From Neisseriaceae bacterium (lineage in GTDB: Bacteria; Pseudomonadota; Gammaproteobacteria; Burkholderiales; Chromobacteriaceae): a stretch of DNA of 64,000 bases. Positions within the stretch are counted from its first letter, which is position 1; each line of letters begins with the position of its first letter. The stretch covers positions 1-64,000 of the forward strand of contig JAIYAC010000021.1 of assembly GCA_027489245.1 (NCBI GenBank), in the 5' to 3' direction. Positions 1 to 64,000 of the stretch are shown here, piece after piece. Below the pieces are notes generated by a model. The model was not told where the DNA came from. It saw only the letters and a list, made by a program, of their open reading frames with translations, and did no database searches. The position numbers were made by a program, and so were the translations under genes.

Positions 1-31
1 ATTTTTACCGGTTGAACATCAGCATTGCTGC

Positions 32-118
32 TGGTGCCCAAGAGAAGACTCGAACTTCCACACCCTTGCGGGCGCTAGGACCTGAACCTAGTGCGTCTAC
101 CAATTCCGCCACCTGGGC
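32..118 (-). tRNA. tRNA-Leu (anticodon CAG)
   Basis: Read on the minus strand, this 87-nt segment folds as a class II tRNA. The acceptor strand starts GCCCAGG and pairs with CTTGGGC before an encoded ACCA end. The anticodon stem CTAGG/CCTAG encloses the loop TTCAGGT, giving anticodon CAG for leucine CUG codons. There is a long variable arm (GCGCCCGCAAGGGTG), typical of tRNA-Leu, and a TTCGAGT T-loop. It is divergent from rnr; no neighbouring tRNA is visible. Confidence 0.96.
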
Positions 119-206
119 GCTGCTTTGCTGTATCATCGCTACAGCTGCTTGTTTAGGGCAGTGCACCGAAGAAGCACGCATTATAATGATCATTTTGAGA
201 GTGTCA

Positions 207-2969
207 ATGGCCTCCAATAGAAAAAACAGCAAGAACCAGCCTTTGCGCCTGCAGGATCCGCACCTGAGTCGCGAAAAAGCCAAATACGACAATCCCTTAC
301 CTAGCCGCGAATTTGTCCTGGAAATCCTCGAAAAAAATGGTGTGCCCATGCACGCAGAGGAGCTAGCGGCCGTTTTCCCCATTTACGATCACGAGCTGGA
401 CCTGTTCGAGCGCCGTCTGCGCGCCATGGAACGTGCCGGCCAGATCCTGATTAACCGCAAGGGCGAGATCTGCGTGGCGCAGAAACTCGACCTGATCCCC
501 TGCCGCATCTCCGGCCACCGTGATGGCTACGGTTTTGCCGTGCGCGAAGACGGCGAGGGCGACGACATTTATCTTTCCGAACGCGAAATGCACAAGGTCA
601 TGCACGGTGACCGCGTGATGGTACGCCCGGCCGGCACCGACCGCCGTGGCCGCCCGGAAGGCCGTATTGCCGATGTGATCGAACGCGCCACCACCCGCCT
701 GATCGCCCGTATCTATAACGAACGCGGCGTGTGGTTTGCCGTGGCCGAAGACCGCCGTGTACGCCAGGAAATGCTGGTCGAAGCCGGCGGCGATGGCGGT
801 GCCAAGCACGGCCAGGTGGTGATGGTAGACATCGTGGAGTACGCCGATGCCCACCGCCAGGCCATCGTGAAAGTCAGCGAAGTGCTGGGCGACTACGCCG
901 ACCCTGGCATGGAAATCGAAATTGCCCTGCGCAAACACGACCTGCCGCATAGCTTCAGCGATGAAGCGCTGGCGCAAGCTGTGGCCACCTCGCAAAAAGT
1001 CGGCAAGAAAGACATCAAGGACCGCGTTGACCTGCGCGACCTGCCGCTGGTCACCATCGACGGCGAAACCGCCCGCGACTTTGACGACGCGGTGTACGCC
1101 GAGAAAAGCGGCAAGGGCTTCCGCCTGATTGTGGCCATTGCCGACGTGAGCCACTACGTGCGCCCCGGCGATGCGCTGGACGTGGATGCCCGCACGCGCA
1201 GTACTTCGGTGTACTTCCCGCGCCGCGTGATCCCCATGCTGCCGGAAGAGCTGTCCAACGGCATCTGCTCGCTGAACCCGGATGTCGACCGCCTGTGCAT
1301 GGTGTGCGACATGCAGATTTCGGCACGCGGCAAGGTGAAAAAATACCAGTTCTACCCGGCAGTCATGCGTTCGCAAACGCGCTTTACCTATACCCAGGTA
1401 TGGCAGCTGCTGTCCGAAGGTGGCGAGCACCCGCGCAAGCCGCAGCTGGAAACCCTGTATGCCCTGTTCCAGCAGCTGCTGGCGCAGCGCAAGAAACGCG
1501 GCGCGGTGGATTTCGATACCGTCGAAACGCAGATGCTGTTCAACGAGCAGGGCAAGATCGACAAGATCGTGCCGGTAGTGCGCAACGACGCCCACCGCCT
1601 GATCGAAGAATGCATGCTGGCGGCCAACGTGTGCTCGGCCGAGTTCATCCTCAAGCACGAACACAAGTGCCTGTTCCGCGTGCACGAAGGCCCTACGCCC
1701 GAGAAGCTGGAAAACCTGCGCCGCTTCCTGAACGTGAGCGGCCTCACCCTGGGCGGTGGCGACAAGCCCACCACCAAAGACTACGCCGAGCTGGCAGACC
1801 GCGTGCGCGAGCGCCCGGACGCCAGCATGATCCAGACCATGCTGCTGCGTTCCATGCAGCAGGCGGTTTACCAGCCGGAAAATCTGGGTCACTTTGGCTT
1901 GTCGTACGAGGCCTATACCCACTTTACCTCGCCGATTCGCCGCTACCCCGACCTGTTGGTGCACCGTACCATCAAGGCCATTCTGGCTGGCAAGAAGTAC
2001 AAGCCGGGCAAATGGGAAGCCATTGGCGAGCACTGCTCCATGGCCGAGCGCCGTGCCGACGACGCCAGCCGCGACGTGCAGTCGTGGCTGAAAACCTACT
2101 TCATGCGCGACAAGGTGGGCGAAGTCTTCACCGGCAAGATCAGCGCCGTGGCCGGTTTTGGCATCTTCGTGCTGCTGGACGGCCTGTACGTAGAAGGCAT
2201 GATCCATATCTCCGAGCTGGGCAAGGATTACTTCCACTTCCACAAAGACCTGCAAGCCATCATCGGCGAAAAAAGCGGCCTGCGTTACCAGCTGGGCGAC
2301 GCCGTCACCATCAAGGTCATGCGTGCCGACCTGGAAACCGCGCAGGTAGACTTTGCCTTGCTGGACGTTGGCCGCAAGCCGGTAGGCGGGCGTGACGACG
2401 GCGAGCGTGGGTCGCGTGGCCATAAAGGCCGTCGTGACAACCGCCGCCAGGGGGGCAACGAGCCACCTCAGAAAGCAGCGGCCAAACCCGCCGCCAAGCC
2501 GGCGGTAAAACTGGTCGAGGCGGTGTTGCCGGTAGCCAGCGAGGCTCCGGCGCCGGCCGCCAAGTCGTCGCGCAGCCGCCATCGTGGCAAGGGTCATGCT
2601 GCTAACAAACCGGCTGAGGTGCAAACCGCGCCAGCCCAGCCGGTACCGGCTGCCAAACCTGCCGAAGCCCAGCCAGTGGTAGTGGATACCCCCGCTGCCA
2701 AGCCGCCGCGTGCCCCACGCAAGCCGGCTGCAGCCAAGGCACCGGCCAATAAGCCAGCGCCAGCCCAGCCTGCCGCTGCACCGCAGCCCGTAGCCCAGCC
2801 GGCCAACCCGCCTGCAGAGCCAGCAGCTGCCAAGCCAGCACGCCGTCGCAAGCCAGCCGCTGCTGCTGCGGCTAACCCTGCACCAGCCAGTGCGGCAGCC
2901 GCCAATCCGGCACCGGCCGCCGATGGTGCCGCGCCTAAACCGCGTAGCCGCCGCAGCCCGCGCCGTTAA
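207..2969 (+). CDS. rnr: Ribonuclease R
   Basis: Processive 3'-5' exoribonuclease of the RNB family, which degrades structured RNA and acts in RNA quality control in the cytoplasm. Visible in order are an N-terminal winged-helix/cold-shock region, the RNB catalytic block with the acidic signature TARDFDDAV (residues about 285-295), and a C-terminal S1 domain (GKISAVAGFGIFV). After the S1 domain comes an unusual tail of about 190 residues (from about 730 to 920), made almost wholly of Ala, Pro and Lys with scattered Arg clusters, which makes the protein about 100 residues longer than E. coli RNase R. The ATG at 207 is preferred; an in-frame ATG at 186 overlaps a TATAAT box (182-187). The frame stays open further upstream, but that stretch lies across the tRNA gene. 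Confidence 0.95.
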   Translation: MASNRKNSKNQPLRLQDPHLSREKAKYDNPLPSREFVLEILEKNGVPMHAEELAAVFPIYDHELDLFERRLRAMERAGQILINRKGEICVAQKLDLIPCRISGHRDGYGFAVREDGEGDDIYLSEREMHKVMHGDRVMVRPAGTDRRGRPEGRIADVIERATTRLIARIYNERGVWFAVAEDRRVRQEMLVEAGGDGGAKHGQVVMVDIVEYADAHRQAIVKVSEVLGDYADPGMEIEIALRKHDLPHSFSDEALAQAVATSQKVGKKDIKDRVDLRDLPLVTIDGETARDFDDAVYAEKSGKGFRLIVAIADVSHYVRPGDALDVDARTRSTSVYFPRRVIPMLPEELSNGICSLNPDVDRLCMVCDMQISARGKVKKYQFYPAVMRSQTRFTYTQVWQLLSEGGEHPRKPQLETLYALFQQLLAQRKKRGAVDFDTVETQMLFNEQGKIDKIVPVVRNDAHRLIEECMLAANVCSAEFILKHEHKCLFRVHEGPTPEKLENLRRFLNVSGLTLGGGDKPTTKDYAELADRVRERPDASMIQTMLLRSMQQAVYQPENLGHFGLSYEAYTHFTSPIRRYPDLLVHRTIKAILAGKKYKPGKWEAIGEHCSMAERRADDASRDVQSWLKTYFMRDKVGEVFTGKISAVAGFGIFVLLDGLYVEGMIHISELGKDYFHFHKDLQAIIGEKSGLRYQLGDAVTIKVMRADLETAQVDFALLDVGRKPVGGRDDGERGSRGHKGRRDNRRQGGNEPPQKAAAKPAAKPAVKLVEAVLPVASEAPAPAAKSSRSRHRGKGHAANKPAEVQTAPAQPVPAAKPAEAQPVVVDTPAAKPPRAPRKPAAAKAPANKPAPAQPAAAPQPVAQPANPPAEPAAAKPARRRKPAAAAAANPAPASAAAANPAPAADGAAPKPRSRRSPRR

Positions 2970-2988
2970 GCTCGCGTCGCCGTAGCAG

Positions 2989-3023
2989 ACAAAACCGCAG
3001 CCAAGTGCTGCGGTTTTGTTTTA
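2989..3023 (+). terminator. Intrinsic terminator after rnr
   Basis: Perfect 13-bp stem ACAAAACCGCAGC / GCTGCGGTTTTGT (2989-3001 and 3007-3019) with a 5-nt loop, followed by a short T-rich stretch. It closes the rnr transcript. Confidence 0.85.
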
Positions 3024-3093
3024 TCAAGGCTGATGACTTGGGCATAATGTGACGATCTGATGATCGGGTCATAACAAGCACGAGGAGAATGAT

Positions 3094-4944
3094 ATGCGCA
3101 AACACACCATGGCACTGCTGTTGGCTGCCGTATTCAGTCAGGGTAGCCAGGCCGCATTAAAGCCGGATAGCGAGGCAGTGGTGGCGATCAAACTGGACAA
3201 GCAGTGCCGCTGGCAGGCGTTGAAGGGTAGTGACTGCATCATCGAGCAGCAAACCACCATTTTGAAAGACGCCGGGCGCGAGCTGGGTAGCTATACGCTG
3301 TGGGCGAATGCCGGTGACAAGGTAGACCTGCAGGAGGCGTATACCTTGCAGCCGGATGGCCGCAAGCTGATGGTGTCTACACGGGATATCCAGCAGGGTG
3401 ATGTGCCCGGCGAGAATGGTTTTCAGGGCCATCGTTTCATCAAGCTGGCGTTTCCTGACGTGGCGATCGGCAGTACGCTGGTGATCCGCCAGCGCCGGCA
3501 AGAGGCACAGGTGGCGCCATTTACCGACTTGTCCGAGCGCCTTGCCGCCATGGTTGACGCCGCAAGAATGGACCAGTTCAGCCTGCGCATCGAGTCGGAC
3601 AAACCTTTGCACTGGCGTAGCAAAAACAGTGATGGCTTGCTGCACGTCGCGCAGCAGGACGAAGGCAAAGTGCTCACTGCTAGCTTGACCCAGCCTTTGT
3701 TCCTGGATACCACCGAAAGTGGCCGTCGCTTGCGTTTCCGTCTGGGGCCCCGGCTGGAAATCAGTACCGAGCCTGACGCGCTGAGCTATCTGGCGCCAGT
3801 AGCGCAGGCCTTTGATCAGCGCTTGCGGGATGCCTTGCCACCACGGGCGCAGGCAACGGTTGACAGCGTCAAGGGCCAGCCGTGGCAGCAGCAAGTGGCA
3901 GCCATGGTGCGTGATGTTAACGAGCGCATCCGTTATATGGGTGATTGGCGCCGCAGCGACAATGGCCATATCCCGTTCACCCTGGCGCAGATCGAACAGC
4001 GTGGCTTTGGCGACTGCAAGGACATGGCGCTGACGCTGACGGCCATGCTGCGTGCAGCAGGTTTAAAGGCCGAGGTGGCGCTGGTCAGGGCTGATGTCGA
4101 TAACACGCCACCTTTGCTTGCACCGTATGGTTACTTGAACCATGCCATCGTTCACTTGCAGGCCGATGGCCGTGATTACTGGCTGGACGGTACACAAAAG
4201 CTGAATGCACTGGGTGGCGTGGTCTCGCAGCTGGAAGACAGGCCGGTATTCTTGCTGCGTGATGGCGTGGTGGTGTCCTCCGCCATTGCGGGCAACGACC
4301 CGGCGCAGAACCACGAGCAGCAGCAGATCGACTACACGCTGGGGGCGGACGGCGAATGGCGGGTAGTGGGCAGCAGCACACTCAGTGGCGTGCTGGCGAG
4401 CAAGCTGTTGCGCACCGAACTGGAAGAGGGGCCTCAGGCACTGGATCGCGAACTGTCGGATACTTTTACCTATGGTGACATGAAGTTGCGGGATGGCAAG
4501 GTAGAGCGTCCGGCATTGCCACGGTTGTTTGATCAGCCATATACCTATCGTGCCACGGCCCGTATCCAGAACTTTTCGCGACCACTTGCGCGTTTCCGGC
4601 TGGTCGATGTGCGGCTGCTGGATGTACGCCTGGCGGCGCTGCGCGAGTACCAGGCCAAGGCGGGTGTCAGTGATTACTTGCTGGAGACGGGTAACAGTGA
4701 AGTCGTTTTGCGTCTGCACGGCGTCCGCGTTGTTGCCGAGCCGGAGCGCTGCGACGTAACCTCGCCGTGGATCGATTTTCACATTGAGCCGGTGAAGGTG
4801 GAGGATGGTGTGGGCCTGCGTCAGCATTGGCTGCGCAAACGGCTGTGGGTCACGGCCGAAGAATTGGCTAGCCCGGCGTTTGCGCATTTGCTGGACGAGC
4901 TGGAGCAGTGCGACGCGCAGTCGCAGATATTGCTGCAGAAGTAA
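3094..4944 (+). CDS. Exported DUF3857/transglutaminase-like protein
   Basis: 616-residue protein with a signal peptide (about residues 1-20, ending SQA). The N-terminal half resembles DUF3857. A transglutaminase-like cysteine-protease fold follows, with a visible catalytic triad: Cys308 in GDCKDM, His350 in LNHAI and Asp365 in WLDGT. Proteins of this type are periplasmic or surface-exposed and their substrates are mostly unknown. The start is supported by the strong ribosome site CGAGGAG eight bases before the ATG. It is a single-gene unit between two terminators. The family assignment is good; the physiological role is not known. Confidence 0.85.
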   Translation: MRKHTMALLLAAVFSQGSQAALKPDSEAVVAIKLDKQCRWQALKGSDCIIEQQTTILKDAGRELGSYTLWANAGDKVDLQEAYTLQPDGRKLMVSTRDIQQGDVPGENGFQGHRFIKLAFPDVAIGSTLVIRQRRQEAQVAPFTDLSERLAAMVDAARMDQFSLRIESDKPLHWRSKNSDGLLHVAQQDEGKVLTASLTQPLFLDTTESGRRLRFRLGPRLEISTEPDALSYLAPVAQAFDQRLRDALPPRAQATVDSVKGQPWQQQVAAMVRDVNERIRYMGDWRRSDNGHIPFTLAQIEQRGFGDCKDMALTLTAMLRAAGLKAEVALVRADVDNTPPLLAPYGYLNHAIVHLQADGRDYWLDGTQKLNALGGVVSQLEDRPVFLLRDGVVVSSAIAGNDPAQNHEQQQIDYTLGADGEWRVVGSSTLSGVLASKLLRTELEEGPQALDRELSDTFTYGDMKLRDGKVERPALPRLFDQPYTYRATARIQNFSRPLARFRLVDVRLLDVRLAALREYQAKAGVSDYLLETGNSEVVLRLHGVRVVAEPERCDVTSPWIDFHIEPVKVEDGVGLRQHWLRKRLWVTAEELASPAFAHLLDELEQCDAQSQILLQK

Positions 4945-4955
4945 GGCGGGCAAGA

Positions 4956-4995
4956 AAAACGGCGGCCAACCCGGTGTGGGGTTGGCCGCCGTTTT
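4956..4995. terminator. Bidirectional terminator built from an inverted GCGGCCAAC pair
   Basis: Perfect 17-bp inverted repeat (4956-4972 and 4979-4995, 6-nt loop) that starts with AAAA and ends with TTTT, so it can terminate the convergent transcripts on both sides. Each arm contains the 9-mer GCGGCCAAC/GTTGGCCGC, the core of the window-wide repeated decamer. Confidence 0.85.
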
Positions 4996-5059
4996 CTGGT
5001 CACTTGCCGGTCCGGCGGAGGTGTGCACACTGCCGCTTAGCGCGGCATGGCGGGCAGGG

Positions 5060-5620
5060 TTAGAAGCTCACCAGCGTCAGCACGCCTACCACGGCAAAGA
5101 TGCCGGCAGCGATTTTGTGCACCAGTTCCACCGGCAGCTTGCGCGCGGCCACTTCGCCCAGCAGCACGGCCGGTACGTTGGCAATCATCATGCCCATGGT
5201 GGTGCCCATGACCACGCCGATGGTCGCGTCCATGTAACGCGCCGACAGCGCCACGGTAGCGATCTGGGTTTTGTCGCCCATTTCGGCCAGGAAAAAGGCA
5301 ATACAGGTGGCGCCAAACACGCCAAAGCGTTCGAACAGGTGGGTGTCGTCGTCCAGCTTGTCGGGAATCAGCATCCACACCGCCATGGCGATAAAGGAAA
5401 TACCCAGTACCCAGCGCAGGATGTTCATATCGATAAAGCCGGTGGCCACGTGGCCCAGCCAGGCGGCGCCTGCGTGGTTTAGTACCGTAGCGGCAAAGAT
5501 GCCCAGAATGATCGGCACAGGCTTTTTGAAACGCGCAGCCAGCAGCAGGGCCAGCAGTTGGGTTTTATCACCGATTTCGGCCAGGGCAACAATGCCGGTA
5601 GACAGGAAGAACGCTTCCAT
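5060..5620 (-). CDS. UPF0016/GDT1-family manganese exporter (MneA-like)
   Basis: 186-residue inner-membrane protein with six predicted transmembrane segments arranged as two homologous halves. Each half carries the family signature E-x-G-D-K-T (EIGDKTQ near residue 16, EMGDKTQ near residue 113). UPF0016 members export Mn2+ (MneA of Vibrio) or move Ca2+/Mn2+ (GDT1/TMEM165). The ATG at 5620 follows CGGAG by 6 nt; upstream in-frame codons lie inside the leader RNA. The gene sits behind a yybP-ykoY Mn2+ riboswitch, which supports a role in manganese detoxification. Confidence 0.9.
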   Translation of the reverse strand: MEAFFLSTGIVALAEIGDKTQLLALLLAARFKKPVPIILGIFAATVLNHAGAAWLGHVATGFIDMNILRWVLGISFIAMAVWMLIPDKLDDDTHLFERFGVFGATCIAFFLAEMGDKTQIATVALSARYMDATIGVVMGTTMGMMIANVPAVLLGEVAARKLPVELVHKIAAGIFAVVGVLTLVSF

Positions 5621-5632
5621 GAATGACTCCGA

Positions 5633-5792
5633 GGGGGCTGCGCACGAAACATGACCCACCATGGCGCAGCCCCCGCTGTGCATGGCGAATCATGAGTCTT
5701 GCCAAACGCGTGTCGCTGGCGCCATGGCCGAACGGCCAAGTGTGTTGACGCAAGCCCCTGCTGTCTCGCAGGGCGGCTACTCCCTCAGGAAG
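5633..5792 (-). promoter_or_regulatory. yybP-ykoY manganese riboswitch and leader
   Basis: On the minus strand the leader contains the conserved blocks of the yybP-ykoY class: GGGAGTAGCC (5783-5774), GTCAACACAC (5749-5740) and GGCAAGACTCATG (5703-5691). Downstream is an 11-bp hairpin GGGGGCTGCGC/GCGCAGCCCCC (5674-5664 with 5643-5633) whose 3' arm ends one base before the CGGAG ribosome site. This suggests control of translation initiation. The class senses Mn2+ and commonly precedes UPF0016 genes. I matched it by eye; a covariance-model search would confirm it. Confidence 0.82.
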
Positions 5793-5797
5793 CCGGC

Positions 5798-5826
5798 ATG
5801 ATACCCAGCACGCGGTTTTTCGGCAA
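5798..5826 (-). promoter_or_regulatory. Sigma-70 promoter of the Mn riboswitch transcript
   Basis: TTGCCG (5826-5821), a 17-bp spacer and TATCAT (5803-5798) on the minus strand. The predicted start, near 5792, coincides with the first conserved bases of the riboswitch. Confidence 0.6.
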
Positions 5827-5851
5827 GCTTGCCCGTGGCGTACGGGCGTAA

Positions 5852-5881
5852 AAAAACCGGCAGCTCAGGCTGCCGGTTTTT
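5852..5881 (-). terminator. Intrinsic terminator after efp
   Basis: 12-bp perfect stem AAAAACCGGCAG / CTGCCGGTTTTT with a 6-nt loop, ending in a T-run in the efp direction and starting with an A-run, so it may work both ways. Confidence 0.85.
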
Positions 5882-5898
5882 CATGAAAGCGCGGTAAA

Positions 5899-6462
5899 TC
5901 AGGCGCGTTTCTTGAATTCGTTGGTGCGGGTGTCGATCTCGATCAGGTCGCCGATTTCCACGAAGGCCGGAACCGGGATCTCCATGGTGGTGCCTTTGAT
6001 ACGGGCCGGCTTCAGTACTTTACCGGAGGTGTCGCCACGTACGGCTGGCTCGGTGTATTCCACTTCGCGTACCACGGTGGTGGGCAGCTCTACGGAGATG
6101 GCCTTGCCGTTGTAGAAGGTCACTTCGCACTTGTCTTCCATGCCATCGATGATGTAGCCGATGGTGTCGCCCAGGTTTTCGGATTCAACTTCGTACTGGT
6201 TGAACTCTTCGTCCATGAACACGTACATCGGGTCGGCAAAGTAGGAGTAGGTGCACTCGCGCTTTTCCAGAACAACTACGTCGAACTTGTCGTCGGCTTT
6301 GTACACGGTTTCGGTACCGGCGCCGGTCAGCAGGTTCTTCATTTTCATTTTTACAACGGAGGCGTTGCGGCCGGATTTGGAGAATTCGGCTTTCTGCACG
6401 ACCATCGGGTCGTTACCTACCATGAATACGTTACCAGCGCGGAGTTCCTGAGCGGTTTTCAT
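5899..6462 (-). CDS. efp: Elongation factor P (arginine-type)
   Basis: Translation factor EF-P, 187 residues, which binds between the P and E sites and relieves ribosome stalling at polyproline. The tip of domain I reads FSKSGRNAS, placing Arg at position 32. That is the residue rhamnosylated by EarP in Neisseria, Pseudomonas and Shewanella, in place of the lysine modified by EpmA in E. coli. Domains II and III are complete. The gene is transcribed after earP with a 56-bp gap, and a TACAAT box (6526-6521) overlapping the earP stop codon may give efp its own promoter. Confidence 0.97.
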
Positions 6463-6518
6463 GCTTATAAAGTCCTAAAGTCTTGAATCGGAATCGGAAA
6501 CGGGTTCCAGAAAACCCG

Positions 6519-7661
6519 CTATTGTAGCCGAATCTGGGAAAATTGCACCAGCCGTGCAGCCAGGCTGCCGCCAGCCAGGATTTTGTCGGGCCAGGCCTGG
6601 GCATGCAGCTGCCATTGTGGCCAGTGTTGCAGCAGGGCCGGCCAGCTGTCGGCGGCTAGCCGGTTGCGGTTCCACGCCAGCATAAAGCCCTGTACCGCAG
6701 TGCCCAGCGCTGGCGGCATGGCCTGGCAATAGTGCTGCAAAAAGGCTTGCAGTTTGTCGATGTGCGCGTCGTCGTCCTGGCGGTAGATGTGCCAGGCAAA
6801 CGGCCGCCCTGCCCACTGCGCGCGCAGAAAGCTGTCTTCGCCGCGCACCACATTGAAATCACAGCTCCACAGCAAGCGGTCGTAGCCGGCCTGGTCGGTC
6901 ATGGGCAGCAGGTAGAGCGCCAGTTGGCCGCAGGCGTAGTGCTGGCCGGCGGTGGCATCCGGCGGTAGGCCCAGTGCCTGCAGGACGTCCGGCACCACCT
7001 TGCTCATCGGCACTAACAGCTGTACCGGCTGGCTGCCTGCGGCCAACTGCTGCACCCACTGCGCTGCCGCCGGGCTATCGTAGGCAAACAGGCTGTAGCG
7101 CACGCCGCCGGGCGGGCAGGGCGGCACGCCGCGCGCTTGCCAGTAGGCGTTCTGTGCCGCGGTGTCGGCCTGCCAGGCGTCGCGTGCGGCCAGCAGGCTA
7201 TGTTCGCACAGCAGGCCGCCAGTGCGCGGGGTAAAACCGGGGAAGAAAAAGTACTTTTGCAGCGGCAGGCGCGGGTGCGGCGAGGGCAGGCCGTGGCAGC
7301 CTTCTACCCAGTCTTCGGCGGACAGGTATTCCAGGTTCAGCCACAGCGGGCGCCGGGCGTGCGCGGCCATGGCTTGCTGATAGCTGTCCGGCAGCTCGCA
7401 GGCAAAGGCTTCGATGACGATATCGCCCACCGCGGCGTCTGCCGGCAGCGGGTCGGCCCAGTGCCGTACCTCGATGCCGTCCAGCCGCTGCTGGGCTTGT
7501 GCCACGTGCAGCGCCGGGGCGATGCGGGCAAAGCTGGCCAGGTCGTCTACCCACAGCGTGACGTGCCAGCCGTGCTCGTGTACCAGCTGGCGCGCCAGGC
7601 GCCAGCACACGCCGATATCGCCATAGTTATCGATCACGCGGCAGAACAGGGAACAATGCAT
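6519..7661 (-). CDS. earP: EF-P arginine rhamnosyltransferase
   Basis: 380-residue inverting glycosyltransferase (formerly DUF2331, GT-B fold) that transfers rhamnose from dTDP-rhamnose to Arg32 of EF-P. The N-terminal family signature FCRVIDNYGDIGVCWRLA is intact, including the aspartates implicated in catalysis, as is the C-terminal nucleotide-sugar site RGEDSFLRAQWAG. It lies directly upstream of efp on the same strand, and efp carries the acceptor Arg32, so enzyme and substrate are co-located. The start at 7661 matches the family N-terminus; no strong ribosome site is visible. Confidence 0.96.
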   Translation of the reverse strand: MHCSLFCRVIDNYGDIGVCWRLARQLVHEHGWHVTLWVDDLASFARIAPALHVAQAQQRLDGIEVRHWADPLPADAAVGDIVIEAFACELPDSYQQAMAAHARRPLWLNLEYLSAEDWVEGCHGLPSPHPRLPLQKYFFFPGFTPRTGGLLCEHSLLAARDAWQADTAAQNAYWQARGVPPCPPGGVRYSLFAYDSPAAAQWVQQLAAGSQPVQLLVPMSKVVPDVLQALGLPPDATAGQHYACGQLALYLLPMTDQAGYDRLLWSCDFNVVRGEDSFLRAQWAGRPFAWHIYRQDDDAHIDKLQAFLQHYCQAMPPALGTAVQGFMLAWNRNRLAADSWPALLQHWPQWQLHAQAWPDKILAGGSLAARLVQFSQIRLQ

Positions 7662-7825
7662 GGCAGGACACCCGTAAAAACAGCCCGCCAGTATAGCGGG
7701 GCGGCGTGGCTACTGCCGCAATAACGCCCTGTCGCATGGCCTGGCTGTCACGCCGCGGTCACCTGGCTGTCGCATACTGACCTGTGCCGCGGTGGGCGCG
7801 GCGCGAGCCAGACGAGGGCAGCAGT

Positions 7826-8848
7826 ATGAGTGCGGTAGCAGCAACGGCACGTTTCGATACAGAGCAAGTGGGCCTGATTTGCGCCTACCGCTTTGCCCCT
7901 CAGCAGGCTGGCAGCGCGCTGGACGTAGCGGGTGTGCAGCAAGCGTTGGCCGCAGACCTGCCTGCGGGCCATTTTGTCTGGCTGCACCTGAACCTGTCGC
8001 ACAGCGGCTGCCAGCGCTGGCTGCGCGCGGTTTTGCCTGCCTTGCCCGCGGCCTTTTACGAGCAGCTGGGCGCCGGTACCGGCTCCACCCGGCTGGAGCA
8101 CATCGACGAAGCGCTGCTGGCCGTGATCAACGATGTCACCTTCGAGTTCGATCGCAGCGTCACCGATGTCGCGTCCATGTGGGCCTGCGCCACGCCGCAG
8201 GTGCTGGTTACCGCGCGGCTCAAGCCACTGCGCGCCATCGACCAGCTGCGCGCCTCGGTCAAGCGCGGTGCCGCGTTTGCCTCGCCACTAGGCCTCTTGG
8301 TGCACCTGCTGCAAGACCAGGCCGATATCCTGATTCGCATCGTGCGCGATACCACCGCCAGTGTGGATGCGCTGGAAGACAGCTTGCTGGCACACCGCCT
8401 GGGCGACCGCCGCGCCGAGCTGGCGGCCATGCGCCGTACCCTGGTGCGGCTGCAGCGCCTGCTGGCGCCAGAGCCCGGCTCGGTATTCCGCCTGCTGAAC
8501 AAGCCGCCGGCCTGGGTGAACGAGCACGACCTGCAAGACCTGCGCGAATCCACCGAAGAGTTTTCCCTGGTGCTGGGCGACCTAGTGTCCTTGGTAGAGC
8601 GCATCAAGCTGCTGCAAGAAGAGTTGGCCGCCATGCTGAACGAGCAGACCAACCGCACGCTGTTCACCCTGACACTGGTCACCGTGCTGGCCTTGCCTAT
8701 CAATATGGTGGCCGGTTTTTTTGGCATGAACGTGGGCGGCATCCCCTTTGCGGCCAACCCGCACGGCTTCTGGCTCCTGCTAGCACTGGTGGCCGGTTTT
8801 ACGCTGCTGGTAGGGCGCTGGGCGTTTCGTTGGCGCGAGCAGTTCTGA
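7826..8848 (+). CDS. CorA/ZntB-family divalent cation transporter
   Basis: 340-residue member of the CorA metal-ion transporter superfamily. A long cytoplasmic, helix-rich N-terminal domain is followed by two C-terminal transmembrane helices. The pore-loop signature GMNVGGIP follows the first helix (about residue 300) and resembles ZntB more than Mg2+-specific CorA. ZntB moves Zn2+ by proton-coupled transport. The ATG at 7826 is chosen because GAGG lies eight bases upstream; an in-frame ATG at 7784 lacks this. The metal specificity is inferred. Confidence 0.85.
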   Translation: MSAVAATARFDTEQVGLICAYRFAPQQAGSALDVAGVQQALAADLPAGHFVWLHLNLSHSGCQRWLRAVLPALPAAFYEQLGAGTGSTRLEHIDEALLAVINDVTFEFDRSVTDVASMWACATPQVLVTARLKPLRAIDQLRASVKRGAAFASPLGLLVHLLQDQADILIRIVRDTTASVDALEDSLLAHRLGDRRAELAAMRRTLVRLQRLLAPEPGSVFRLLNKPPAWVNEHDLQDLRESTEEFSLVLGDLVSLVERIKLLQEELAAMLNEQTNRTLFTLTLVTVLALPINMVAGFFGMNVGGIPFAANPHGFWLLLALVAGFTLLVGRWAFRWREQF

Positions 8849-8896
8849 CTTTCCCCCCACGCGCCCCCGCTGCCACGGTGCTAGCCTGCTGATGGT

Positions 8897-9538
8897 TTAA
8901 CTGTCGGTAGGCAGTGCGCGGCCGGTGTGTGCCAGTGCCAGTTTCAGCAGAGCGTGCTGGCTGTCGGCGCCCAGCTTTTGCTTCAGTTTCTGGCGGTGGG
9001 TTTCTACGGTGTTGGCGCTAATGCCCAGCCGCGCCGCCATGTCCCCTTTGCCCAGCCCTTGGGCTACCAGCAGGAACACCTCCAGCTCGCGTGCGCTCAG
9101 GCTGTCTACGCCCTGTGGCGCTTGCGGCCCCTGGCGGCCCGCCAGCCGTACCGCCACATTGGGCGGCAGGTAGCGCAGGCCTTGCGCCAGTGCGGCCAGG
9201 GCCTGCGCCAGCTCTTTGCCCGCCGCGTCCTTGATCAGGTAGCCATCGGCACCGGCGGCCAGCGCCTGTTCGATGATGCTGGCTTCGTCACGTATCGACA
9301 GCACCAGCACGCGGCTGCCGGCGGCCCGCAGCTCGGGCAGCAGCTGCAAGCCATTGCCGCGCCCCAGGTTGATGTCCAGTAGCGTCAGCTGTGGCGGCGT
9401 GGTGGCCAGCGCGGCGCGCGCTTCGGTCAGGCTGCCGGCCTCGGCAATGTGGACGCCGGGGCAGTGGCTGCCCAGTAATGCGGCCAACCCCAGCCGTACG
9501 ATGGGGTGGTCGTCTACCAGCAGCACGTGTTGCCACAT
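8897..9538 (-). CDS. NarL/FixJ-type response regulator
   Basis: Two-domain DNA-binding response regulator of about 213 residues. The receiver domain has the acidic pocket VDD (9-10), the phosphoacceptor Asp55 in LLDINLG and Lys103 in YLIKD. The C-terminal LuxR-type helix-turn-helix begins at LSARELEVFLLVAQG and includes ISANTVETHRQKL. The ATG at 9538 overlaps the kinase stop codon as TGATG, a coupling signature; an alternative ATG lies at 9550. It forms an operon with the sensor kinase upstream. The target genes cannot be read from the sequence. Confidence 0.92.
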   Translation of the reverse strand: MWQHVLLVDDHPIVRLGLAALLGSHCPGVHIAEAGSLTEARAALATTPPQLTLLDINLGRGNGLQLLPELRAAGSRVLVLSIRDEASIIEQALAAGADGYLIKDAAGKELAQALAALAQGLRYLPPNVAVRLAGRQGPQAPQGVDSLSARELEVFLLVAQGLGKGDMAARLGISANTVETHRQKLKQKLGADSQHALLKLALAHTGRALPTDS

Positions 9539-11151
9539 CAGGCCAAGCATACGGTGGTGCCTCCGCCTGGTGTGGTCTGCAGTTGCAGGCTGCGGCCTAG
9601 CAGGCCGGCGCGCAATTGCTGCGAGCGCAGGCCGATGCCGTGGCTGATGCTGGCAGGGTCAAAACCGCAGCCGTTGTCCTGCACGGTCAGTAACGGTGCC
9701 TGCCCCAGCGCCAGTGTGACGCGGCTGGCCTGGCCGTGGCGGATGGCGTTATTGATGGCTTCCTGCGCGATGCGGTACACGTGCAGCCTGGCTTCGGCGC
9801 TGAGCTTGGGTGGCGTGTCGTGCACCTGCAGCGCTACGCTGACGCCGCTACCTTCGTGCTGGCTGGCCAGCGCCTGCAGCGCCGGCGCCAGCCCATCTTC
9901 CAGCAGCGGTGCCGGTGTCAGGCCGCGTGCGCCCAGCCGTACTTCGTTTACCGCTTGCTGCAGGCAGCTTTGCAATGCCCCCAGCGCCGGTGGCACGGGC
10001 TGCAGCGTGTTGGCCAGGCTGTCGGCCAGCAGGCGGGCGGCGGTGAGCGACTGGCCGGCGCCGTCGTGCAGCTCGCTGCCCAGGCGCTGCTTTTCGCGCT
10101 CGCTGGTGTCCAGCAGGGCGGCTTCCAGCAATTGCTGTTCTTCCTGCGCCTGCTTCAGCTCGCGCGCGCGGCGGGCCAGCCGGCGGCGGCGGCTGTCGGC
10201 GGCGCGGCGCAGGCGCTGGCGGGTGCGCAGCAGCACCCAGGTCAACCCGATCACCACGATGAACAGTACAGCGGACAGCGCGATCACGACGATGGCTGCC
10301 GGCACGATTTCCAGCCAGTTTTGCAGTGGGCTGCGGGCGAACAGGGTGAGGCGATAAGGTTGGCCGTTGCTGGTGGTGTAGTCCTGGTTGTCCCAGTGGG
10401 TAATCCATGGCGGCAGCGATAGCCTGCCGAGCTGCTCGTCCACGCTGTAGCGCCCGGGCGGCCAGTGTGCACTCTGCAGTAGCGGTGCGGGCGGGTAAGC
10501 GTCGTCGCCGTCGTCGGGCGACAGCGGGTTACCTACGTCTAGCGCGTACTCGCCGTGATCCGGCTGGCTGCGCACGGCGGCGTCGATACCGCTTTGCAGG
10601 CGGTAGTGCAGGCGCACAAAGCCCGGCAGCGGTGTGCCGGCTGCGTGTGGCAGCGGGTACAGCCATTCCAGGATCGGGTCTTGCCCTGGTTTGGCCTGGC
10701 GTGTACTGCCCGGCCCCGGTAGCGGCTGGCGGGTTTGGGCCAGTGGCTGTGCGTTCAGCACATCTTGTGGCGCCAGGGCTTGCAGGGTGTCGCTACCGCA
10801 GGCCAGACGGCCGGGGTGCGCGCCACGGGTGAGCACCAGCTCGGCACGCGCCCAGGTACCGCTGGCCAGTTGGCCGCAGATGCGCTGCAACAGCGCGCTA
10901 TCGACGCTGCCATCCGGCCGCAGCGCCAGTGTCAGGCTAGCCCCGTCACCGCGCGACTGGTCCATGTGCTGCTGGAAGCTGCGGTAGAAGTTGTCCTTGT
11001 GGTCACGAAAGCGGCGGCTGGCTTCGTGGATGCTGGCCGACCAGTGCATCAGCACTTGCAGGTAGAGCAGGGCCAGGGCGATGACGACCACGCCGCCCAT
11101 GGTGAGCAGGTCGCGGCGCGGCCAGCGGTGTCGGTGTCTGAGCAATTGCAT
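9538..11151 (-). CDS. NarX-like membrane sensor histidine kinase (HisKA_3)
   Basis: About 537-residue membrane kinase paired with the adjacent NarL-type regulator. One transmembrane helix lies near residues 15-35, followed by a roughly 240-residue periplasmic sensor region with no domain I recognise and a second helix near 280-305. A coiled linker leads to a HisKA_3 dimerisation box with the phosphorylated His (about 360) in ELHDGAGQ, then a HATPase domain (N-box QEAINNAIRHG, DNGCGFD, GIGLRSQQLR). The ATG at 11151 lacks a clear ribosome site, so the true start is uncertain; the frame is open to 11295. Confidence 0.88.
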   Translation of the reverse strand: MQLLRHRHRWPRRDLLTMGGVVVIALALLYLQVLMHWSASIHEASRRFRDHKDNFYRSFQQHMDQSRGDGASLTLALRPDGSVDSALLQRICGQLASGTWARAELVLTRGAHPGRLACGSDTLQALAPQDVLNAQPLAQTRQPLPGPGSTRQAKPGQDPILEWLYPLPHAAGTPLPGFVRLHYRLQSGIDAAVRSQPDHGEYALDVGNPLSPDDGDDAYPPAPLLQSAHWPPGRYSVDEQLGRLSLPPWITHWDNQDYTTSNGQPYRLTLFARSPLQNWLEIVPAAIVVIALSAVLFIVVIGLTWVLLRTRQRLRRAADSRRRRLARRARELKQAQEEQQLLEAALLDTSEREKQRLGSELHDGAGQSLTAARLLADSLANTLQPVPPALGALQSCLQQAVNEVRLGARGLTPAPLLEDGLAPALQALASQHEGSGVSVALQVHDTPPKLSAEARLHVYRIAQEAINNAIRHGQASRVTLALGQAPLLTVQDNGCGFDPASISHGIGLRSQQLRAGLLGRSLQLQTTPGGGTTVCLA

Positions 11152-11289
11152 GGTGTGCCAAGTAAGGGGGGAGGGGTCAACCGGTGAGTGATTTTCACAC
11201 GAAAACGTGCGGCTTATGCTGATGCTATTGCAATCAGTCTGCCTGATGTCATGACGACATGCGGGCAGGCAACACTGGAGATGACGCGC

Positions 11290-11643
11290 ATGCACACCCT
11301 TCCTGCTTTATCGAGCCCGGCGCACTGGCGCCGCCTTGGTGTCTTGCTGGCTTGCCTGCCCTTGGCCGCCTGCTCGTTTGCGCCGGTGGTGGCGCAGAAG
11401 CTGGGCGTTGGCGTAGCCAGCGACCAGCAGGTGGCCGAGGCCACGGCCAAGCATTTTGGTGTATCGGCCAGCCAGGTGCGCGTCAGCGACCTCAGCCGTG
11501 ACAACAGCCTCAACGGCACCATCATCTATTACAACGCCCAGGTCGGCAGCAAGCGTTTCCGCTGCGTGATGGCCAGCTCGTTTGCGTCGGATTCGCTGCC
11601 CAAGTGCGTGAAACCCGGCGAGCCGTTGCCCACCGCTTTCTGA
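11290..11643 (+). CDS. Small lipoprotein of unknown function
   Basis: 117-residue protein with an N-terminal hydrophobic segment ending in a lipobox LAAC, so it is a predicted lipoprotein. The mature part has two further cysteines (in FRCVM and PKCVK) that could form a disulfide. The ATG at 11290 is preferred because GGAG sits nine bases upstream; the ATG at 11281 abuts that motif. It lies 32 bp before another lipoprotein gene and is probably co-transcribed with it. I do not recognise the family. Confidence 0.75.
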   Translation: MHTLPALSSPAHWRRLGVLLACLPLAACSFAPVVAQKLGVGVASDQQVAEATAKHFGVSASQVRVSDLSRDNSLNGTIIYYNAQVGSKRFRCVMASSFASDSLPKCVKPGEPLPTAF

Positions 11644-11675
11644 CCCTGACAACCGCCTGATACGAGGATGCAAGC

Positions 11676-13490
11676 ATGAACAAGACCTTTCAGCACGCTG
11701 GCCTGGTGCTAGCTTTAGCTTGCCTGGCCGCCTGCGGCGGTGGTGGTGGCGGTACTGCGGGTACCACAGCAACCACGCCAGGCACCACCGCTGGCGGCAG
11801 CAGTACCAGCACGGGCACCCCGTTGAGCGGCGTAGCCGCTACCGGCAAGGCGCTGGCCAATGCCCAGATCAGCTTGCGCGATGCGGCGGGCGTGATTCGC
11901 CGCACGACCAGCGACAGCCATGGTGCTTTCAGCCTGGATATCGCCGGCCTGCAGGCACCCATGGTGCTGGAGGCCCTGTCTGGCGGTACCACCTTGTACG
12001 CGCCGGTGTTCGCCGGTGACAGCCACGTCAACGTCAACCAGCTCACCAACGCCCAGCTGCGGCAATGGCTGCGCAGCCGCTGCGCCGACGACACCTGCCG
12101 CGCCCAGGCCGCTACCCAGCAGCTGTATGACTTCCAGGCGGCCGGCAAGGGCGACCTCTCGGCGCTGACGGCCGACAGCTTCGATAGTGACCTGCTGGCA
12201 CTCACCAGCACCGCAGGCGGCAGCGCCGGCAAGCTGCGTACCGATAACACCTTTGCGGCCAACGGCAAGGGCTGGGACGCGCTGCTGGACGCCCATCCTT
12301 ATGGCGCCATCACGGTGGACGCTAACGGCATCACCAGCCAGGCCGGCCTGCTGCAGGCCGCTGTCAGCAGTGTGGCGCTGGCAGACGCACCCGCCTTGCC
12401 GGCCTACCCGTACGACAAGCTGTGCCGCGGCACGTTGAACGCCACCGTGTACCGCACCGCCAATGTGGATATGTATGGCCAGGGCATCAGCGCCGACCAG
12501 CAACGCCGCGCCGCCTTGCTGGCCGATTACTACCTGCGAATGGAGCGCAGCCGCTTCGAGGTATTGACCGATACCGGCCTGACCGGCCAGCGCGCGCAGT
12601 ACTGCGTGGATGGCAGCGTGGTGAATGCCGGTGGCAGTGCCAGCGGCGGGGCGATCGGCGGGAGCCTGGGCTATTTCAGCGGCCCGCAGGCCGCGGGCGA
12701 GGACGACTGGCGCCAGGTCTTGCACCACGAAACCATCCACATGGCCGTGAACGCGGCCACCGGCAATACCGAGGCCGGCGGCCCGCACATGGTGGAAAAG
12801 TGGCTGGACGAAGGCCTGGCCGTGCACTTTGCCGCCCAGGACGGCTGGCTGAGCGATGTGGACGGCTGGTTTGCCGACAGCGACCACAGCGTGCACCCGA
12901 TGGAGGTGGGCCTGGATGGTCTGATCGGCAAGCAGCGCTTTGGCGACCTGGGCTACTACGAGATGTTCCGCCTGATGCTCAAGCAGCTGGAAGCGGCCAA
13001 TGCCGGCCCGCAGGAGCTGGGGCGCCGCGTGGCCAGCGTGCTGCGGGTGGTGAAAGGCAAGCCGATTGCCAGCAACCCCGGCGTGTTCCAGACCGCCGCC
13101 AGCCAGTATCTGTTCGGCTACACCCCGTACGCGACCTACCGCAGCAATCTGCCCGCCACCCTGCGTGATTACGTGGCCAGTCATACTGTCGGCCTGGGCT
13201 TGAGCGGCGGTACCGTGCTACGCGGTACCTTGCTGGCAGAGGGTGCAGCGGTCAGCTGCAGCAGCCTGCGCAAGGGGGAGGACGTACAGCTGGTAGGCGG
13301 CAAGCTGCTGCTACCCAAAGTAAACGGCAGCTACCGCTTGCTGGTGATGCAGTCGGTGAGCAAGGCCGGCAGCCAGGCCACGGTCAGCTATTACCCGCTG
13401 CAGACCGTCACCATCAGCAACGGCGCGGCCAACCCTGCCACGCTGGCGCTGGCCGGCCAGACGGTGGCCAGCCTCAGTTGCAGTAACTGA
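11676..13490 (+). CDS. Lipoprotein with HExxH metallopeptidase motif
   Basis: 604-residue protein with a lipobox (LAAC) followed by a glycine run and a Thr/Gly/Ser-rich linker. Residues about 48-95 look like a carboxypeptidase-regulatory-like beta domain. The central domain carries the zinc motif H351-E-T-I-H355, with a likely third ligand Glu379 in WLDEGLAVHF, 24 residues downstream; this is the gluzincin arrangement. It is therefore a probable outer-membrane-anchored zinc protease of unknown substrate. The start follows GAGGA with good spacing. Cysteines in the pairs CADDTC and SCSS..SCSN may form disulfides. Confidence 0.8.
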   Translation: MNKTFQHAGLVLALACLAACGGGGGGTAGTTATTPGTTAGGSSTSTGTPLSGVAATGKALANAQISLRDAAGVIRRTTSDSHGAFSLDIAGLQAPMVLEALSGGTTLYAPVFAGDSHVNVNQLTNAQLRQWLRSRCADDTCRAQAATQQLYDFQAAGKGDLSALTADSFDSDLLALTSTAGGSAGKLRTDNTFAANGKGWDALLDAHPYGAITVDANGITSQAGLLQAAVSSVALADAPALPAYPYDKLCRGTLNATVYRTANVDMYGQGISADQQRRAALLADYYLRMERSRFEVLTDTGLTGQRAQYCVDGSVVNAGGSASGGAIGGSLGYFSGPQAAGEDDWRQVLHHETIHMAVNAATGNTEAGGPHMVEKWLDEGLAVHFAAQDGWLSDVDGWFADSDHSVHPMEVGLDGLIGKQRFGDLGYYEMFRLMLKQLEAANAGPQELGRRVASVLRVVKGKPIASNPGVFQTAASQYLFGYTPYATYRSNLPATLRDYVASHTVGLGLSGGTVLRGTLLAEGAAVSCSSLRKGEDVQLVGGKLLLPKVNGSYRLLVMQSVSKAGSQATVSYYPLQTVTISNGAANPATLALAGQTVASLSCSN

Positions 13491-13500
13491 GCAAGCAGCG

Positions 13501-13529
13501 GCGGCCAACCTTGCTACAAGGTTGGCCGC
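13501..13529. terminator. Inverted decamer hairpin between convergent genes
   Basis: Perfect 13-bp inverted repeat GCGGCCAACCTTG / CAAGGTTGGCCGC with a 3-nt loop, between the lipoprotein gene and the convergent synthetase gene. The right arm holds a full GTTGGCCGCA decamer (13521-13530). There is no T-run, so termination may be weak or factor-assisted. Confidence 0.65.
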
Positions 13530-13549
13530 ATGGCCATGTCCCGCCCGCT

Positions 13550-14890
13550 TTACACGTGCAGCAGCAAAAAGCGCCGCTCCCACGGGCTGATTACATTGAA
13601 GTATTCGCCGTACTCGGCTTCCTTGATGGCGCTGTAGGCCTGGATGAAGTGCTCGCCGAACAGCTCGGCCAGCGGCTGGCAGTTCATCAGCAGGTCGATG
13701 GCGTCGTCCAGGTGGCGCGGCAGCTGGTGTGGCTGGTCGTAGGCGCTGCCAGCCAGCGGCGCGTCTGGCTGCAGGCTTTGCTTCATGCCCAGGTAGCCGC
13801 AGGCCAGGCTGGCGGCCAGCGCCAGGTAGGGGTTCACGTCTACGCCGGCCAGGCGGTTTTCTACCCGCCGCGCTTCCGGGCCGCTGTGCGGCACGCGCAG
13901 GCTGCAGGTGCGGTTGTCGTAGCCCCAGCTCAGGTTGATGGGCGCCGAGGTAAAGCGCGACAAGCGGCGGTAGCTGTTGACATACGGGGCGAAGAACGGC
14001 ATCGCGGCGGGCAGATAGGTTTGCAGCCCGCCGATAAAGTGGAAAAACGCTGGCGACGGGCTGCCGTCCGGCAGGCTGAAAATATTCTGCCCCCCGTCCA
14101 GCGCCACCACGCTCTGGTGGATGTGCATGGCGCTGCCGGGCTGGCCCTGCATCGGCTTGGCCATGAAGGTGGCGTACATATTGTTGCGGATGGCCACCTC
14201 GCGCACGGTGCGCTTGAACAGGAATACCTGGTCGGCCAGCGCCAGCGGGTCACCGTGGTCCAGGTTGATCTCCATCTGCGCGGTGCCCATTTCGTGAATC
14301 AGCGTGTCCAGCGCCAGCCCTTGCGCCTGGCACCAGTCGTACATCACGTCGAAAATATCGTCGTATTCGTTGACGGCGTCGATGCTGAAGCTCTGCATGC
14401 CGGCCTCGGTACGCCGCGTGCGGCCAACCGGTGGCTTCAGCGGCATGTCTTCGTCCGGCTCCACCTGTACCAGATAGAACTCCATCTCGGGCGCCACGAT
14501 GGGGCGCCAGCCTTCCTGCTCGTACAGTTTCAGGATGCGCTTGAGCACATTGCGCGGCGAGAGCGCGGCGGGCGTGCCGTCGAAATTGACGCAGTCGTGA
14601 ATGATCTGCGCGGTGGGTTCCTTGGCCCACGGTACCGGCCGCAGTGTGCTGGCGTCGGGTATCAGCCGCATGTCCGGGTCGGCCGGAGCGGTGAAGTGCT
14701 GCTCGGGGTAGTCGCCGGTGACGGTCATCATCAGCACCGCCTCGGGCAGGCGCAGGCCCTCGGCGGCGTTGTACTTGTGGCGCGGCACGATCTTGCCGCG
14801 TGCCAGGCCGGTCATGTCGGGAATCAGGCACTCCACTTCGGTAATGTGGTGTTCGTCCAGCCAGCGCTGGATGGTTTGCGCAGCATTCAT
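13550..14890 (-). CDS. Glutamine synthetase-family gamma-glutamylpolyamine synthetase (PuuA/SpuI-like)
   Basis: 446-residue member of the glutamine synthetase superfamily. The ATP/metal-site blocks are present: PEMEFYL, EMGTAQMEINLDHGD, GSAMHIHQS and the arginine-rich SLRVPHSGPEARRVENR. The N-terminal ECLIPDMTGLARGK resembles SpuI/PuuA enzymes, which glutamylate putrescine or spermidine to open polyamine catabolism, rather than GlnA. GGGAG lies 7-8 nt before the ATG. No other puu/spu genes are adjacent. The substrate is inferred from similarity. Confidence 0.82.
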   Translation of the reverse strand: MNAAQTIQRWLDEHHITEVECLIPDMTGLARGKIVPRHKYNAAEGLRLPEAVLMMTVTGDYPEQHFTAPADPDMRLIPDASTLRPVPWAKEPTAQIIHDCVNFDGTPAALSPRNVLKRILKLYEQEGWRPIVAPEMEFYLVQVEPDEDMPLKPPVGRTRRTEAGMQSFSIDAVNEYDDIFDVMYDWCQAQGLALDTLIHEMGTAQMEINLDHGDPLALADQVFLFKRTVREVAIRNNMYATFMAKPMQGQPGSAMHIHQSVVALDGGQNIFSLPDGSPSPAFFHFIGGLQTYLPAAMPFFAPYVNSYRRLSRFTSAPINLSWGYDNRTCSLRVPHSGPEARRVENRLAGVDVNPYLALAASLACGYLGMKQSLQPDAPLAGSAYDQPHQLPRHLDDAIDLLMNCQPLAELFGEHFIQAYSAIKEAEYGEYFNVISPWERRFLLLHV

Positions 14891-14927
14891 GGGCAGGCTC
14901 CCGGGTTACACAGCAGGGTAGTGGCAG

Positions 14928-14969
14928 GCATTTAATGCAAACGCTTTATTGAGTTTCTGCATTTAATGC
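14928..14969. promoter_or_regulatory. Twin palindromic operators upstream of the polyamine synthetase gene
   Basis: The 11-bp palindrome GCATTTAATGC occurs twice, at 14928-14938 and 14959-14969, 31 bp apart (close to three helical turns), in the short divergent region between the synthetase and the DUF748 gene. Identical, phased palindromes are typical of cooperative repressor binding; the regulator is unknown. Confidence 0.6.
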
Positions 14970-15078
14970 CGGTAAAAGTTATAGAATGCAGCTAAGCCTG
15001 CATCCACTTTTGTATGCAGCAAGAACAAGGCCATACCCTGGCCCGCCGCTGTCTCCCCTTGCCCAGATTGTTATCGCC

Positions 15079-18000
15079 ATGACTGACACCCCGCCGTCTA
15101 CCGTTGTTGCCCCCCGTGCCCGCTGGCCGCGTCGCCTGTTATGGGCCAGCCTGGCCGGCACGGCCGTGCTGGCTGGCAGCTGGGCCGCCGTGCCACGGCT
15201 GGTGCAGCACTACGCGGGCGAGTGGGCGCAGGGCATCGGCCGCCAGCTCACCCTGGGCGAGGTGGTATTCGAGCCGTGGGCGCTGCGCCTGACATTGCGC
15301 GATATCCGCCTGGCCGACCGCGACGGCAGCACCCTGTTGGCCGCACAAGGTTTACGGCTAGACGCCCAGGCCTGGCCGCTGCTGCTGGGGCGCGTGGCAC
15401 TGGACGAGCTGACGCTGGACGCGCCGCAGTTGCTGGCCAGCCGTAACGCAGCAGGGCAGTGGAACTGGGCGCGCTTTGCCGCCGATGCCGCCGGGCCGGC
15501 GCAGGCCGAGCCGCAAGACAGCCAGCCGCTCAAGCTAAGCATTACCCGGCTGGCGCTGAATAAAGGCCGCATCCAGCTGCAAGACGCCCTGGCCGGCGGC
15601 CTGCAGCGCCAGGTGTTGCCGCTGAGCGTGCAGCTGAATGATGTGTCCACACTGCCCGGCAGCGATGGCCGCTACCGCCTGGCCGCCGCGCTGGACGACG
15701 GCACGCAGCTGGACTGGCAGGGCAGCTTGCAGCTGCAGCCGCTGCAGTCCGACGGCGTGCTGAAGGTGCGCGACTTCACCCTGGCCAGCGTGTGGCCCTA
15801 TGTGCAGCCGCAGCTGAAGTTGGCCGCGCCGGCTGGTAAGCTGGGCCTGACCGTGCCGTACCACTTTGATTTAAAAGGCAAGACGCCGCAGCTGGCCAGC
15901 CGTGGCTTTGCGGCCAACCTGCAAGGGCTGGCACTGCAGGCACCGGGTAGCGGCAGCCCGTTAAAGCTGGCCAGCCTTACGCTGGCCGGCGGCCAGCTCG
16001 ACCTGGCGGCACGCCGCCTGAGTATCGCCCGGCTGACGCTGGCGGGCGGCGAGCTCGCCACCGTGCTAAACCGCCAAGGCCGTGCCGACTGGCTGGCCGC
16101 ATTGCCAGCGGTAGCCCCCGCGGCCAGCCAGCGTGCCACCCAGCCTGCGGCCAAGCCTGGCTGGCAGCTGCACTTGCCCGCCATCACCTTGCAGGACTGG
16201 CAGCTAAAAGCCACCGACCAGCGCTTTGTCAGCCCGCTGTCTGCCAGCCTGACGCTACAGCGGCTGCAGGCGGCGCTGGCTATCGACGCGCAAGGCGGCA
16301 TCAAGCTGGATAAAGCCACGCTGGCGCTGCGCGATCTGGCGCTGGCCAGTGGCCACCAGCCCGCGCTGGCCAAGTTGGCCGCACTGGACGTGGCCGCCAG
16401 CAGCGCCGACATCGCCGCACTGCGCGCCAGCCTGGGCGATATCCGCCTGAGCGGTTTGCAGCTAGCCGCCGCCCGTAATAAACAAGGCGTGCTGGACTGG
16501 CAGCAGCTGCTGCGCCAGCACCCGCAGCCCGCCAGCCGCACCGCGCCTGCCGCGCACACCGGCGGACCGGGCAGGCAGCTGGGCTGGCAGCTGCACTACC
16601 CGGCGGTGGCGCTTACCGACAGCCAGCTGCGCTGGCGCGACGCCACCACCACGCAGCCGGTGGCGCTGCAGCTGGACATCGACCAGGCCACGCTGCAGGG
16701 CAATCCGCAGCAGGGCTTTGCTCTGGGCTGGCAGTCGCGCCTGGGCCGTGGCCAGCTGGCGCTACAGGCGCAGCTGGCGGCCAACTTGCGCGATGTCAGC
16801 GCCACACTGGATGCCCGTCACCTGCCGCTACAAGGCATCGCCCCCTACGCGCTGGACGCCACCACGCTGCGCTTTGGCGGTGGCCAGCTGTCCGCCAGCC
16901 TCAAAGCCAGCTGGAAAAACCAGCGCTGGCAGGCCGCCGGCAATGCCGCGCTAGACCAGCTGGCATTGTACGAGCCCGGCCAGCGCGAGCCGCTGCTGGG
17001 CTGGCAGCGCCTGCAGCTAACCGCTATCCGCGCGCAGCCGCAGCGCATCGCGCTGGGCGATGTGCGGCTGGTGTCGCCGCAGCTGCGCTTTATTCTGGAC
17101 GAGCAGCGCGTGCCCAATTTTGCCCATGTACTGAAAGCGCAGCCTGCGGCGGCGGCCCCACCGCCTGCGGCCAACCCGGCCGCTAAACCGGCCGCCGTGC
17201 CCGTGGTGGACGTGCGCGCCGTGCGCGTGCGCGATGCGCGGCTGGATTTTGCCGACCGTGGCCTGAACCCAGCGTTTGGCACCCGCATCCACAGCTTGTC
17301 CGGTACCGTGCTGGGCTTGTCCAGCCAGCGCGGGCGGCGCAGTACGGTGACGCTGGATGGCCGCGTAGACCAGTACGGCGACGTGCGTATTCGCGGCAGC
17401 CTGCTGCCGCTGGATGCCATGCGCGACCTGGATATGGCGCTGAACTTCCGCAATATCCCGCTGGGCAGCCTGAACCCCTACGCCATGACCTTTGCCGGCT
17501 GGAAAATTACCGACGGCCGCCTGGGCACCGAGCTGCGCTATCTGGTGCAAGACCGCCAGCTGAAGGGCGACAACCGCATGGTGGTAGACAACATCCAGCT
17601 GGGCGACGAGGTGGCCGACTATCAGGGCACGCGCCTGCCGCTGCGCCTGGCGGTGGCCATTCTGGAAGACAGCGACGGCCGCATCGACCTGTCGCTGCCG
17701 GTGGCGGGCAGCCTGGACGCGCCCGATTTCAGCTATGGCCACCTGGTGTGGCAGGCGCTGCGCAATGTGCTGGTAAAGGTGGCGACGGCACCGTTCCGCG
17801 CGCTGTTCGGTGGCGAAGGCTTTGACGAGATTTACGCCGACGCCGGCGACGACCGCATCCCGCCACCCGAGCGCGAAAAGCTGCACAAGCTGGCCGAGCT
17901 GCTGGCCAAGCGCCCCAAGCTGAAGCTGGCACTGGGCGGTGGTTACGATGCCGCGGGCGACGCCGCCGCGCTGGTGCGCCAGCAGGTAGACAGCGACATC

Positions 18001-18366
18001 CTCCAGCGCGCCGCGTACCGGCTGCAAGCCGACGAGCCGCTGCCAGTGCCCGACCTGGGCGACCCGGCAGTACGCCGTGCGGTGGGCGATGCCTACAGCG
18101 CACAGTTCGGGCGCCTGGCCTGGCTAAAACAGGTGGCCACCACCGCCGACACCCCGGCGCGGGCGCAGGCCATGCGCGCTGCGCTACTGGCCGCGCGCCA
18201 GGTAGACAGCCAGGCGCTGGCCGCCCTGGCCAGTGCCCGGGCTACCGCCGCCAGACAGCTGATGTTGGCCGCACAGCCAGCGTTGGCCGAGCGCATCACC
18301 CTGCTGCCGCCAGAGCAGGTGAAGTCGTCTGCCGACGGCGTGCCCTTGCTGCTGAAACTGCAATAA
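15079..18366 (+). CDS. AsmA-like DUF748 protein
   Basis: 1095-residue protein with one N-terminal transmembrane helix (about residues 18-38) and a very long, repetitive beta-rich periplasmic region of the AsmA/DUF748 type. The C-terminal block, including DFADRGLNPAFGTRI and the stretch from NPYAMTFAGWKITDG to GEGFDEI, is the most characteristic. AsmA-like proteins span the periplasm and are linked to outer-membrane lipid transport and assembly. The ATG at 15079 precedes the transmembrane helix; a longer reading from 14986 would run through the operator region and is rejected. The function is family-level only. Confidence 0.85.
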   Translation: MTDTPPSTVVAPRARWPRRLLWASLAGTAVLAGSWAAVPRLVQHYAGEWAQGIGRQLTLGEVVFEPWALRLTLRDIRLADRDGSTLLAAQGLRLDAQAWPLLLGRVALDELTLDAPQLLASRNAAGQWNWARFAADAAGPAQAEPQDSQPLKLSITRLALNKGRIQLQDALAGGLQRQVLPLSVQLNDVSTLPGSDGRYRLAAALDDGTQLDWQGSLQLQPLQSDGVLKVRDFTLASVWPYVQPQLKLAAPAGKLGLTVPYHFDLKGKTPQLASRGFAANLQGLALQAPGSGSPLKLASLTLAGGQLDLAARRLSIARLTLAGGELATVLNRQGRADWLAALPAVAPAASQRATQPAAKPGWQLHLPAITLQDWQLKATDQRFVSPLSASLTLQRLQAALAIDAQGGIKLDKATLALRDLALASGHQPALAKLAALDVAASSADIAALRASLGDIRLSGLQLAAARNKQGVLDWQQLLRQHPQPASRTAPAAHTGGPGRQLGWQLHYPAVALTDSQLRWRDATTTQPVALQLDIDQATLQGNPQQGFALGWQSRLGRGQLALQAQLAANLRDVSATLDARHLPLQGIAPYALDATTLRFGGGQLSASLKASWKNQRWQAAGNAALDQLALYEPGQREPLLGWQRLQLTAIRAQPQRIALGDVRLVSPQLRFILDEQRVPNFAHVLKAQPAAAAPPPAANPAAKPAAVPVVDVRAVRVRDARLDFADRGLNPAFGTRIHSLSGTVLGLSSQRGRRSTVTLDGRVDQYGDVRIRGSLLPLDAMRDLDMALNFRNIPLGSLNPYAMTFAGWKITDGRLGTELRYLVQDRQLKGDNRMVVDNIQLGDEVADYQGTRLPLRLAVAILEDSDGRIDLSLPVAGSLDAPDFSYGHLVWQALRNVLVKVATAPFRALFGGEGFDEIYADAGDDRIPPPEREKLHKLAELLAKRPKLKLALGGGYDAAGDAAALVRQQVDSDILQRAAYRLQADEPLPVPDLGDPAVRRAVGDAYSAQFGRLAWLKQVATTADTPARAQAMRAALLAARQVDSQALAALASARATAARQLMLAAQPALAERITLLPPEQVKSSADGVPLLLKLQ

Positions 18367-18418
18367 ATACCGCCACCCCCGGCTAACCAGCCTGATCTGG
18401 CACCGGTTGGTAGCGCAC

Positions 18419-18443
18419 CAACGCCCCGCACGCCGGGGCGTTG
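18419..18443 (+). terminator. Hairpin after the DUF748 gene
   Basis: 10-bp perfect stem CAACGCCCCG / CGGGGCGTTG with a 5-nt loop, followed by TTGTC rather than a clean T-run. The 313-bp gap 18367-18679 holds this hairpin, a possible sigma-54 promoter and no gene that I can see. Confidence 0.6.
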
Positions 18444-18495
18444 TCATGTCTGCTTGTCTGCCCAGGGCGTTTGAAAGCGATTTGACAGTCATGCG

Positions 18496-18511
18496 TGGCA
18501 CGCTTGGTGCA
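18496..18511 (+). promoter_or_regulatory. Candidate sigma-54 promoter for the chemoreceptor operon
   Basis: TGGCACGCTTGGTGCA matches the -24/-12 consensus TGGCACR-N4-TTGCW with one mismatch (G for the first T of the -12 box) and correct 10-nt spacing between GG and GC. The start would lie near 18523, about 155 nt before the receptor ATG. I saw no enhancer site. Confidence 0.42.
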
Positions 18512-18679
18512 AGCTGGCTTGCGTAATGCACCGGGCTGGTTCATACCACATCAATGGCAATAAAACCGTGCCAAGCTGCGGGTATCCCCAATGGCGGCGG
18601 GTGTTCATGACTGTTCTCATGCACCAGCCCGCTGCATGCGCAAGCAGATAACGATAAATAAACAGAGAGGAAATACCCG

Positions 18680-20290
18680 ATGAAGCTGTCTACCCGCCTG
18701 CTGATGCTGACCTTGGCCAGCCTGTTTGGCCTGCTATTACTGGGCGGCATGTCTTTGCATTTCAAGCGCCAGGGCCTGCTGCACGAGAAAGAAACCCAGA
18801 TTACCCACCTGCTGCAGATAGCCGAAAACATCGTGGAGCGTAGCGCCCAGCAGGTGCAGGAGGGCAAGCTCTCCGAAGCCGAAGCCAAGCAGCAGGCGTT
18901 GAAGGCACTGTCCAATGTGCGTACCAAAGAGGTGTACTTCTTCGCGCGCGACCCCGGCAACGTGATGCTGCTGCACCCTAACCAGGCCCGCATCGGCAAG
19001 GTAGACGAGGGGGGCAAGGTGCCCGATGGCCGCACCTCGGTACAGGTATACGCCGATGCCCTGAAAGACAGCCCGTACGGGCTGGTGTACGTGGTGGCCT
19101 CGCGCGATGCCAGCAAGGAAGAGTTTCCCAAGCTGAACGGCGTGGTACGTGTGCAACCCTGGGGCTGGGTCATCGGCACCGGTTTCTTTGTGGATGATAT
19201 CGATGAGGTGTACTGGCGCGAAGCGCGCTGGATGATGCTGATCGTGCTGCTGGGGGTAGTGGGCGTGGCCACGCTGGCCTGGCTACTGTCGCGCAGCATC
19301 TTGCGTTCGCTGGGTGGTGACCCGGCCTATGCCGCCAGCGTAGTGCGCCGCATTGCCGACGGCGACCTCACCGAGCAGATTAGCGTCAACGGCCCGGAGC
19401 ACAGCCTGCTGGGCAGTATGCGCGTGATGCAGCACAAACTGGTGCAGATCATCGGCGATATCCGTACGGGTAGCCACGATATTGCAGACGCCGGTACCCA
19501 GCTCAAGCAGCACATGGGCCACCTGCAAAGCGTGTCGCACAATGCCAGTGAATCCACTGCGTCGGCGGCGGCGGCCATCGAGCAGCTGTCGGTCAGCATC
19601 GATCACGTTACCGCCAGCGCACGGGATAACGAAAACGACGCCCGCCACACGGTAGACGAGGCCGCCAGCGGCACCGCGCTCACTAGCGAAGCCAGCCGCC
19701 ATATCGAGCTGATTGCCAGCCAGATCGGCGAGGTGAATACCCAGGTGCACTCGCTGTCCGAGCGCACGCGCCACATTAGCGGCATTGCCGAAACCATTCG
19801 CGAGATTGCCAACCAGACCAACCTGCTGGCGCTGAATGCCGCCATTGAAGCTGCCCGTGCCGGTGAAACCGGCCGTGGCTTTGCCGTGGTCGCCGACGAG
19901 GTTCGCAAACTGGCCGAGCGTACCGCGCTGGCCACCGACGAGATTTCCGCCATTGTGCAAGCCGTGGTGGCCGACACCGGTACCGTATCCGGCCAGGTGC
20001 AAAGCATTGCCCCGGTGGTAGAGCAGGGCGTGACCCGTGTGCAGGAGGCCTCCAGCGCGCTGCAGGCGATCAACAACCGTGCGCAGGATTCGCTCAGCCG
20101 CATCCGCTCGGTGGCGCTGGCCATGTCGGAGCAGAGCAAGGCCGGTACCAGTATTGCCGGCAGTGTGGAGCAGGTAGCCGGCGTGGTGGAAGATGCGCTG
20201 TCATCGGCCAGCCATGCTGTAGAGCAGGTTAATGCCATCCATCAGCAAGCCGAGGCTTTGCGGACATCGGTAAACCGCTTCCGTACATGA
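18680..20290 (+). CDS. Methyl-accepting chemotaxis protein with Cache sensor
   Basis: 536-residue chemoreceptor. One transmembrane helix lies at about residues 7-25, then a single-Cache periplasmic ligand domain (about 30-175, with [17 protein letters not shown] and the GWVIGTGFF pattern), a second helix (about 182-202), a HAMP segment and a long coiled coil. The coiled coil carries the hairpin tip [19 protein letters not shown], which contacts CheA/CheW. GAGAGGA precedes the ATG. Its stop overlaps the start of the solute-binding gene (ATGA), so receptor and binding protein are probably made together. Confidence 0.95.
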
Positions 20291-21045
20291 TGTGGCGTTT
20301 GTTGGCCTTGCTATTGTCGCTGGCCAGTACGCAAGTGCTGGCACAGACGCCTGTACGCTGGCCAGCGGTATACGTGCATAGCTTGCAGGGGGTCACCCTG
20401 CATGACACCTCGCCGCTGATGCCACGCCCCGGCAGCGGCCCGCGCGCGTTTTCACTGGCGCTGGCTCAGGCGCTACTGCAGCAACTTGGCCGCCCCCAGG
20501 CGGTCAGCGATGTGCCGCTGGCACGGGCGCTGAAAGCGCTGGACGCGCGGCAGCCGGCCTGGCTGGTGGGCCTGTTGCGCACGCCGGCACGCGAGCTGCG
20601 CTACCAATGGCTGCTGCCCTTGTACCGTGACACGCTGGTGTTTTATCAGTCCCCGCTACGCCCGAACGATGTCACCACCTGGCAGCAGGCGCGTCTGCTG
20701 CCAGTCTGCGTGGTGCAAGGCAGTGCGCCCGAAGAGTACGCGCTGCAGTTTGGCCTGCAGCGGGTGGAACGCAGCAGCAGCTATGCGCTCTGCCTGCGCA
20801 TGTTGGCCGCAGGCCGCGTGCGCCTGGCACCGGTGGTGGCGGGTGACCTCAAAGCCAAGCTGCAGGAGGCCGGGCTATCGGCCGCTGCCGTACAGCCCAG
20901 CCCGCTGCCCACGGTGGCGCTGGAAAGCTATCTGGTGGCGTCGCATGCTACGCCACCTGCCGAGCTGCAAGCCTGGCGCGATGCCTGGCAACAGCTGGTA
21001 GCCAGTGCCGCTTACCGCCAGCTGCGCCAGCAATACTGGCCGTGA
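20287..21045 (+). CDS. Periplasmic solute-binding-like protein
   Basis: 252-residue exported protein with a signal peptide (about residues 1-20, ending VLA) and the general layout of a family-3 extracellular solute-binding protein, with one cysteine pair (VCVV, YALCLRM). It starts inside the stop of the chemoreceptor gene (ATGATGA), with two adjacent possible ATGs at 20287 and 20290. There are no ABC permease genes nearby. It may therefore present a ligand to the Cache receptor, or tune it, rather than feed a transporter; that role is inference. Confidence 0.72.
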
Positions 21046-21156
21046 ACACCGGTGTTGGCCTTTGACCCCCATCAATGCCCTGAGCCACTAAAAATTGTGT
21101 AATCTGCCCCTTGGGGTGCTACATATGGTGGTGTGGTCATGACACGGGAGCAGGCA

Positions 21157-24009
21157 ATGGTATGGGTAGAGCAAGACATTTCGCGTGAAGTACTGCTGGA
21201 AAAATACGCCAAAAACGGCGAACAGAGCGTCAGCGAGGTACGCCAGCGCGTGGCGCAGGCGCTGGCCGCGCAGGAAAACGACCCTGCCCGTTTCGCCCCG
21301 CTGTTCTTTGCCGCGCTGGATCAGGGCTTTATCCCCGGCGGGCGCATCAACTCGGCCGCCGGTACCGACCTGAAAGCCACCCTCATCAACTGCTTTGTAC
21401 AGCCAGTGGGCGATGCGGTAGCGCAAACCGAAAACGGCAAGGTAGGCATTTACGAGGCGCTGCTGCAGTCGGCCGAAACCATGCGCCGCGGCGGTGGCGT
21501 GGGCTACAACTTTAGCCGCATCCGCCCGCGTGGCGCTTTGGTAAAAGGCACCAATAGCCGTGCCTCCGGCCCGGTTTCCTATATGCGTGTGTTCGACCGC
21601 AGCTGCGAAACGGTGGAATCGGCCGGCGCACGCCGTGGCGCGCAAATGGGCGTGCTGGATGTCAGCCACCCGGATATCGAAGACTTCATCCACGCCAAAG
21701 ACCAGGGCGACCTGCGCAATTTCAATATGTCGGTGGGCGTGTCCGACGCCTTCATGCAGGCGGTAGAGGCCGACGGCGACTGGCCGCTGACCCACGCCGT
21801 GGCCCCGGCCAACAGTGCCTTCCCCGGCAGCTATCAGCGTGACGACGGGCTGTGGGTGTACCGCACGGTACGTGCCCGCGAACTATGGCAGCAAATCATG
21901 CACAGCACTTATGACCACGCCGAGCCCGGTGTGCTGTTCATGAGCAAGATCAACGCCGACAACAACCTGTCCTACTGCGAAGTGATCGAGTCCACCAACC
22001 CGTGTGGCGAGCAGCCACTGCCGGATTACGGCTGCTGCGACCTGGGCTCCATCAACCTGTGCGGCTTTGTGCGCCAGCCGTTTGGCGAGCACGCCAGCTT
22101 TGACTACGCCGCCTTCGAGCAAGTGGTCCGCACCGCCATCCGCATGCTGGACAACGTGCTGGACCTCACCGTGTGGCCGCTGGTGGAGCAAGAGCGCGAG
22201 GCGCAAAACAAGCGCCGTGTCGGGCTGGGCTTTACCGGCCTGGGCGACGCGCTGATCATGCTGCGCGTGCGCTACGACAGCGAAGAGGGCAGAAGGTTGG
22301 CCGCCAGCATCGCCGAGCACATGCGCGATGCCGCCTACGACGCCTCGATCGACCTGGCTATCGAGAAGGGCGCTTTCCCGCTATTCGACGCCGAACGCTA
22401 CCTGGCCGCGCCGCACTGCGCCAGCCGCCTGCCCGCGGCCATTCAGGCGCGCATTCGCCAGCACGGCATCCGTAATTCGCACCTGCTGTCGATTGCCCCC
22501 ACCGGCACCATATCGCTGGCCTTTGCCGACAATGCCTCCAACGGTATCGAGCCGCCGTTCAGCTGGTTCTACACCCGCAAAAAACGCATGGCCGACGGCA
22601 GCCAGCAGGAATACCTGGTAGAGGACCACGCCTACCGCGTGTACCGCATGCAAGGTGGCGATACCACTGCGCTGCCCGATTACTTTGTCAGCGCGCTGCA
22701 GATGAGCGCACTGGACCACATGCGCATGGTGGCGGCGGTAGCACCGTTTATCGATACGGCGATCTCCAAAACGGTGAACGTACCCGCCGACTACCCGTTT
22801 GACGACTTCGAAAGCCTGTACCTGGAAGCCTGGCGCGCCGGACTGAAAGGCATTACCACCTACCGCCCCAATAGCGTGCTGGGCTCGGTACTGTCGGTGG
22901 CCCCCACTGCGGCCAACCCTGGCAGCCAGGCGCTGCCGCAGGACCTGAACCAGAGCGACCCGGACCGCCGCATCACGCTGAATAGCGCGCCCAGCCCGGC
23001 GCTGGCCAGCCTCAAGTGGCCGCACCGGCCCAAGCTCAAGCACGGCAACCCGTCGTGGACCTATATGGTAGAGGGCGAAGAGGGCGATTTTGCCGTGATG
23101 GTGGGCCATGTCGATGGCAGCCAGCCGGGCGAAGCCGCGCTGCCGTTCGAGTGCTGGGTCAACGGCGACGTGCCGCGTGGCCTGGGTGCCATCGCCAAAA
23201 CGCTGTCCATGGACATGCGCTGCCGCGACCGTACCTGGCTGGCCGCCAAGCTGGACGCGTTGGCCGCCACTCGTGGCGACCGCCACTACCGTGTAGAGCT
23301 GGCCGACGGTGCGCTGCAGAGCAGCGCCGCCGCCGCCGCGCTGGCCAGGGTGGTGAAATACCGCGTGGCGCAGCTGGGCGCACTGGCCGGTGCCGACGGC
23401 GACGCCACGCCGGTAATGGACGCGCTGTTTGCCCGCAAAGAGCCCAAATCCGGTGCCGATGGCACCATCAGCTGGTCGGTAGACGTAGTCAACCCGCAAA
23501 CCGGCGACGACTTTGCCCTGTTTGTGAAAGAGCTGGTGCTGCCCAACGGCCAGCGCCGCCCGTACTCCATGTGGCTGGCCGGCCACTACCCGCGCGAGCT
23601 GGACGGCCTGTGCAAGATGCTCAGCCTGGACATGCGCGTGATCGACCCGGCGTGGATAGGCATGAAGCTGCGCAAGCTGCAAAGCTACGCCGAGCCGCAG
23701 GCCGACTTCTTTGCCCGCACCCCAGGCAGCGACAAATCGCAAAGCTGGCCGTCTACCGAGGCTTATCTGGCGCGGCTGATCATCCATCGCTACGCCATGC
23801 TGGGCATTCTCAGTGAAGACGGTGTGCCGGTAGAGGACATGGGGGTGATGGTGCCGGAGCAGGGCGAGCTGTTTGGCAATAGCGTGGTCAGCCCCGCTGC
23901 CGCCACCATGGCGGGCAAGGCCTGCCCGGAGTGCGGCAACCGTGCGCTGATCAAGAAAGATGGTTGCGAGTTCTGCACCGCCTGCGGCCACGTCGGGGCG
24001 TGCGGCTAG
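21157..24009 (+). CDS. nrdJ: Class II (adenosylcobalamin-dependent) ribonucleotide reductase
   Basis: About 950-residue enzyme that reduces ribonucleotides with B12 radical chemistry, independently of oxygen. The catalytic barrel shows [21 protein letters not shown], the loop [22 protein letters not shown] and PTGTIS. After the core, two homologous TSCPD-like repeats follow (roughly 23080-23270 and 23510-23690), sharing the pattern W-x-G-x-x-P-R-x-L/G...LSMDMR. The protein ends in a four-cysteine zinc-ribbon-like tail (CPECGN...CEFCTACG). The ATG at 21157 is chosen for GGGAG six bases upstream; starts at 21139 (ATG) or 21133 (GTG) are possible. No cobalamin riboswitch is seen in the short leader. 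Confidence 0.93.
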
Positions 24010-24031
24010 CCACGTTGACGTGGTGACAACG

Positions 24032-24055
24032 TGCCGCCTGCGGGCGGCATTTTCT
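24032..24055 (+). terminator. Intrinsic terminator after nrdJ
   Basis: 7-bp GC stem TGCCGCC / GGCGGCA with a 4-nt loop, followed by TTTTCTT. The rest of the gap to 24300 contains one GTTGGCCGC core (24107-24115) and no gene I can support. Confidence 0.7.
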
Positions 24056-24300
24056 TGCCTGATATCGGTGTGAGATCGATGCCAGTATTTTGTCAGTGTC
24101 GGGTGAGTTGGCCGCGAGCAGTCTGGATGACGTGTCGCTGCGGGCGGGGCGTTTTACGCGCGAGACAGGCGGCTAGTGCGAAAGTTCATGGCTGGAAATG
24201 ATAATTTTCAGTGCGTATCTCCCTTGATTTGGCGCAAAAAACGCCTGGCCAGAAAGCGTAGCCTAGAGGCATGAGATCGTTTTCATGAAAGGGCAAGAAA

Positions 24301-25431
24301 ATGGCTGTTAGCGAATTCCACATCCCCGCACTGAACCTGATGGGCGCCGGTAGCGTACAAAAAGCAGTCGATGCCATGCAGGCACGCGGCTTTCGCCGCA
24401 CGCTGATTGTTACCGATGGTGGCCTGGTGAAAGCTGGCCTGGTAGCCCAGGTACAAAACCAGCTGCAGGCGGCCGATATCCAGTCTTTCGTGTTCGATGG
24501 CGTGCAGCCCAACCCCACCACGGCCAACGTCGGCGCCGGCCTGGCGCTGCTGCGTGAAAAAAACGGTGACAGCGTGATCTCGCTGGGCGGCGGCTCGCCG
24601 CACGACTGTGCCAAGGCCATTGCACTGGTGGCGGTCAACGGTGGCCAGATCCAGGACTACGAAGGCGTGGACAAATCGGCCAAGCCGCAGCTGCCGCTGG
24701 TGGCCATCAACACCACCGCCGGTACCGCCAGCGAAATGACGCGCTTCTGCATCATTACCGACGAATCGCGCCATATCAAAATGGCCATCGTGGACAAACA
24801 CACCACGCCCATCCTGTCGGTAAACGACCCGGAAACCATGCTGGGCATGCCGGCCAGCCTGACGGCCGCCACCGGTATGGATGCGCTGACGCACGCGGTA
24901 GAGGCGTATGTGTCCACTGCGGCCAACCCCATCACCGACGCCTGCGCGCTGAAAGCGGTAAGCCTGATTGCGGCCAACCTGCGTGCTGCGGTCGGTAACG
25001 GCCAGGACATGGCGGCGCGCGAAAACATGGCCTACGCCCAGTTCCTGGCGGGCATGGCGTTCAATAATGCGTCGCTGGGCTATGTGCACGCGATGGCGCA
25101 CCAGCTGGGCGGCTTCTACGACCTGCCGCACGGTGTGTGCAATGCCGTGCTGCTGCCGCACGTACAGGCCTTTAATGCCCGCGTAGCGTCGGCCCGCCTG
25201 GCGGACGTGGCGGTAGCGCTGGGGGTGGAAGCCTCGGCCGAGGCAGCACTGGCGGCCATCCGCCAGCTGGCGGCGGACGTGGGCATTCCGGCTGGCCTGA
25301 CCCAGCTGGGCGTGAAGGATGAAGACATCGCCACGCTGGCAGCCAACGCGCTGAAAGACGCCTGCGGCCTGACCAACCCCATCCAGCCGACACAGGCCGA
25401 GGTCGAGGCGATTTATCGCGCCGCCCTGTAA
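24301..25431 (+). CDS. Iron-containing alcohol dehydrogenase
   Basis: 376-residue type III NAD-dependent alcohol dehydrogenase, similar to YiaY/AdhB-type enzymes. The N-terminal nucleotide-binding domain has [14 protein letters not shown] (dinucleotide loop). The C-terminal helical domain carries the metal-binding family pattern, with [14 protein letters not shown] and the histidine-rich [19 protein letters not shown] supplying Asp and His ligands for iron. It oxidises short alcohols or reduces aldehydes. It stands alone with its own terminator. The ribosome site is AAAGGG upstream of the ATG. The substrate is not determinable. Confidence 0.93.
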
Positions 25432-25456
25432 GCGGGTAGCCTTATCGGGTAGTGCC

Positions 25457-25486
25457 AAAGCCGGTGCGTTTGCGCCGGCTTTTTTG
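25457..25486 (+). terminator. Intrinsic terminator after the alcohol dehydrogenase gene
   Basis: 11-bp stem AAAGCCGGTGC / GCGCCGGCTTT (one G-T pair) with a GTTT loop and a six-T run. The A-run on the other side may also serve the convergent LysR gene. Confidence 0.85.
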
Positions 25487-25500
25487 CGCGCCTGGCGTGG

Positions 25501-26421
25501 CTATGGCGCGGCAGGCGGCTGGTGTGGCGCGCTGGTGCCGGCGGCCAGCATGGCGTCGACAAAAGCGGCCACCAGTGGCGAGGTGTCGCGTTCGCGCCAG
25601 GCTACGGTCAGCGTCATGTAGGCGTGGCTGTCCAGCAGCGGCACATAGCAGATGCCGGGCAGCTGCACGCACTGTAGCGGCGCCGGTAGCACGGCCACGC
25701 CCAGCCCGGCGTCGACCAGGCCGATCTGGGTGGTGGCTTCGCCGGCCAGCTGGTGTACCCGCCATTCAAAACCCGCCTCGCGCGCCAGCTTTTCCAGGCG
25801 GCGGGTCAGCCAGTTGCCGCTGCTGGACGGGTAGCCGATGATGCGCTCGCCAGCCAGCTGCGCCAGGGCAATGCCGGGGCTGGCGGCCAGCGGGTGGCTG
25901 CGTGGCAGCACCGCGCACAGGCGGTCGCGCCGCACCTCGCGCAGCGCCAGGCCGGGGGTGTCTTCCTCGCCGTTAAAGCGCACCACGCCCACATCCAGCT
26001 TGTTGCTGCCCAGCAGCTGGAACTGCTCGCGGGTGAACTCTTCGTGAAAGTGCAGGGTCACGCTGCCGTGCTGCTGGCGAAACCGCAGCAGCGCGGTGGG
26101 CAGCAGCGACATCAGCGGCAGCGAGGAGGTAAAGCCGATATTCAGCTCGCCAATTTCGCCACGGGCGGCGCGGCGTGCCTCGTCGGCTGCCTGGCTGGTG
26201 CCTTCCAGCAGGGCGCGGGCGCGCAGCAGAAAGCGCTCGCCAGCCGCGGTGAGCTTGACGGCGCGCTGGTGCCGCTCGAACAGGCTCACGCCCAGCTCCT
26301 GCTCCAGCGCGCGGATCTGCTGGCTGAGCGGTGGCTGCGCCATGTGCAGGCGCTCGGCAGCGCGGGTGAAGTGCAGCTCTTCGGCTACCGCCACGAAATA
26401 ACGCAGGTGTCGCAGCTCCAT
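25501..26421 (-). CDS. LysR-family transcriptional regulator (YnfL-like)
   Basis: 306-residue LysR regulator. The N-terminal winged helix-turn-helix is clear (RYFVAVAEELHFTRAAERLHMAQPP is the signature region, residues about 7-31), followed by the effector-binding domain. It is divergent from an MFS efflux gene, the arrangement of E. coli ynfL/ynfM. An inverted repeat in the 98-bp shared promoter is a likely binding site. The inducer is unknown. Confidence 0.92.
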   Translation of the reverse strand: MELRHLRYFVAVAEELHFTRAAERLHMAQPPLSQQIRALEQELGVSLFERHQRAVKLTAAGERFLLRARALLEGTSQAADEARRAARGEIGELNIGFTSSLPLMSLLPTALLRFRQQHGSVTLHFHEEFTREQFQLLGSNKLDVGVVRFNGEEDTPGLALREVRRDRLCAVLPRSHPLAASPGIALAQLAGERIIGYPSSSGNWLTRRLEKLAREAGFEWRVHQLAGEATTQIGLVDAGLGVAVLPAPLQCVQLPGICYVPLLDSHAYMTLTVAWRERDTSPLVAAFVDAMLAAGTSAPHQPPAAP

Positions 26422-26429
26422 TTGATACT

Positions 26430-26453
26430 TTCAATGTATTAATGCCTATTGAA
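26430..26453. promoter_or_regulatory. Likely LysR operator between divergent genes
   Basis: Inverted repeat TTCAAT (26430-26435) and ATTGAA (26448-26453) separated by 12 nt, of the spaced-dyad type bound by LysR regulators, located immediately upstream of the regulator gene and facing the MFS gene. Confidence 0.55.
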
Positions 26454-26519
26454 ATATATATTGGACGTTGCCAACCGCCAAGCCTAGGCTGACACCATTA
26501 CCTGACAAGGTGTCTGCTC

Positions 26520-27761
26520 ATGTCTTGTGCTTCTGCTGTGCTGGCCCGCGTGGCCGGCGAAACCACCCCGCATCACGCCGGTTCTGCCGCCTGGTGGCGC
26601 GCCACCTGGGCGGCGGCGATTGGCGGCTTTGCGACCTTTGCCCTGCTGTACGGCGTACAGCCGCTGATGCCGCTGTTTGCCGCGCATTACGGCCTGTCGC
26701 CTGCGGCGGCCAGTGCGGTACTGTCGTCGGCTACCTTGCCCATGGCGCTGTTGCTGATACCAGCCAGCCTGCTAGCGGAAAAGGTTGGCCGCACGCCCTT
26801 GATGGTGGCCTCGCTGGCGGGCGGGGTGCTGCTGTCGTGGCTGGCGGTGTGGAGCAGCAGCTTTGGCTGGCTGCTGCTGTGGCGGGCGCTGTTTGGCGTG
26901 CTGATGGCCGGCCTGCCGGCGCTGGCGCTGTCTTATCTGTCCGAAGAGCTGGCGCCCGAGTCGCTGGGGCGGGCGGTGGGTTTGTATATTGCGGCCAACG
27001 CGCTGGGCGGCATGAGCGGGCGCTATGTGGCGGCGGTGGTGGCCGACGCCTGGGGCTTGCAAGCCGGGCTGCTGGCACTGGCGGTGATGGGCACGCTGGC
27101 CGCGCTGGTGTTCTGGAAGCTGCTGCCGCCTTCGCGCCGCTTTGTGCCGCGCCAGGTATCGCTGGCCAGCGTACTGGCCGATAGCCGCCAGCATTGGCGC
27201 GACCCCGGTTTGTCCCGCTTGTTCTTGCTGGGTTTCATGCTGATGGGCGGCTTTGTCAGCCTGTACAACTACCTGGGCTTCCGCCTGCAGGCGGCGCCGT
27301 TCGGGCTGTCGCAAAGCGCCATCGGGCTGATTTTCTTGCTGTACGTGGTGGGCATGGTGTCATCCAGCCTGGGCGGGCGCTGGGCCGACCGCTACGGCCG
27401 CCGCGTGGTGCTGTGGAAAATGGTGGCGCTGATGCTGCCGGCGCTACTGCTGACGCTGAGCCAGAGCCTGTGGCTGGTGGTGGCCGGGGTGGCGCTGTTT
27501 ACCTTTGGCTTTTTTGCCGCGCACTCGGTAGCAGCCAGCTGGGTCGGGCGCCGCGTGACCCACGCACGCGGCCTGGCCTCGGCGTTTTACCTGACATCGT
27601 ATTACCTGGGTTCGGCGTTTATCGGTAGCGGTTCCGGCCTGATGTGGCGGCTGGATGGCTGGCCGGGGGTGGCCGGGCTGATCGGTGGGCTATTGGCGCT
27701 GTGCCTGTGGCTGACCTGGCAGCTGCGCAGGGTGGAGCCGCTGCCGGTAGCGGCCAGTTAA
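26520..27761 (+). CDS. MFS transporter (YnfM-like)
   Basis: 413-residue major facilitator with about 12 transmembrane helices. The loop 2-3 motif is recognisable as LLAEKVGRTPLM, and a second-half counterpart is GGRWADRYGRRVV. It is most like YnfM, a putative arabinose/drug exporter. It is divergent from the LysR regulator that probably controls it and is followed after only 10 bp by a RidA-family gene, so the two are likely co-transcribed. Confidence 0.88.
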   Translation: MSCASAVLARVAGETTPHHAGSAAWWRATWAAAIGGFATFALLYGVQPLMPLFAAHYGLSPAAASAVLSSATLPMALLLIPASLLAEKVGRTPLMVASLAGGVLLSWLAVWSSSFGWLLLWRALFGVLMAGLPALALSYLSEELAPESLGRAVGLYIAANALGGMSGRYVAAVVADAWGLQAGLLALAVMGTLAALVFWKLLPPSRRFVPRQVSLASVLADSRQHWRDPGLSRLFLLGFMLMGGFVSLYNYLGFRLQAAPFGLSQSAIGLIFLLYVVGMVSSSLGGRWADRYGRRVVLWKMVALMLPALLLTLSQSLWLVVAGVALFTFGFFAAHSVAASWVGRRVTHARGLASAFYLTSYYLGSAFIGSGSGLMWRLDGWPGVAGLIGGLLALCLWLTWQLRRVEPLPVAAS

Positions 27762-27771
27762 GGAGCAGAGC

Positions 27772-28242
27772 ATGACACGGGATCAACAGTTGGCCGCATG
27801 CTGCGCCGCGGTAGGGCTGGACCTGCACGAGGCGCTGCAGATCGGCGGCCAGTACGTGCCGCTGCTGCAGCACGGGCAGGAAATCCACATTAGCGGCCAG
27901 ATACCGCGTGTGGGCAGCCAGGTGGTGGTGTGCGGCCGCGTGGGCGACAGCTGCAGCGAGGCCGACGCCTGCCACGCGGCGCATATTGCCTGCCTGCGCG
28001 CGCTGGTGCTGCTGTACCAGCACCTGGGCTCGCTGGACGGCGTGGCGCGCATCCTGCGCCTGAATGTGTACGTGCAGAGCGCGGTCGCTTTTAGCCGCCA
28101 GAGCGAGGTGGCCAATGCGGCCTCGGCCCTGCTGTACCAGCTGCTGGGCGAGGTCGGTGTGCACGTGCGTACCTCGGTAGGCGTGTACCAGCTGCCCAAG
28201 AATGCGGCGGTGGAGCTGGACATGGTGGCCATTGCCGCCTGA
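27772..28242 (+). CDS. RidA/YjgF-family protein
   Basis: 156-residue Rid-family protein, whose members hydrolyse reactive enamine/imine intermediates from PLP enzymes or act in related deamination steps. The core includes ISGQIPRVG near residue 40 and HAAHIACLRALVLLYQHLGSL in the middle. The canonical C-terminal RidA arginine motif is not obvious, so it may be a non-archetypal subgroup with altered activity. AAGGAG lies seven bases before the ATG. It lies just after the MFS gene and is probably in the same operon. Confidence 0.8.
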   Translation: MTRDQQLAACCAAVGLDLHEALQIGGQYVPLLQHGQEIHISGQIPRVGSQVVVCGRVGDSCSEADACHAAHIACLRALVLLYQHLGSLDGVARILRLNVYVQSAVAFSRQSEVANAASALLYQLLGEVGVHVRTSVGVYQLPKNAAVELDMVAIAA

Positions 28243-28306
28243 TGGTGGGCTGGCGGGCGGCGCGGCCATGGCGTATACCGGATGAGTCCCCCTGAAGGAG
28301 TACACC

Positions 28307-28852
28307 ATGAGCCTGAATGTTCTTGCCATCTGTGGCAGCCTGCGCCAGAAATCTGCCAATAAAGGCCTGCTGCGCTACGCTGCGGCCAACCTGCCGGAAG
28401 GCATGCAGCTGACCATTGCCGACCTGTCGGATATGCCGTTTTATAACGCCGATATCAGCGACAAGCCGGCTGCCGTGCAGCGCTTGCTGGGCCAGCTGGC
28501 CGCGGCCGATGCCTTGCTGCTGGCCTGCCCGGAGTACAACTATTCCATTGCCCCCGCGTTGAAAAACGCGCTGGACTGGGCCTCGCGCGAGCCGGGCAAT
28601 GCGCTGTTGGCGGGCAAGCCGGCGGCCATCATGGGCGCGGGCGGCGGCATGGGCACCTCGCGTGCGCAGTACCACCTGCGTCAGGTATGCGTGTACCTGA
28701 ATGTGCACGTGCTGAACCAGCCCGAGGTGTTTGCCAATGCCTTTGCCGGCGGGTTTGATGGCGACGGCAACCTGCTGGACGCGGCGATTCAGGAAAACAT
28801 CCGCAAACAGTTGGCCGCATTGCAGGCCTGGCATGCCCGCCTGAGTGCTTGA
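28307..28852 (+). CDS. NADPH-dependent FMN reductase
   Basis: 181-residue flavodoxin-like quinone/chromate reductase (YieF/ChrR/Azr type). The FMN phosphate loop is GSLRQKSAN near residue 10, the flavin-contact segment is CPEYNYSIAPALKNALDW, and GAGGGMGTSRAQYHLR is the third conserved block. It reduces quinones or other electrophiles with FMN and NAD(P)H, limiting oxidative stress. The ribosome site GAAGGAG is strong. A long GC hairpin terminator follows. Confidence 0.92.
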   Translation: MSLNVLAICGSLRQKSANKGLLRYAAANLPEGMQLTIADLSDMPFYNADISDKPAAVQRLLGQLAAADALLLACPEYNYSIAPALKNALDWASREPGNALLAGKPAAIMGAGGGMGTSRAQYHLRQVCVYLNVHVLNQPEVFANAFAGGFDGDGNLLDAAIQENIRKQLAALQAWHARLSA

Positions 28853-28864
28853 GGCGAAGTGAAA

Positions 28865-28902
28865 AGCGACAAGGCCGCGCCCTGGGGCGCGGCCTTGTCG
28901 TT
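28865..28902 (+). terminator. Strong GC hairpin after the FMN reductase gene
   Basis: Perfect stem of at least 14 bp, GACAAGGCCGCGCC / GGCGCGGCCTTGTC, with loop CTGG, extended by flanking pairs. The following T-run is broken (GTTGTAAT). It lies between convergent genes. Confidence 0.7.
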
Positions 28903-28918
28903 GTAATGGTGAAGCTGC

Positions 28919-29797
28919 CTAGGGGCTGTACCACAGCGCTTTGCGCTGCAGGGGTGTTTCGGCGGGCAGCAAGGGGTTGCCAAGCCGGATGATGACCCGC
29001 TTTTCCAGCTGCAGCCGCCGCAGGGCCCCCGCGTGGAACTGACGGAACAAGCGCTCGAAGCTGCCATCTTCAATGGCACGCTCCAGCCCGGTTTCCAGCA
29101 TGCCGGCCAAGGCCTTGTTGCCGGGTGCCACAAAAAAGTAAAACGCAGTAGGGTAGTGGATCAGGATATGCGGGTCGATGGTGATGCCACTGCGGCGATG
29201 CGCCAGGTACTCGTTTTCCACCTCGATGACACCGCGTGGAAAGTAATCGAAACGCTGCTGGTTCAGCATACTGAACAGGGGTTCGTAGTCGGACGAGGTC
29301 ACCACACTCAGCCCGGCTGCCCGCAGGATATTCACATCCGGCCAGTCGTGGCCTTGGCCTGCGCTGTAGGCACGCAGGTCGTCCACATTTTTGACATCGG
29401 CCAGCAGTTGCTCCCGACCTTCTCCCAGCAGCGCGACCCGCCAGCCTATCAGGCCCTTGTACAGCGGGATGCGTACTGGCTGCAGCTGGCGCTCGCGCTC
29501 CTTGCTGGTCATGGTCCATAGCAGGTCTATGCTGCTGTGAGGGCGCTGCAACTGCAGGATGGCGCGGCTTTGTACCATCGGGCGGGCAGCTTGCAGTTTG
29601 CAGTCTGCATTGGCTTTTTCGCAGGCCAGGCGCAGCAGCGCCAGCATGTATTGCTGCTGCGGGTCGTTGGCGGTGGCCAGTAGCGGGTAGCGGATGGTGA
29701 TGGCGGCGTGGCTGCCAGCGGCCAGCAGCAAGCACAGCCAGGCGAAATGGCGTAACGATGACATGATGAAGGCCCCGCTGCGGTGATACTGCATCAT
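28919..29797 (-). CDS. Exported solute-binding-domain protein
   Basis: 292-residue secreted protein with a signal peptide (about residues 10-31, ending SHA) and a periplasmic-binding-protein-like body. It lacks adjacent transporter genes. Two tandem ATGs (29797 and 29794) follow GGGAGAG with good spacing, which fixes the start; an ATG at 29764 has no ribosome site. Proteins like this are common in Chromobacteriaceae and usually listed as amino-acid binding; the ligand here is not known. Confidence 0.72.
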   Translation of the reverse strand: MMQYHRSGAFIMSSLRHFAWLCLLLAAGSHAAITIRYPLLATANDPQQQYMLALLRLACEKANADCKLQAARPMVQSRAILQLQRPHSSIDLLWTMTSKERERQLQPVRIPLYKGLIGWRVALLGEGREQLLADVKNVDDLRAYSAGQGHDWPDVNILRAAGLSVVTSSDYEPLFSMLNQQRFDYFPRGVIEVENEYLAHRRSGITIDPHILIHYPTAFYFFVAPGNKALAGMLETGLERAIEDGSFERLFRQFHAGALRRLQLEKRVIIRLGNPLLPAETPLQRKALWYSP

Positions 29798-29860
29798 AGG
29801 AATCTCTCCCTGTTTTGCATCAATTACCGCAGGCCGGGGCCTGTCTGCTTGCTGGATGGC

Positions 29861-30937
29861 TTACTGGATAATGCCGCCGCCCAGGCAGATATCGCCGTCG
29901 TACAGGACAGCTGACTGGCCGGGGGTGACCGCCCACTGTTTGTCGCGGAAGGTGAGCGTGGCTTTGCCATCGACTACCGGCGACAGGCTGCACGGTGCAT
30001 CGGCCATGCGGTAGCGGTTTTTGGCGGCGTAGTCGCCAGCGGCCGGTGCCTGCGGCAGCGTCCACGACAGGTCGTCCATCTGCAGCGTGGGCTTCAGCAG
30101 TAGCGGGTGGTCGTGCCCCTGCACCACCACCAGGCGGTTGGCCGCCATGTCTTTGCCCGCCACGAACCACGGGTCACCGGTGCCATCCTTGGCGCCGCCA
30201 ATATTCAGGCCCTTGCGCTGACCCAGGGTATAGAACATCAGGCCCACGTGTTCGCCCACGACCTTGCCGTCCGGGGTGATCATCTCGCCCGGCTTGGTAG
30301 GCAGGTAGCGCTGCAGGAACTCGCGGAACGGGCGCTCGCCAATAAAGCAGATACCGGTGGAGTCTTTCTTGCCGGCGGTGGGCAGGCCGGCTTCTTCGGC
30401 CAGGCGGCGTACTTCGGTTTTGTGGATGTCGCCCAGCGGGAAGATGGCGCGCGCCAGCTGGTGCTGCTGCAGACGGTACAGAAAGTAGCTCTGGTCCTTG
30501 GTGTGGTCCACGCCCTTCATCAGGTAGTGCACGCCGTCTTGTTCCAGCTTGCGGGCGTAGTGGCCGGTGGCGATGCAGTCGGCACCCATGGCCATGGCGT
30601 AGTCCAGAAAGGCCTTGAACTTGATTTCGGCGTTGCACAGCACGTCCGGGTTAGGCGTGCGCCCGGCCGAGTACTCTTTCAGGAAGTACGAAAACACGCG
30701 GTCTTTGTATTCCTTGGCAAAGTTCACGATTTCCATATCGATGCCGACAATGTCGGCCACGCTCATTGCGTCCAGCGCATCCTGCTTGATGGAGCAGTAC
30801 TCGTCGTCGTTATCGTCTTCCCAGTTTTGCATGAACACGCCGATGACTTCGTGGCCTTGCTGTTTCAGCAGCCAGGCTGTTACCGAGGAGTCCACACCGC
30901 CGGACATGCCGACAACAATACGTTTCTTACCCGTCAC
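29861..30937 (-). CDS. mnmA: tRNA-specific 2-thiouridylase
   Basis: 358-residue enzyme that installs the 2-thio group on U34 of tRNA-Lys, -Glu and -Gln using sulfur relayed by the Tus system. The PP-loop is [11 protein letters not shown], the first catalytic Cys lies in [13 protein letters not shown] and the second in [15 protein letters not shown] at 30937 is the likely start: GGAAGGAAGGA lies just upstream and the codon overlaps the stop of the preceding gene as GTGA. The longer reading from TTG at 30958 is less likely. Confidence 0.96.
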
Positions 30938-31479
30938 GGGGAAAATCCTTCCTTCCAAAGTGCAAGAGGCACCACCACCGGTGGTGCCCCGAAATGTCGG
31001 AACCAGCTATCCAATACCCAGATCTGGCCACTGTCGATATCCCGTATCGCCACGGCGTGATGTTCGTTAAACAGCAGCGGGGCGCGAAATACATCGGCCG
31101 ACAGCTGGTGATAGCGCAGTAGCTGGTGGTCTTGCAGCAGGGCCAGCAGGCCGTGCAGATTGTGCGTGTGGTCCAGGCAGTCCATACGGCCCAGGATGCG
31201 CGCATCTTCTTGGTTGCCGCCCTGGTCTTCAGCAATGGGCAGCACCTGCGCGGCGATCTGGTAATACGCCAGGGCGACATCCTGCAAGGCAGCACGCTCC
31301 TCGGCTGCGTTGTCTGCCTGGCGCAAGCGTTGCCCGAACCAGATCAGGGCATCAGGCTGTAAATCAATGGCGCTGCTGCGATCGCAACCGTAATGGTAAC
31401 AGAGGGTTAGCACCTCTGCACCGGCCCGGGGGGCGGGCAGGGCAAGGCATAGCGATAAAAGCAGGGCGGCCCGGCGCAT
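30934..31479 (-). CDS. Conserved exported protein of unknown function
   Basis: 181-residue protein with a clear signal peptide (about residues 1-21, cleavage after RAGA). Conserved-looking features are [10 protein letters not shown] just after cleavage, [10 protein letters not shown] in the middle and [14 protein letters not shown] near the end. I recall this pattern from conserved betaproteobacterial hypotheticals but know no function. It overlaps mnmA by four bases and follows the NUDIX gene by a few bases, so the three form one operon. Confidence 0.8.
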
Positions 31480-31484
31480 GGTGG

Positions 31485-31958
31485 CTAGCGCCCGTGGTGA
31501 TAAATGCTGGCCAGCGGCAGGCGCTGCCCCGCCAGGTAGTCGTCCAGGCAGCGGCCCACCAGCGGGCTGCGCCAGATGGCCTGCTGCGCGTGGATGTCTG
31601 CAGCACTGAGCCACACCGCCTCCACGATGCCCTCGTCCAGCTGGCTGCGTAGCGGCTGGCTACTGGCCTGGCACACGAAAGCAAATCGCAGATAGGTAAT
31701 GCCGCTGCTGTCGTCCTTGTCGGCCAGGTAAATGCCGCATAGCGCCACAGGGTTGGCCGCATAGCCGGTTTCTTCCAGCGCTTCACGCGCTACGGCTTGC
31801 AGCAGCGTTTCACCGTATTCCATGTGTCCGGCTGGCTGGTTCAGGCGCAGGCCGTGTTCGGTGTTTTCACGCACCATCAGAAAGCGGCCATCGCGCTCGA
31901 TGATGGCGGCCACGGTGGTGTTGGGTTTCCACTGCGTATCGGGAGTCGGGCTGCTCAT
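31485..31958 (-). CDS. NUDIX hydrolase (NudJ-like)
   Basis: 157-residue NUDIX pyrophosphatase. The full NUDIX box G-x5-E-x7-REUxEExGU is present as GHMEYGETLLQAVAREALEE followed by TGY. NudJ enzymes hydrolyse nucleoside tri- and diphosphates and HMP-pyrophosphate. In many proteobacteria NudJ is encoded next to mnmA, as here. The ATG at 31958 is taken; a TTG at 31970 is possible but lies inside the Fur-box region. It is divergent from bfd. Confidence 0.9.
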   Translation of the reverse strand: MSSPTPDTQWKPNTTVAAIIERDGRFLMVRENTEHGLRLNQPAGHMEYGETLLQAVAREALEETGYAANPVALCGIYLADKDDSSGITYLRFAFVCQASSQPLRSQLDEGIVEAVWLSAADIHAQQAIWRSPLVGRCLDDYLAGQRLPLASIYHHGR

Positions 31959-31964
31959 ATCAAT

Positions 31965-31979
31965 TGACAATCGTTATCA
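31965..31979 (+). promoter_or_regulatory. Fur box overlapping the bfd promoter
   Basis: TGACAATCGTTATCA matches the 7-1-7 Fur consensus TGATAAT-N-ATTATCA at 12 of 14 positions. It overlaps TTGACA (31964-31969), which with an 18-bp spacer and TAATAT (31988-31993) forms a bfd promoter. Iron-bound Fur would block the -35 region, as is usual for bfd. Confidence 0.72.
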
Positions 31980-32035
31980 TTTGTTTCTAATATACACGTA
32001 TTGCGACTTATTCTTAATCATAAACAGGTGCTGCC

Positions 32036-32230
32036 ATGTACGTTTGCCTTTGCCACGGTGTAACCGACCGCGACATCCGCCAAGCTGTCTTCGACGGCGC
32101 CGTCACCATGCGCGACCTGGCGCGTGATCTGGGCGTGGCTACCGAGTGCGGCCGCTGCGCCTGCAGTGCCAACCAGGTACGCAAGCAAACCCTGCTGCAA
32201 ATCAGTGAGCCCGAGCTGGTAGCTGCCTGA
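32036..32230 (+). CDS. bfd: Bacterioferritin-associated ferredoxin
   Basis: 64-residue [2Fe-2S] protein that delivers electrons to bacterioferritin so that stored Fe3+ is released as Fe2+. The four cluster ligands are visible in the Bfd pattern: Cys4 and Cys6 (VCLCHGVTD) and Cys38 and Cys41 (ECGRCACSA). The gene is preceded by a Fur box and followed by bfr 115 bp later, so storage and release genes are adjacent but have separate promoters. Confidence 0.96.
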   Translation: MYVCLCHGVTDRDIRQAVFDGAVTMRDLARDLGVATECGRCACSANQVRKQTLLQISEPELVAA

Positions 32231-32284
32231 TTTTTCTGCAGAATCAATCGCATTCCTATTGCATTTTGGCGCGATCAGCCAAGC

Positions 32285-32312
32285 TTGTCATTGCATAATT
32301 TTGTGCCATAAT
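32285..32312 (+). promoter_or_regulatory. bfr promoter
   Basis: TTGTCA (32285-32290), 16-bp spacer, CATAAT (32307-32312). It lies between bfd and bfr and is followed by the near-ideal ribosome site AGGAGG. Confidence 0.6.
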
Positions 32313-32345
32313 CCCTGCAATTCGATATAGCAGGAGGTCACGGCC

Positions 32346-32816
32346 ATGCAAGGCGACAAGAAAGTCATCAAGTTTCTGAACCAGATCCTCAAAACCCAGC
32401 TTACCGCCATCAACCAGTACTTTCTGCACGCCCGCATCTTCAAGAACTGGGGCCTGAAAGAGCTGAACGAGCACGAATACCACGAATCCATCGTGGAAAT
32501 GAAAAACGCCGACAAGCTGATCGAGCGCATCCTGTTTCTGGAAGGCCTGCCCAACCTGCAAGACCTGGGCAAGCTGTACATTGGTGAAAACACCCAGGAA
32601 ATCCTGGAGTGCGACCTGAAGCTGGACACCGAAAGCCTGCCGCTGCTGAAAGACGCCGTTGCGTACTGCGAGTCGGTCAAAGACTACGTGACCCGCGACC
32701 TGCTGACCGAGGTGCTGGAAAGCGAAGAAGAGCACATCGACTGGCTGGAAACCCAGCTGGGCCTGATCGAAAAACTGGGCCTGGCCAACTACCAGCAAAG
32801 CATGATCGAAGACTAA
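32346..32816 (+). CDS. bfr: Bacterioferritin subunit with altered ferroxidase site
   Basis: 156-residue heme-containing ferritin. The heme ligand Met52 is present (IVEMKNADK), as are Glu51, Glu127 and His130 ([10 protein letters not shown]). However, three of the six ferroxidase ligands known from E. coli Bfr differ: Gln18 in place of Glu18, Asn54 in place of His54 and Asp94 in place of Glu94. This resembles the two-subunit bacterioferritins of Neisseria and Pseudomonas, in which one subunit carries heme and the other the active di-iron site. No second bfr gene is in this window. Confidence 0.93.
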
Positions 32817-32840
32817 GCCGCTGCCTGTATCGATTGGTAC

Positions 32841-32871
32841 AAAAAAGCCCGTCAACTGACGGGCTTTTTTT
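32841..32871 (+). terminator. Terminator after bfr
   Basis: Near-perfect symmetric hairpin AAAAAAGCCCGTCA / TGACGGGCTTTTTT with a two-base centre and a seven-T tail; it can also work in reverse. Confidence 0.9.
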
Positions 32872-32923
32872 ATGCCCCCGCCGGTGGTGCAGGGGGGGGG
32901 GAATCGCAAATATGCGGCCAACC

Positions 32924-34504
32924 TTACTGGGCGGCGGAGGCTTCTTCCGGGGCGGGTTCTTCCGGCTCTTGCCATGGCAGGGCCACGCTGTGGTTGTTCA
33001 CCTTCAGGATGCCGTCGTTGAACACCACACTGGTGGACAGTTGGCCACCTTCCCGGCGGATCAGCTTTTGCGCAGCCCATTCGTCCAGCTGGGCAGACAG
33101 CAGGCTGCGTGCCAGTGCGTCGATTTCTTCCAGGTTTGGCTGGTCTTCTGCGCTGGCGTCCACGGTAAACAGGTTGCGTGCTTGTGCTACCACCAGGTTT
33201 TCCAGGGTTTGCTGTGGCAGCTCGATATTGGCTTGTGCCGTAAAGCGTTTCAGGAACAGCAGGGTGTTTTTCAGGTCGCTCTGCTGGAAGCCTTTCAGCG
33301 CCAGGCTGCCGCTGGCTTGCGCCACGCCGCTAGGCATTTTCAGATAGAAAGCATTCACCATCAGCTTCGGGTCGCTCTGCAGCAGGGGCAGGCCTTCCTT
33401 CACGATGGTATCGATGTACTTCTTGCGCAGCTGTGCCGGTTCCAGGCCCTGGAAGGGCAGCTTGCCCAGTGCATCGTCCAGCTTCACCAGGGTAGGGCCG
33501 TGCAGGTGGTTGGCCGAAATATCCAGCTTGAACGGGCCGTACACGCTGTCGTTGTAGGCAAAGCGCTCGAAATCCAGCTTGCCACGGGTGTTGACGAAGT
33601 CGTCCTGCTCGCTGGTCACAATCTGGTATTTCAGCTTGGACAGGCCCACGTTGGACGGGCGGAACTCGCCGGACGGGTTGATGAACTCGCCCACGCGCAC
33701 GCGGCCTACCAGGTAGATCAGCTCGTTCAGCTTGATGCTGTAGGGGATGGCTTCGTTCCAGTTGAGCTTGATGTCACCCACGGTCAGCTCGCTGCTGCCC
33801 AGTTTGACGCCGCTGTTGCCAGGGCGTACTTCGGACAGGTATTTCACGCCGTCAAAGGCAAAGCGGCCTTTGGGGCCGGCTTCCAGCGTAAAGCCCGGGG
33901 TGGTGGACTCGACGTTGTATTCCTTGTAGCCGGCGTGGTAGTTCACTTTCAGGTCGAAGCCCTTCCAGTTCATCTTCACACCTGCCAGCGTTTCTTCGTA
34001 GTCGAAGGTGGGCACGGTGACAGCCAGCTCGCCGCCACCGGTCAGGCCCAGGCGGTTAATCACCGTAATGGGGGGGGCGTCGCCAAAGAAGCGTTGCAGT
34101 GTCTTGCGTGTGGCGTCGCTCATGTCGAACTCGGTGCGCACGATGGCGCGCGCCGGGCGCAGATCCATGTCAAACAGGCCGGGCAGCAGGCCATGGCGTA
34201 CCTGGTGGCGGTAGCGCAGCGTGCCACCCAGCAGCGGGCGCAGGTTTTCCGGCAGCAGGCCAATGTAGGGGCCCAGCAGCTGCTGGTTGAGCGCCAGCTC
34301 GGTGGTTTCTTCGGACGAGAACCAGCCGCGCTCGTACTGGTGCGATTTCACCGTGAAGACGGACATCGCGGCAATCATGCGGTGCTGTTCGGCCAGGGTT
34401 TCTTCGGCCTTGATGCCAGCCCAGTAGGCAAAGCCGCTATACAGTACGAAGGCACCGGCGATGCCGGCGGCAGCCAGTTTGAGGTGTTGCTTGTTAACGT
34501 TCAC
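32924..34504 (-). CDS. YdgA-family DUF945 protein
   Basis: 526-residue protein with one N-terminal membrane helix or signal anchor (about residues 9-29) and a long DUF945 body like E. coli YdgA. The opening region KSHQYERGWFSSEETTEL (W-F-S context) is family-typical. The last 20 residues are Glu/Pro/Ala-rich. YdgA-type proteins are inner-membrane anchored with no defined biochemical role. The start codon is GTG at 34504, with only a weak ribosome site. A decamer copy lies two bases after the stop (32913-32922). Confidence 0.85.
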   Translation of the reverse strand: MNVNKQHLKLAAAGIAGAFVLYSGFAYWAGIKAEETLAEQHRMIAAMSVFTVKSHQYERGWFSSEETTELALNQQLLGPYIGLLPENLRPLLGGTLRYRHQVRHGLLPGLFDMDLRPARAIVRTEFDMSDATRKTLQRFFGDAPPITVINRLGLTGGGELAVTVPTFDYEETLAGVKMNWKGFDLKVNYHAGYKEYNVESTTPGFTLEAGPKGRFAFDGVKYLSEVRPGNSGVKLGSSELTVGDIKLNWNEAIPYSIKLNELIYLVGRVRVGEFINPSGEFRPSNVGLSKLKYQIVTSEQDDFVNTRGKLDFERFAYNDSVYGPFKLDISANHLHGPTLVKLDDALGKLPFQGLEPAQLRKKYIDTIVKEGLPLLQSDPKLMVNAFYLKMPSGVAQASGSLALKGFQQSDLKNTLLFLKRFTAQANIELPQQTLENLVVAQARNLFTVDASAEDQPNLEEIDALARSLLSAQLDEWAAQKLIRREGGQLSTSVVFNDGILKVNNHSVALPWQEPEEPAPEEASAAQ

Positions 34505-34727
34505 GATCCGGCCTGAAAAACGAAATGAACGGGCATCTTACAATACCTGCGCCGGCTTATGAATCGGCATGCGGGCCGATGTTGGCCGCAGTACGCTTGT
34601 GCATTGAATTTCCATGGCATTTTGTGCAGTTTTCTATGTGTGTGGCTGGCGAATGTGCTGGGTTTCAATAAAGTAATGGGTGTAAAATGAGGCATTGTTT
34701 CTACGTACCATGAGGTTTGACCCATAA

Positions 34728-35909
34728 ATGGAATGGCTTAACGGTCTGATCGACCTGCCCTGGTGGGGCTATATCGTGGTGGCACTGGTGCTGACCCACA
34801 TCACCATTGCCTCTGTCACCATTTTCCTGCACCGCCATCAGGCGCACCGTGCGCTGGATCTGCACCCGATTCCTAGCCACTTCTTCCGTTTCTGGCTGTG
34901 GCTTACCACCGGCCAGGTCACCAAGGAGTGGGCATCCATTCACCGCAAACACCATGCGCGTTGTGAAACTGCCGAAGACCCGCACAGCCCGCAAGTGCTG
35001 GGTATCGACAAGGTACTGTGGCAAGGTGCCGAGCTGTACCGTGCCGCCTGCAAAGACCGCAGCATCATGGAAAAATTCGGCCATGGCACCCCGGACGACT
35101 GGCTGGAGCGCCACGTGTATACCGGCCAGACCGGCAAGGGCATTCTGCTGATGCTGGTGATCGACCTGGTGTTGTTCGGTGCTGCCGGCCTGGCGATCTG
35201 GGCGGTGCAGATGGCGTGGATTCCGTTCTTCGCCGCTGGCGTGATCAACGGTATTGGCCACTACTGGGGCTACCGCAACTTCGAAAACGAAGATGCCTCT
35301 ACCAATATCGTGCCGTGGGGCATCCTGATTGGTGGTGAAGAGCTACACAACAACCACCATACCTTTGGCACCTCGGCCAAGCTGTCGTACAAGTGGTTCG
35401 AGTTCGATATTGGCTGGATGTATATCCGCATCATGGAAATCCTGGGCCTGGCCAAGGTGCGCAAGGTAGCACCGCGCCTGGCGCAGACTGCGGCCAACCC
35501 GCAGCTGGACCTGGACCATCTGCAAGCCATCATCGCCAACCGCTACGCCGTGGCTGCCCGCTATGCGCGTGAGCTGAAAGACGTCTACCGCGCCGAAGCA
35601 GCCAAGATCCAGCTGCCCGAGCTGGGTAATACCGACCTGGCGCGCAAGATGAAGGTGTGGCTGAAGCAGGATGCCAAAGACACCCCGATGGCCGAACGTG
35701 CCCAGCTGGCCGCTGTGCTGGCCAAGAGCCAGGTGCTGAATACCGTGTACAGCATGCGCCAGGAGCTGACCCGCCTGTGGGAGCGCTCCTCGCTAAGCCG
35801 CGACGAGCTGCTGAAAGAGCTGCAAGACTGGTGCAATCGTGCCGAGGCCAGCGGTATCGAATCGCTGCAGCGCTTTGCGCAAAGCCTGCGTACTGCCGCG
35901 GTAGCCTAA
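34728..35909 (+). CDS. Membrane fatty-acid (acyl-CoA type) desaturase
   Basis: 393-residue di-iron membrane desaturase that introduces a cis double bond into acyl chains, keeping membranes fluid. All three histidine boxes are present: HRHQAH (about 36-41), HRKHH (72-76) and HNNHH (about 207-211), between four predicted transmembrane helices. The C-terminal extension of about 130 residues is helical and charged and looks characteristic of Neisseriales/Burkholderiales members. It is a single gene with its own terminator. Confidence 0.93.
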   Translation: MEWLNGLIDLPWWGYIVVALVLTHITIASVTIFLHRHQAHRALDLHPIPSHFFRFWLWLTTGQVTKEWASIHRKHHARCETAEDPHSPQVLGIDKVLWQGAELYRAACKDRSIMEKFGHGTPDDWLERHVYTGQTGKGILLMLVIDLVLFGAAGLAIWAVQMAWIPFFAAGVINGIGHYWGYRNFENEDASTNIVPWGILIGGEELHNNHHTFGTSAKLSYKWFEFDIGWMYIRIMEILGLAKVRKVAPRLAQTAANPQLDLDHLQAIIANRYAVAARYARELKDVYRAEAAKIQLPELGNTDLARKMKVWLKQDAKDTPMAERAQLAAVLAKSQVLNTVYSMRQELTRLWERSSLSRDELLKELQDWCNRAEASGIESLQRFAQSLRTAAVA

Positions 35910-35925
35910 GCCTGCCGCTCGCCAG

Positions 35926-35955
35926 AAAGCGCCGCCTGATGCGGCGCTTTTTTTA
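35926..35955 (+). terminator. Terminator after the desaturase gene
   Basis: 10-bp stem AAAGCGCCGC / GCGGCGCTTT, 5-nt loop, seven T in total at the 3' side. Confidence 0.88.
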
Positions 35956-36021
35956 TTGCAGCCGGCTGGCACGGCTGCGCTACAATCCGCGCTTTCCCTT
36001 GTTATTGCTACAGGAGCTGCC

Positions 36022-36366
36022 ATGAGCATCTATCGTCATCTGCCGGGTAAACGCATGTCCGAAGCCGTGGTGGTAAACGGCCTGATCTACACCGTTCAGG
36101 TACCGGAAAGTGGCCAGGGTAATGCCCGCGAGCAAACTGCCGAGACACTGGCGCTGGTCGACAAGGTGCTGGCCGAATTGGACAGCGATAAGACCCGCAT
36201 TATCGAGGCCACCATTTTCATGCCGGACCTGGCCGAATTTGACCAGATGAACGAAGCCTGGGACGCTTGGGTAGCCGAAGGCCACGCGCCGGTGCGCTGC
36301 ACGGTAGGGGCCAAACTGGCGCACCCGGACTGGAAGGTAGAGATCCGCATCGTCGCAGCACGCTAG
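36022..36366 (+). CDS. RidA-family protein
   Basis: 114-residue Rid-family protein. It has the usual trimer-forming core (VVVNGLIYTVQVPE, QTAETLALVDKVLAELDSDKTRI, MNEAWDAW) and the RidA-like end APVRCTVGAKLAHPDWKVEI, in which the arginine of P-x-R-x-x-V is present. That arginine binds carboxylated imines, so deaminase activity is plausible. AGGAG lies six bases before the ATG. A TACAAT box at 35981-35986 probably drives it. It is monocistronic. Confidence 0.9.
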   Translation: MSIYRHLPGKRMSEAVVVNGLIYTVQVPESGQGNAREQTAETLALVDKVLAELDSDKTRIIEATIFMPDLAEFDQMNEAWDAWVAEGHAPVRCTVGAKLAHPDWKVEIRIVAAR

Positions 36367-36385
36367 GTTTTTGCGGCAGTAAAAA

Positions 36386-36420
36386 ACAAGGGCAAGGTCG
36401 CCAGACCTTGCCCTTGTTGT
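36386..36420 (+). terminator. Terminator after the RidA gene
   Basis: 14-bp perfect stem ACAAGGGCAAGGTC / GACCTTGCCCTTGT with loop GCCA, followed by TGTTTTG. The decamer palindrome at 36425 comes immediately after. Confidence 0.8.
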
Positions 36421-36424
36421 TTTG

Positions 36425-36444
36425 TGCGGCCAACGTTGGCCGCA
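36425..36444. repeat. Perfect 20-bp decamer palindrome (head-to-head)
   Basis: TGCGGCCAACGTTGGCCGCA: two complete copies of the window-wide decamer, converging, with no spacer. It lies between the terminator of one gene and the end of the opposing efflux operon. Confidence 0.95.
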
Positions 36445-36454
36445 AGCCGGATGG

Positions 36455-36549
36455 CTAGGGCCTTTAACACTATGCTGCGCCCGGTTTTTCGCGCATTGCC
36501 ACCGCCTGACAAGCGCCGCCACATCAAAAATAGCGTTAACAGGCCCTAG
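36455..36549. mobile_element. Candidate MITE-like element (~95 bp including CTAG duplications)
   Basis: The terminal inverted repeats are CTAGGGCCT-TTAACaCTAT on the left (36455 onward) and CTAGGGCCTGTTAACgCTAT read inward from the right (to 36549): one gap and one mismatch over about 20 bp. The outer CTAG on each side can be read as a 4-bp target duplication. The element has no coding capacity. Its right end provides the TAG stop codon of emrB. It is interpreted as a non-autonomous transposon remnant; only one copy is seen here. Confidence 0.5.
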
Positions 36550-38090
36550 TGCCCGGCGTCCACCACCGGTGCGGCACCGGCTGCCGCCTTGGGCGGGCGG
36601 GCCAGCCACACCAGGCCGGTTAGCAGCAGAAACAGTCCGGCCGCCAGCCAGAAGATTTCGTTGGCACCGATAAACAGCCCCTGGCGGCTGATGTCGCGCG
36701 TGATCAGTGCCGCCGCTTGCTCCTGGCTTAGCCCCAGCTGCTGCATGCCTGCCAGCGTCTGGCGCGTGCTTTCATCGTACAGGCTGATGTGGTCGGTAAG
36801 CTGCACGTGGTGGATGCCTTCACGGTGCTCCCACTGCCAGGTGGTGAGCGAGGCGCCCACCGAGCCGGCCAGCGTCCGTAGAAAGTTGGACAGGCTGGAG
36901 GCACTGGCCAGCTGCTGCGGTTTCATATTCGATAGCGTGATGGTGGTCAGCGGCATGAAGAACCCCGCCAGCGCAATGCCCTGCACAAACTGTGGCCACA
37001 CCACGTCGGCAAAGGTCATGTCCGGGTTGAAGGTGACGGCGCGCCACCAGAAGCACAGGGCAAACACCAGAAAGCTCACCGTCACCACCCAGCGCATGTC
37101 CAGCCGCTGCGCGTTCTTGCCGATAATCGGTGACAGCAGCACCGGCAGAATGCCTACCGGTGCGGTAGCCAGGCCGGCTTCGGTGGCGGTAAAGCCCATC
37201 TGCGTCTGCATCAGCAGCGGCATCAGCACGATGGCGCCGAAGTACAGCATGAAGCCCACGCTGACCGAGATCACCCCTACGGTAAAGTTACGGTCGCGGA
37301 ACAGCGACAGGTCGATCACCGGGTGTTTGTCGGTGAGCTCCCACACTACCAGGTAAGACAGGCTCAGCAGCGCTACCACGCCGTACAGCATGATCTCGCC
37401 AGAGTGGAACCAGTCCAGCTCCTTGCCGCGGTCCAGCATCATTTGCAGGCAGCCCACGCCCAGCACCAGCAGGGTGAGGCCAATCTTGTCGATCGGCAGC
37501 TGCAGGATGGTGGTTTCGCGCTGGCGCAGCTCGCGCCAGCTGAGCCAGGCGGCTAACACCCCCACCGGCACATTGATGAAGAAAATCCAGCTCCAGTGCC
37601 AGTTGTCCGATAGCCAGCCGCCCAGAATGGGGCCGAAAATCGGCGCCACGATGATGGTCATGGTCCACAGCGCCATGGCAATGGCGCGCTTTTCGGGCGG
37701 GTAGCTCTGTAACAGCAGGCTCTGCGATAGCGGAATCATCGGCCCGGCCAGCGCGCCTTGCAGCACGCGGAACAGGATCAGCAGCTCCAGGCTGGGGGCC
37801 AGGCCGCATAGCAGCGACGACAGCACGAAACCGATGGTGGCGATCAGGAACAGCCGCACCTCGCCCAGCTTTTTGGCCAGCCAGCCGGTGATGGGTACCG
37901 CAATGGCGTTGGCCACGCCAAACGAGGTAATCACCCAGGTGCCCTGGCTGGTGGAGGCGCCCAGGTCGCCGGCAATGGTGGGGATGGCCACGTTGGCGAT
38001 GGTGGTGTCCAGCACCTGCATGAAGGTTGCCAGCGACAGCGCCAGGGTCACCAGCGTGCGCGAGCGGCCTTGTAGCGGGGGGTGTGCCAT
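36546..38090 (-). CDS. emrB: DHA2-family multidrug efflux MFS (EmrB-like)
   Basis: 514-residue inner-membrane drug/proton antiporter with 14 predicted helices. The N-terminal signature LDTTIANVAIPTIAGDLGAS and motif GPILGGWLSDNWHWSWIFFINVPVG are typical of EmrB/FarB. It pumps hydrophobic toxins or fatty acids through EmrA and an outer-membrane factor. It is the last gene of the operon OMF-emrA-emrB, nine bases after emrA. Its stop codon lies in the boundary of a MITE-like element. Confidence 0.93.
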   Translation of the reverse strand: MAHPPLQGRSRTLVTLALSLATFMQVLDTTIANVAIPTIAGDLGASTSQGTWVITSFGVANAIAVPITGWLAKKLGEVRLFLIATIGFVLSSLLCGLAPSLELLILFRVLQGALAGPMIPLSQSLLLQSYPPEKRAIAMALWTMTIIVAPIFGPILGGWLSDNWHWSWIFFINVPVGVLAAWLSWRELRQRETTILQLPIDKIGLTLLVLGVGCLQMMLDRGKELDWFHSGEIMLYGVVALLSLSYLVVWELTDKHPVIDLSLFRDRNFTVGVISVSVGFMLYFGAIVLMPLLMQTQMGFTATEAGLATAPVGILPVLLSPIIGKNAQRLDMRWVVTVSFLVFALCFWWRAVTFNPDMTFADVVWPQFVQGIALAGFFMPLTTITLSNMKPQQLASASSLSNFLRTLAGSVGASLTTWQWEHREGIHHVQLTDHISLYDESTRQTLAGMQQLGLSQEQAAALITRDISRQGLFIGANEIFWLAAGLFLLLTGLVWLARPPKAAAGAAPVVDAGH

Positions 38091-38099
38091 GCGGGCTCC

Positions 38100-39296
38100 T
38101 TATTTGCCGATGTTGGCCGCAACAATCTGCGCCACGCGGCGGTCGGCCTCGGCCAGCTTGCCGTCAAACACGCTGGTGGCCAGTACCGGTGCCGCTTTCG
38201 GGGCGGCGCTCAGCAGCGGGCCATCCTGCTGGCTGGTGTCCACGCTCACGTGCATGGACAGGCCCAGGCGCAGGGGGTGGGCTTTCAGCTCGGCCGGGTC
38301 CAGCGTAATGCGCACCGGCACGCGCTGCACCACCTTGATCCAGTTGCCGGTGGCGTTTTGCGCCGGCAGCAGCGAAAACACGCTGCCGGTGCCGGCAGCC
38401 AGGCCGGCGACCTTGCCGTGGTAGGTCACCTCATCGCCGTACTGGTCGGCGTGCACTGCCACCGGCTGGCCAATACGCAGGTCTTGCAGCTGGCCTTCTT
38501 TGAAGTTGGCATCCACCCAGGCGGTATCCAGCGCGGCCAAGGCCATCAGCGGTGTACCGGGGGCAATACGCGCACCGGGCTGGGCGCTACGGCGGGCGAT
38601 TTGCCCGGCCAGCGGGGCGCGGATGTCGGTACGCGACAGCGCCAGCCAGGCTTCGCGTACTGCGGTAGCGGCACGGGCTACGGCGGGCTGCTTTTCGGCG
38701 CTATCGGCCAGCACCAGAGCGCGGCTGGCTTGCTGGTCTTCGCGTGCGGCGTTCAGGGCGGCGCTGGCAGCGGCCAGCTGGGCGCGGGCGGTGTTGGCCG
38801 CATCACGGGCGTGTTGTACTTCTTCTTGCGAAATAGCCTGCTCTTTGGCAGCGGCTTCGCGGCGGGCCAGGTCACCCGCGCTGCGGGTGGCTTCGGCCTG
38901 AGCGCGGGCCAGGTCGGCTTCGCGCTGGGTTACCACAGCGTCGGCTTTGCCACTGACTGAAATCAGCTGGCGCGTCTGGCGCACGGCCTGCGCCAGGTCG
39001 GCTTCGGCGCGGGCCAGTGCCAGCGTGGCATCGCTTTTGTCCAGGCTGACCAGCACGTCACCGGCTTGGACGGTTTGCGTGTCGTCGGCATGAATGGCGC
39101 GGATGCTGCCGGCCACCTGGGCAGAGATAGGGATCAGGTTACCGGCGGCGTAGGCGTCGTCGGTACTTTGGTGGTGGCGCAGCGCAACAAACCAGTAGGC
39201 ACCACCCGCCAGGCCGGCCAGCGCCAGGGCCAGGGTCAGGCGGGTGAGGGCAGTGCGGCGGGCGTTGGGCTGCTGTGGTGCGGTCGTGTTTTCCAT
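38100..39296 (-). CDS. emrA: HlyD-family membrane fusion protein (EmrA-like)
   Basis: 398-residue periplasmic adaptor. One N-terminal helix (about residues 18-40) anchors it in the inner membrane. The barrel-sandwich half motif STDDAYAAGNLIPISAQVAG is followed by a long alpha-helical hairpin rich in Ala, Arg and Glu (about 90-215), the lipoyl counterpart TDIRAPLAGQIARR and the beta-barrel region. It links EmrB to the outer-membrane factor encoded upstream in the same operon. Confidence 0.94.
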   Translation of the reverse strand: MENTTAPQQPNARRTALTRLTLALALAGLAGGAYWFVALRHHQSTDDAYAAGNLIPISAQVAGSIRAIHADDTQTVQAGDVLVSLDKSDATLALARAEADLAQAVRQTRQLISVSGKADAVVTQREADLARAQAEATRSAGDLARREAAAKEQAISQEEVQHARDAANTARAQLAAASAALNAAREDQQASRALVLADSAEKQPAVARAATAVREAWLALSRTDIRAPLAGQIARRSAQPGARIAPGTPLMALAALDTAWVDANFKEGQLQDLRIGQPVAVHADQYGDEVTYHGKVAGLAAGTGSVFSLLPAQNATGNWIKVVQRVPVRITLDPAELKAHPLRLGLSMHVSVDTSQQDGPLLSAAPKAAPVLATSVFDGKLAEADRRVAQIVAANIGK

Positions 39297-39321
39297 GTTT
39301 TATCCTTTCATCGCGCAGTGC

Positions 39322-40725
39322 TTAGCTGGCGGCGCGCTGGCTACCCAGCGCACGCAGCAGTGCGGCCTGCGCTTGCAGGCGTTGGGCACGGGTTTCGAGT
39401 GTGGTGAGGCGAGCCTGGGTGTAGCGGCGGTTTTCGGCCAGCCACTGGCTGCGCGATGCCAGGCCGCTGGTCACGCGGGCTTGCAGGACGCGGGCGGCTT
39501 CCTGGCGTGCGGCCTGGGCGGCCAGCACCTGGGTTTCGGCCTGCGCCAGGCTGTGCAGCTGGCTGTAGCGGTCGGCGGTTTCCTGTACCGCGGCCAGCAG
39601 GGTCTGGTTGTACTGCGCCACGGCTTGCTCGTAGTCGGCGGTGCGCCCGGACAGGCGGGCGTTCAGCTCGCCATTACTGAAGATGGGCAGCGTCAGCGCC
39701 GGGGCAAAGCGCAGCAGGCGCGCGCCGGGGTCCAGCAGATTGGACAGCTCGGATGACGACAGCGCAGCCAGGCCGCCAATGCGCAGGTCTGGGTAAAAGT
39801 CGGCCCGTGCGGCACGGACTGTGGCGCTGGCGGCTTCTACCCGCTCGCGGGCTGCCTGGATGTCGGCGCGCTGGCCCAGCATGTTGGTGCTGTACTGGCG
39901 TGTATCCAGCTGCCATTGCGGTAGCGCGGCATCCGGCAGCTGCGCCAGGCTGGCTTGCGGCTGCGCACTGAGCGCGGCCAGGGCGTGGCTGGCCTGAGCT
40001 TCGCGCTGGCTGGCGCGGGCGAGGCGCTCGCGGCTTTCTGCCAGCTGGGCTTGCAGCTGCGCCAGCTCCTCGGGGGCGGCCAGGCCGTGTTTGCTGCGGG
40101 TCTGGCCACTTTGCAGCAGGGTTTCGGCCTGGGTCTGGTCTTCGCGCAGCAGCTGCAGGGCGTGCTGCGCGGTGCGCCATTCCAGATACTGGCTGCTCAC
40201 TGCCCAGGCTAGCCATTGGCGTGCATCGTCGGCTTCCAGCTCGGCGGCGCGGGCCTGGCCGCGTGCTGCGGCCAACTGGGCGCGGGTTTTGCCCCAGAAA
40301 TCGAAGCGGTAGCTGGCATCCAGCCCCACGGTTTCCAGGTTGGTATAGATGCCGCGGTAGGCGGGCGGGTTGTTGCCGTATTCGGAGCTGCGTTCGCGGG
40401 TAAAGCCGGCGCTGCCGTTGACACGCAAGCCGTCACTGCTGGCAACGCTATCGCTGCTGGCGCGGGCGGCGCGCAGCCGGGCGTCGGCCATGGTCAGGCG
40501 CGGGCTGCGTGATAGTGCCACCGAGACCAGCTTGTCCAGCACCGGGTCGTTCATGGCAGACCACCAGTTGGCCGCAGCCAGCTGGCTGGCAGGCTGGATG
40601 GCCAGGTTTTCCTGGCTGAGCAGGCTGGCTGCCGGCGGGGCCACATCCGGGGTGGCGCAGCTGGCTAGCAGCAGGCTTAACGGCAGTATGGCAATGGCGG
40701 GCATGCGGGCATGTATATTTCGCAT
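39322..40725 (-). CDS. Outer-membrane efflux lipoprotein (NodT/TolC superfamily)
   Basis: 467-residue outer-membrane factor with a lipobox (LLLASCA, Cys about 23). The body shows the internal duplication of the OMF family, with helical segments rich in Ala/Gln/Arg and the marker region LDASYRFDFWGKTRAQLAAARG. It forms the trimeric exit duct for the EmrAB-type pump encoded downstream. It is first in the operon; its ATG is preceded by the region carrying the TGCGTTACTA operator half-site. Confidence 0.92.
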   Translation of the reverse strand: MRNIHARMPAIAILPLSLLLASCATPDVAPPAASLLSQENLAIQPASQLAAANWWSAMNDPVLDKLVSVALSRSPRLTMADARLRAARASSDSVASSDGLRVNGSAGFTRERSSEYGNNPPAYRGIYTNLETVGLDASYRFDFWGKTRAQLAAARGQARAAELEADDARQWLAWAVSSQYLEWRTAQHALQLLREDQTQAETLLQSGQTRSKHGLAAPEELAQLQAQLAESRERLARASQREAQASHALAALSAQPQASLAQLPDAALPQWQLDTRQYSTNMLGQRADIQAARERVEAASATVRAARADFYPDLRIGGLAALSSSELSNLLDPGARLLRFAPALTLPIFSNGELNARLSGRTADYEQAVAQYNQTLLAAVQETADRYSQLHSLAQAETQVLAAQAARQEAARVLQARVTSGLASRSQWLAENRRYTQARLTTLETRAQRLQAQAALLRALGSQRAAS

Positions 40726-40737
40726 GTAATTATCACC

Positions 40738-40747
40738 TGCGTTACTA
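40738..40747. promoter_or_regulatory. EmrR operator half-site at the efflux operon
   Basis: TGCGTTACTA, 12 bp upstream of the outer-membrane factor ATG, is identical to the right half plus flank of the palindrome upstream of emrR (41376-41385). It lies within a looser GTAA-N12-TTAC dyad (40726-40745). Confidence 0.5.
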
Positions 40748-40759
40748 GTTGGGCGTCAA

Positions 40760-40789
40760 AAAACCGGCTGTGTCATACAAGCCGGTTTT
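40760..40789 (-). terminator. Terminator between emrR and the efflux operon
   Basis: 10-bp stem AAAACCGGCT / AGCCGGTTTT with a 10-nt loop and a T-run in the emrR direction. It implies that the operon needs its own promoter in the 35 bp before the outer-membrane factor gene, or relies on read-through. Confidence 0.75.
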
Positions 40790-40847
40790 ATCGTAATTTA
40801 AGCCAATACTATTGCATGGGCTTACAGTCTGTATGAAACAGATTGTA

Positions 40848-41360
40848 TCAGCCGCCTACTTTGCGTAAGAGCTTGCGCAGCATGCCATCCAGCAAGGCGC
40901 GCTCTTCGGGGCTGAAATCCTGCCATAGCTCGCGCATGCGCTGGCGCTGTTCCGGCATGACCATGGCGATAAAGGCCAGGCCTTTTTCCGTGAGGATCAG
41001 CTCGGTTTTGCGGCGGTCTTCTTGCGAAGGCAGGCGCTGCATCATGTCGCGCTGGCACAGGTCGTCCACCACGCGGGTGGCGTTGGTGCGCGAAAAGGCC
41101 AGCGCGTCCGATAGCTCGGACGGGCTGATGCGTTGCTCTGGCCGCGAGTACAGCACCATCAGTGCCATCCACGTGGTTTCGTTCATATCGTGGCATTTCA
41201 GCGTTTCGTTGAAGTAGCCGGTCAGGTAGGGCTGGATATGAAAGAACAGTCGTGTGAGCAGCACTTCTTCGCGCGGGGCGCCGGGCATCTTGCGCGAGAT
41301 GCTATCTACGGCTTGTTCGCACGGGATGAAGCTATTGCAGCAGGTAGGATAGTCGGACAT
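40848..41360 (-). CDS. emrR: MarR-family repressor (EmrR/MprA-like)
   Basis: 170-residue winged-helix MarR regulator. The DNA-binding region is ISPSELSDALAFSRTNATRVVDDLCQRDMM, with the wing LPSQEDRRKTELILTEKG. The sequence is close to EmrR/MprA, which represses emrAB and is released by hydrophobic drugs; cysteines near the N-terminus (TCCNSF) could sense oxidation. It is encoded upstream of the efflux operon on the same strand, with a perfect palindrome just upstream of its own start (autoregulation). The ATG at 41360 is chosen because the longer frame runs into miaA. Confidence 0.92.
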   Translation of the reverse strand: MSDYPTCCNSFIPCEQAVDSISRKMPGAPREEVLLTRLFFHIQPYLTGYFNETLKCHDMNETTWMALMVLYSRPEQRISPSELSDALAFSRTNATRVVDDLCQRDMMQRLPSQEDRRKTELILTEKGLAFIAMVMPEQRQRMRELWQDFSPEERALLDGMLRKLLRKVGG

Positions 41361-41369
41361 GGCAATATG

Positions 41370-41383
41370 GTAACGTGCGTTAC
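41370..41383. promoter_or_regulatory. Palindromic EmrR operator upstream of emrR
   Basis: GTAACGTGCGTTAC: two 6-bp arms in the 28-bp gap between miaA and emrR, 10 bp before the emrR ATG. The right arm plus flank (TGCGTTACTA) recurs at the efflux operon. Confidence 0.65.
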
Positions 41384-41388
41384 TAATT

Positions 41389-42333
41389 TTAACAAGCAGC
41401 CAGCCAGGCTTCCACCTGCTGTGCCACCGGGGTGAGCAAATCGGCAGACTGACAGTCCAGCGGGGTGTTCTGCGGCATGCTGCGCAGCCAGGTGAGCTGG
41501 CGCTTGGCGAGCTGGCGCGTGGCGGCGATGCCACGGTAGCGCAGCTCGGCCATATCGTACAGGCCATCCTGGTATTCCCAAGCCTGGCGGTAGCCTACGC
41601 AGCGCATGGATGGCAGGTCTAGCGATAGCCCGGCGTAGCGCTGGCGCAGCTGGCTTACCTCGTCCAGAAAGCCTTGCGCCAGCATCTGTTCAAAGCGCAG
41701 TGCGATGCGCTCGTGCAGCCAGGCGCGGTCTGCCGGCTGTAGTGCCAGGCGCAGGGTAGCAAAGCTGGCGGCGTCGTCGCGCCCCTGGCGGATAAGCTGC
41801 GACATGGGTTGGCCGCTCAGCAGGTAGACCTCCAGGGCGCGCTGTATGCGCTGTGCGTCGTTGGGTGCCAGCCGCGCAGCCGTTTCCGGGTCCACTGCGG
41901 CCAACCTTTGGTGCATGGCGGGCCAGCCCTGGCTGGCGGCGTCGGCTTCCAGCTGCGCGCGCGTGGCGGCGTCGGCCTGCGGCAGGTCGGACAAGCCTTC
42001 CAGCAGCGCCTTGAAGTACAGCATGGTGCCCCCCACCAGTAGCGGGATGCGGCCACGGCCGCAGATGTCGGCAATCAGGCGGTTGGCATCGGCGTGAAAC
42101 TGCGCCGCCGAGTACGACACCGTCGGGTCGATGATGTCGATCAGGTGATGCGGGCAGCTGGCCATTTCCTGGGCGGTGGGCTTGGCGGTGCCAATGTCCA
42201 TGTCGCGGTAAACCAGCGCGGAATCCACGCTGATGATCTCTACCGGAAAACGCTGCGCCAGCGCCAGCGCCAGGCCGGTTTTGCCGGAAGCGGTGGGGCC
42301 CATCAGCAGGATGGCGCGGTGGGGAGAAGTCAT
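41389..42333 (-). CDS. miaA: tRNA dimethylallyltransferase
   Basis: 314-residue enzyme that transfers a dimethylallyl group to N6 of A37 in tRNAs reading UNN codons. The P-loop is [15 protein letters not shown], followed by the [16 protein letters not shown] and [18 protein letters not shown] segments and the C-terminal [12 protein letters not shown], all characteristic. The ATG at 42333 matches the family N-terminus (about 10 residues before the P-loop). In many proteobacteria miaA neighbours hfq; here hfq lies 20 kb away. Confidence 0.97.
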
Positions 42334-42387
42334 CGGGCAGCCAGGGGCAAAATGAAAGGCCGCTATTGTCGCACAAGGCGCCAAAAG

Positions 42388-42412
42388 AAAAAGCCGCACA
42401 AGGCGGCTTTTT
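42388..42412 (-). terminator. Terminator between the TauE/SafE gene and miaA
   Basis: 10-bp stem AAAAAGCCGC / GCGGCTTTTT with a 5-nt loop and T-runs in both directions. It ends the permease transcript. Confidence 0.85.
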
Positions 42413-42429
42413 GCGGTGTGTTTCTGGCA

Positions 42430-43200
42430 CTACATCACCAGTTTGGCGCCGATCAATACCATCATGATGGCCAGGGCAGGGCGCAGCCATTGCTCTGCCA
42501 CACGGCGCGTCATGTGGCTGCCCAGCCAGATGCCCGGCAGCGAGCCCACCAGCAGCTGGCCCAGCAAGCCGTAGTCCATATTGCCCATGCTGGCGTGGCC
42601 CAGGCCGGCCACCAGGGTAAGTGGCACCGCGTGGGCGATTTCGGTGCCCACCAGCCGTGCGGTAGGCAGCAGCGGGTACAGCGCAAAAATCGCCAGCGTA
42701 CCCAGGGCGCCGGCACCAATCGAGCTCAGGGTCACGATCACGCCCAGTACCACGCCGGTGGCGATGGTGGCTTTTACCGGTACATAGCCTGCTGGGCGCG
42801 GCGGGCTGATGCGTGCCAGCTGTTTCAGGATGAACGGTTTAAACAGGATGGCCAGCGCTGTCAGCATCAGCGCAAAGCCCAGCGTGACCTTGATGACCTT
42901 GTTGATATGGGCGGTTTCCAGCTGCAAATAGTGCAGCACGGTGACGGTGAGCAGCGCGGCCGGCACGCTGCCCAGCGCCAGCAGGCGGGTAATGTGCCAG
43001 TCGATGTGCTTTTGCTTGTGGTGTACCCACACGCCACCCATCTTGGTGATACAGGCGTAGAGCAAGTCGGTGCCTACGGCAGTGGCCGGATTGATGCCGA
43101 ACCACAGCAGGATGGGCGTCATCAGCGAGCCGCCACCCACGCCGGTGAGGCCCACGATAAAGCCCACTACCAAACCTGCAATCACATAGCCCAAGTCCAT
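42430..43200 (-). CDS. TSUP-family permease (TauE/SafE)
   Basis: 256-residue membrane protein with about 8 helices and the repeated glycine-rich signature of TauE/SafE proteins (GLTGVGGGSLMTPILL near residue 18; the second half has LSSIGAGALGTLA). The family exports sulfite, sulfoacetate or related organosulfur anions. It is monocistronic between terminators. Two small inverted repeats upstream (43252-43269 and 43281-43299) may be operators. The substrate is undetermined. Confidence 0.88.
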   Translation of the reverse strand: MDLGYVIAGLVVGFIVGLTGVGGGSLMTPILLWFGINPATAVGTDLLYACITKMGGVWVHHKQKHIDWHITRLLALGSVPAALLTVTVLHYLQLETAHINKVIKVTLGFALMLTALAILFKPFILKQLARISPPRPAGYVPVKATIATGVVLGVIVTLSSIGAGALGTLAIFALYPLLPTARLVGTEIAHAVPLTLVAGLGHASMGNMDYGLLGQLLVGSLPGIWLGSHMTRRVAEQWLRPALAIMMVLIGAKLVM

Positions 43201-43251
43201 GGGGCGCCCTTCGGAATTGTCTGACGAGGGGCCATGCTAACCGATGGGTTT

Positions 43252-43299
43252 ATTCGTCTTTAGACGAATTTCGTGGTTAGTTATTCAGAAAATGAATAA
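43252..43299. promoter_or_regulatory. Two inverted repeats upstream of the TauE/SafE gene
   Basis: ATTCGTCT-TT-AGACGAAT (43252-43269) and TTATTC-N7-GAATAA (43281-43299), both in an AT-rich stretch before the permease. They could be operators; the first could also be a small hairpin in the leader. Confidence 0.4.
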
Positions 43300-43309
43300 A
43301 GAAACGCCT

Positions 43310-43335
43310 GCCAGCCGGCATGCGCACCGGCTGGC
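43310..43335 (-). terminator. Hairpin after sbcB
   Basis: 9-bp GC stem GCCAGCCGG / CCGGCTGGC with an 8-nt loop, followed in the sbcB direction by AGGCGTTTCTTT, an imperfect T-tract. Confidence 0.6.
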
Positions 43336-43343
43336 GGGGCGGG

Positions 43344-44768
43344 CTACTGCGGCAGCTGGCTAGCCCAGTCTTGCAGCGCTTGCAGCACGCTGTGCTGCGC
43401 CGGGGTGGCGGTGGCGGCCAGGGTGGCCAGCTCTTGCTGGAAGCTGGCATGGCTGCGCCCGCCAGGTTGGCCGCTGTGCAGCTTTTGCTGGCACCACTGC
43501 CGCCAGTGCTGGGCTTCTTCCGCGCTCAGGCTGTGCGGAAAGTTACGGGCGCGGTAGCGCCACAGCAGGCGTGCGAGCTGGCTGTCTTCAAACGTTGGCC
43601 GCTCGGCAGCCAGCTCGGCGGCAGAGAGCTGCTGCAGGCGGTTCAGGATGCGGCGGTCGTTGTAGCTGACAAAGCCGCCGTACAGGTTTTCGTCCACGTC
43701 AGGTGTTTCGCCTGCCTCGCGGCGGAACACGGCTTTCCAGACCGGTGTCAGGTCGGGCAGGGTGGCGGCGTAGGCGGCGTGTTGCAGCGCCAGCGCCTTA
43801 TCTACGCCCAGCTCGGCGGCGCGCGCGTCGCTGAGCACGGCCAGCTTGTTGCAGACAAAGGGCGATTTATTGACGTGGATGCTCTTGAGCGGCAGGCGGC
43901 TGACGCCTTCCGGTAAATCGGCACTGCGGGTAAACAGGCGCAGGCGGATGTCTTCTGGCGAGAGCCCTGCCAGCTGGCGCGGGTCGTGCGCCAGGTCCCA
44001 GACCAGTGCCTCGTTCTTGTTGCTCGGGTGGTCGGCAATCGGCCACACAATGGCTACATTGCCGCGCTCGCTGCCAAACATGCCGGACACGTGTACCAGC
44101 GGCTGCGGTGCGTGCTGGCTGAGCTGGTGGCGTACTGCGTCTTTCTTGCGCAGGTCCAGGCAAAAGTCGAACAGTTTGGGCTGGCGCTGGCGAATCAGCC
44201 GCGCCAGGGCGATGGTGGCGCGCACGTCGGATAGCGCGTCGTGCGCGGCCTCGTGCGCCAGACCGTTGGCCGCAGTGAGGTGCTCCAGCTTGAAGCTGGG
44301 CAGGCCGTTGTCGTGGCGCGGCCACTGTATGCCTTCCGGGCGCAGGGCGTAGGTGGTGCGCACCACATCCAGCAAGTCCCAGCGGCTGCAGCCGTGCTGC
44401 CATTCACGCGCGTATGGGTCTTTCAGGTTGCGCCATAGCAGGTAGCGCGTCACTTCGTCGTCGAAGCGGATGGAGTTGTAACCCACGCCGATGGTGCCTG
44501 GCTGCCCCAGCTCGCGCTCGATCGCGGCGGCAAACTGGTGCTCCGGCACGCCCAGCTCGGCGCAGCGTTGTGGCGTAATACCGGTAATGAGGCAGGCTTC
44601 GGGCGAGGGCAGGAAGTCAGGCGCCGGCTGGCAGTACAGCATCACCGGTTCACCGATTTCGTTGAGCTCGCTGTCGGTGCGAATGCCGGCAAACTGTGCC
44701 GGGCGGTCGCAGCGTGGGACGGCGCCGAAGGTTTCGTAGTCGTGCCAGAAAAAAGTGGTCTGAGTCAT
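43344..44768 (-). CDS. sbcB: Exodeoxyribonuclease I
   Basis: 474-residue 3'-5' single-strand exonuclease, the same length as E. coli ExoI. The DEDD motifs are visible: FFWHDYETFG (Exo I), YNSIRFDDEVTRYL (Exo II) and HDALSDVRATIALARL (Exo III). The remaining SH3-like and helical domains that bind SSB are present (LRLFTRSADLPEGVSRLPLKSIHVNKSP). The ATG at 44768 fits the family; the open frame upstream is not coding. A possible promoter is TTGGCC-17-GACAAT (44823-44795). Confidence 0.96.
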   Translation of the reverse strand: MTQTTFFWHDYETFGAVPRCDRPAQFAGIRTDSELNEIGEPVMLYCQPAPDFLPSPEACLITGITPQRCAELGVPEHQFAAAIERELGQPGTIGVGYNSIRFDDEVTRYLLWRNLKDPYAREWQHGCSRWDLLDVVRTTYALRPEGIQWPRHDNGLPSFKLEHLTAANGLAHEAAHDALSDVRATIALARLIRQRQPKLFDFCLDLRKKDAVRHQLSQHAPQPLVHVSGMFGSERGNVAIVWPIADHPSNKNEALVWDLAHDPRQLAGLSPEDIRLRLFTRSADLPEGVSRLPLKSIHVNKSPFVCNKLAVLSDARAAELGVDKALALQHAAYAATLPDLTPVWKAVFRREAGETPDVDENLYGGFVSYNDRRILNRLQQLSAAELAAERPTFEDSQLARLLWRYRARNFPHSLSAEEAQHWRQWCQQKLHSGQPGGRSHASFQQELATLAATATPAQHSVLQALQDWASQLPQ

Positions 44769-45154
44769 GGCTGAGCGGGCTGGCGTAAAAGATGATTGTC
44801 CCACCGTGGCGGCTAGCGGCCAAGCCGGCTGGGTGCTGCACCGCTGACAGGCTGTGTCGGGCGGGTAGCGCTGCCACGATGCCTGCTTGTTGGCCGCTAT
44901 TGTGTGTAGAAAGCAGCTACGTTGCCGGATTTGGTGTTTTCGTTTTGCAACATATTCGAATGCGACGGCGTGTTCATGTGAACATTCGTCAGGTGTGGGC
45001 AGGCTATGTGCGGTATGGCTGCTATCAGGATGTTTCGTGCTTGAAAAAGTGCAGCAGCTAGCAGAATGCAGGGTGTGGGCGGTGTGGGGTGTAAAGCGTC
45101 GCGCCGGGGTGGCGAAGGCTAAGTGACTGATTTTGCAATGCGATAATGGCAGGC

Positions 45155-45185
45155 AAAAAAAATGCGCGGGGTTTGATGCCCGCGC
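45155..45185 (-). terminator. Intrinsic terminator of the sRNA candidate
   Basis: 7-bp GC stem GCGCGGG / CCCGCGC (45185-45179 with 45170-45164), 8-nt loop, then A and eight T on the minus strand. Confidence 0.85.
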
Positions 45186-45246
45186 CAAGTCTACAAAGGA
45201 GAAATAGAGGAGAAACTATCAAGAAGCAATTGCTGCATCTCAACGA
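45155..45246 (-). ncRNA. Candidate ~92-nt small RNA with two anti-Shine-Dalgarno motifs
   Basis: On the minus strand a strong promoter is followed after about 90 nt by a canonical intrinsic terminator, with no open reading frame between. The RNA would have a small 5' palindrome (AGCAATTGCT), then a pyrimidine-rich single-stranded stretch with TTTCTCCT twice (45215-45208 and 45204-45197, 11-nt offset), then the terminator with a U8 tail. Repeated UCUCCU motifs complement ribosome sites and are typical of Hfq-dependent repressors. Nothing here identifies a known family. The evidence is architecture only. Confidence 0.58.
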
Positions 45247-45252
45247 GGACGG

Positions 45253-45281
45253 ATTATCCAGACCACGCTGGGTGGTGTCAA
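45253..45281 (-). promoter_or_regulatory. Strong sigma-70 promoter of the sRNA candidate
   Basis: TTGACA (45281-45276), 17-bp spacer, GATAAT (45258-45253) on the minus strand. An AT-rich stretch immediately upstream (TTATATTTTTT, TTTTGTAAATTG) could act as an UP element. This is the closest match to consensus that I noticed in the window. Confidence 0.75.
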
Positions 45282-45533
45282 TGTATACAATTTACAAAAG
45301 CGCAAAAAATATAACATTTGGTCGCGCATTAGATACATTGAATGTTCGAACATGAAAATCGAGCGCTTGCTCGTTGCTGCCGTGCTGCACGCCAGGTGTC
45401 GCCACAGCCAGATTTCGCGGTGTTTGCCTGCCATGCCCCTGCGCTAATCTGCATTTTGCACCGGTAACAGGCTCGCCCTCGCTGCCCGCCTGTGCGAAAA
45501 TACCGTCTTTGCCCATCCCACCGGTTGTCAGCA

Positions 45534-46640
45534 ATGAGCGATTTAAGCCCTGTTTTGCCCGATCCGCGTCAGTACCCCGAATCTTCCCCTTCCAATATGT
45601 TGATCCACTACGCGCAGTCCATTGCGAATGCACGTACCGAAGACGACCGTGCCATGTGGCAGGACTCCCTGCGTGCCGCGCTGCTGGAGATGCTGGAGCG
45701 TGAAGAGCTGCTGTCGCTGTCGGTAGCGCTGGCGATGGTGACCTCGCAGCAAACCTACCAGATCCTGTGGGATGCCCTGCGCGATGCCGCCGAGCGCCCG
45801 GACAGTGGCCGCCACGCGGTGGTGTTTGCCGTGCCGGTGGTACTGGTGGTGGGCAGCAAGAATAAAGTGACGCTGCCGGAGCGCATTGCCGATGTGGATG
45901 GCCTGAATGGCTTGTTCCGTCAGCATGGCCTGTTTGCACCAGGGGCCGAGGTGTTCTTGTCTGGCAAGCTGCTGCACCCGGATTCGATTGTCGATATCTC
46001 GTCGGCCCAGATTTACCGCTATACCCGCCAGCTGGCCGATGCGGCCCGTGGCCTGCCGCTGGATCTGCCGGCTGCGGCCATTACCGCCAAGGACGAAGGT
46101 GTGTTCCTGCGCTACCTGCTGGGTGTGGCCATTCAGGAAGAGGGCGCAGCTGCGCCCGTGAAACTGGGCGGCAGTGTGGGTGCCTGGGGCGTGCCACTGA
46201 TGAAGTTCCTGGGCGACCAGCTGAAAACCGACGGCGTGACGCTGTTCCCGATTCCACGCCCGCCCATGCCGCTGATGCAGGCCATTGCTGCGGCCAACCA
46301 TGCCCGGCTGGAGGTGGCGCTGCAGGTGTTTGCCAGTAGCCAGATCCGCCTGTTGCGCGATCAGGGGCAGGAGCCGGTGGCCGTGGTGTCCGCCCACGAC
46401 AATGGCGAGCTGCACTTTACCGTGTCGGCTGCCGGTAACGAAAAAGACTGGGGTGGCTTTGTGTGGCCGCTGGCAGCGCAGGATGTGGTAGCGCAGATCG
46501 AAACCAGTTTCCGCCTGCTGATGGCCGAGTGCCAGGTAAGCGATGTGCGGCTGGTACCGGATGTGCAGCCGGAAAGCCGCGATGGCATCCCGCTGTTTTT
46601 CACCGCAGACGACTGGCCGCAGCGCCAGACCCTGCAGTAA
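45534..46640 (+). CDS. Unrecognised conserved-looking protein
   Basis: 368-residue soluble protein with no signal peptide or membrane segment and no motif I recognise. Composition and codon use match the neighbours, so it is likely a real native gene. An N-terminal helical part (about residues 20-75) precedes mixed alpha/beta sequence with VVFAVPVVLVVGSKNKV and LFPIPRPPMPLMQAI. The ATG at 45534 begins a plausible N-terminus but has no clear ribosome site. It is followed by an imperfect 44-nt hairpin and glyA. I assign no function. Confidence 0.75.
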   Translation: MSDLSPVLPDPRQYPESSPSNMLIHYAQSIANARTEDDRAMWQDSLRAALLEMLEREELLSLSVALAMVTSQQTYQILWDALRDAAERPDSGRHAVVFAVPVVLVVGSKNKVTLPERIADVDGLNGLFRQHGLFAPGAEVFLSGKLLHPDSIVDISSAQIYRYTRQLADAARGLPLDLPAAAITAKDEGVFLRYLLGVAIQEEGAAAPVKLGGSVGAWGVPLMKFLGDQLKTDGVTLFPIPRPPMPLMQAIAAANHARLEVALQVFASSQIRLLRDQGQEPVAVVSAHDNGELHFTVSAAGNEKDWGGFVWPLAAQDVVAQIETSFRLLMAECQVSDVRLVPDVQPESRDGIPLFFTADDWPQRQTLQ

Positions 46641-46648
46641 GACAACAG

Positions 46649-46692
46649 AATGGCGAAGGAACATGAATCCAATTCATTGTTTCTTCGCCATT
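46649..46692. terminator. Long imperfect hairpin between the unknown gene and glyA
   Basis: The arms AATGGCGAAGGAACATGAAT and ATTCATTGTTTCTTCGCCATT pair over almost 20 bp, with one mismatch and one bulge around a 3-nt loop. Only TTGTTCATTT follows, so it may be a terminator or a structured element upstream of glyA. Confidence 0.55.
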
Positions 46693-46764
46693 TGTTCATT
46701 TCGGCCGGTGGCCGTAATGCGCTAGAATTTTTTCATCCATAACCCTTTGATGGAATTGTCGACG

Positions 46765-48009
46765 ATGTTTGCAGATATCAAGATTGCCCAGTACGACCCG
46801 GAACTTGCCGCCGCCATGAGCGAAGAAGTAGTGCGCCAGGAAGATCACATCGAGCTGATCGCCTCGGAAAACTACACGAGCCCGGCCGTCATGGAAGCCC
46901 AGGGTTCCCAGCTGACCAACAAGTATGCCGAAGGCTACCCGGGCAAACGCTTCTACGGCGGTTGCGAGCACGTTGACGTGGTAGAGCAGCTGGCGATCGA
47001 CCGTGTGAAGCAGCTGTTTGGCGCCGAATACGCCAACGTGCAGCCGCACTCCGGTTCGCAAGCCAACCAGGCCGTGTATTTCTCCATCCTGAAGCCGGGC
47101 GATACCATCATGGGTATGAACCTGGGCCACGGCGGCCACCTGACACACGGCTCCCCGGCCAACCTGTCCGGCAAGATGTTCAACATCGTTGCCTACGGTC
47201 TGAACGAAAACGAAGAGATCGACTACGACGACATGGAGCGCGTGGCGCTGGAAACCAAGCCGAAGTTGATCATCGGTGGCGCTTCTGCTTACGCCCTGCG
47301 TTTTGACTGGGCCCGTATGCGCGAAATCGCCGACAAGGTAGGCGCCTACTTCATGGTCGACATGGCCCACTACGCTGGCCTGGTGGCTGCCGGTGTGTAC
47401 CCGAACCCGGTACCGCACGCCCACTTCGTGACTTCCACTACCCACAAGACCCTGCGCGGCCCGCGTGGTGGCATCATTCTGGCCAAAGCCGAGTTCGAGA
47501 AGTCGCTGAACAGCAACGTGTTCCCGACCCTGCAAGGCGGCCCGCTGATGCACGTTATCGCCGGTAAAGCCGTGGCCTTCAAAGAAGCGCTGCAGCCGGA
47601 ATTCAAGACCTACCAGGAGCAGGTCCTGAAAAACGCTGCCGCCATGGCAGAAACCCTGGCCGCCCGCGGCGTGCGCATCATCTCCGGCCGTACCGAGAGC
47701 CACGTGTTCCTGGTAGACCTGCGCCCGAAAGGCCTGACCGGCAAGGCTGCCGATGCTGCCCTGAGCAAAGCGCACATCACCGTGAACAAGAACGCCATCC
47801 CGAACGACCCGGAAAGCCCGTTTGTGACCTCCGGTATCCGCATCGGCTCCCCGGCCATCACCACCCGTGGCTTCAAGGAAGAAGAAGCCCGCATCGTGGC
47901 CAACCTGGTTGCCGACGTGCTGGACAACCCGAACGACGACGCCGTACTGGCCCGCGTAGCCGAACAGGCTACCGCCCTGGCTCGCCGCTTCCCGGTATAC
48001 GCCAAGTAA
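46765..48009 (+). CDS. glyA: Serine hydroxymethyltransferase
   Basis: 414-residue PLP enzyme converting serine and tetrahydrofolate to glycine and 5,10-methylene-tetrahydrofolate, the main source of one-carbon units. The start of the family fold ([12 protein letters not shown]), the [14 protein letters not shown] block, the substrate loop YPGKRFYGG and the PLP lysine in [14 protein letters not shown] are intact. The ATG at 46765 (MFADIKIAQ) fits the family; earlier in-frame codons at 46747 (TTG) and 46750 (ATG) are less likely. TAGAAT at 46723-46728 may be its -10 box. Confidence 0.97.
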
Positions 48010-48043
48010 TCACCCCGGCCGCCTACGGGCGGCTGTTGTGTAC

Positions 48044-48081
48044 AAAACACCGCGCCTTCGCCAGAAGCGCGGTGTTTTTTT
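48044..48081 (+). terminator. Terminator after glyA
   Basis: 12-bp stem AAAACACCGCGC / GCGCGGTGTTTT with an 11-nt loop and a seven-T run. Confidence 0.88.
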
Positions 48082-48160
48082 GTGCTGTCGTTATGTCACG
48101 GTTTTGTCACCTGTTTGTTATAAGTTGGCCGCATCGCCCCTACGCCTGATGGAACGCACC

Positions 48161-49531
48161 ATGAAACGTTTGCTCCTGCCCCTGTTGCTGTCTGCGGCGC
48201 TGCCTGCGCTGGCCGAGCCATTTACCCTGCTGGAAACCCGCGAGCCAAACATTGCCGCTTTAGAGCGTTACGAGGTGGTCACCCCATCCGTGGCCTACGC
48301 TGGTCTGGCCAAGGCTGCCTTCCCGCAAGGCTTGCCACTGGCGGTGGGTTCCGGCCTGCGCTTTAAAGGCTACGAGAAAGCCACCTCGGCGCTGGAGTTC
48401 TGGTCGCTCACCGACCGTGGCCCCAATGTGGACTCGCCGGACGTAGCCGAGGCGGGTGGCAAGCGGGCCAGCAAGGTATTTGCCGCCCCCGATTACACCC
48501 CCACCCTCACCCAGCTGCGCGTGTCGCTGGCCGACAAAGCCGAAGTCATCAAGAGCCTGCCGCTGAAGCAGAACGGCCAGCCCATCAGCGGCCGCCCGCT
48601 CGCGCCGGGGCAGGTCGGTGCCAGTGGTGAGCTGGGCCTGAGCGAACAGTTGGCCGCTTTGCCCTACGACGCCAATGGGCTGGACCCGGAAGGCATCGAC
48701 GTGGATGCCGCGGGCAACCTGTGGATCGTGGACGAATACGGCCCCTTTATCGTGAAGGTAGACGGCAAGAACGGCGAGATCCTGCAGCGCTACGCGCCGG
48801 GACAGGGCCTGCCGGTAGAGCTGGCCGCACGCCAGCCCAACCGTGGCTTTGAAGGGGTGGCGGTGACGCCCGCCGGCAAAGTGGTGGCCATTGTGCAGAG
48901 CACGCTGGACGTAGACGGCAAAACCCGCAACGACGCGCTGTTTACCCGTGTGGTAGAGCTAGACCCGAAAAGCGGTGCCGTGCGCCAGTTTGCCTACCCG
49001 GTGTCAGCACACTTCAAGAAAACCGGCGACATGAAGCTGGGCGACATCGTGGCGCTGTCCGATACCCTGTTTGCCGTGATCGAACAGGGCAAAGACAAAG
49101 ACAAGCGCATGCATAACGACATCGTGCTGATTGACCTGGCCGCCGCCAGCGACATCGGTGGCAAACAACTGGCCGATGGTCGTGCGCTGGAATACGGCGA
49201 TAGCGCCGCGTTGGCTGCAGCGGGTGTACAGCTGGCGCGCAAGAAAACCGTGATCGACCTGCGCGCACTGGGCTGGACGGCAGAAAAGAGTGAAGGCCTG
49301 GCGCTGGTGGACGGCAGCACGCTGGCGGTGATCAACGATAACGACTTTGGCGTGGCCAGCGAGCTGCGCGGCACCAGCATGAAGCTGGACGAGCTGCGCG
49401 TGGCCGGCGGCAAGCTGGTAGACAAGCAGGGCCAGCCGCAAGCGGGTGCCAGCTTGGGGATCTCTGCCAATGGTGAAGCCAGCCAGCTGTGGCTCATTAC
49501 CCTGCAGAAGCCTTTGAAAGAGCTGATGTAA
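48161..49531 (+). CDS. Esterase-like phytase-domain exported protein
   Basis: 456-residue secreted protein with a signal peptide (residues 1-18, ending ALA). It has the beta-propeller-like layout of the esterase-like activity of phytase family: LEFWSLTDRGPN near residue 80, LDPEGIDVDAAGNLWIVDEYGPFI in the middle, GFEGVAVTPAGKVVAIVQS, and KSEGLALVDGSTLAVINDNDFG near the end. The family includes phosphoesterases active on organic phosphates. The ATG at 48161 precedes the signal peptide directly; an ATG at 48149 would add four residues. A decamer copy (48124-48133) lies in the leader. Confidence 0.85.
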   Translation: MKRLLLPLLLSAALPALAEPFTLLETREPNIAALERYEVVTPSVAYAGLAKAAFPQGLPLAVGSGLRFKGYEKATSALEFWSLTDRGPNVDSPDVAEAGGKRASKVFAAPDYTPTLTQLRVSLADKAEVIKSLPLKQNGQPISGRPLAPGQVGASGELGLSEQLAALPYDANGLDPEGIDVDAAGNLWIVDEYGPFIVKVDGKNGEILQRYAPGQGLPVELAARQPNRGFEGVAVTPAGKVVAIVQSTLDVDGKTRNDALFTRVVELDPKSGAVRQFAYPVSAHFKKTGDMKLGDIVALSDTLFAVIEQGKDKDKRMHNDIVLIDLAAASDIGGKQLADGRALEYGDSAALAAAGVQLARKKTVIDLRALGWTAEKSEGLALVDGSTLAVINDNDFGVASELRGTSMKLDELRVAGGKLVDKQGQPQAGASLGISANGEASQLWLITLQKPLKELM

Positions 49532-49547
49532 TCAGGCCTTTGCCGCT

Positions 49548-49583
49548 AAAAAGCCCGCCCCGCAGACCAGGGCGGGCTTTTTT
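49548..49583 (+). terminator. Terminator after the phytase-like gene
   Basis: 13-bp stem AAAAAGCCCGCCC / GGGCGGGCTTTTT with a 9-nt loop and six T in total. Confidence 0.9.
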
Positions 49584-49618
49584 ATGGTGGTGCGCGGTTA
49601 TATGAACAGAGCTTAATA

Positions 49619-49641
49619 TTACAAAGGCGGATTTTTTGTAA
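49619..49641. promoter_or_regulatory. Inverted repeat in the AT-rich cysM upstream region
   Basis: TTACAAA (49619-49625) and TTTGTAA (49635-49641) with a 9-nt centre, flanked by AGCTTA and AGCT. It lies about 80 bp upstream of TATAAT (49722-49727), the likely cysM -10 box, and is a possible activator site. No good -35 box is seen, which would fit an activator-dependent promoter. Confidence 0.4.
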
Positions 49642-49748
49642 GCTAATGAAAATAAACAAGTAATTTTATTTGGCGTGCGGTGCGGCTGGCCCGGCATGCC
49701 AAATTTGGCCCGTCCTCCCTTTATAATGCGGCCAACGAGGAGAGCATC

Positions 49749-50645
49749 ATGACCCAGCCTGAATTCAAATATCTGGAAGACTTTGTCGGCAACACCCCGC
49801 TGGTGCGCCTGAAGCACATGCCTGGCAATAGCAGCAACGTGGTGCTGGTCAAGCTGGAGGGCAATAACCCCGCCGGCTCGGTAAAAGACCGCCCGGCGCT
49901 GTCCATGATTCGCCACGCCGAAGCGCGCGGCGATATCCGCCCGGGCGACACGCTGATCGAGCCCACCAGCGGCAATACTGGCATTGCGCTGGCCATGGCC
50001 GCCACCATGATGGGCTACAAGATGATGCTGGTGATGCCGGAAAACTCCAGCCAGGAACGCGTTGATACCATGCGCGCCTATGGCGCCGAGGTGGTGCTGA
50101 CGCCCAAAGAGGCATCCATGCCGGGTGCTATCGACGAAGCGCGCCGCCTGCAGGCCGCAGGGGTTGGCCGCATTCTGGACCAGTTTGGCAACCCGGATAA
50201 CCCGCTGGCGCACATCGAAGGCACCGGCCCGGAAATCTGGCGCGATACCGCCGGCACGGTAACCCATTTTGTATCCAGCATGGGCACCACCGGCACGGTA
50301 ATGGGGACGGCTACCTACCTGAAACAGCAAAACCCGGCCATCCAGATTATTGGCGTGCAGCCGCAGCCGGGCAGCCAGATTCCCGGCATCCGCAAGTGGG
50401 AAGAAGAATACCTGCCCAAGATTTGCGATTTTTCGCGCATAGACGAGCTGCTGCTGGTAGACCAGCAAACCGCCGAGGACACCGCCCGCCGCCTGGCGCG
50501 CGAAGAAGGCATTCTGGCCGGGCCATCCTCCGGCGGTGCCCTGGCCGTAGCCTTGCGACTTAACGAGCAATTACAGAATGCCGTGATTGTTTCTATTGTC
50601 TGCGACCGCGGCGACCGTTATCTTTCTACCGGTCTATTTTCCTGA
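49749..50645 (+). CDS. cysM: Cysteine synthase B
   Basis: 298-residue PLP enzyme making cysteine from O-acetylserine and sulfide or thiosulfate. The PLP lysine lies in NNPAGSVKDRPA and the PLP-phosphate loop in PTSGNTGIALA; GTTGTVMGT and the shorter CysM-type C-terminus (GILAGPSSGGAL) distinguish it from CysK. GAGGAG precedes the ATG. A decamer copy (49727-49736) starts at the last base of TATAAT, so the transcript would begin within it. Confidence 0.95.
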   Translation: MTQPEFKYLEDFVGNTPLVRLKHMPGNSSNVVLVKLEGNNPAGSVKDRPALSMIRHAEARGDIRPGDTLIEPTSGNTGIALAMAATMMGYKMMLVMPENSSQERVDTMRAYGAEVVLTPKEASMPGAIDEARRLQAAGVGRILDQFGNPDNPLAHIEGTGPEIWRDTAGTVTHFVSSMGTTGTVMGTATYLKQQNPAIQIIGVQPQPGSQIPGIRKWEEEYLPKICDFSRIDELLLVDQQTAEDTARRLAREEGILAGPSSGGALAVALRLNEQLQNAVIVSIVCDRGDRYLSTGLFS

Positions 50646-50652
50646 GCGCAGG

Positions 50653-50672
50653 GTTGGCCGCATGCGGCCAAC
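50653..50672. repeat. Perfect 20-bp decamer palindrome (tail-to-tail)
   Basis: GTTGGCCGCATGCGGCCAAC: two full decamers diverging, the opposite orientation to the palindrome at 36425. It lies seven bases after cysM and 17 bases before the zapE ATG and would form a hairpin in the zapE leader. Confidence 0.95.
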
Positions 50673-50689
50673 CTTCACCCCATACCACT

Positions 50690-51847
50690 ATGTCCCAACA
50701 CGTGTTTTCGCCGCCAAGCGATGGCTCCATGAGCCCGAAAGCCTGGTACCAGGCCGCCAGCCAGCAAGAAGGCTTTATCCACGATGCTGCCCAGGCGGCA
50801 GCCATCGAGCGCCTGGATGCCTTGTGGCAGGCGCTGGTGGATTTCAAGGGTAAGCGCAACCGCTTTCTGGGTCGCAGCCTGCGCAAGCCGGACGTACCGC
50901 GTGGCCTGTATTTCTGGGGCGGAGTAGGGCGCGGCAAGAGCTTCCTGATGGATGCTTTCTTTAGCTGCGTACCGTACGAGCGCAAGCGCCGTGTGCATTT
51001 TCACCATTTCATGGCAGAAATCCACAAGCAGCTGCGCACGGTATCCAACGAGGCTGACCCGCTGAAAACCGTCGCCGCGCGTATTGCCAAAGAAGTGCGC
51101 CTGCTGTGTTTTGACGAGTTTCATGTCAGCGATATCGCCGACGCCATGATCCTGGGCAGACTGTTCAGCGAGCTGTTTGCGCACGGCATCATCTGCGTGA
51201 TGACCTCGAACTACCCGCCGGACAACCTGTACCCCAACGGCCTGATGCGCAGCAATTTCCTGCCCACCATCGCGCTGCTCAAGGCCAATCTGGACGTGCT
51301 GAATGTGGACGGCGGTAACGATTACCGCCTGCGCGAGCTGACGCGCGAGCCCTTGTTCCATGTGCCGGCCGGTGACGATGCCGAGCAAAAGATGCAAGCC
51401 ATGTTCGATCGCCTGGCCGGCGCGGCGCCGGAAGAAAGCCATGTGCTGAGCGTGCTGGGGCGGGAGATCACGCTAAAGCGCCACGTGCCGGGCGTGATCT
51501 GGTTCGACTTTCTGGCCATTTGCGATGGCCCGCGTGCGCAGACCGACTATCTGGAGATCGCTAGCGAATACCATACCGTGTTCGTGTCGGATATCCCCAA
51601 GCTGGCGGCGCGCGACGCCGCCATGGCGCGGCGCTTTACCTGGCTGATCGACGTGTTTTACGACCATCGCGTCAAGCTGGTGGCGTCGTGTGCGGTGGAG
51701 CCGGAGCAGATTTACACCGAAGGCACCCAGTCCAGCGAATTTTTCCGCACAGCCAGCCGTCTGACCGAGATGCAGTCCAGTACCTATCTGGCGCTGCCGC
51801 ACCTGGTGGATAACTTCAAGATTGGTGATGGGGTGAGCGAGACCTGA
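50690..51847 (+). CDS. zapE: AFG1-like ATPase ZapE
   Basis: 385-residue AAA-type ATPase associated with the Z ring in cell division, especially under low oxygen or heat. The Walker A sequence is WGGVGRGKSFLMDAF, Walker B is LLCFDEFHVSDIADAM, and the sensor region is VMTSNYPPDNLY. The ATG at 50690 lies just past the decamer palindrome and has no recognisable ribosome site, so translation may depend on coupling or on local structure. Confidence 0.93.
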   Translation: MSQHVFSPPSDGSMSPKAWYQAASQQEGFIHDAAQAAAIERLDALWQALVDFKGKRNRFLGRSLRKPDVPRGLYFWGGVGRGKSFLMDAFFSCVPYERKRRVHFHHFMAEIHKQLRTVSNEADPLKTVAARIAKEVRLLCFDEFHVSDIADAMILGRLFSELFAHGIICVMTSNYPPDNLYPNGLMRSNFLPTIALLKANLDVLNVDGGNDYRLRELTREPLFHVPAGDDAEQKMQAMFDRLAGAAPEESHVLSVLGREITLKRHVPGVIWFDFLAICDGPRAQTDYLEIASEYHTVFVSDIPKLAARDAAMARRFTWLIDVFYDHRVKLVASCAVEPEQIYTEGTQSSEFFRTASRLTEMQSSTYLALPHLVDNFKIGDGVSET

Positions 51848-51865
51848 TGGCAGGGTGTCGCGACA

Positions 51866-51897
51866 AAAAAAGCCGCAGCGTGTGCTGCGGCTTTTTT
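51866..51897. terminator. Bidirectional terminator between zapE and the SPOR gene
   Basis: 14-bp perfect stem AAAAAAGCCGCAGC / GCTGCGGCTTTTTT with loop GTGT; it serves both convergent genes. Confidence 0.92.
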
Positions 51898-51917
51898 GCG
51901 GGCAGGGTAGCGGGCAG

Positions 51918-52829
51918 CTAGTGCGCGCCAGCAGGCACCAGCAGCGGCTGGTAGCCCAGGGCTTTGAGCTTGGCCATGGCTTCCTCGGCCTCGGCGCGGG
52001 TGTTGAATGGCCCCAGCTGTACACGGGTTTCGGTGCGGGCGCTGATACCGCGTTTTTTCAGGTCGTCCAGCAGTTTTTCCGCGTTACCCGGGCTGGCAAA
52101 CAAGCCCAGCTGTACCTGGTAGCCCAGCGAGGCACCGCCGGGCACGGCCTTGACGGCAGGTAGTGTCGGCATGGTGGGCTTGCTCACAGCAGGGGGGGCG
52201 GCAGGCGGTGCCGCTGGTGGCAGCTCAATCTCGCTTACCGGGCTGGTCTTGCCGCTGCTGCGTGCTACGGCCGGTGCGGGTGGCGAGTTGGCTGCTTTGG
52301 CAGCAGGGGGCGCTACTGGTGCTGTGGCTGGCTTGGCGGCGGCTGCGGGTGTGGCGACCGGAGCGGGCGCGGCGGTGGCTTTGTTGCTGGCCGGTGCGGG
52401 GGCAGGGCTGCTGGCCTTGCCTGCCAGCGTGGCGGTGGCCATGGCGGGTGCGGCGGGCGCAGCCGTAGCAGGCAGCGGGCTGGTCTGCCCCAGGTTGGCT
52501 GCTGGTGTCTTGCCAAGGTCGGGCGTGGCGGGTGATGGCGTGGCTATTCCCGGGGTGCTGGCGGCGGCCGGGGCGCTGCTTTCCGGCAGCTGTGCGATCA
52601 CCAGGGTGGGCTCGGAGGCGGCTTCTTTATTGACGATGCGGCCGGAGCTGACGGGTACGCTGGTCGGTGTGGTTTCCGGTTTCTTGCCGGACATGCTGTC
52701 CAGCACCGGGATGGCGGCCAGGGCAATGGCCACCAGGCCTGCTGCCATGGCCAGGCGTTTTTTCAGCTCGGGGGTCATGGCTGTTGCGGAATCAGAAGTG
52801 GTGCGCGGATCGGAGGAGGGTGGATTCAT
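51918..52829 (-). CDS. SPOR-domain protein
   Basis: 303-residue bitopic membrane protein with a short cytoplasmic N-terminus, one transmembrane helix (about residues 26-45), a long Ala/Pro/Thr-rich periplasmic linker (about 60-225) and a C-terminal SPOR domain (YQVQLGLFASPGNAEKLLDDL to the end). SPOR domains bind glycan strands lacking stem peptides at the septum, so this is a likely cell-division protein of the DedD/FtsN type. It is divergent from ndk. The linker's low complexity gives large spurious frames on the other strand. Confidence 0.9.
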   Translation of the reverse strand: MNPPSSDPRTTSDSATAMTPELKKRLAMAAGLVAIALAAIPVLDSMSGKKPETTPTSVPVSSGRIVNKEAASEPTLVIAQLPESSAPAAASTPGIATPSPATPDLGKTPAANLGQTSPLPATAAPAAPAMATATLAGKASSPAPAPASNKATAAPAPVATPAAAAKPATAPVAPPAAKAANSPPAPAVARSSGKTSPVSEIELPPAAPPAAPPAVSKPTMPTLPAVKAVPGGASLGYQVQLGLFASPGNAEKLLDDLKKRGISARTETRVQLGPFNTRAEAEEAMAKLKALGYQPLLVPAGAH

Positions 52830-52963
52830 CGCTGATTAAATTCTGTGCAGCAAACGCTGGTGAACACTGGTAAAATGCCGGGTTCCTCAAAATTGGGTCA
52901 CTGGCAAGCCTGAAATGCGCATGCCAAGTGTAACCATTTCACTTGCAAACTGGGAGAATTTGT

Positions 52964-53389
52964 ATGGCTATCGAACGCACTCTGTCCATCATCAAGCCGG
53001 ACGCCGTTGCCAAGAACGTAATCGGTAAAATCTACGACCGTTTCGAAACCGCTGGTCTGAAGATCGTTGCCGCCAAGCTGAAACAGCTGTCCCGCGCTGA
53101 AGCCGAAGGCTTCTACGCTGTACACAAAGAGCGTCCTTTCTTCAACGATCTGGTGTCCTTCATGATCTCCGGCCCGGTGATGATCCAGGTGCTGGAAGGC
53201 GAAAACGCCATGCTGAAAAACCGCGAACTGATGGGCGCTACCGACCCGAAGAAAGCTGACGCCGGCACCATCCGCGCCGACTTCGCTGACTCCATCGATG
53301 CCAACGCCGTTCACGGTTCCGACAGCCTGGAAAACGCAGCGATCGAAATCGCTTACTTCTTTGCTGCTACCGAAGTAACCGCACGCTAA
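52964..53389 (+). CDS. ndk: Nucleoside diphosphate kinase
   Basis: 141-residue housekeeping kinase that balances NTP pools. [12 protein letters not shown] opens the fold, and the phosphorylated His lies in [12 protein letters not shown]. The length equals that of Neisseria and E. coli Ndk. GGGAG sits eight bases before the ATG. A TAAAAT box is present at 52871-52876, and the leader contains the dyad CAAGTG-N9-CACTTG (52925-52945). Codon use looks strongly biased, as expected for a highly expressed gene. Confidence 0.97.
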
Positions 53390-53476
53390 TCGCCGTTTGC
53401 GGCCAACCCTGGCCGCATGCGGAACCAGTTGTACCCGGCGGCTGCCCAAGGGTGGCCGCCTTTATCCGAGATACAC

Positions 53477-54568
53477 ATGAAGACCAACCTGCTCGACTTC
53501 AACCTGAACCAGCTGACTGAACACTTTGCCGCAATGGGCGAAAAGCCATTTCGTGCCAAGCAGATCATGCGCTGGATGCACCAGATGGGTGAGGCCGATT
53601 TTGACGCCATGACCGATATCGCCAAAAGCCTGCGTGCCAAGCTGCACGACACGGCGCTGGTGGGCATCCCGGACTTGATGGTGTCGCAGGAATCCGAAGA
53701 TGGTACCCGCAAGTGGCTGCTGGACGTTGGCACCGGCAATGGTGTGGAAACCGTATTTATCCCCGAGGATGACCGCGGCACCTTGTGCATATCATCTCAG
53801 GTAGGCTGTGCGCTGGAATGCACGTTCTGCTCTACCGGCCGTCAGGGCTTCAACCGCAACCTCAGCACCGCCGAAATCATTGGCCAGCTGTGGTGGGCCA
53901 ACAAGGCCATGGGGGTGACGCCGCGTAACGAGCGCGTGATTTCCAATGTGGTGATGATGGGCATGGGCGAGCCCCTGGCCAACTTTGACAACGTGGTCTC
54001 CGCCCTGCAAATCATGCTGGACGACCACGCCTACGGTTTGAGCCGCCGCCGCGTGACGGTGTCTACCTCGGGCATGGTGCCGCAGATGGACCGCCTGAAA
54101 GAGGCCTGTCCGGTAGCGCTGGCGGTATCGCTGCACGCCTCGAATGACCGCATCCGCGACGAGATTGTGCCGCTGAACAAGAAATACCCGCTGAAAGAGC
54201 TGATGGCCGCCTGCCAGCGCTATCTGGTCAAGGCGCCGCGCGATTTCATTACCTTTGAATACGTGATGCTTGACGGGGTGAACGACAGGCCGGAACATGC
54301 TCGCGAGCTTATCGCCCTGGTGCGTGATGTGCCGTGCAAGTTCAACCTGATCCCGTTCAACCCGTTCCCGAACTCCGGTTACGATCGCTCCAGCAATAAC
54401 GCCATCCGCGCTTTCCGCGAAATCCTGCAAGAAGCCGGCTTTATCGTGACCGTGCGCAAAACCCGTGGCGATGATATCGATGCGGCCTGTGGCCAGCTGG
54501 CCGGTCAGGTGCAGGACAAGACGCGGCGTCAGGAAAAGTGGATCCGTATTGCAGAGGATAAAGGCTGA
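53477..54568 (+). CDS. rlmN: Dual-specificity RNA methyltransferase
   Basis: 363-residue radical-SAM enzyme that methylates C2 of A2503 in 23S rRNA and A37 in some tRNAs. The 4Fe-4S motif is CALECTFC within [15 protein letters not shown]. The second catalytic Cys is near residue 340 ([12 protein letters not shown]) and the SAM-binding [13 protein letters not shown] is intact. It is the first gene of the long operon that runs to the end of the window; its stop overlaps the pilW start as TGATG. A decamer copy (53398-53407) lies between ndk and this gene. Confidence 0.97.
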
Positions 54569-55308
54569 TGAATAAAACACGTATCCTGGCAGGTTTGCTG
54601 GCGGCGCTATGCGCTGCCCAAGTGGCGTTGGCGGCAGCCCCGCCGCGCGAACTGGCCGAGATGCGTGCCCAGCTGGCTATCGAGTACATGCGTTACGGCA
54701 ATATGCGCGTGGCGCTGGAAAACGCCGATCAGGCCATTGCGGTAGACCCCGGCTTTCAGGCCGGCTATCTGGCCCGCGCCCTGATCTACATGCAGCTGCG
54801 TGTAGATGGCGAGGCCGAGGCGTCTTTTCGCAAAGCGTTATCCATTCAGGCCAGCAACCCGGAAGTGAATAATAACTACGGCTTGTTTCTGTGTAACCGC
54901 CGCCGCTTTGACGAAGCCCTGGCGCGCTTTGATCAGGCCCTGGCCGACCCGTTTTTCTCTGCCCCCCATACTGCGTTGATCAACAAGGCTATCTGTCTGG
55001 GGCAAATGAACCGTAACGACGAGGCCAATCAGCTACTGCTGGAGGCCCTGCGTCGTGCACCGAACGACGTGTCGGCGCTGCGCGAGCTAACGCGCCTGGC
55101 GCTGCAGGGCGGTAATGCGCAGCTGGCACAATTTTATTTTGAGCGGCTGGGCAAGGACGAAAAGCGTTTCGGCCCGGCTGAGCTACTGCTGGGTGTCAAG
55201 CTGGCGCGGCTCAAGAAAGACGCCGCTACCGAGCAGCGCCTGGCCGGCATGCTGAAAAGCCGCCACCCGGATAGCCTAGAAACCCAACAGCTCTTGAGCG
55301 GGACCTGA
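54568..55308 (+). CDS. pilW: Type IV pilus biogenesis/stability protein (TPR pilotin)
   Basis: 246-residue exported protein with a signal peptide (about residues 1-22) and about six tetratricopeptide-like repeats (for example EYMRYGNMRVALENADQAIA and EVNNNYGLFLCNRRRFDEAL). It is the PilW of Neisseria (PilF elsewhere), the outer-membrane pilotin that helps the PilQ secretin assemble. Type IV pili also take up DNA in Neisseriales, so the gene is relevant to the uptake-sequence-like repeats of this window. Confidence 0.9.
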   Translation: MNKTRILAGLLAALCAAQVALAAAPPRELAEMRAQLAIEYMRYGNMRVALENADQAIAVDPGFQAGYLARALIYMQLRVDGEAEASFRKALSIQASNPEVNNNYGLFLCNRRRFDEALARFDQALADPFFSAPHTALINKAICLGQMNRNDEANQLLLEALRRAPNDVSALRELTRLALQGGNAQLAQFYFERLGKDEKRFGPAELLLGVKLARLKKDAATEQRLAGMLKSRHPDSLETQQLLSGT

Positions 55309-55330
55309 TCCCAGGAAGTATGCCCAGGAT

Positions 55331-56170
55331 ATGACCTCTTCTGCTGCACAACAAATCGGCCAGCAACTGCGCGATGCCCGCGTTGAGCGAGGCCTGAGTC
55401 TGCACGACGTGGCCGACCGTCTGAAACTGTCCCTGCGTCAGCTTGAATGGATGGAAGCCGGCGATTTTGCCCGCCTGCCCGGCGCCACCTTTGTCCGCGG
55501 CTTTGTGCGTAACTATGCCCGCTTTCTGGAGCTGGACAGCGCACCGCTGATGGCGCTGCTGGAGCAGGAGTATCCCTCCACGCCGCTAGACCGTGCCCCG
55601 CCGCAGCAAGCGGCCGACGTACAGGTAGCGGCGGGTAACAAATCATGGTGGCTGCTGGTGCCCGCAGTGGTGGTGGCGGCGCTGGTAGCTTGGCAATGGC
55701 AGGGTAGCAGCCCAGAGGCTGTGGCACCGCAGGGCGAGCTGGCACCCATGCTGCACCAGGCCGCCAGTGATGCGCTGGCCAGTGCGCCGCAAAGCGAGCC
55801 CGCCAGTGCCCCTGTGGCCGCCGTAGCCCCGGCGGCCTCTACCGTGGCGAGTGCCAGCCCGGCTAGTGCGGCGGCTGCCTTACCCGCACCGGTAGCCAGC
55901 AAACCGGCCTCTGCCCCTGTGGCGCAGGCGGGCCAGAAAACGGTACGTGTGCAGGCTAGTGGCGACAGCTGGGTGTCCGTGCTGGATGCCGATGGCAAAA
56001 AGCTGGTGTATGGCCTGGTTCGTGCAGGCCAAAGCCAGGAAGTGCGTGGTGTCCCGCCATTCAAGCTGAAAATCGGCAATGCCCCGCAAGTTGTGTTGAG
56101 CTACGACGGGGCCGTGATTGACCTGAAAGACAAGACGCGCGGTGCTACCGCCAAACTGGAATTGAACTGA
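55331..56170 (+). CDS. rodZ: RodZ-like cytoskeletal protein
   Basis: 279-residue bitopic protein with an N-terminal Xre-type helix-turn-helix (about residues 7-75; GLSLHDVADRLKLSLRQLEWME), one transmembrane helix (about 104-121), an Ala/Pro/Ser-rich periplasmic linker and a C-terminal DUF4115 beta domain (VRVQASGDSWVSVLDADGK onward). RodZ links MreB filaments to the elongation machinery and sets rod shape. Its place between pilW and ispG is the usual order in beta- and gammaproteobacteria. Confidence 0.92.
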   Translation: MTSSAAQQIGQQLRDARVERGLSLHDVADRLKLSLRQLEWMEAGDFARLPGATFVRGFVRNYARFLELDSAPLMALLEQEYPSTPLDRAPPQQAADVQVAAGNKSWWLLVPAVVVAALVAWQWQGSSPEAVAPQGELAPMLHQAASDALASAPQSEPASAPVAAVAPAASTVASASPASAAAALPAPVASKPASAPVAQAGQKTVRVQASGDSWVSVLDADGKKLVYGLVRAGQSQEVRGVPPFKLKIGNAPQVVLSYDGAVIDLKDKTRGATAKLELN

Positions 56171-56176
56171 TAGCAG

Positions 56177-57451
56177 ATGGACGCAACGATCAAACGCCGT
56201 AAAACGCTGCAGGTAGCGGTAGGCCATGTGATGGTAGGTTCCGGGCACCCTGTGATGGTGCAGTCGATGACCAATACCGATACCGCCGACGCCGCTGCCA
56301 CGGCACAGCAGGTATTCGAGCTGGCCCAGGCCGGCTCCGAGGTGGTGCGCATCACGGTAAACAGCCCGGAGGCCGCCGCACGCGTCGCCGAAATCCGCCA
56401 GCGCCTGGATGACATGGGTTGCACGGCGCCGCTGGTAGGGGACTTTCATTTTAACGGCGAGCGCCTGCTGAAAGACTACCCGGACTGCGCGCGCGCGCTG
56501 GGCAAGTACCGTATTAACCCCGGCAACGTCGGCAAGGGCGCCAAAGGCGACGACAAGTTTGCCTACATGATCCGTACCGCCACCGAATACGGCAAACCGG
56601 TACGCATCGGCGTGAACTGGGGCAGCCTGGATCAAGCCTTGCTGGCACGCATGCTGGATGCCAATAACCATGCGGCCAACCCCAAGGCGCTGGACGTGGT
56701 GATGCGCGAGGCGCTGATCGTATCGGCGCTGGAATCTGCCGACAAGGCGATGGAGCTGGGCCTGCCCGCCAACCAGATCCTGCTGTCGTGCAAGGTCAGC
56801 AACGTGCAAGACCTGATTGCCGTGTACCGCGACCTGGGCAGCCGCTGCGAGTTTCCGCTGCACCTGGGCCTGACCGAGGCCGGCATGGGCAGCAAGGGCA
56901 TTGTCGCTTCCAGCGCCGCCCTGGCCGTGCTGTTGCAGGAAGGCATTGGCGATACCATTCGTATCTCGCTTACGCCGCAGCCGGGCGAAGCGCGTACCAA
57001 AGAAGTGGTGGTAGCGCAGGAGCTGCTGCAGACCATGGGCTTGCGCTCGTTTACCCCGCTGGTTACCGCCTGTCCGGGCTGTGGCCGTACCACCAGCACT
57101 TTCTTCCAGGAGCTGGCAGACAGCATCCAGACCTTCCTGCGCGAGCAGATGCCCATCTGGCGCCTGCAGTACCCCGGCGTGGAAGACATGAAAGTGGCGG
57201 TGATGGGCTGCGTGGTGAACGGCCCGGGCGAGTCCAAGCTGGCCGATATCGGCATCAGCCTGCCGGGTACCGGCGAAGTGCCGGTGGCACCAGTGTACGT
57301 GGATGGCCAGAAAGACGTGACACTCAAGGGCGACAATATCGCGCTGGAGTTCAAGGCACTGGTGGAAAACTACGTACACACCCGCTACGGCGTGGGCGGT
57401 GCCAAGCGCCGCGAAGTGGTGGCGCGTACCATCCCTATCAAACAGGTTTAA
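56177..57451 (+). CDS. ispG: 4-hydroxy-3-methylbut-2-enyl diphosphate synthase
   Basis: 424-residue iron-sulfur enzyme of the MEP isoprenoid pathway, reducing MEcPP to HMBPP. The N-terminal barrel shows [13 protein letters not shown] and RINPGNVG. The C-terminal cluster domain supplies cysteines in TACPGCGRT and [11 protein letters not shown]. The protein is longer than E. coli IspG (372) by an insert in the middle, as in other betaproteobacteria. It starts six bases after rodZ. The flavodoxin-dependent type is assumed. Confidence 0.96.
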
Positions 57452-57507
57452 GCCGGTGGCCAGCGTTGGCCGCCGCTGCACACGATCAAGCAAAAGAAAG
57501 TATGAGA

Positions 57508-58779
57508 ATGGCCCAGAAAATCCAGGCTGTGCGTGGCATGAATGATGTGCTGCCGGCAGAGTCGCAGCAGTGGGAATACTTTGAAACCGTTTTGCGCGGC
57601 TGGCTGCACGACTACGGTTACGCCAACATCCGCACCCCTATCGTGGAGCCGACGCCGCTGTTTGTGCGCTCCATTGGCGAAGTCACCGATATCGTTGAAA
57701 AGGAAATGTACTCCTTTGAAGACCGGCTGAACGGCGACCCGCTGACGCTGCGCCCGGAAGGCACTGCCGGCACCCTGCGCGCGGTGGTAGAGCACAACCT
57801 GCTGTACAACACCACGCAAAAGCTGTGGTACATGGGCCCGATGTATCGTCACGAGCGCCCGCAGAAAGGCCGCTATCGCCAGTTCCACCAGATCGGTGTG
57901 GAAGCATTGGGCATGGCCGGCCCGGACATCGATGCCGAAATCATCGCCATGACCGCCGACCTGTGGCAGCGCCTCGGTCTGGCCGCGAGCGTGCAGCTGG
58001 AAATCAACTCGCTGGGTAACAAAGAAGAGCGCGCCGCGCACCGCGAAGCGCTGATCGCCTACCTGGAAAAGCACGTTGATATTCTGGACGAAGACGGCAA
58101 GCGCCGCCTGTACACCAACCCGCTGCGCGTGCTGGATACCAAGAACCCGGCACTGCAGGACATGGCCAATAACGCACCGCGCCTGGCCGACTACCTGGGC
58201 GACACCTCGCGCGCCCACTACGAGGGCTGGAAAGCCATGATCAGCGCGTTGGGTATCCCGTTTGTGGAAAACCCGCGTCTGGTCCGCGGCCTGGATTACT
58301 ACAACCTGTCGGTATTCGAGTGGGTCACCACCGAGCTCGGCGCACAGGGCACCGTGTGTGCCGGTGGCCGTTACGATGGCCTGATCGAGCAGCTGGGTGG
58401 CAAGCCGGCGCCGGGTATCGGTTTTGGCATGGGCATGGAGCGTGTCCTGCTGCTGCTGGCCGAAAAGGGCCTGTTGCCAGCGCGCCGTGCTGCAGATGTG
58501 TTTATCGTGAACCAAGGCACGGGTGCCGCAGCCTACGCCATGCAGCTGGCGCAAGCCCTGCGCGCCGCAGGCTTCAGTGTCGTGCAGAATATGGGCGATG
58601 GCAGCTTCAAGTCGCAAATGAAAAAGGCCGATGGCAGCGGCGCGCAAGTAGCACTGATCATCGGTGAAAACGAAGTAGCAACCGCACAGGTGGCCATCAA
58701 GCCGCTGCGTGCCGATGCTGCCCAGGAAATCGTTGCCGCCGCCGATGTGGTGGCCGCCGTTTCCCGCTTCAAGTCTTAA
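57508..58779 (+). CDS. hisS: Histidine--tRNA ligase
   Basis: 423-residue class II aminoacyl-tRNA synthetase. Motif 2 is visible ([20 protein letters not shown]), the HisA boxes are LVRGLDYYN and [13 protein letters not shown], and motif 3 is [13 protein letters not shown]. The C-terminal anticodon-binding domain is complete. The ATG at 57508 ([10 protein letters not shown]) is favoured over that at 57502 because GAAAG is then correctly spaced. It is the fifth gene of the operon. Confidence 0.97.
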
Positions 58780-58794
58780 TTACAAGGGGGCCGC

Positions 58795-59427
58795 ATGGCT
58801 TACGACCTGCAGGAACAAGAACAGATAGACGCGCTCAAGGGCTTCTGGGCGCAGTGGGGCAAGCTGATCGGCGGCGCCGTGCTGGCCGTATCCCTGGGTT
58901 TTATTGCGTATAAAGCCTGGCATGCCTACGAGAAAAACCAGTCCGAGCAGGCCGCCGTGGTATATGGCCAGCTGGAGCAGCAGCTGCAAGCGGGCCAGCT
59001 GGATAAAGCCAAGGCCACCGTCGCTGCCTTGCAAAAAGACTATGCCGCGTCCGCCTATGCGGCCAACGGTAGCCTGCTGCTTGCCAAGCTGGCGTTTGAG
59101 AGCAAAGAACTGGGCAGCGCCCGCAGTCAGCTGAAGTGGGTGATCGAGCATGCCGACAAGGATGACACCCTGCAAGCGGTAGCCCGTCTGCGTCTGGCTG
59201 CCGTCCTGCTGGACGAAAAACAATACGATGCCGCGCTCGCCGAGCTGGCCATGGCGCACCCTGTCGCGTTTGATGCCATGTTCCTGGACCTGAAAGCCGA
59301 TGTGCTGGTAGCCCGTGGCGACCTGGGTGGCGCCCGCGAAGCCTACAAGGCAGCACTGGCAAAATCCGCACCAGAGGCCCCGGTGCGCGAGTTTATCCAG
59401 GCCAAACTTGACTCTCTGGGGAGCTAA
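58795..59427 (+). CDS. yfgM: YfgM-family membrane-anchored TPR protein
   Basis: 210-residue protein with a short cytoplasmic N-terminus, one transmembrane helix (about residues 21-42) and a periplasmic domain of TPR-like helices. YfgM is an ancillary SecYEG/PpiD chaperone in E. coli and is nearly always encoded just before bamB, as here (2-bp gap). A decamer copy lies in frame as YAAN (59058-59067). Confidence 0.92.
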   Translation: MAYDLQEQEQIDALKGFWAQWGKLIGGAVLAVSLGFIAYKAWHAYEKNQSEQAAVVYGQLEQQLQAGQLDKAKATVAALQKDYAASAYAANGSLLLAKLAFESKELGSARSQLKWVIEHADKDDTLQAVARLRLAAVLLDEKQYDAALAELAMAHPVAFDAMFLDLKADVLVARGDLGGAREAYKAALAKSAPEAPVREFIQAKLDSLGS

Positions 59428-59429
59428 CC

Positions 59430-60569
59430 ATGATGCGCCGACTGTTGCTGTGTGCTGCACTTTTGCCTGCGTTGGGTGGCTGCGCCTCGTGGTTTGAGGG
59501 CGAATCTGCCTATCAGCCTACACCGCTGAAACCGCTGCAAGCGTCTGTGGGGCCAAAGGTACTGTGGCAAACCAGTGTGCCGGATGCTGGTCGTGGCTTG
59601 TTTTCCCCGTTTATCGAACAGGGTAAGCTGTGGGTAGCGGGTACTCATGGCAAAATCCAGCAGCTGGACGCGCAAACCGGTAAAACCCTGCTTACACTGG
59701 ATGTAAAGCAGGCGCTGGTGGCCGGCGTGGCGGCAGATGATGGTTTGCTGTTTGCCGGGAATGATCGTGGCGAATTGCTCGCCGTGAGCGCTGCCGATGG
59801 CAAGCTGGTGTGGAAGCAAACTCTTACCAGCGTGTTGGCCGAGCCGCCACAGCTGGCTGGCCGCGTGTTGGTCGTGCGCGCCGGTGACGGGCGTGTGTCG
59901 GGTTTCGAGCTGAAAACCGGCCGCCAGGTATGGACGCAGTGGCAAGCGCAGCCTGCGCTGACCGTGCGCGCCACCACCCCGCAGATCAAGGTCGAGGGCA
60001 GTGACGTGCTGCTGGTAGGTGAAGCCGCCGGCAAGGTAACGGCTTACGCCGCAGAGCGTGGCGACCAGCTATGGCAGTCTGTGGTGGCCAATGCGCGTGG
60101 TGCCAGCGAGCTGGAGCGCGTTACCGATGTTGTCAGCCAGCCCATGTTTGATGGCCGCCGCGTGTGCGCGGTAGCGTACCAAGGCCGTGTGGCGTGCTTC
60201 GATTCGCGCGGGGGCCAGCAGCTGTGGGCACGCGACCTGAGCAGCAGCCGTGGCCTGGTGTCGGATGGCAAGACCGTTTTCGTGACGGCAGAAGATGGCG
60301 CGATCTGGGCATTTGATGCCGACTCGGGTCGCAACCTATGGAAACAGGACGATTTCCGCTACCGCAATGTGTCTGCCCCGGTAACGCTTGGCGATACATT
60401 GCTGGTAATTGATGGTGAAGGCTATGCACATCTGCTTTCATCCCTTGATGGACGTATAGTTGGCCGCAGTAGCCTGAAAGTAAACGGCACCATGCCACGC
60501 CCGCTGGTAAGCGGCGATGTGGTCTACGTGCTGGATAACAACGGCAACCTGTCCGCGCTGACGAAGTAA
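59430..60569 (+). CDS. bamB: Outer-membrane assembly lipoprotein BamB
   Basis: 379-residue lipoprotein (lipobox LGGC, Cys about 18) folded as an eight-blade PQQ-type propeller; repeated W-x-T/S and G-x-L/V-W/A-F/L blades are visible (VLWQTSVP, LVWKQTL, QVWTQW, QLWQSVV, QLWARDL, NLWKQDD). It is the BamA-binding subunit of the outer-membrane protein insertion machine. Two in-frame ATGs are adjacent at the start (59430 and 59433). It lies between yfgM and der in the conserved order. Confidence 0.95.
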   Translation: MMRRLLLCAALLPALGGCASWFEGESAYQPTPLKPLQASVGPKVLWQTSVPDAGRGLFSPFIEQGKLWVAGTHGKIQQLDAQTGKTLLTLDVKQALVAGVAADDGLLFAGNDRGELLAVSAADGKLVWKQTLTSVLAEPPQLAGRVLVVRAGDGRVSGFELKTGRQVWTQWQAQPALTVRATTPQIKVEGSDVLLVGEAAGKVTAYAAERGDQLWQSVVANARGASELERVTDVVSQPMFDGRRVCAVAYQGRVACFDSRGGQQLWARDLSSSRGLVSDGKTVFVTAEDGAIWAFDADSGRNLWKQDDFRYRNVSAPVTLGDTLLVIDGEGYAHLLSSLDGRIVGRSSLKVNGTMPRPLVSGDVVYVLDNNGNLSALTK

Positions 60570-60579
60570 GTAGTACACA

Positions 60580-61944
60580 ATGAAACCGACTATTGCCCTG
60601 GTGGGCCGCCCGAATGTGGGCAAATCTACACTTTTCAATCGACTGACCCGTAGCCGTGACGCCCTGGTGGCCGACCAGCCGGGCCTGACCCGCGACCGTC
60701 ACTATGGCCATGGCCGTGGCGCCAGCAAGCCCTACCTGGTGGTGGATACTGGCGGTTTCGAGCCGGTAGTGGACGAAGGCATCCTGTTCGAAATGGCCAG
60801 GCAGACGCTGCAGGCCGTGGACGAAGCCGACGCCATCATTTTCCTAGTGGACGGCCGCGTGGGTCTGACCCCGCAGGACAAGATCATCGCCAACCGCCTG
60901 CGCCAGTCCAACCAGCCGGTTTACCTGGCGGTCAACAAGGCTGAAGGCGTGAGCCACGCCATGGCGGCCGCCGAGTTCCACGAGCTGGCGCTGGGCGAGC
61001 CATTGGCGATCTCTGCGTCGCACGGTGATGGTGTGCGCGAGCTGGTTGAGCTAGTGCTGGAAAACTTCCCGGAAGCCGAGGAAGAAGAAAAAGCCCATCA
61101 TCCGAAATTCGTGGTGATCGGTCGCCCGAACGTGGGCAAATCCACGCTGGTCAATGCCGTACTGGGGGAAGAGCGCGTGATCGCTTTCGACCAGGCCGGT
61201 ACGACCCGTGACAGCATCTATATTGATTTTGAGCGCGATGGCCGCAAATACACCATTATCGATACGGCAGGGGTGCGCCGCCGTGGCAAGGTGAACGAAG
61301 CCATCGAGAAGTTCTCGGTGATTAAAACCATCCAGGCCGTGGAAGACGCCAACGTAGCCGTGCTGGTACTGGATGCGCAGCTGGATATTTCCGAGCAGGA
61401 CGCCACCATTGCCGGTTTCGCGCTGGAAGCCGGCCGTGCGCTGGTGGTAGCAGTAAACAAATGGGAAGACCTGGAACTGCACCAGAAAGACACCATCAAA
61501 CGCGATATCCTGCGTAAGCTGGGCTTCCTGGATTTTGCCAAGTTCCACTATATTTCCGCGCTGCAAGGCCGTGGTGTGGGTGACTTGTTCAAATCTATTG
61601 ATGAAGCGTACAAAGCTGCCATGAGCAAGCTGCCTACGCCGAAGCTGACACGTATTCTGCAGCTGGCTACCGAACGCCAGCAGCCGCCACGTGCCGGCCA
61701 GGTTCGACCCAAGCTGCGTTATGCCCACCAGGGTGGTATGAACCCGCCGATTATCGTGATTCACGGTAACTCGCTGGACAAGATTCCGGATAGCTACACC
61801 CGCTATCTGGAAGGCATGTTCCGCAAGGCGTTCCACCTGCAAGGCACACCGCTGCGCGTACAATACAAATCGAATAGCAACCCGTTTGAGGTCGAAGCGA
61901 CAGGTACCAAGGTAAGTTTGCTGCGCCACAAGGGGTTCAAATAG
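60580..61944 (+). CDS. der: GTPase Der (EngA)
   Basis: 454-residue ribosome-assembly GTPase with two tandem G domains and a C-terminal KH-like domain. The first P-loop is [12 protein letters not shown] (about residue 8) and the second [12 protein letters not shown] (about residue 185). The G3 motifs are DTGGF and DTAGV and the G4 motifs NKAE and NKWE. It acts in 50S maturation. It is essential in most bacteria. Confidence 0.97.
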
Positions 61945-61961
61945 TCTGCTGGAATTTTTTA

Positions 61962-61981
61962 TGCTAAAAAGACTGTTAGCA
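61962..61981. other. Small dyad between der and hfq
   Basis: TGCTAA-N8-TTAGCA, between a six-T run (61955-61960) and the hfq leader. It could be a weak hairpin or an operator; a separate hfq promoter within 61945-62032 is possible but I saw no convincing boxes. Confidence 0.35.
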
Positions 61982-62032
61982 CCAGCTCGCTTGTACTGAA
62001 TTACAAAAACTGCATCGAATCGGAGAACAAAA

Positions 62033-62290
62033 ATGAGCGCCAAAGGGCAAATGTTACAAGACCCGTTTCTGAACATCCTGCGTAAAGAGCACGTACCGGT
62101 ATCCATCTACCTGGTAAACGGCATCAAGCTGCAGGGTCAGATCGAGTCGTTTGACCAGTACGTGGTTCTGCTGAAAAACACGGTTACCCAGATGGTGTAC
62201 AAACACGCCATTTCTACCGTGGTTCCTGCCCGCCCAGTGAACATCCCGCACGAGCACCATGGTGCCAAGTCGGACTCGCAAGACGCGTAA
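62033..62290 (+). CDS. hfq: RNA chaperone Hfq
   Basis: 85-residue Sm-like hexameric protein that binds A- and U-rich RNA and promotes sRNA-mRNA pairing. The Sm1 block is [24 protein letters not shown] and the Sm2 signature YKHAIST; the C-terminal tail is short. CGGAG lies eight bases before the ATG. Its presence supports the likelihood of Hfq-dependent sRNAs such as the candidate at 45155-45246. Confidence 0.98.
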
Positions 62291-62306
62291 TCCCTAGTCT
62301 TACCCC

Positions 62307-62343
62307 AAGGCTGGCCGGCGTATGCTGGTCAGCCTTCTTTATT
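62307..62343 (+). terminator. Hairpin terminator after hfq
   Basis: 10-bp stem AAGGCTGGCC / GGTCAGCCTT (one G-T pair) with a 10-nt loop, followed by CTTTATT. It would partly separate hfq from hflX. Confidence 0.7.
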
Positions 62344-62357
62344 GAAAGCCCCCCTGC

Positions 62358-63494
62358 GTGTTTGATCGTCCTGATCTTGGTGACCAAGCAGTACTGGTAA
62401 GTCTCGACTTTGGCGAGGCGGATTATGAAGATGGCGTCAGCGAATGCCTGGAGCTGATAAAAGGCGCCGGCGTAGCTGTCACCGGCCTGATCAAAGGTAA
62501 ACGTCAGCGCCCGGATGCGGCCCTGTTTGCCGGCAAGGGCAAGGTGGAAGAAATCGCCGCCCTGGTGAAGGCAACCGACGCCAATGTGGTGATTTTCAAC
62601 CACGCACTGGGGCCGGGGCAGGAGCGTAACCTGGAGCGCGTGCTGCAGTGCCGGGTGATAGACCGTGTCACGCTGATTCTGGATATCTTTGCCCAGCGTG
62701 CGCGTAGCCACGAGGGCAAGCTGCAGGTTGAGCTGGCTCAGCTAACGCATATGTCTACCCGCCTGGTGCGCGGCTGGACTCACCTGGAGCGGCAAAAAGG
62801 CGGTGTTGGTATGCGTGGCCCGGGTGAAACCCAGCTGGAAACCGACCGCCGTTTGCTAGGCCTGCGCGTGAAGGCACTGAAAGACCGCCTGGCTACCGTG
62901 CAAAAGCAGCGCAAAACCCAGCGCCGTAGCCGCGATCGTTCCGGCTTGCCCTCCGTCTCTATCGTTGGCTATACCAACGCAGGTAAATCCACGCTGTTCA
63001 ATGGCCTGACCAAGGCCGGTGCCTACGCGGCCGACCAGCTGTTTGCCACGCTGGACACCACCAGCCGCCGCCTGTTCATCAATACGGATGTGTCCATCGT
63101 GCTGTCGGATACGGTGGGGTTTATCCGCGATTTGCCTCACTCTCTGGTGGCCTCTTTTCGCGCCACGCTGGAAGAAACCATTTCTGCCGACCTGCTGCTG
63201 CATGTGGTCGATGCGGCCAACCCCATGCGGGAGCGTCAGGTAGAAGAGGTGAATAAAGTACTGAAAGAAATCGGAGCCGATCACGTCCCGCAGCTGATGG
63301 TGTGGAACAAGACCGACCTGCGCGGCTTGCCGCCAGCCATCCTGTACGACGAGTACGGCGCGGTAGAGGGCGTCCGGGTGTCTGCACTGTCTGGTGCCGG
63401 CCTGGAACTCCTGCGCGAAGCCATTGCCGAACGGGCGTTGGCAACGACTCACTCGCAAACCACAGAAAAAGTAGATCACCATGGCACAGAATGA
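62358..63494 (+). CDS. hflX: Ribosome-associated GTPase HflX
   Basis: 378-residue GTPase that splits stalled or heat-damaged ribosomes. The N-terminal HflX domain has the glycine-rich DAALFAGKGKVEEI. The linker RMRGPGETQLETDRR-type motif is present as GMRGPGETQLETDRR. The G domain starts GYTNAGKSTLFN, with G3 DTVGF. The start codon is GTG at 62358, with only GAAAG upstream. The end overlaps hflK by 14 bases. Confidence 0.95.
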   Translation: MFDRPDLGDQAVLVSLDFGEADYEDGVSECLELIKGAGVAVTGLIKGKRQRPDAALFAGKGKVEEIAALVKATDANVVIFNHALGPGQERNLERVLQCRVIDRVTLILDIFAQRARSHEGKLQVELAQLTHMSTRLVRGWTHLERQKGGVGMRGPGETQLETDRRLLGLRVKALKDRLATVQKQRKTQRRSRDRSGLPSVSIVGYTNAGKSTLFNGLTKAGAYAADQLFATLDTTSRRLFINTDVSIVLSDTVGFIRDLPHSLVASFRATLEETISADLLLHVVDAANPMRERQVEEVNKVLKEIGADHVPQLMVWNKTDLRGLPPAILYDEYGAVEGVRVSALSGAGLELLREAIAERALATTHSQTTEKVDHHGTE

Positions 63495-64000
63495 CGATAA
63501 CCGCGGCAAGCGCCCCGATGATGGCCCGCCGGATCTGGAAGAAATCTTTCGCCAGCTGAACCAGAAACTGTCGCGCCTGCTGGGCGGCAAGCCTGCTCAG
63601 CCGGGTAACAATAATGGTTTTGGCGGCGGTAATGGCGGTATGCCCTCCGAGCGTGGCATGAAGTTTGGTGCCGCCGGGATTGTGGCCATTCTGGGTGGCC
63701 TGTGGCTAGCCAGTGGCTTCTACGTGGTGGACGCGCGCGAGCAGGGCGTTGTGCTGCGCTTGGGCAGCTACGACCGTATCAGCGATTCCGGCCTGCAGTG
63801 GCATGCGCCTTACCCGTTCGAACAGGTGGAAATCGTCAACCTGACCGAAGTGCGCAGTGTAGAAATCGGCTACCGCGGCTCGGCCAAGAGCCGGGTGGAA
63901 GAAGAGTCGCTGATGCTCACCGAAGACCAGAACATCATCGATGTACAGCTGTCGGTGCAGTACGACATCAAGGATGCACGTGAATTCCTGTTCAACAACC
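63481..64000 (+). CDS. hflK: HflK, FtsH protease modulator (5' part, cut by window end)
   Basis: The frame opens at ATG 63481, overlapping the end of hflX, and runs off the window after 173 residues. The N-terminus is acidic and then Gly/Asn-rich (about residues 36-60). One transmembrane helix lies at about 62-82, followed by the start of the SPFH/prohibitin domain (VVDAREQGVVLRLGSYDR). HflK with HflC encloses FtsH in the inner membrane and limits its access to substrates. hflC is expected downstream. Confidence 0.95.
   Translation, partial: MAQNDDNRGKRPDDGPPDLEEIFRQLNQKLSRLLGGKPAQPGNNNGFGGGNGGMPSERGMKFGAAGIVAILGGLWLASGFYVVDAREQGVVLRLGSYDRISDSGLQWHAPYPFEQVEIVNLTEVRSVEIGYRGSAKSRVEEESLMLTEDQNIIDVQLSVQYDIKDAREFLFNN

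Follow-up and report, generated by a model that had tools for sequence, protein, structure and literature searches.

The window analysed here is a 64,000-nucleotide stretch of DNA from a Vogesella genome, through which the decamer TGCGGCCAAC recurs. A scan of both strands gave 47 exact matches, 24 on the plus and 23 on the minus strand, exactly the tally of about 47 (24 forward, 23 reverse) in a preliminary description of this DNA. Dinucleotide shuffles of the window (n = 100) gave a mean of 0.56 copies and a largest count of 3, and an order-3 Markov model predicts 0.39 (z 73). By this model, TGCGGCCAAC is rank 1 among the window 10-mers with at least eight copies; it is also the top 10-mer in 400 kb of the genome G059, as the preliminary description had anticipated for its k-mer rank.

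The 9-mer GCGGCCAAC occurs 65 times in the window. Position 1 is the softest base of TGCGGCCAAC because T precedes just 47 of these 65 sites (G at 10, A at 5, and C at 3). The base that follows is C at 22 of the 47 copies, in line with the earlier remark that a C often follows. When the window is combined with 400 kb from a second Vogesella (with partial masking of one stretch), the three 3′ bases are C (0.50), T (0.55), and T (0.55); on the opposite strand, AAG is preferred just before the word. The preferred flanking bases are few and weak. As a whole, the 10-mer is non-palindromic, its reverse complement being GTTGGCCGCA; the central GGCC, taken by itself, is palindromic.

A rough GC-frame tiling of ORFs places 40 of the 47 copies entirely within ORFs. 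Of these, 22 read in the sense of the gene and 18 against it, and no gene-strand polarity was seen. Ten window ORFs were scanned as a sample of gene content, and six matched a family at E 1e-10. The first exact match lies at 2367-2376 (minus) and the last at 63212-63221 (plus). Further copies on the plus strand are at 7038-7047, 8749-8758, 9479-9488, 12254-12263, 14419-14428, 15909-15918, 17166-17175, 22908-22917, 26990-26999, 28381-28390, 35489-35498, 40267-40276, 41896-41905, 46289-46298, 49727-49736, 56671-56680, and 59058-59067. On the minus strand, they are at 6923-6932, 7945-7954, 10869-10878, 15336-15345, 16374-16383, 18264-18273, 20802-20811, 26784-26793, 27789-27798, 28810-28819, 31752-31761, 38112-38121, 38793-38802, 40567-40576, 44265-44274, 48124-48133, 50163-50172, and 60459-60468. 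Copies at 24918-24927 and 24969-24978 (both plus) form a direct pair, 51 bp apart. According to the tiling, those at 13521-13530 (minus), 32913-32922 (plus), 34581-34590 (minus), and 53398-53407 (plus) are intergenic.

The preliminary description had expected more than 1000 copies genome-wide. The window's genome holds 2301 in 3.51 Mb, or one per 1.5 kb, against 6 for the reversed control; hence, the count is not at background level. It had also proposed to count related Chromobacteriaceae: all 13 Vogesella genomes analysed carry 1871-2895 copies, and 48 genomes from nine other genera of the family carry 8-58. Among 399 genomes drawn across the order, only the six Vogesella included had more than 52 copies. 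Vogesella are freshwater bacteria.

Two sister dialects, TTCGGCCAAC and CTCGGCCAAC, have the 8-mer CGGCCAAC in common with TGCGGCCAAC. Eight of 61 family genomes contain TTCGGCCAAC 183-2168 times, and the remaining 53 at most 78 times; in the order-wide draw, it exceeds 47 copies only in two genomes, both Chromobacteriaceae. CTCGGCCAAC reaches 1940 and 1590 copies in two of the 61, followed by 165 in the next and at most 92 in the other 58. The dialects are listed as GTTGGCCGCA, GTTGGCCGAA, and GTTGGCCGAG and are also lettered A, B, and C in this order. Dialect A is found in Vogesella and represents one clade. Dialect B is found in Pseudogulbenkiania, Paludibacterium denitrificans, Gulbenkiania mobilis, and others, and C in Crenobacter luteus and the genus g5, which may be congeneric. 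All three have the core GTTGGCCG and vary only in their final two letters. The preliminary description had missed that TGCGGCCAAC belongs to a set of dialects found across part of the family, and we found no description of this set in the searchable literature.

The preliminary description also pointed to competence genes and a ComP-like pilin. DprA and a ComP-like minor pilin are present in 13 of 13 Vogesella and ComEC in 11 of 13; the two in which no ComEC was found are the genome of the window, which is 88% complete, and G058. The ComP-like protein passes the Pfam model ComP_DUS (PF16732; 1.7e-7, 32.5 bits against a cut-off of 27.3). When a profile built from ten ComP-like proteins was compared with the PDB, the three Neisseria ComP chains came first (2.3e-18, 8.3e-18, and 1.8e-17) and outranked every other pilin among the matches listed. 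Neisseria ComP (PDB 2m3k, 5hz7, 2nba) is thus the nearest solved relative, and its FK..STKWP.LP aligns with YK/FK..S/T..WP.LP in the ComP-like proteins. The paralogue L002 scores better than the candidate on the ComP_DUS model (1.3e-22); its own best PDB match is PilE.

ComP-like homologues are also present in genomes without any dialect, and those of dialect-less G013 (2.0e-22) and G020 (3.6e-22) match the Vogesella query as well as those of dialect-bearers. Comparison of 23 dialect-bearing with 17 dialect-less proteins gave K63 in 21 versus 0, T96 in 20 versus 0, and G99 in 21 versus 1, contrasts that are confounded with phylogeny. Judged by sequence, these stretches probably match the alpha1-beta1 and beta1-beta2 loops of Neisseria ComP; according to PMC4906244, those loops contact the DUS there together with the DD region. 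In G010, the sole dialect-bearing g2 genome, the loop reads ANTDAG; in five aligned dialect-less g2 relatives, it reads NARAD or NARND. The protein of G010 lacks K63, and that of G045 (1851 copies) lacks K63, T96, D97, and G99. The mature part contains two cysteines in 37 of 40 ComP-like proteins and three in two (one row was unusable), against four cysteines forming two disulfides in Neisseria ComP (PMC4906244). Because there are two cysteines, the candidate would lack the second disulfide and the DD region.

We consider it very probable that TGCGGCCAAC/GTTGGCCGCA is a DNA uptake sequence of Vogesella and belongs to a dialect set of part of the Chromobacteriaceae, with the ComP-like pilin as candidate reader. 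The DUS-like reading of the preliminary description is supported by the over-representation, dialects, distribution, conservation, and gene content; by analogy with Neisseria, the word would raise DNA uptake and the pilin would read it.

An uptake word could also be read by another pilin, e.g., a FimT/GspH-like protein. In the window's genome, the gene immediately upstream of that for the ComP-like protein encodes a pilin with a GspH domain, and 39 of 40 genomes have a relative of it in the stretch fetched. In other bacteria, FimT is a DNA-binding protein, and a ComP-like candidate without a DD region leaves room for such a reader. However, we know of no sequence-specific DNA binding by FimT, and the kinship to Neisseria ComP belongs to the ComP-like protein, to which the PDB and residue comparisons refer. 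Hence, this assignment is unlikely.

Head-to-head inverted pairs of the word (spacer at most 12) occur at 32-150 places per Vogesella genome, versus 0-7 for direct pairs. The window contains two. The pair TGCGGCCAACGTTGGCCGCA at 36425-36444 (arms 36425-36434, plus, and 36435-36444, minus) lies between convergent tiled genes, and the terminator scan places a separate long-stem terminator at 36385-36418. The pair GTTGGCCGCATGCGGCCAAC at 50653-50672 (arms 50653-50662, minus, and 50663-50672, plus) spans the position taken as the start of an ORF in the tiling. Neither pair is in the list of the terminator scan of the window. The earlier statement that copies are paired in terminators thus holds only in part.

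A site that is bound or methylated inside the cell by a nucleoid protein or methyltransferase, or a HIP1-like word, would require no role in uptake. The palindromic centre GGCC suits such a site, and the strand neutrality and conservation described below would fit as well. HIP1-type iterated words are palindromic, though, and the whole 10-mer is not. Moreover, 21 of 31 sampled inverted pairs fall between genes (convergent context in eight, divergent in one), and the spelling varies by lineage at one end only, alongside the phylogeny-confounded loop residues of the ComP-like protein, which together make an intracellular site quite improbable.

Words of the Chi or KOPS type, i.e., recombination hotspots or chromosome-segregation signals, are polar relative to replication. 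The high density and lineage-specific spelling of TGCGGCCAAC would fit such a word. In 20 stretches of the complete genome G059, however, no replicore polarity was seen: 68 forward and 78 reverse copies at positive skew stand against 72 and 72 at negative skew (p 0.64), and orientation is not heterogeneous over the stretches (p 0.81). This bears out the strand balance that the preliminary description had held against Chi and KOPS. The excess of inverted over direct pairs is likewise unexpected for such a word, and we regard this function as very improbable. In the same stretches, the spacing appears more even than Poisson, with a variance of 8.3 at a mean of 14.5 per 20 kb.

Codon phase is the same for 31 of the 40 in-ORF window copies. 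Among the 31 in-frame Ala-Ala-Asn in the window, 24 are spelled GCG GCC AAC (expected 3.4), and 19 of these sites are preceded by T (expected 0.4). The codon choice is thus 7-fold off expectation, or 47-fold with the preceding T, and TGCGGCCAAC is favoured at the codon level. It is also conserved between species: at 85-90% identity, 166 of 218 orthologous copies are intact compared with 31% of GC-matched controls, and third codon positions are 93% identical inside copies versus 75% outside. Between close species, gaps seldom fall at aligned copies (1/218 and 1/223); at 70-75% identity, they are neither rarer nor commoner than in controls (39/260 versus 13%). A by-product of amino-acid or codon usage or a dispersed mobile repeat, which the shared codon phase might suggest, is refuted as far as these codon and gap counts, the 8-58 copies in nine sister genera, and the weakly preferred flanks go.

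The uptake-sequence reading draws on likeness to known systems. The Pasteurellaceae USS has a similar density and the same logic of tagging self-DNA. It differs in its core, AAGTGCGGT, which was counted 0-2 times per group of stretches sampled here, and it belongs to a different order. Its proposed receptor is ComN (PMC12616744). For both the Neisseriaceae and the Pasteurellaceae, the existence of uptake sequences is established (PMC7811141).

With the neisserial DUS, the word shares about 2000 copies per genome, the top rank among over-represented 10-mers, intragenic and intergenic copies, inverted pairs, lineage-specific dialects, the absence of strand or replicore polarity, and the accompanying ComP-like pilin, type IV pilins, ComEC, and DprA. 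In the neisserial DUS, inverted pairs are associated with transcription terminators; for the present word, a terminator role is no more than a possibility, the sampled pairs being mostly intergenic and the window pair at 36425 lying beside another terminator. The Vogesella word is somewhat sparser, one per 1.5 kb against a DUS spacing of 0.4-1.1 kb (PMC7371117). Further differences are the core, the sister family, and a receptor candidate that appears to be without the DD region.

Eight neisserial dialects have been described, all with CTG at +6 to +8 (Frye et al. 2013, PMC3630211) and with A at +10 alongside this invariant core; a 2024 paper still counts eight. Placed in register by analogy, which the preliminary description had not attempted for GTTGGCCGCA, the three Chromobacteriaceae dialects have CCG in place of CTG, which agrees with its statement that the word lacks CTG and differs from the Neisseria DUS. 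At +10 in this register, A and B have A and C has G. Dialect B matches simDUS in 9 of 12 letters (216 of 20,000 shuffles did as well), for dialect A 1529 of 20,000 shuffles did as well, and 10-mer comparisons gave 0.08-0.40. This letter similarity is at most suggestive.

Following the Neisseria pattern, the ComP-like minor pilin, as part of a type IV pilus, would bind the word on extracellular DNA, the pilus would retract, ComEC would pass one strand inside, and DprA and RecA would recombine it. Because tagged DNA would be taken up preferentially, tagged alleles would spread, and the word would accumulate and be maintained. More tentatively, and with somewhat less than even confidence, we propose a family system of its own class with the core GTTGGCCG, three dialects distinguished only by their final two letters, and a reader, the ComP-like protein, acting through the alpha1-beta1 and beta1-beta2 loops without a DD region. 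Neisseria DUS and this word may then both have arisen from a single ancestral reader with a target that drifted through the CTG regarded as invariant, and the word-less genera (g3, most of g2, and Chromobacterium by its named RNase R loci) may have lost word and loop residues together.

The dialects would add a further family-level set of uptake words with a core differing from CTG, which some genera have and near relatives with the same pilin gene lack. Natural gain-or-loss pairs, e.g., G010 versus the rest of g2, may reveal how reader and word co-evolve and which part of ComP sets specificity. If true, this reading would call for correcting the 2013 view that genomes of the Pseudogulbenkiania type lack an obvious DUS, and it would offer a practical means of transforming Vogesella, Pseudogulbenkiania, and their relatives.

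The preliminary description counted about 47 copies of the decamer TGCGGCCAAC (dialect A, hereafter the word), and a recount of the window agreed exactly in number, strand (24 forward, 23 reverse), and span, where 0.56 copies are expected from shuffles. The base 5' of GCGGCCAAC (65 copies in the window) is T in 47, G in 10, A in 5, and C in 3. The first base of the word is soft. In the window's own genome (G000; 26 contigs, 3.51 Mb, 88% complete), the word occurs 1143 times forward and 1158 times reverse, against 3 + 3 times for the same letters read backwards. Separately, the window encodes an adenosylcobalamin-dependent ribonucleotide reductase (21133-24009; 958 aa) that is longer than the NrdJ_Z model to which it matches, with 22-585 as the best stretch.

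In comparison with named records, the RNase R of the window shares 99% identity with Vogesella aquatica, 94% with V. urethralis, and 89% with V. oryzae. Hence, we took its genus, g1 of the ten compared, as Vogesella (family Chromobacteriaceae, order Neisseriales). All 13 g1 genomes hold 1871-2895 copies of TGCGGCCAAC, and the 48 genomes of the nine other family genera 8-58. Among 399 genomes drawn across the order, counts above 52 are confined to the six Vogesella in the draw. Dialect A is genus-wide, not family-wide. 'Beta proteobacterium L13' (L046, AMYZ01000007.1) resembles Vogesella, with 99% identity in RNase R and 11 word copies within 12 kb.

When k-mers were counted de novo in stretches sampled from the other genera, words emerged which share the 8-mer CGGCCAAC and differ at the 5' end. 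The first pass was dominated by words from conserved stretches common to loci (e.g., in Chromobacterium and Aquitalea), taken to be rRNA/tRNA genes. These words were gone when a later pass scored distinct 5' contexts, and an Iodobacter word from the first pass disappeared as well. Whole-genome counts of dialect B, TTCGGCCAAC (TT), are 2168 and 579 in g6, 1851 in g9, 1245 in g7, 1104, 893, and 183 in g10, and 1368 in G010, the sole bearer among ten g2 genomes; the remaining 53 of 61 family genomes have at most 78. Among these bearers, G045 (1851 copies) is Paludibacterium denitrificans and G046 (1104 copies) is Pseudogulbenkiania ferrooxidans 2002, which we take to be the same strain as Lutiella nitroferrum 2002. 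Dialect C, CTCGGCCAAC (CT), reaches 1940 and 1590 copies in g5 and 165 in G036, with at most 92 in the remaining 58 of 61. From these whole-genome counts, 23 of the 61 family genomes carry some dialect and 38 none of the three. G036, which is mixed (579 TT and 165 CT), and G047, which is thin (183 TT), might hold words in decay or respelling.

The named RNase R loci agree with the whole-genome dialect counts. Within about 12 kb, there are seven TT words each in Gulbenkiania mobilis and Neisseriaceae bacterium JH1-16, ten CT in Crenobacter luteus, four TT in Pseudogulbenkiania subflava, and three TT in P. ferrooxidans 2002; 22 kb of Paludibacterium denitrificans hold 11 TT. At this locus, Paludibacterium purpuratum, P. 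yongneupense, and Crenobacter caeni have zero copies of all three dialects, C. intestini has one CT, C. oryzisoli three TT, and ten Chromobacterium loci 0-3 copies each. As the loci differ within Paludibacterium and within Crenobacter, the genus name does not predict the word. In g4 (40 kb), g8 (60 kb), g2 apart from G010 (140 kb), and g3 (about 320 kb), no comparable word emerged; the best words there have z values of 6-12 versus 17-89 in the dialect-bearing groups, although a sparse word could escape samples of 40-320 kb. Families beyond Chromobacteriaceae were searched with dialects A and B; in the order-wide draw, G010 and G038, both Chromobacteriaceae, are the only genomes with more than 47 copies of dialect B. 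The known neisserial and Pasteurellaceae words number 0-12 copies per sampled group (20-400 kb stretches), with no excess by raw count.

A dispersed mobile repeat was rejected as the source of the word because the flanks of the copies are not common to one another. Strand polarity of the Chi or KOPS type was examined in 20 evenly spaced 20-kb stretches of the complete genome G059, in which the end of L192 reads as masked. The sample contains 140 forward and 150 reverse copies, distributed over the halves of GC skew as 68 forward and 78 reverse against 72 and 72 (p 0.64). Polarity was thus rejected, and the strand balance claimed earlier extends to the absence of replicore clustering. The stretches show no strand heterogeneity (p 0.81), and copies per stretch (mean 14.5, variance 8.3) are nominally more even than Poisson in a raw comparison. 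Two stretches of this sample are word-free, L199 1-7261 (at least 7.3 kb, reaching the locus end) and L203 2663-8114 (5.5 kb), with GC 0.574 versus 0.635 for the whole sample; they are candidates for acquired islands.

An origin as a by-product of codons or peptides was rejected as well, because in-frame Ala-Ala-Asn in the window is written GCG GCC AAC in 24 of 31 cases against 3.4 expected from codon usage. In 19 of these 24, a T precedes, against 0.4 expected, and Leu-Ala-Ala is written G TTG GCC GCA in 12 of 76 cases against 0.15 expected. Conservation was followed over 13 orthologous Vogesella stretches, in which the 103 of 156 directed pairs with three or more aligned copies were counted, so that sites recur; controls were matched for GC or third position, not for tripeptide. 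Intact aligned copies amount to 101/260 at 70-75% identity (control 7%), 6/17 at 75-80% (9%), 52/102 at 80-85% (17%), 166/218 at 85-90% (31%), and 182/223 above 90% (47%). Third codon positions inside versus outside copies give, from distant to near, 0.70/0.58, 0.78/0.63, 0.93/0.75, and 0.95/0.83.

In the window and the G059 stretches, unpaired copies lie in sense (107) and antisense (112) orientation, between genes (55), or at an edge (1). Close pairs (starts less than 60 bp apart) are inverted in 41 of 48 cases when 15 more Vogesella stretches are included, 13 of which are orthologous ComP stretches, so that some pairs recur in the count. Genome-wide, the one inverted order covered, TGCGGCCAAC...GTTGGCCGCA with a spacer of 0-12, is present at 32-150 places in each Vogesella genome, against 0-7 for direct pairs. 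Of 31 inverted pairs in the window and the G059 sample, where ORF tiling gives 88% coding, 21 are intergenic, flanked by convergent (8), co-directional (10), divergent (1), or undetermined (2) genes. The preliminary description saw the word paired in terminators; the word does occur in inverted pairs, but the terminator scan does not support those of the window as terminators themselves. The pair at 36425-36444 adjoins a separate long-stem terminator (36385-36418) with T-runs on both strands, located between convergent genes six bases before the pair. Hence, we do not claim that pairs terminate transcription. Two other arrangements were seen: a tandem array of six head-to-tail copies in 12-base steps with TGCGGCCAACCC units (Vogesella genome G060, C28:74195-74264), and two direct copies 17 bp apart (G000, C1:35253-35279), which recur in G050, G056, G057, and G058.

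Competence genes are present: ComEC in 59 of 61 family genomes and 11 of 13 Vogesella (not found in the incomplete G000 nor in G058), and DprA in 13 of 13 Vogesella. In G000, 12 pilin-type N-termini are detected at E values up to 1, 11 of which pass the cut-off. The candidate reader, one of these, is a minor pilin of 138 aa that carries the Pfam ComP_DUS domain (C1:41419-41832), matched in 61 of 61 family genomes at E 1e-3, weak and partial matches included. The comparison of ComP-like minor pilins proposed earlier gave Neisseria ComP chains as its top PDB matches; with a profile of ten relatives, three such chains rank first (2.3e-18 to 1.8e-17). The paralogue L002 has a higher ComP_DUS score (1.3e-22), yet its best PDB match is PilE.

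ComP stretches were compared in 40 genomes, i.e., all 23 dialect-bearers and the best-matching 17 of 38 others, one row of which was unusable. The strongest contrasts between bearers and non-bearers are K63 (21/23 versus 0/17), T96 (20/23 versus 0/17), G99 (21/23 versus 1/17), A49 (20/23 versus 1/17), and D97 (22/23 versus 4/17). R94, Y100, V102, T118, and T120 set dialect A apart from B and C. G045 is an exception, with 1851 copies yet R at 63 and without T96, D97, and G99; G010 has T63 instead of K63. In the ComP tree (39 rows), Vogesella is a single clade (100/100), while dialect B needs four changes and 'none' three. The contrast largely tracks phylogeny. The profile aligns the K63 stretch with FKQTSTKWPSLP of Neisseria ComP, whose contacts with DNA fall in the DD region and in two loops, beta1-beta2 and, for a small part, alpha1-beta1 (PMC4906244). 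As the candidate has two cysteines only, its DD region is presumably absent.

In Frye et al. (2013; PMC3630211), Lutiella nitroferrum 2002 and Pseudogulbenkiania NH8B are listed without obvious DUS, whereas G046 holds 1104 dialect B copies. Their Supplementary Table S1D gives over-represented 10-mers of Pseudogulbenkiania and Lutiella; that list may include the word, though not under the name DUS. The preliminary description knew of no publication on the motif, and among the papers listed from open-licence PubMed Central, preprints excluded, none was found to mention the word, nor any DUS outside Neisseriaceae.

Dialect B as AGGTTGGCCGAA matches simDUS (AGGCTGCCTGAA; PMC10715097) in 9 of 12 letters (216 of 20000 letter shuffles do as well), and for dialect A the figures are 8 of 12 and 1529 of 20000. 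The shuffle test took seven dialects on both strands at five shifts. The 10-mers without extension are unremarkable (0.08, 0.40, 0.37). By letters, descent of the word from DUS is suggestive only. Where the eight known DUS dialects have an invariant CTG (PMC3630211, PMC12061091), the Chromobacteriaceae word has CCG, so that the lack of CTG noted earlier holds. As the word departs from neisserial DUS in two defining features, we treat it as a new variant rather than a neisserial DUS. Common descent of the two is possible, and by the genomic signs tested the word behaves like a DUS, with a probable role in DNA uptake.
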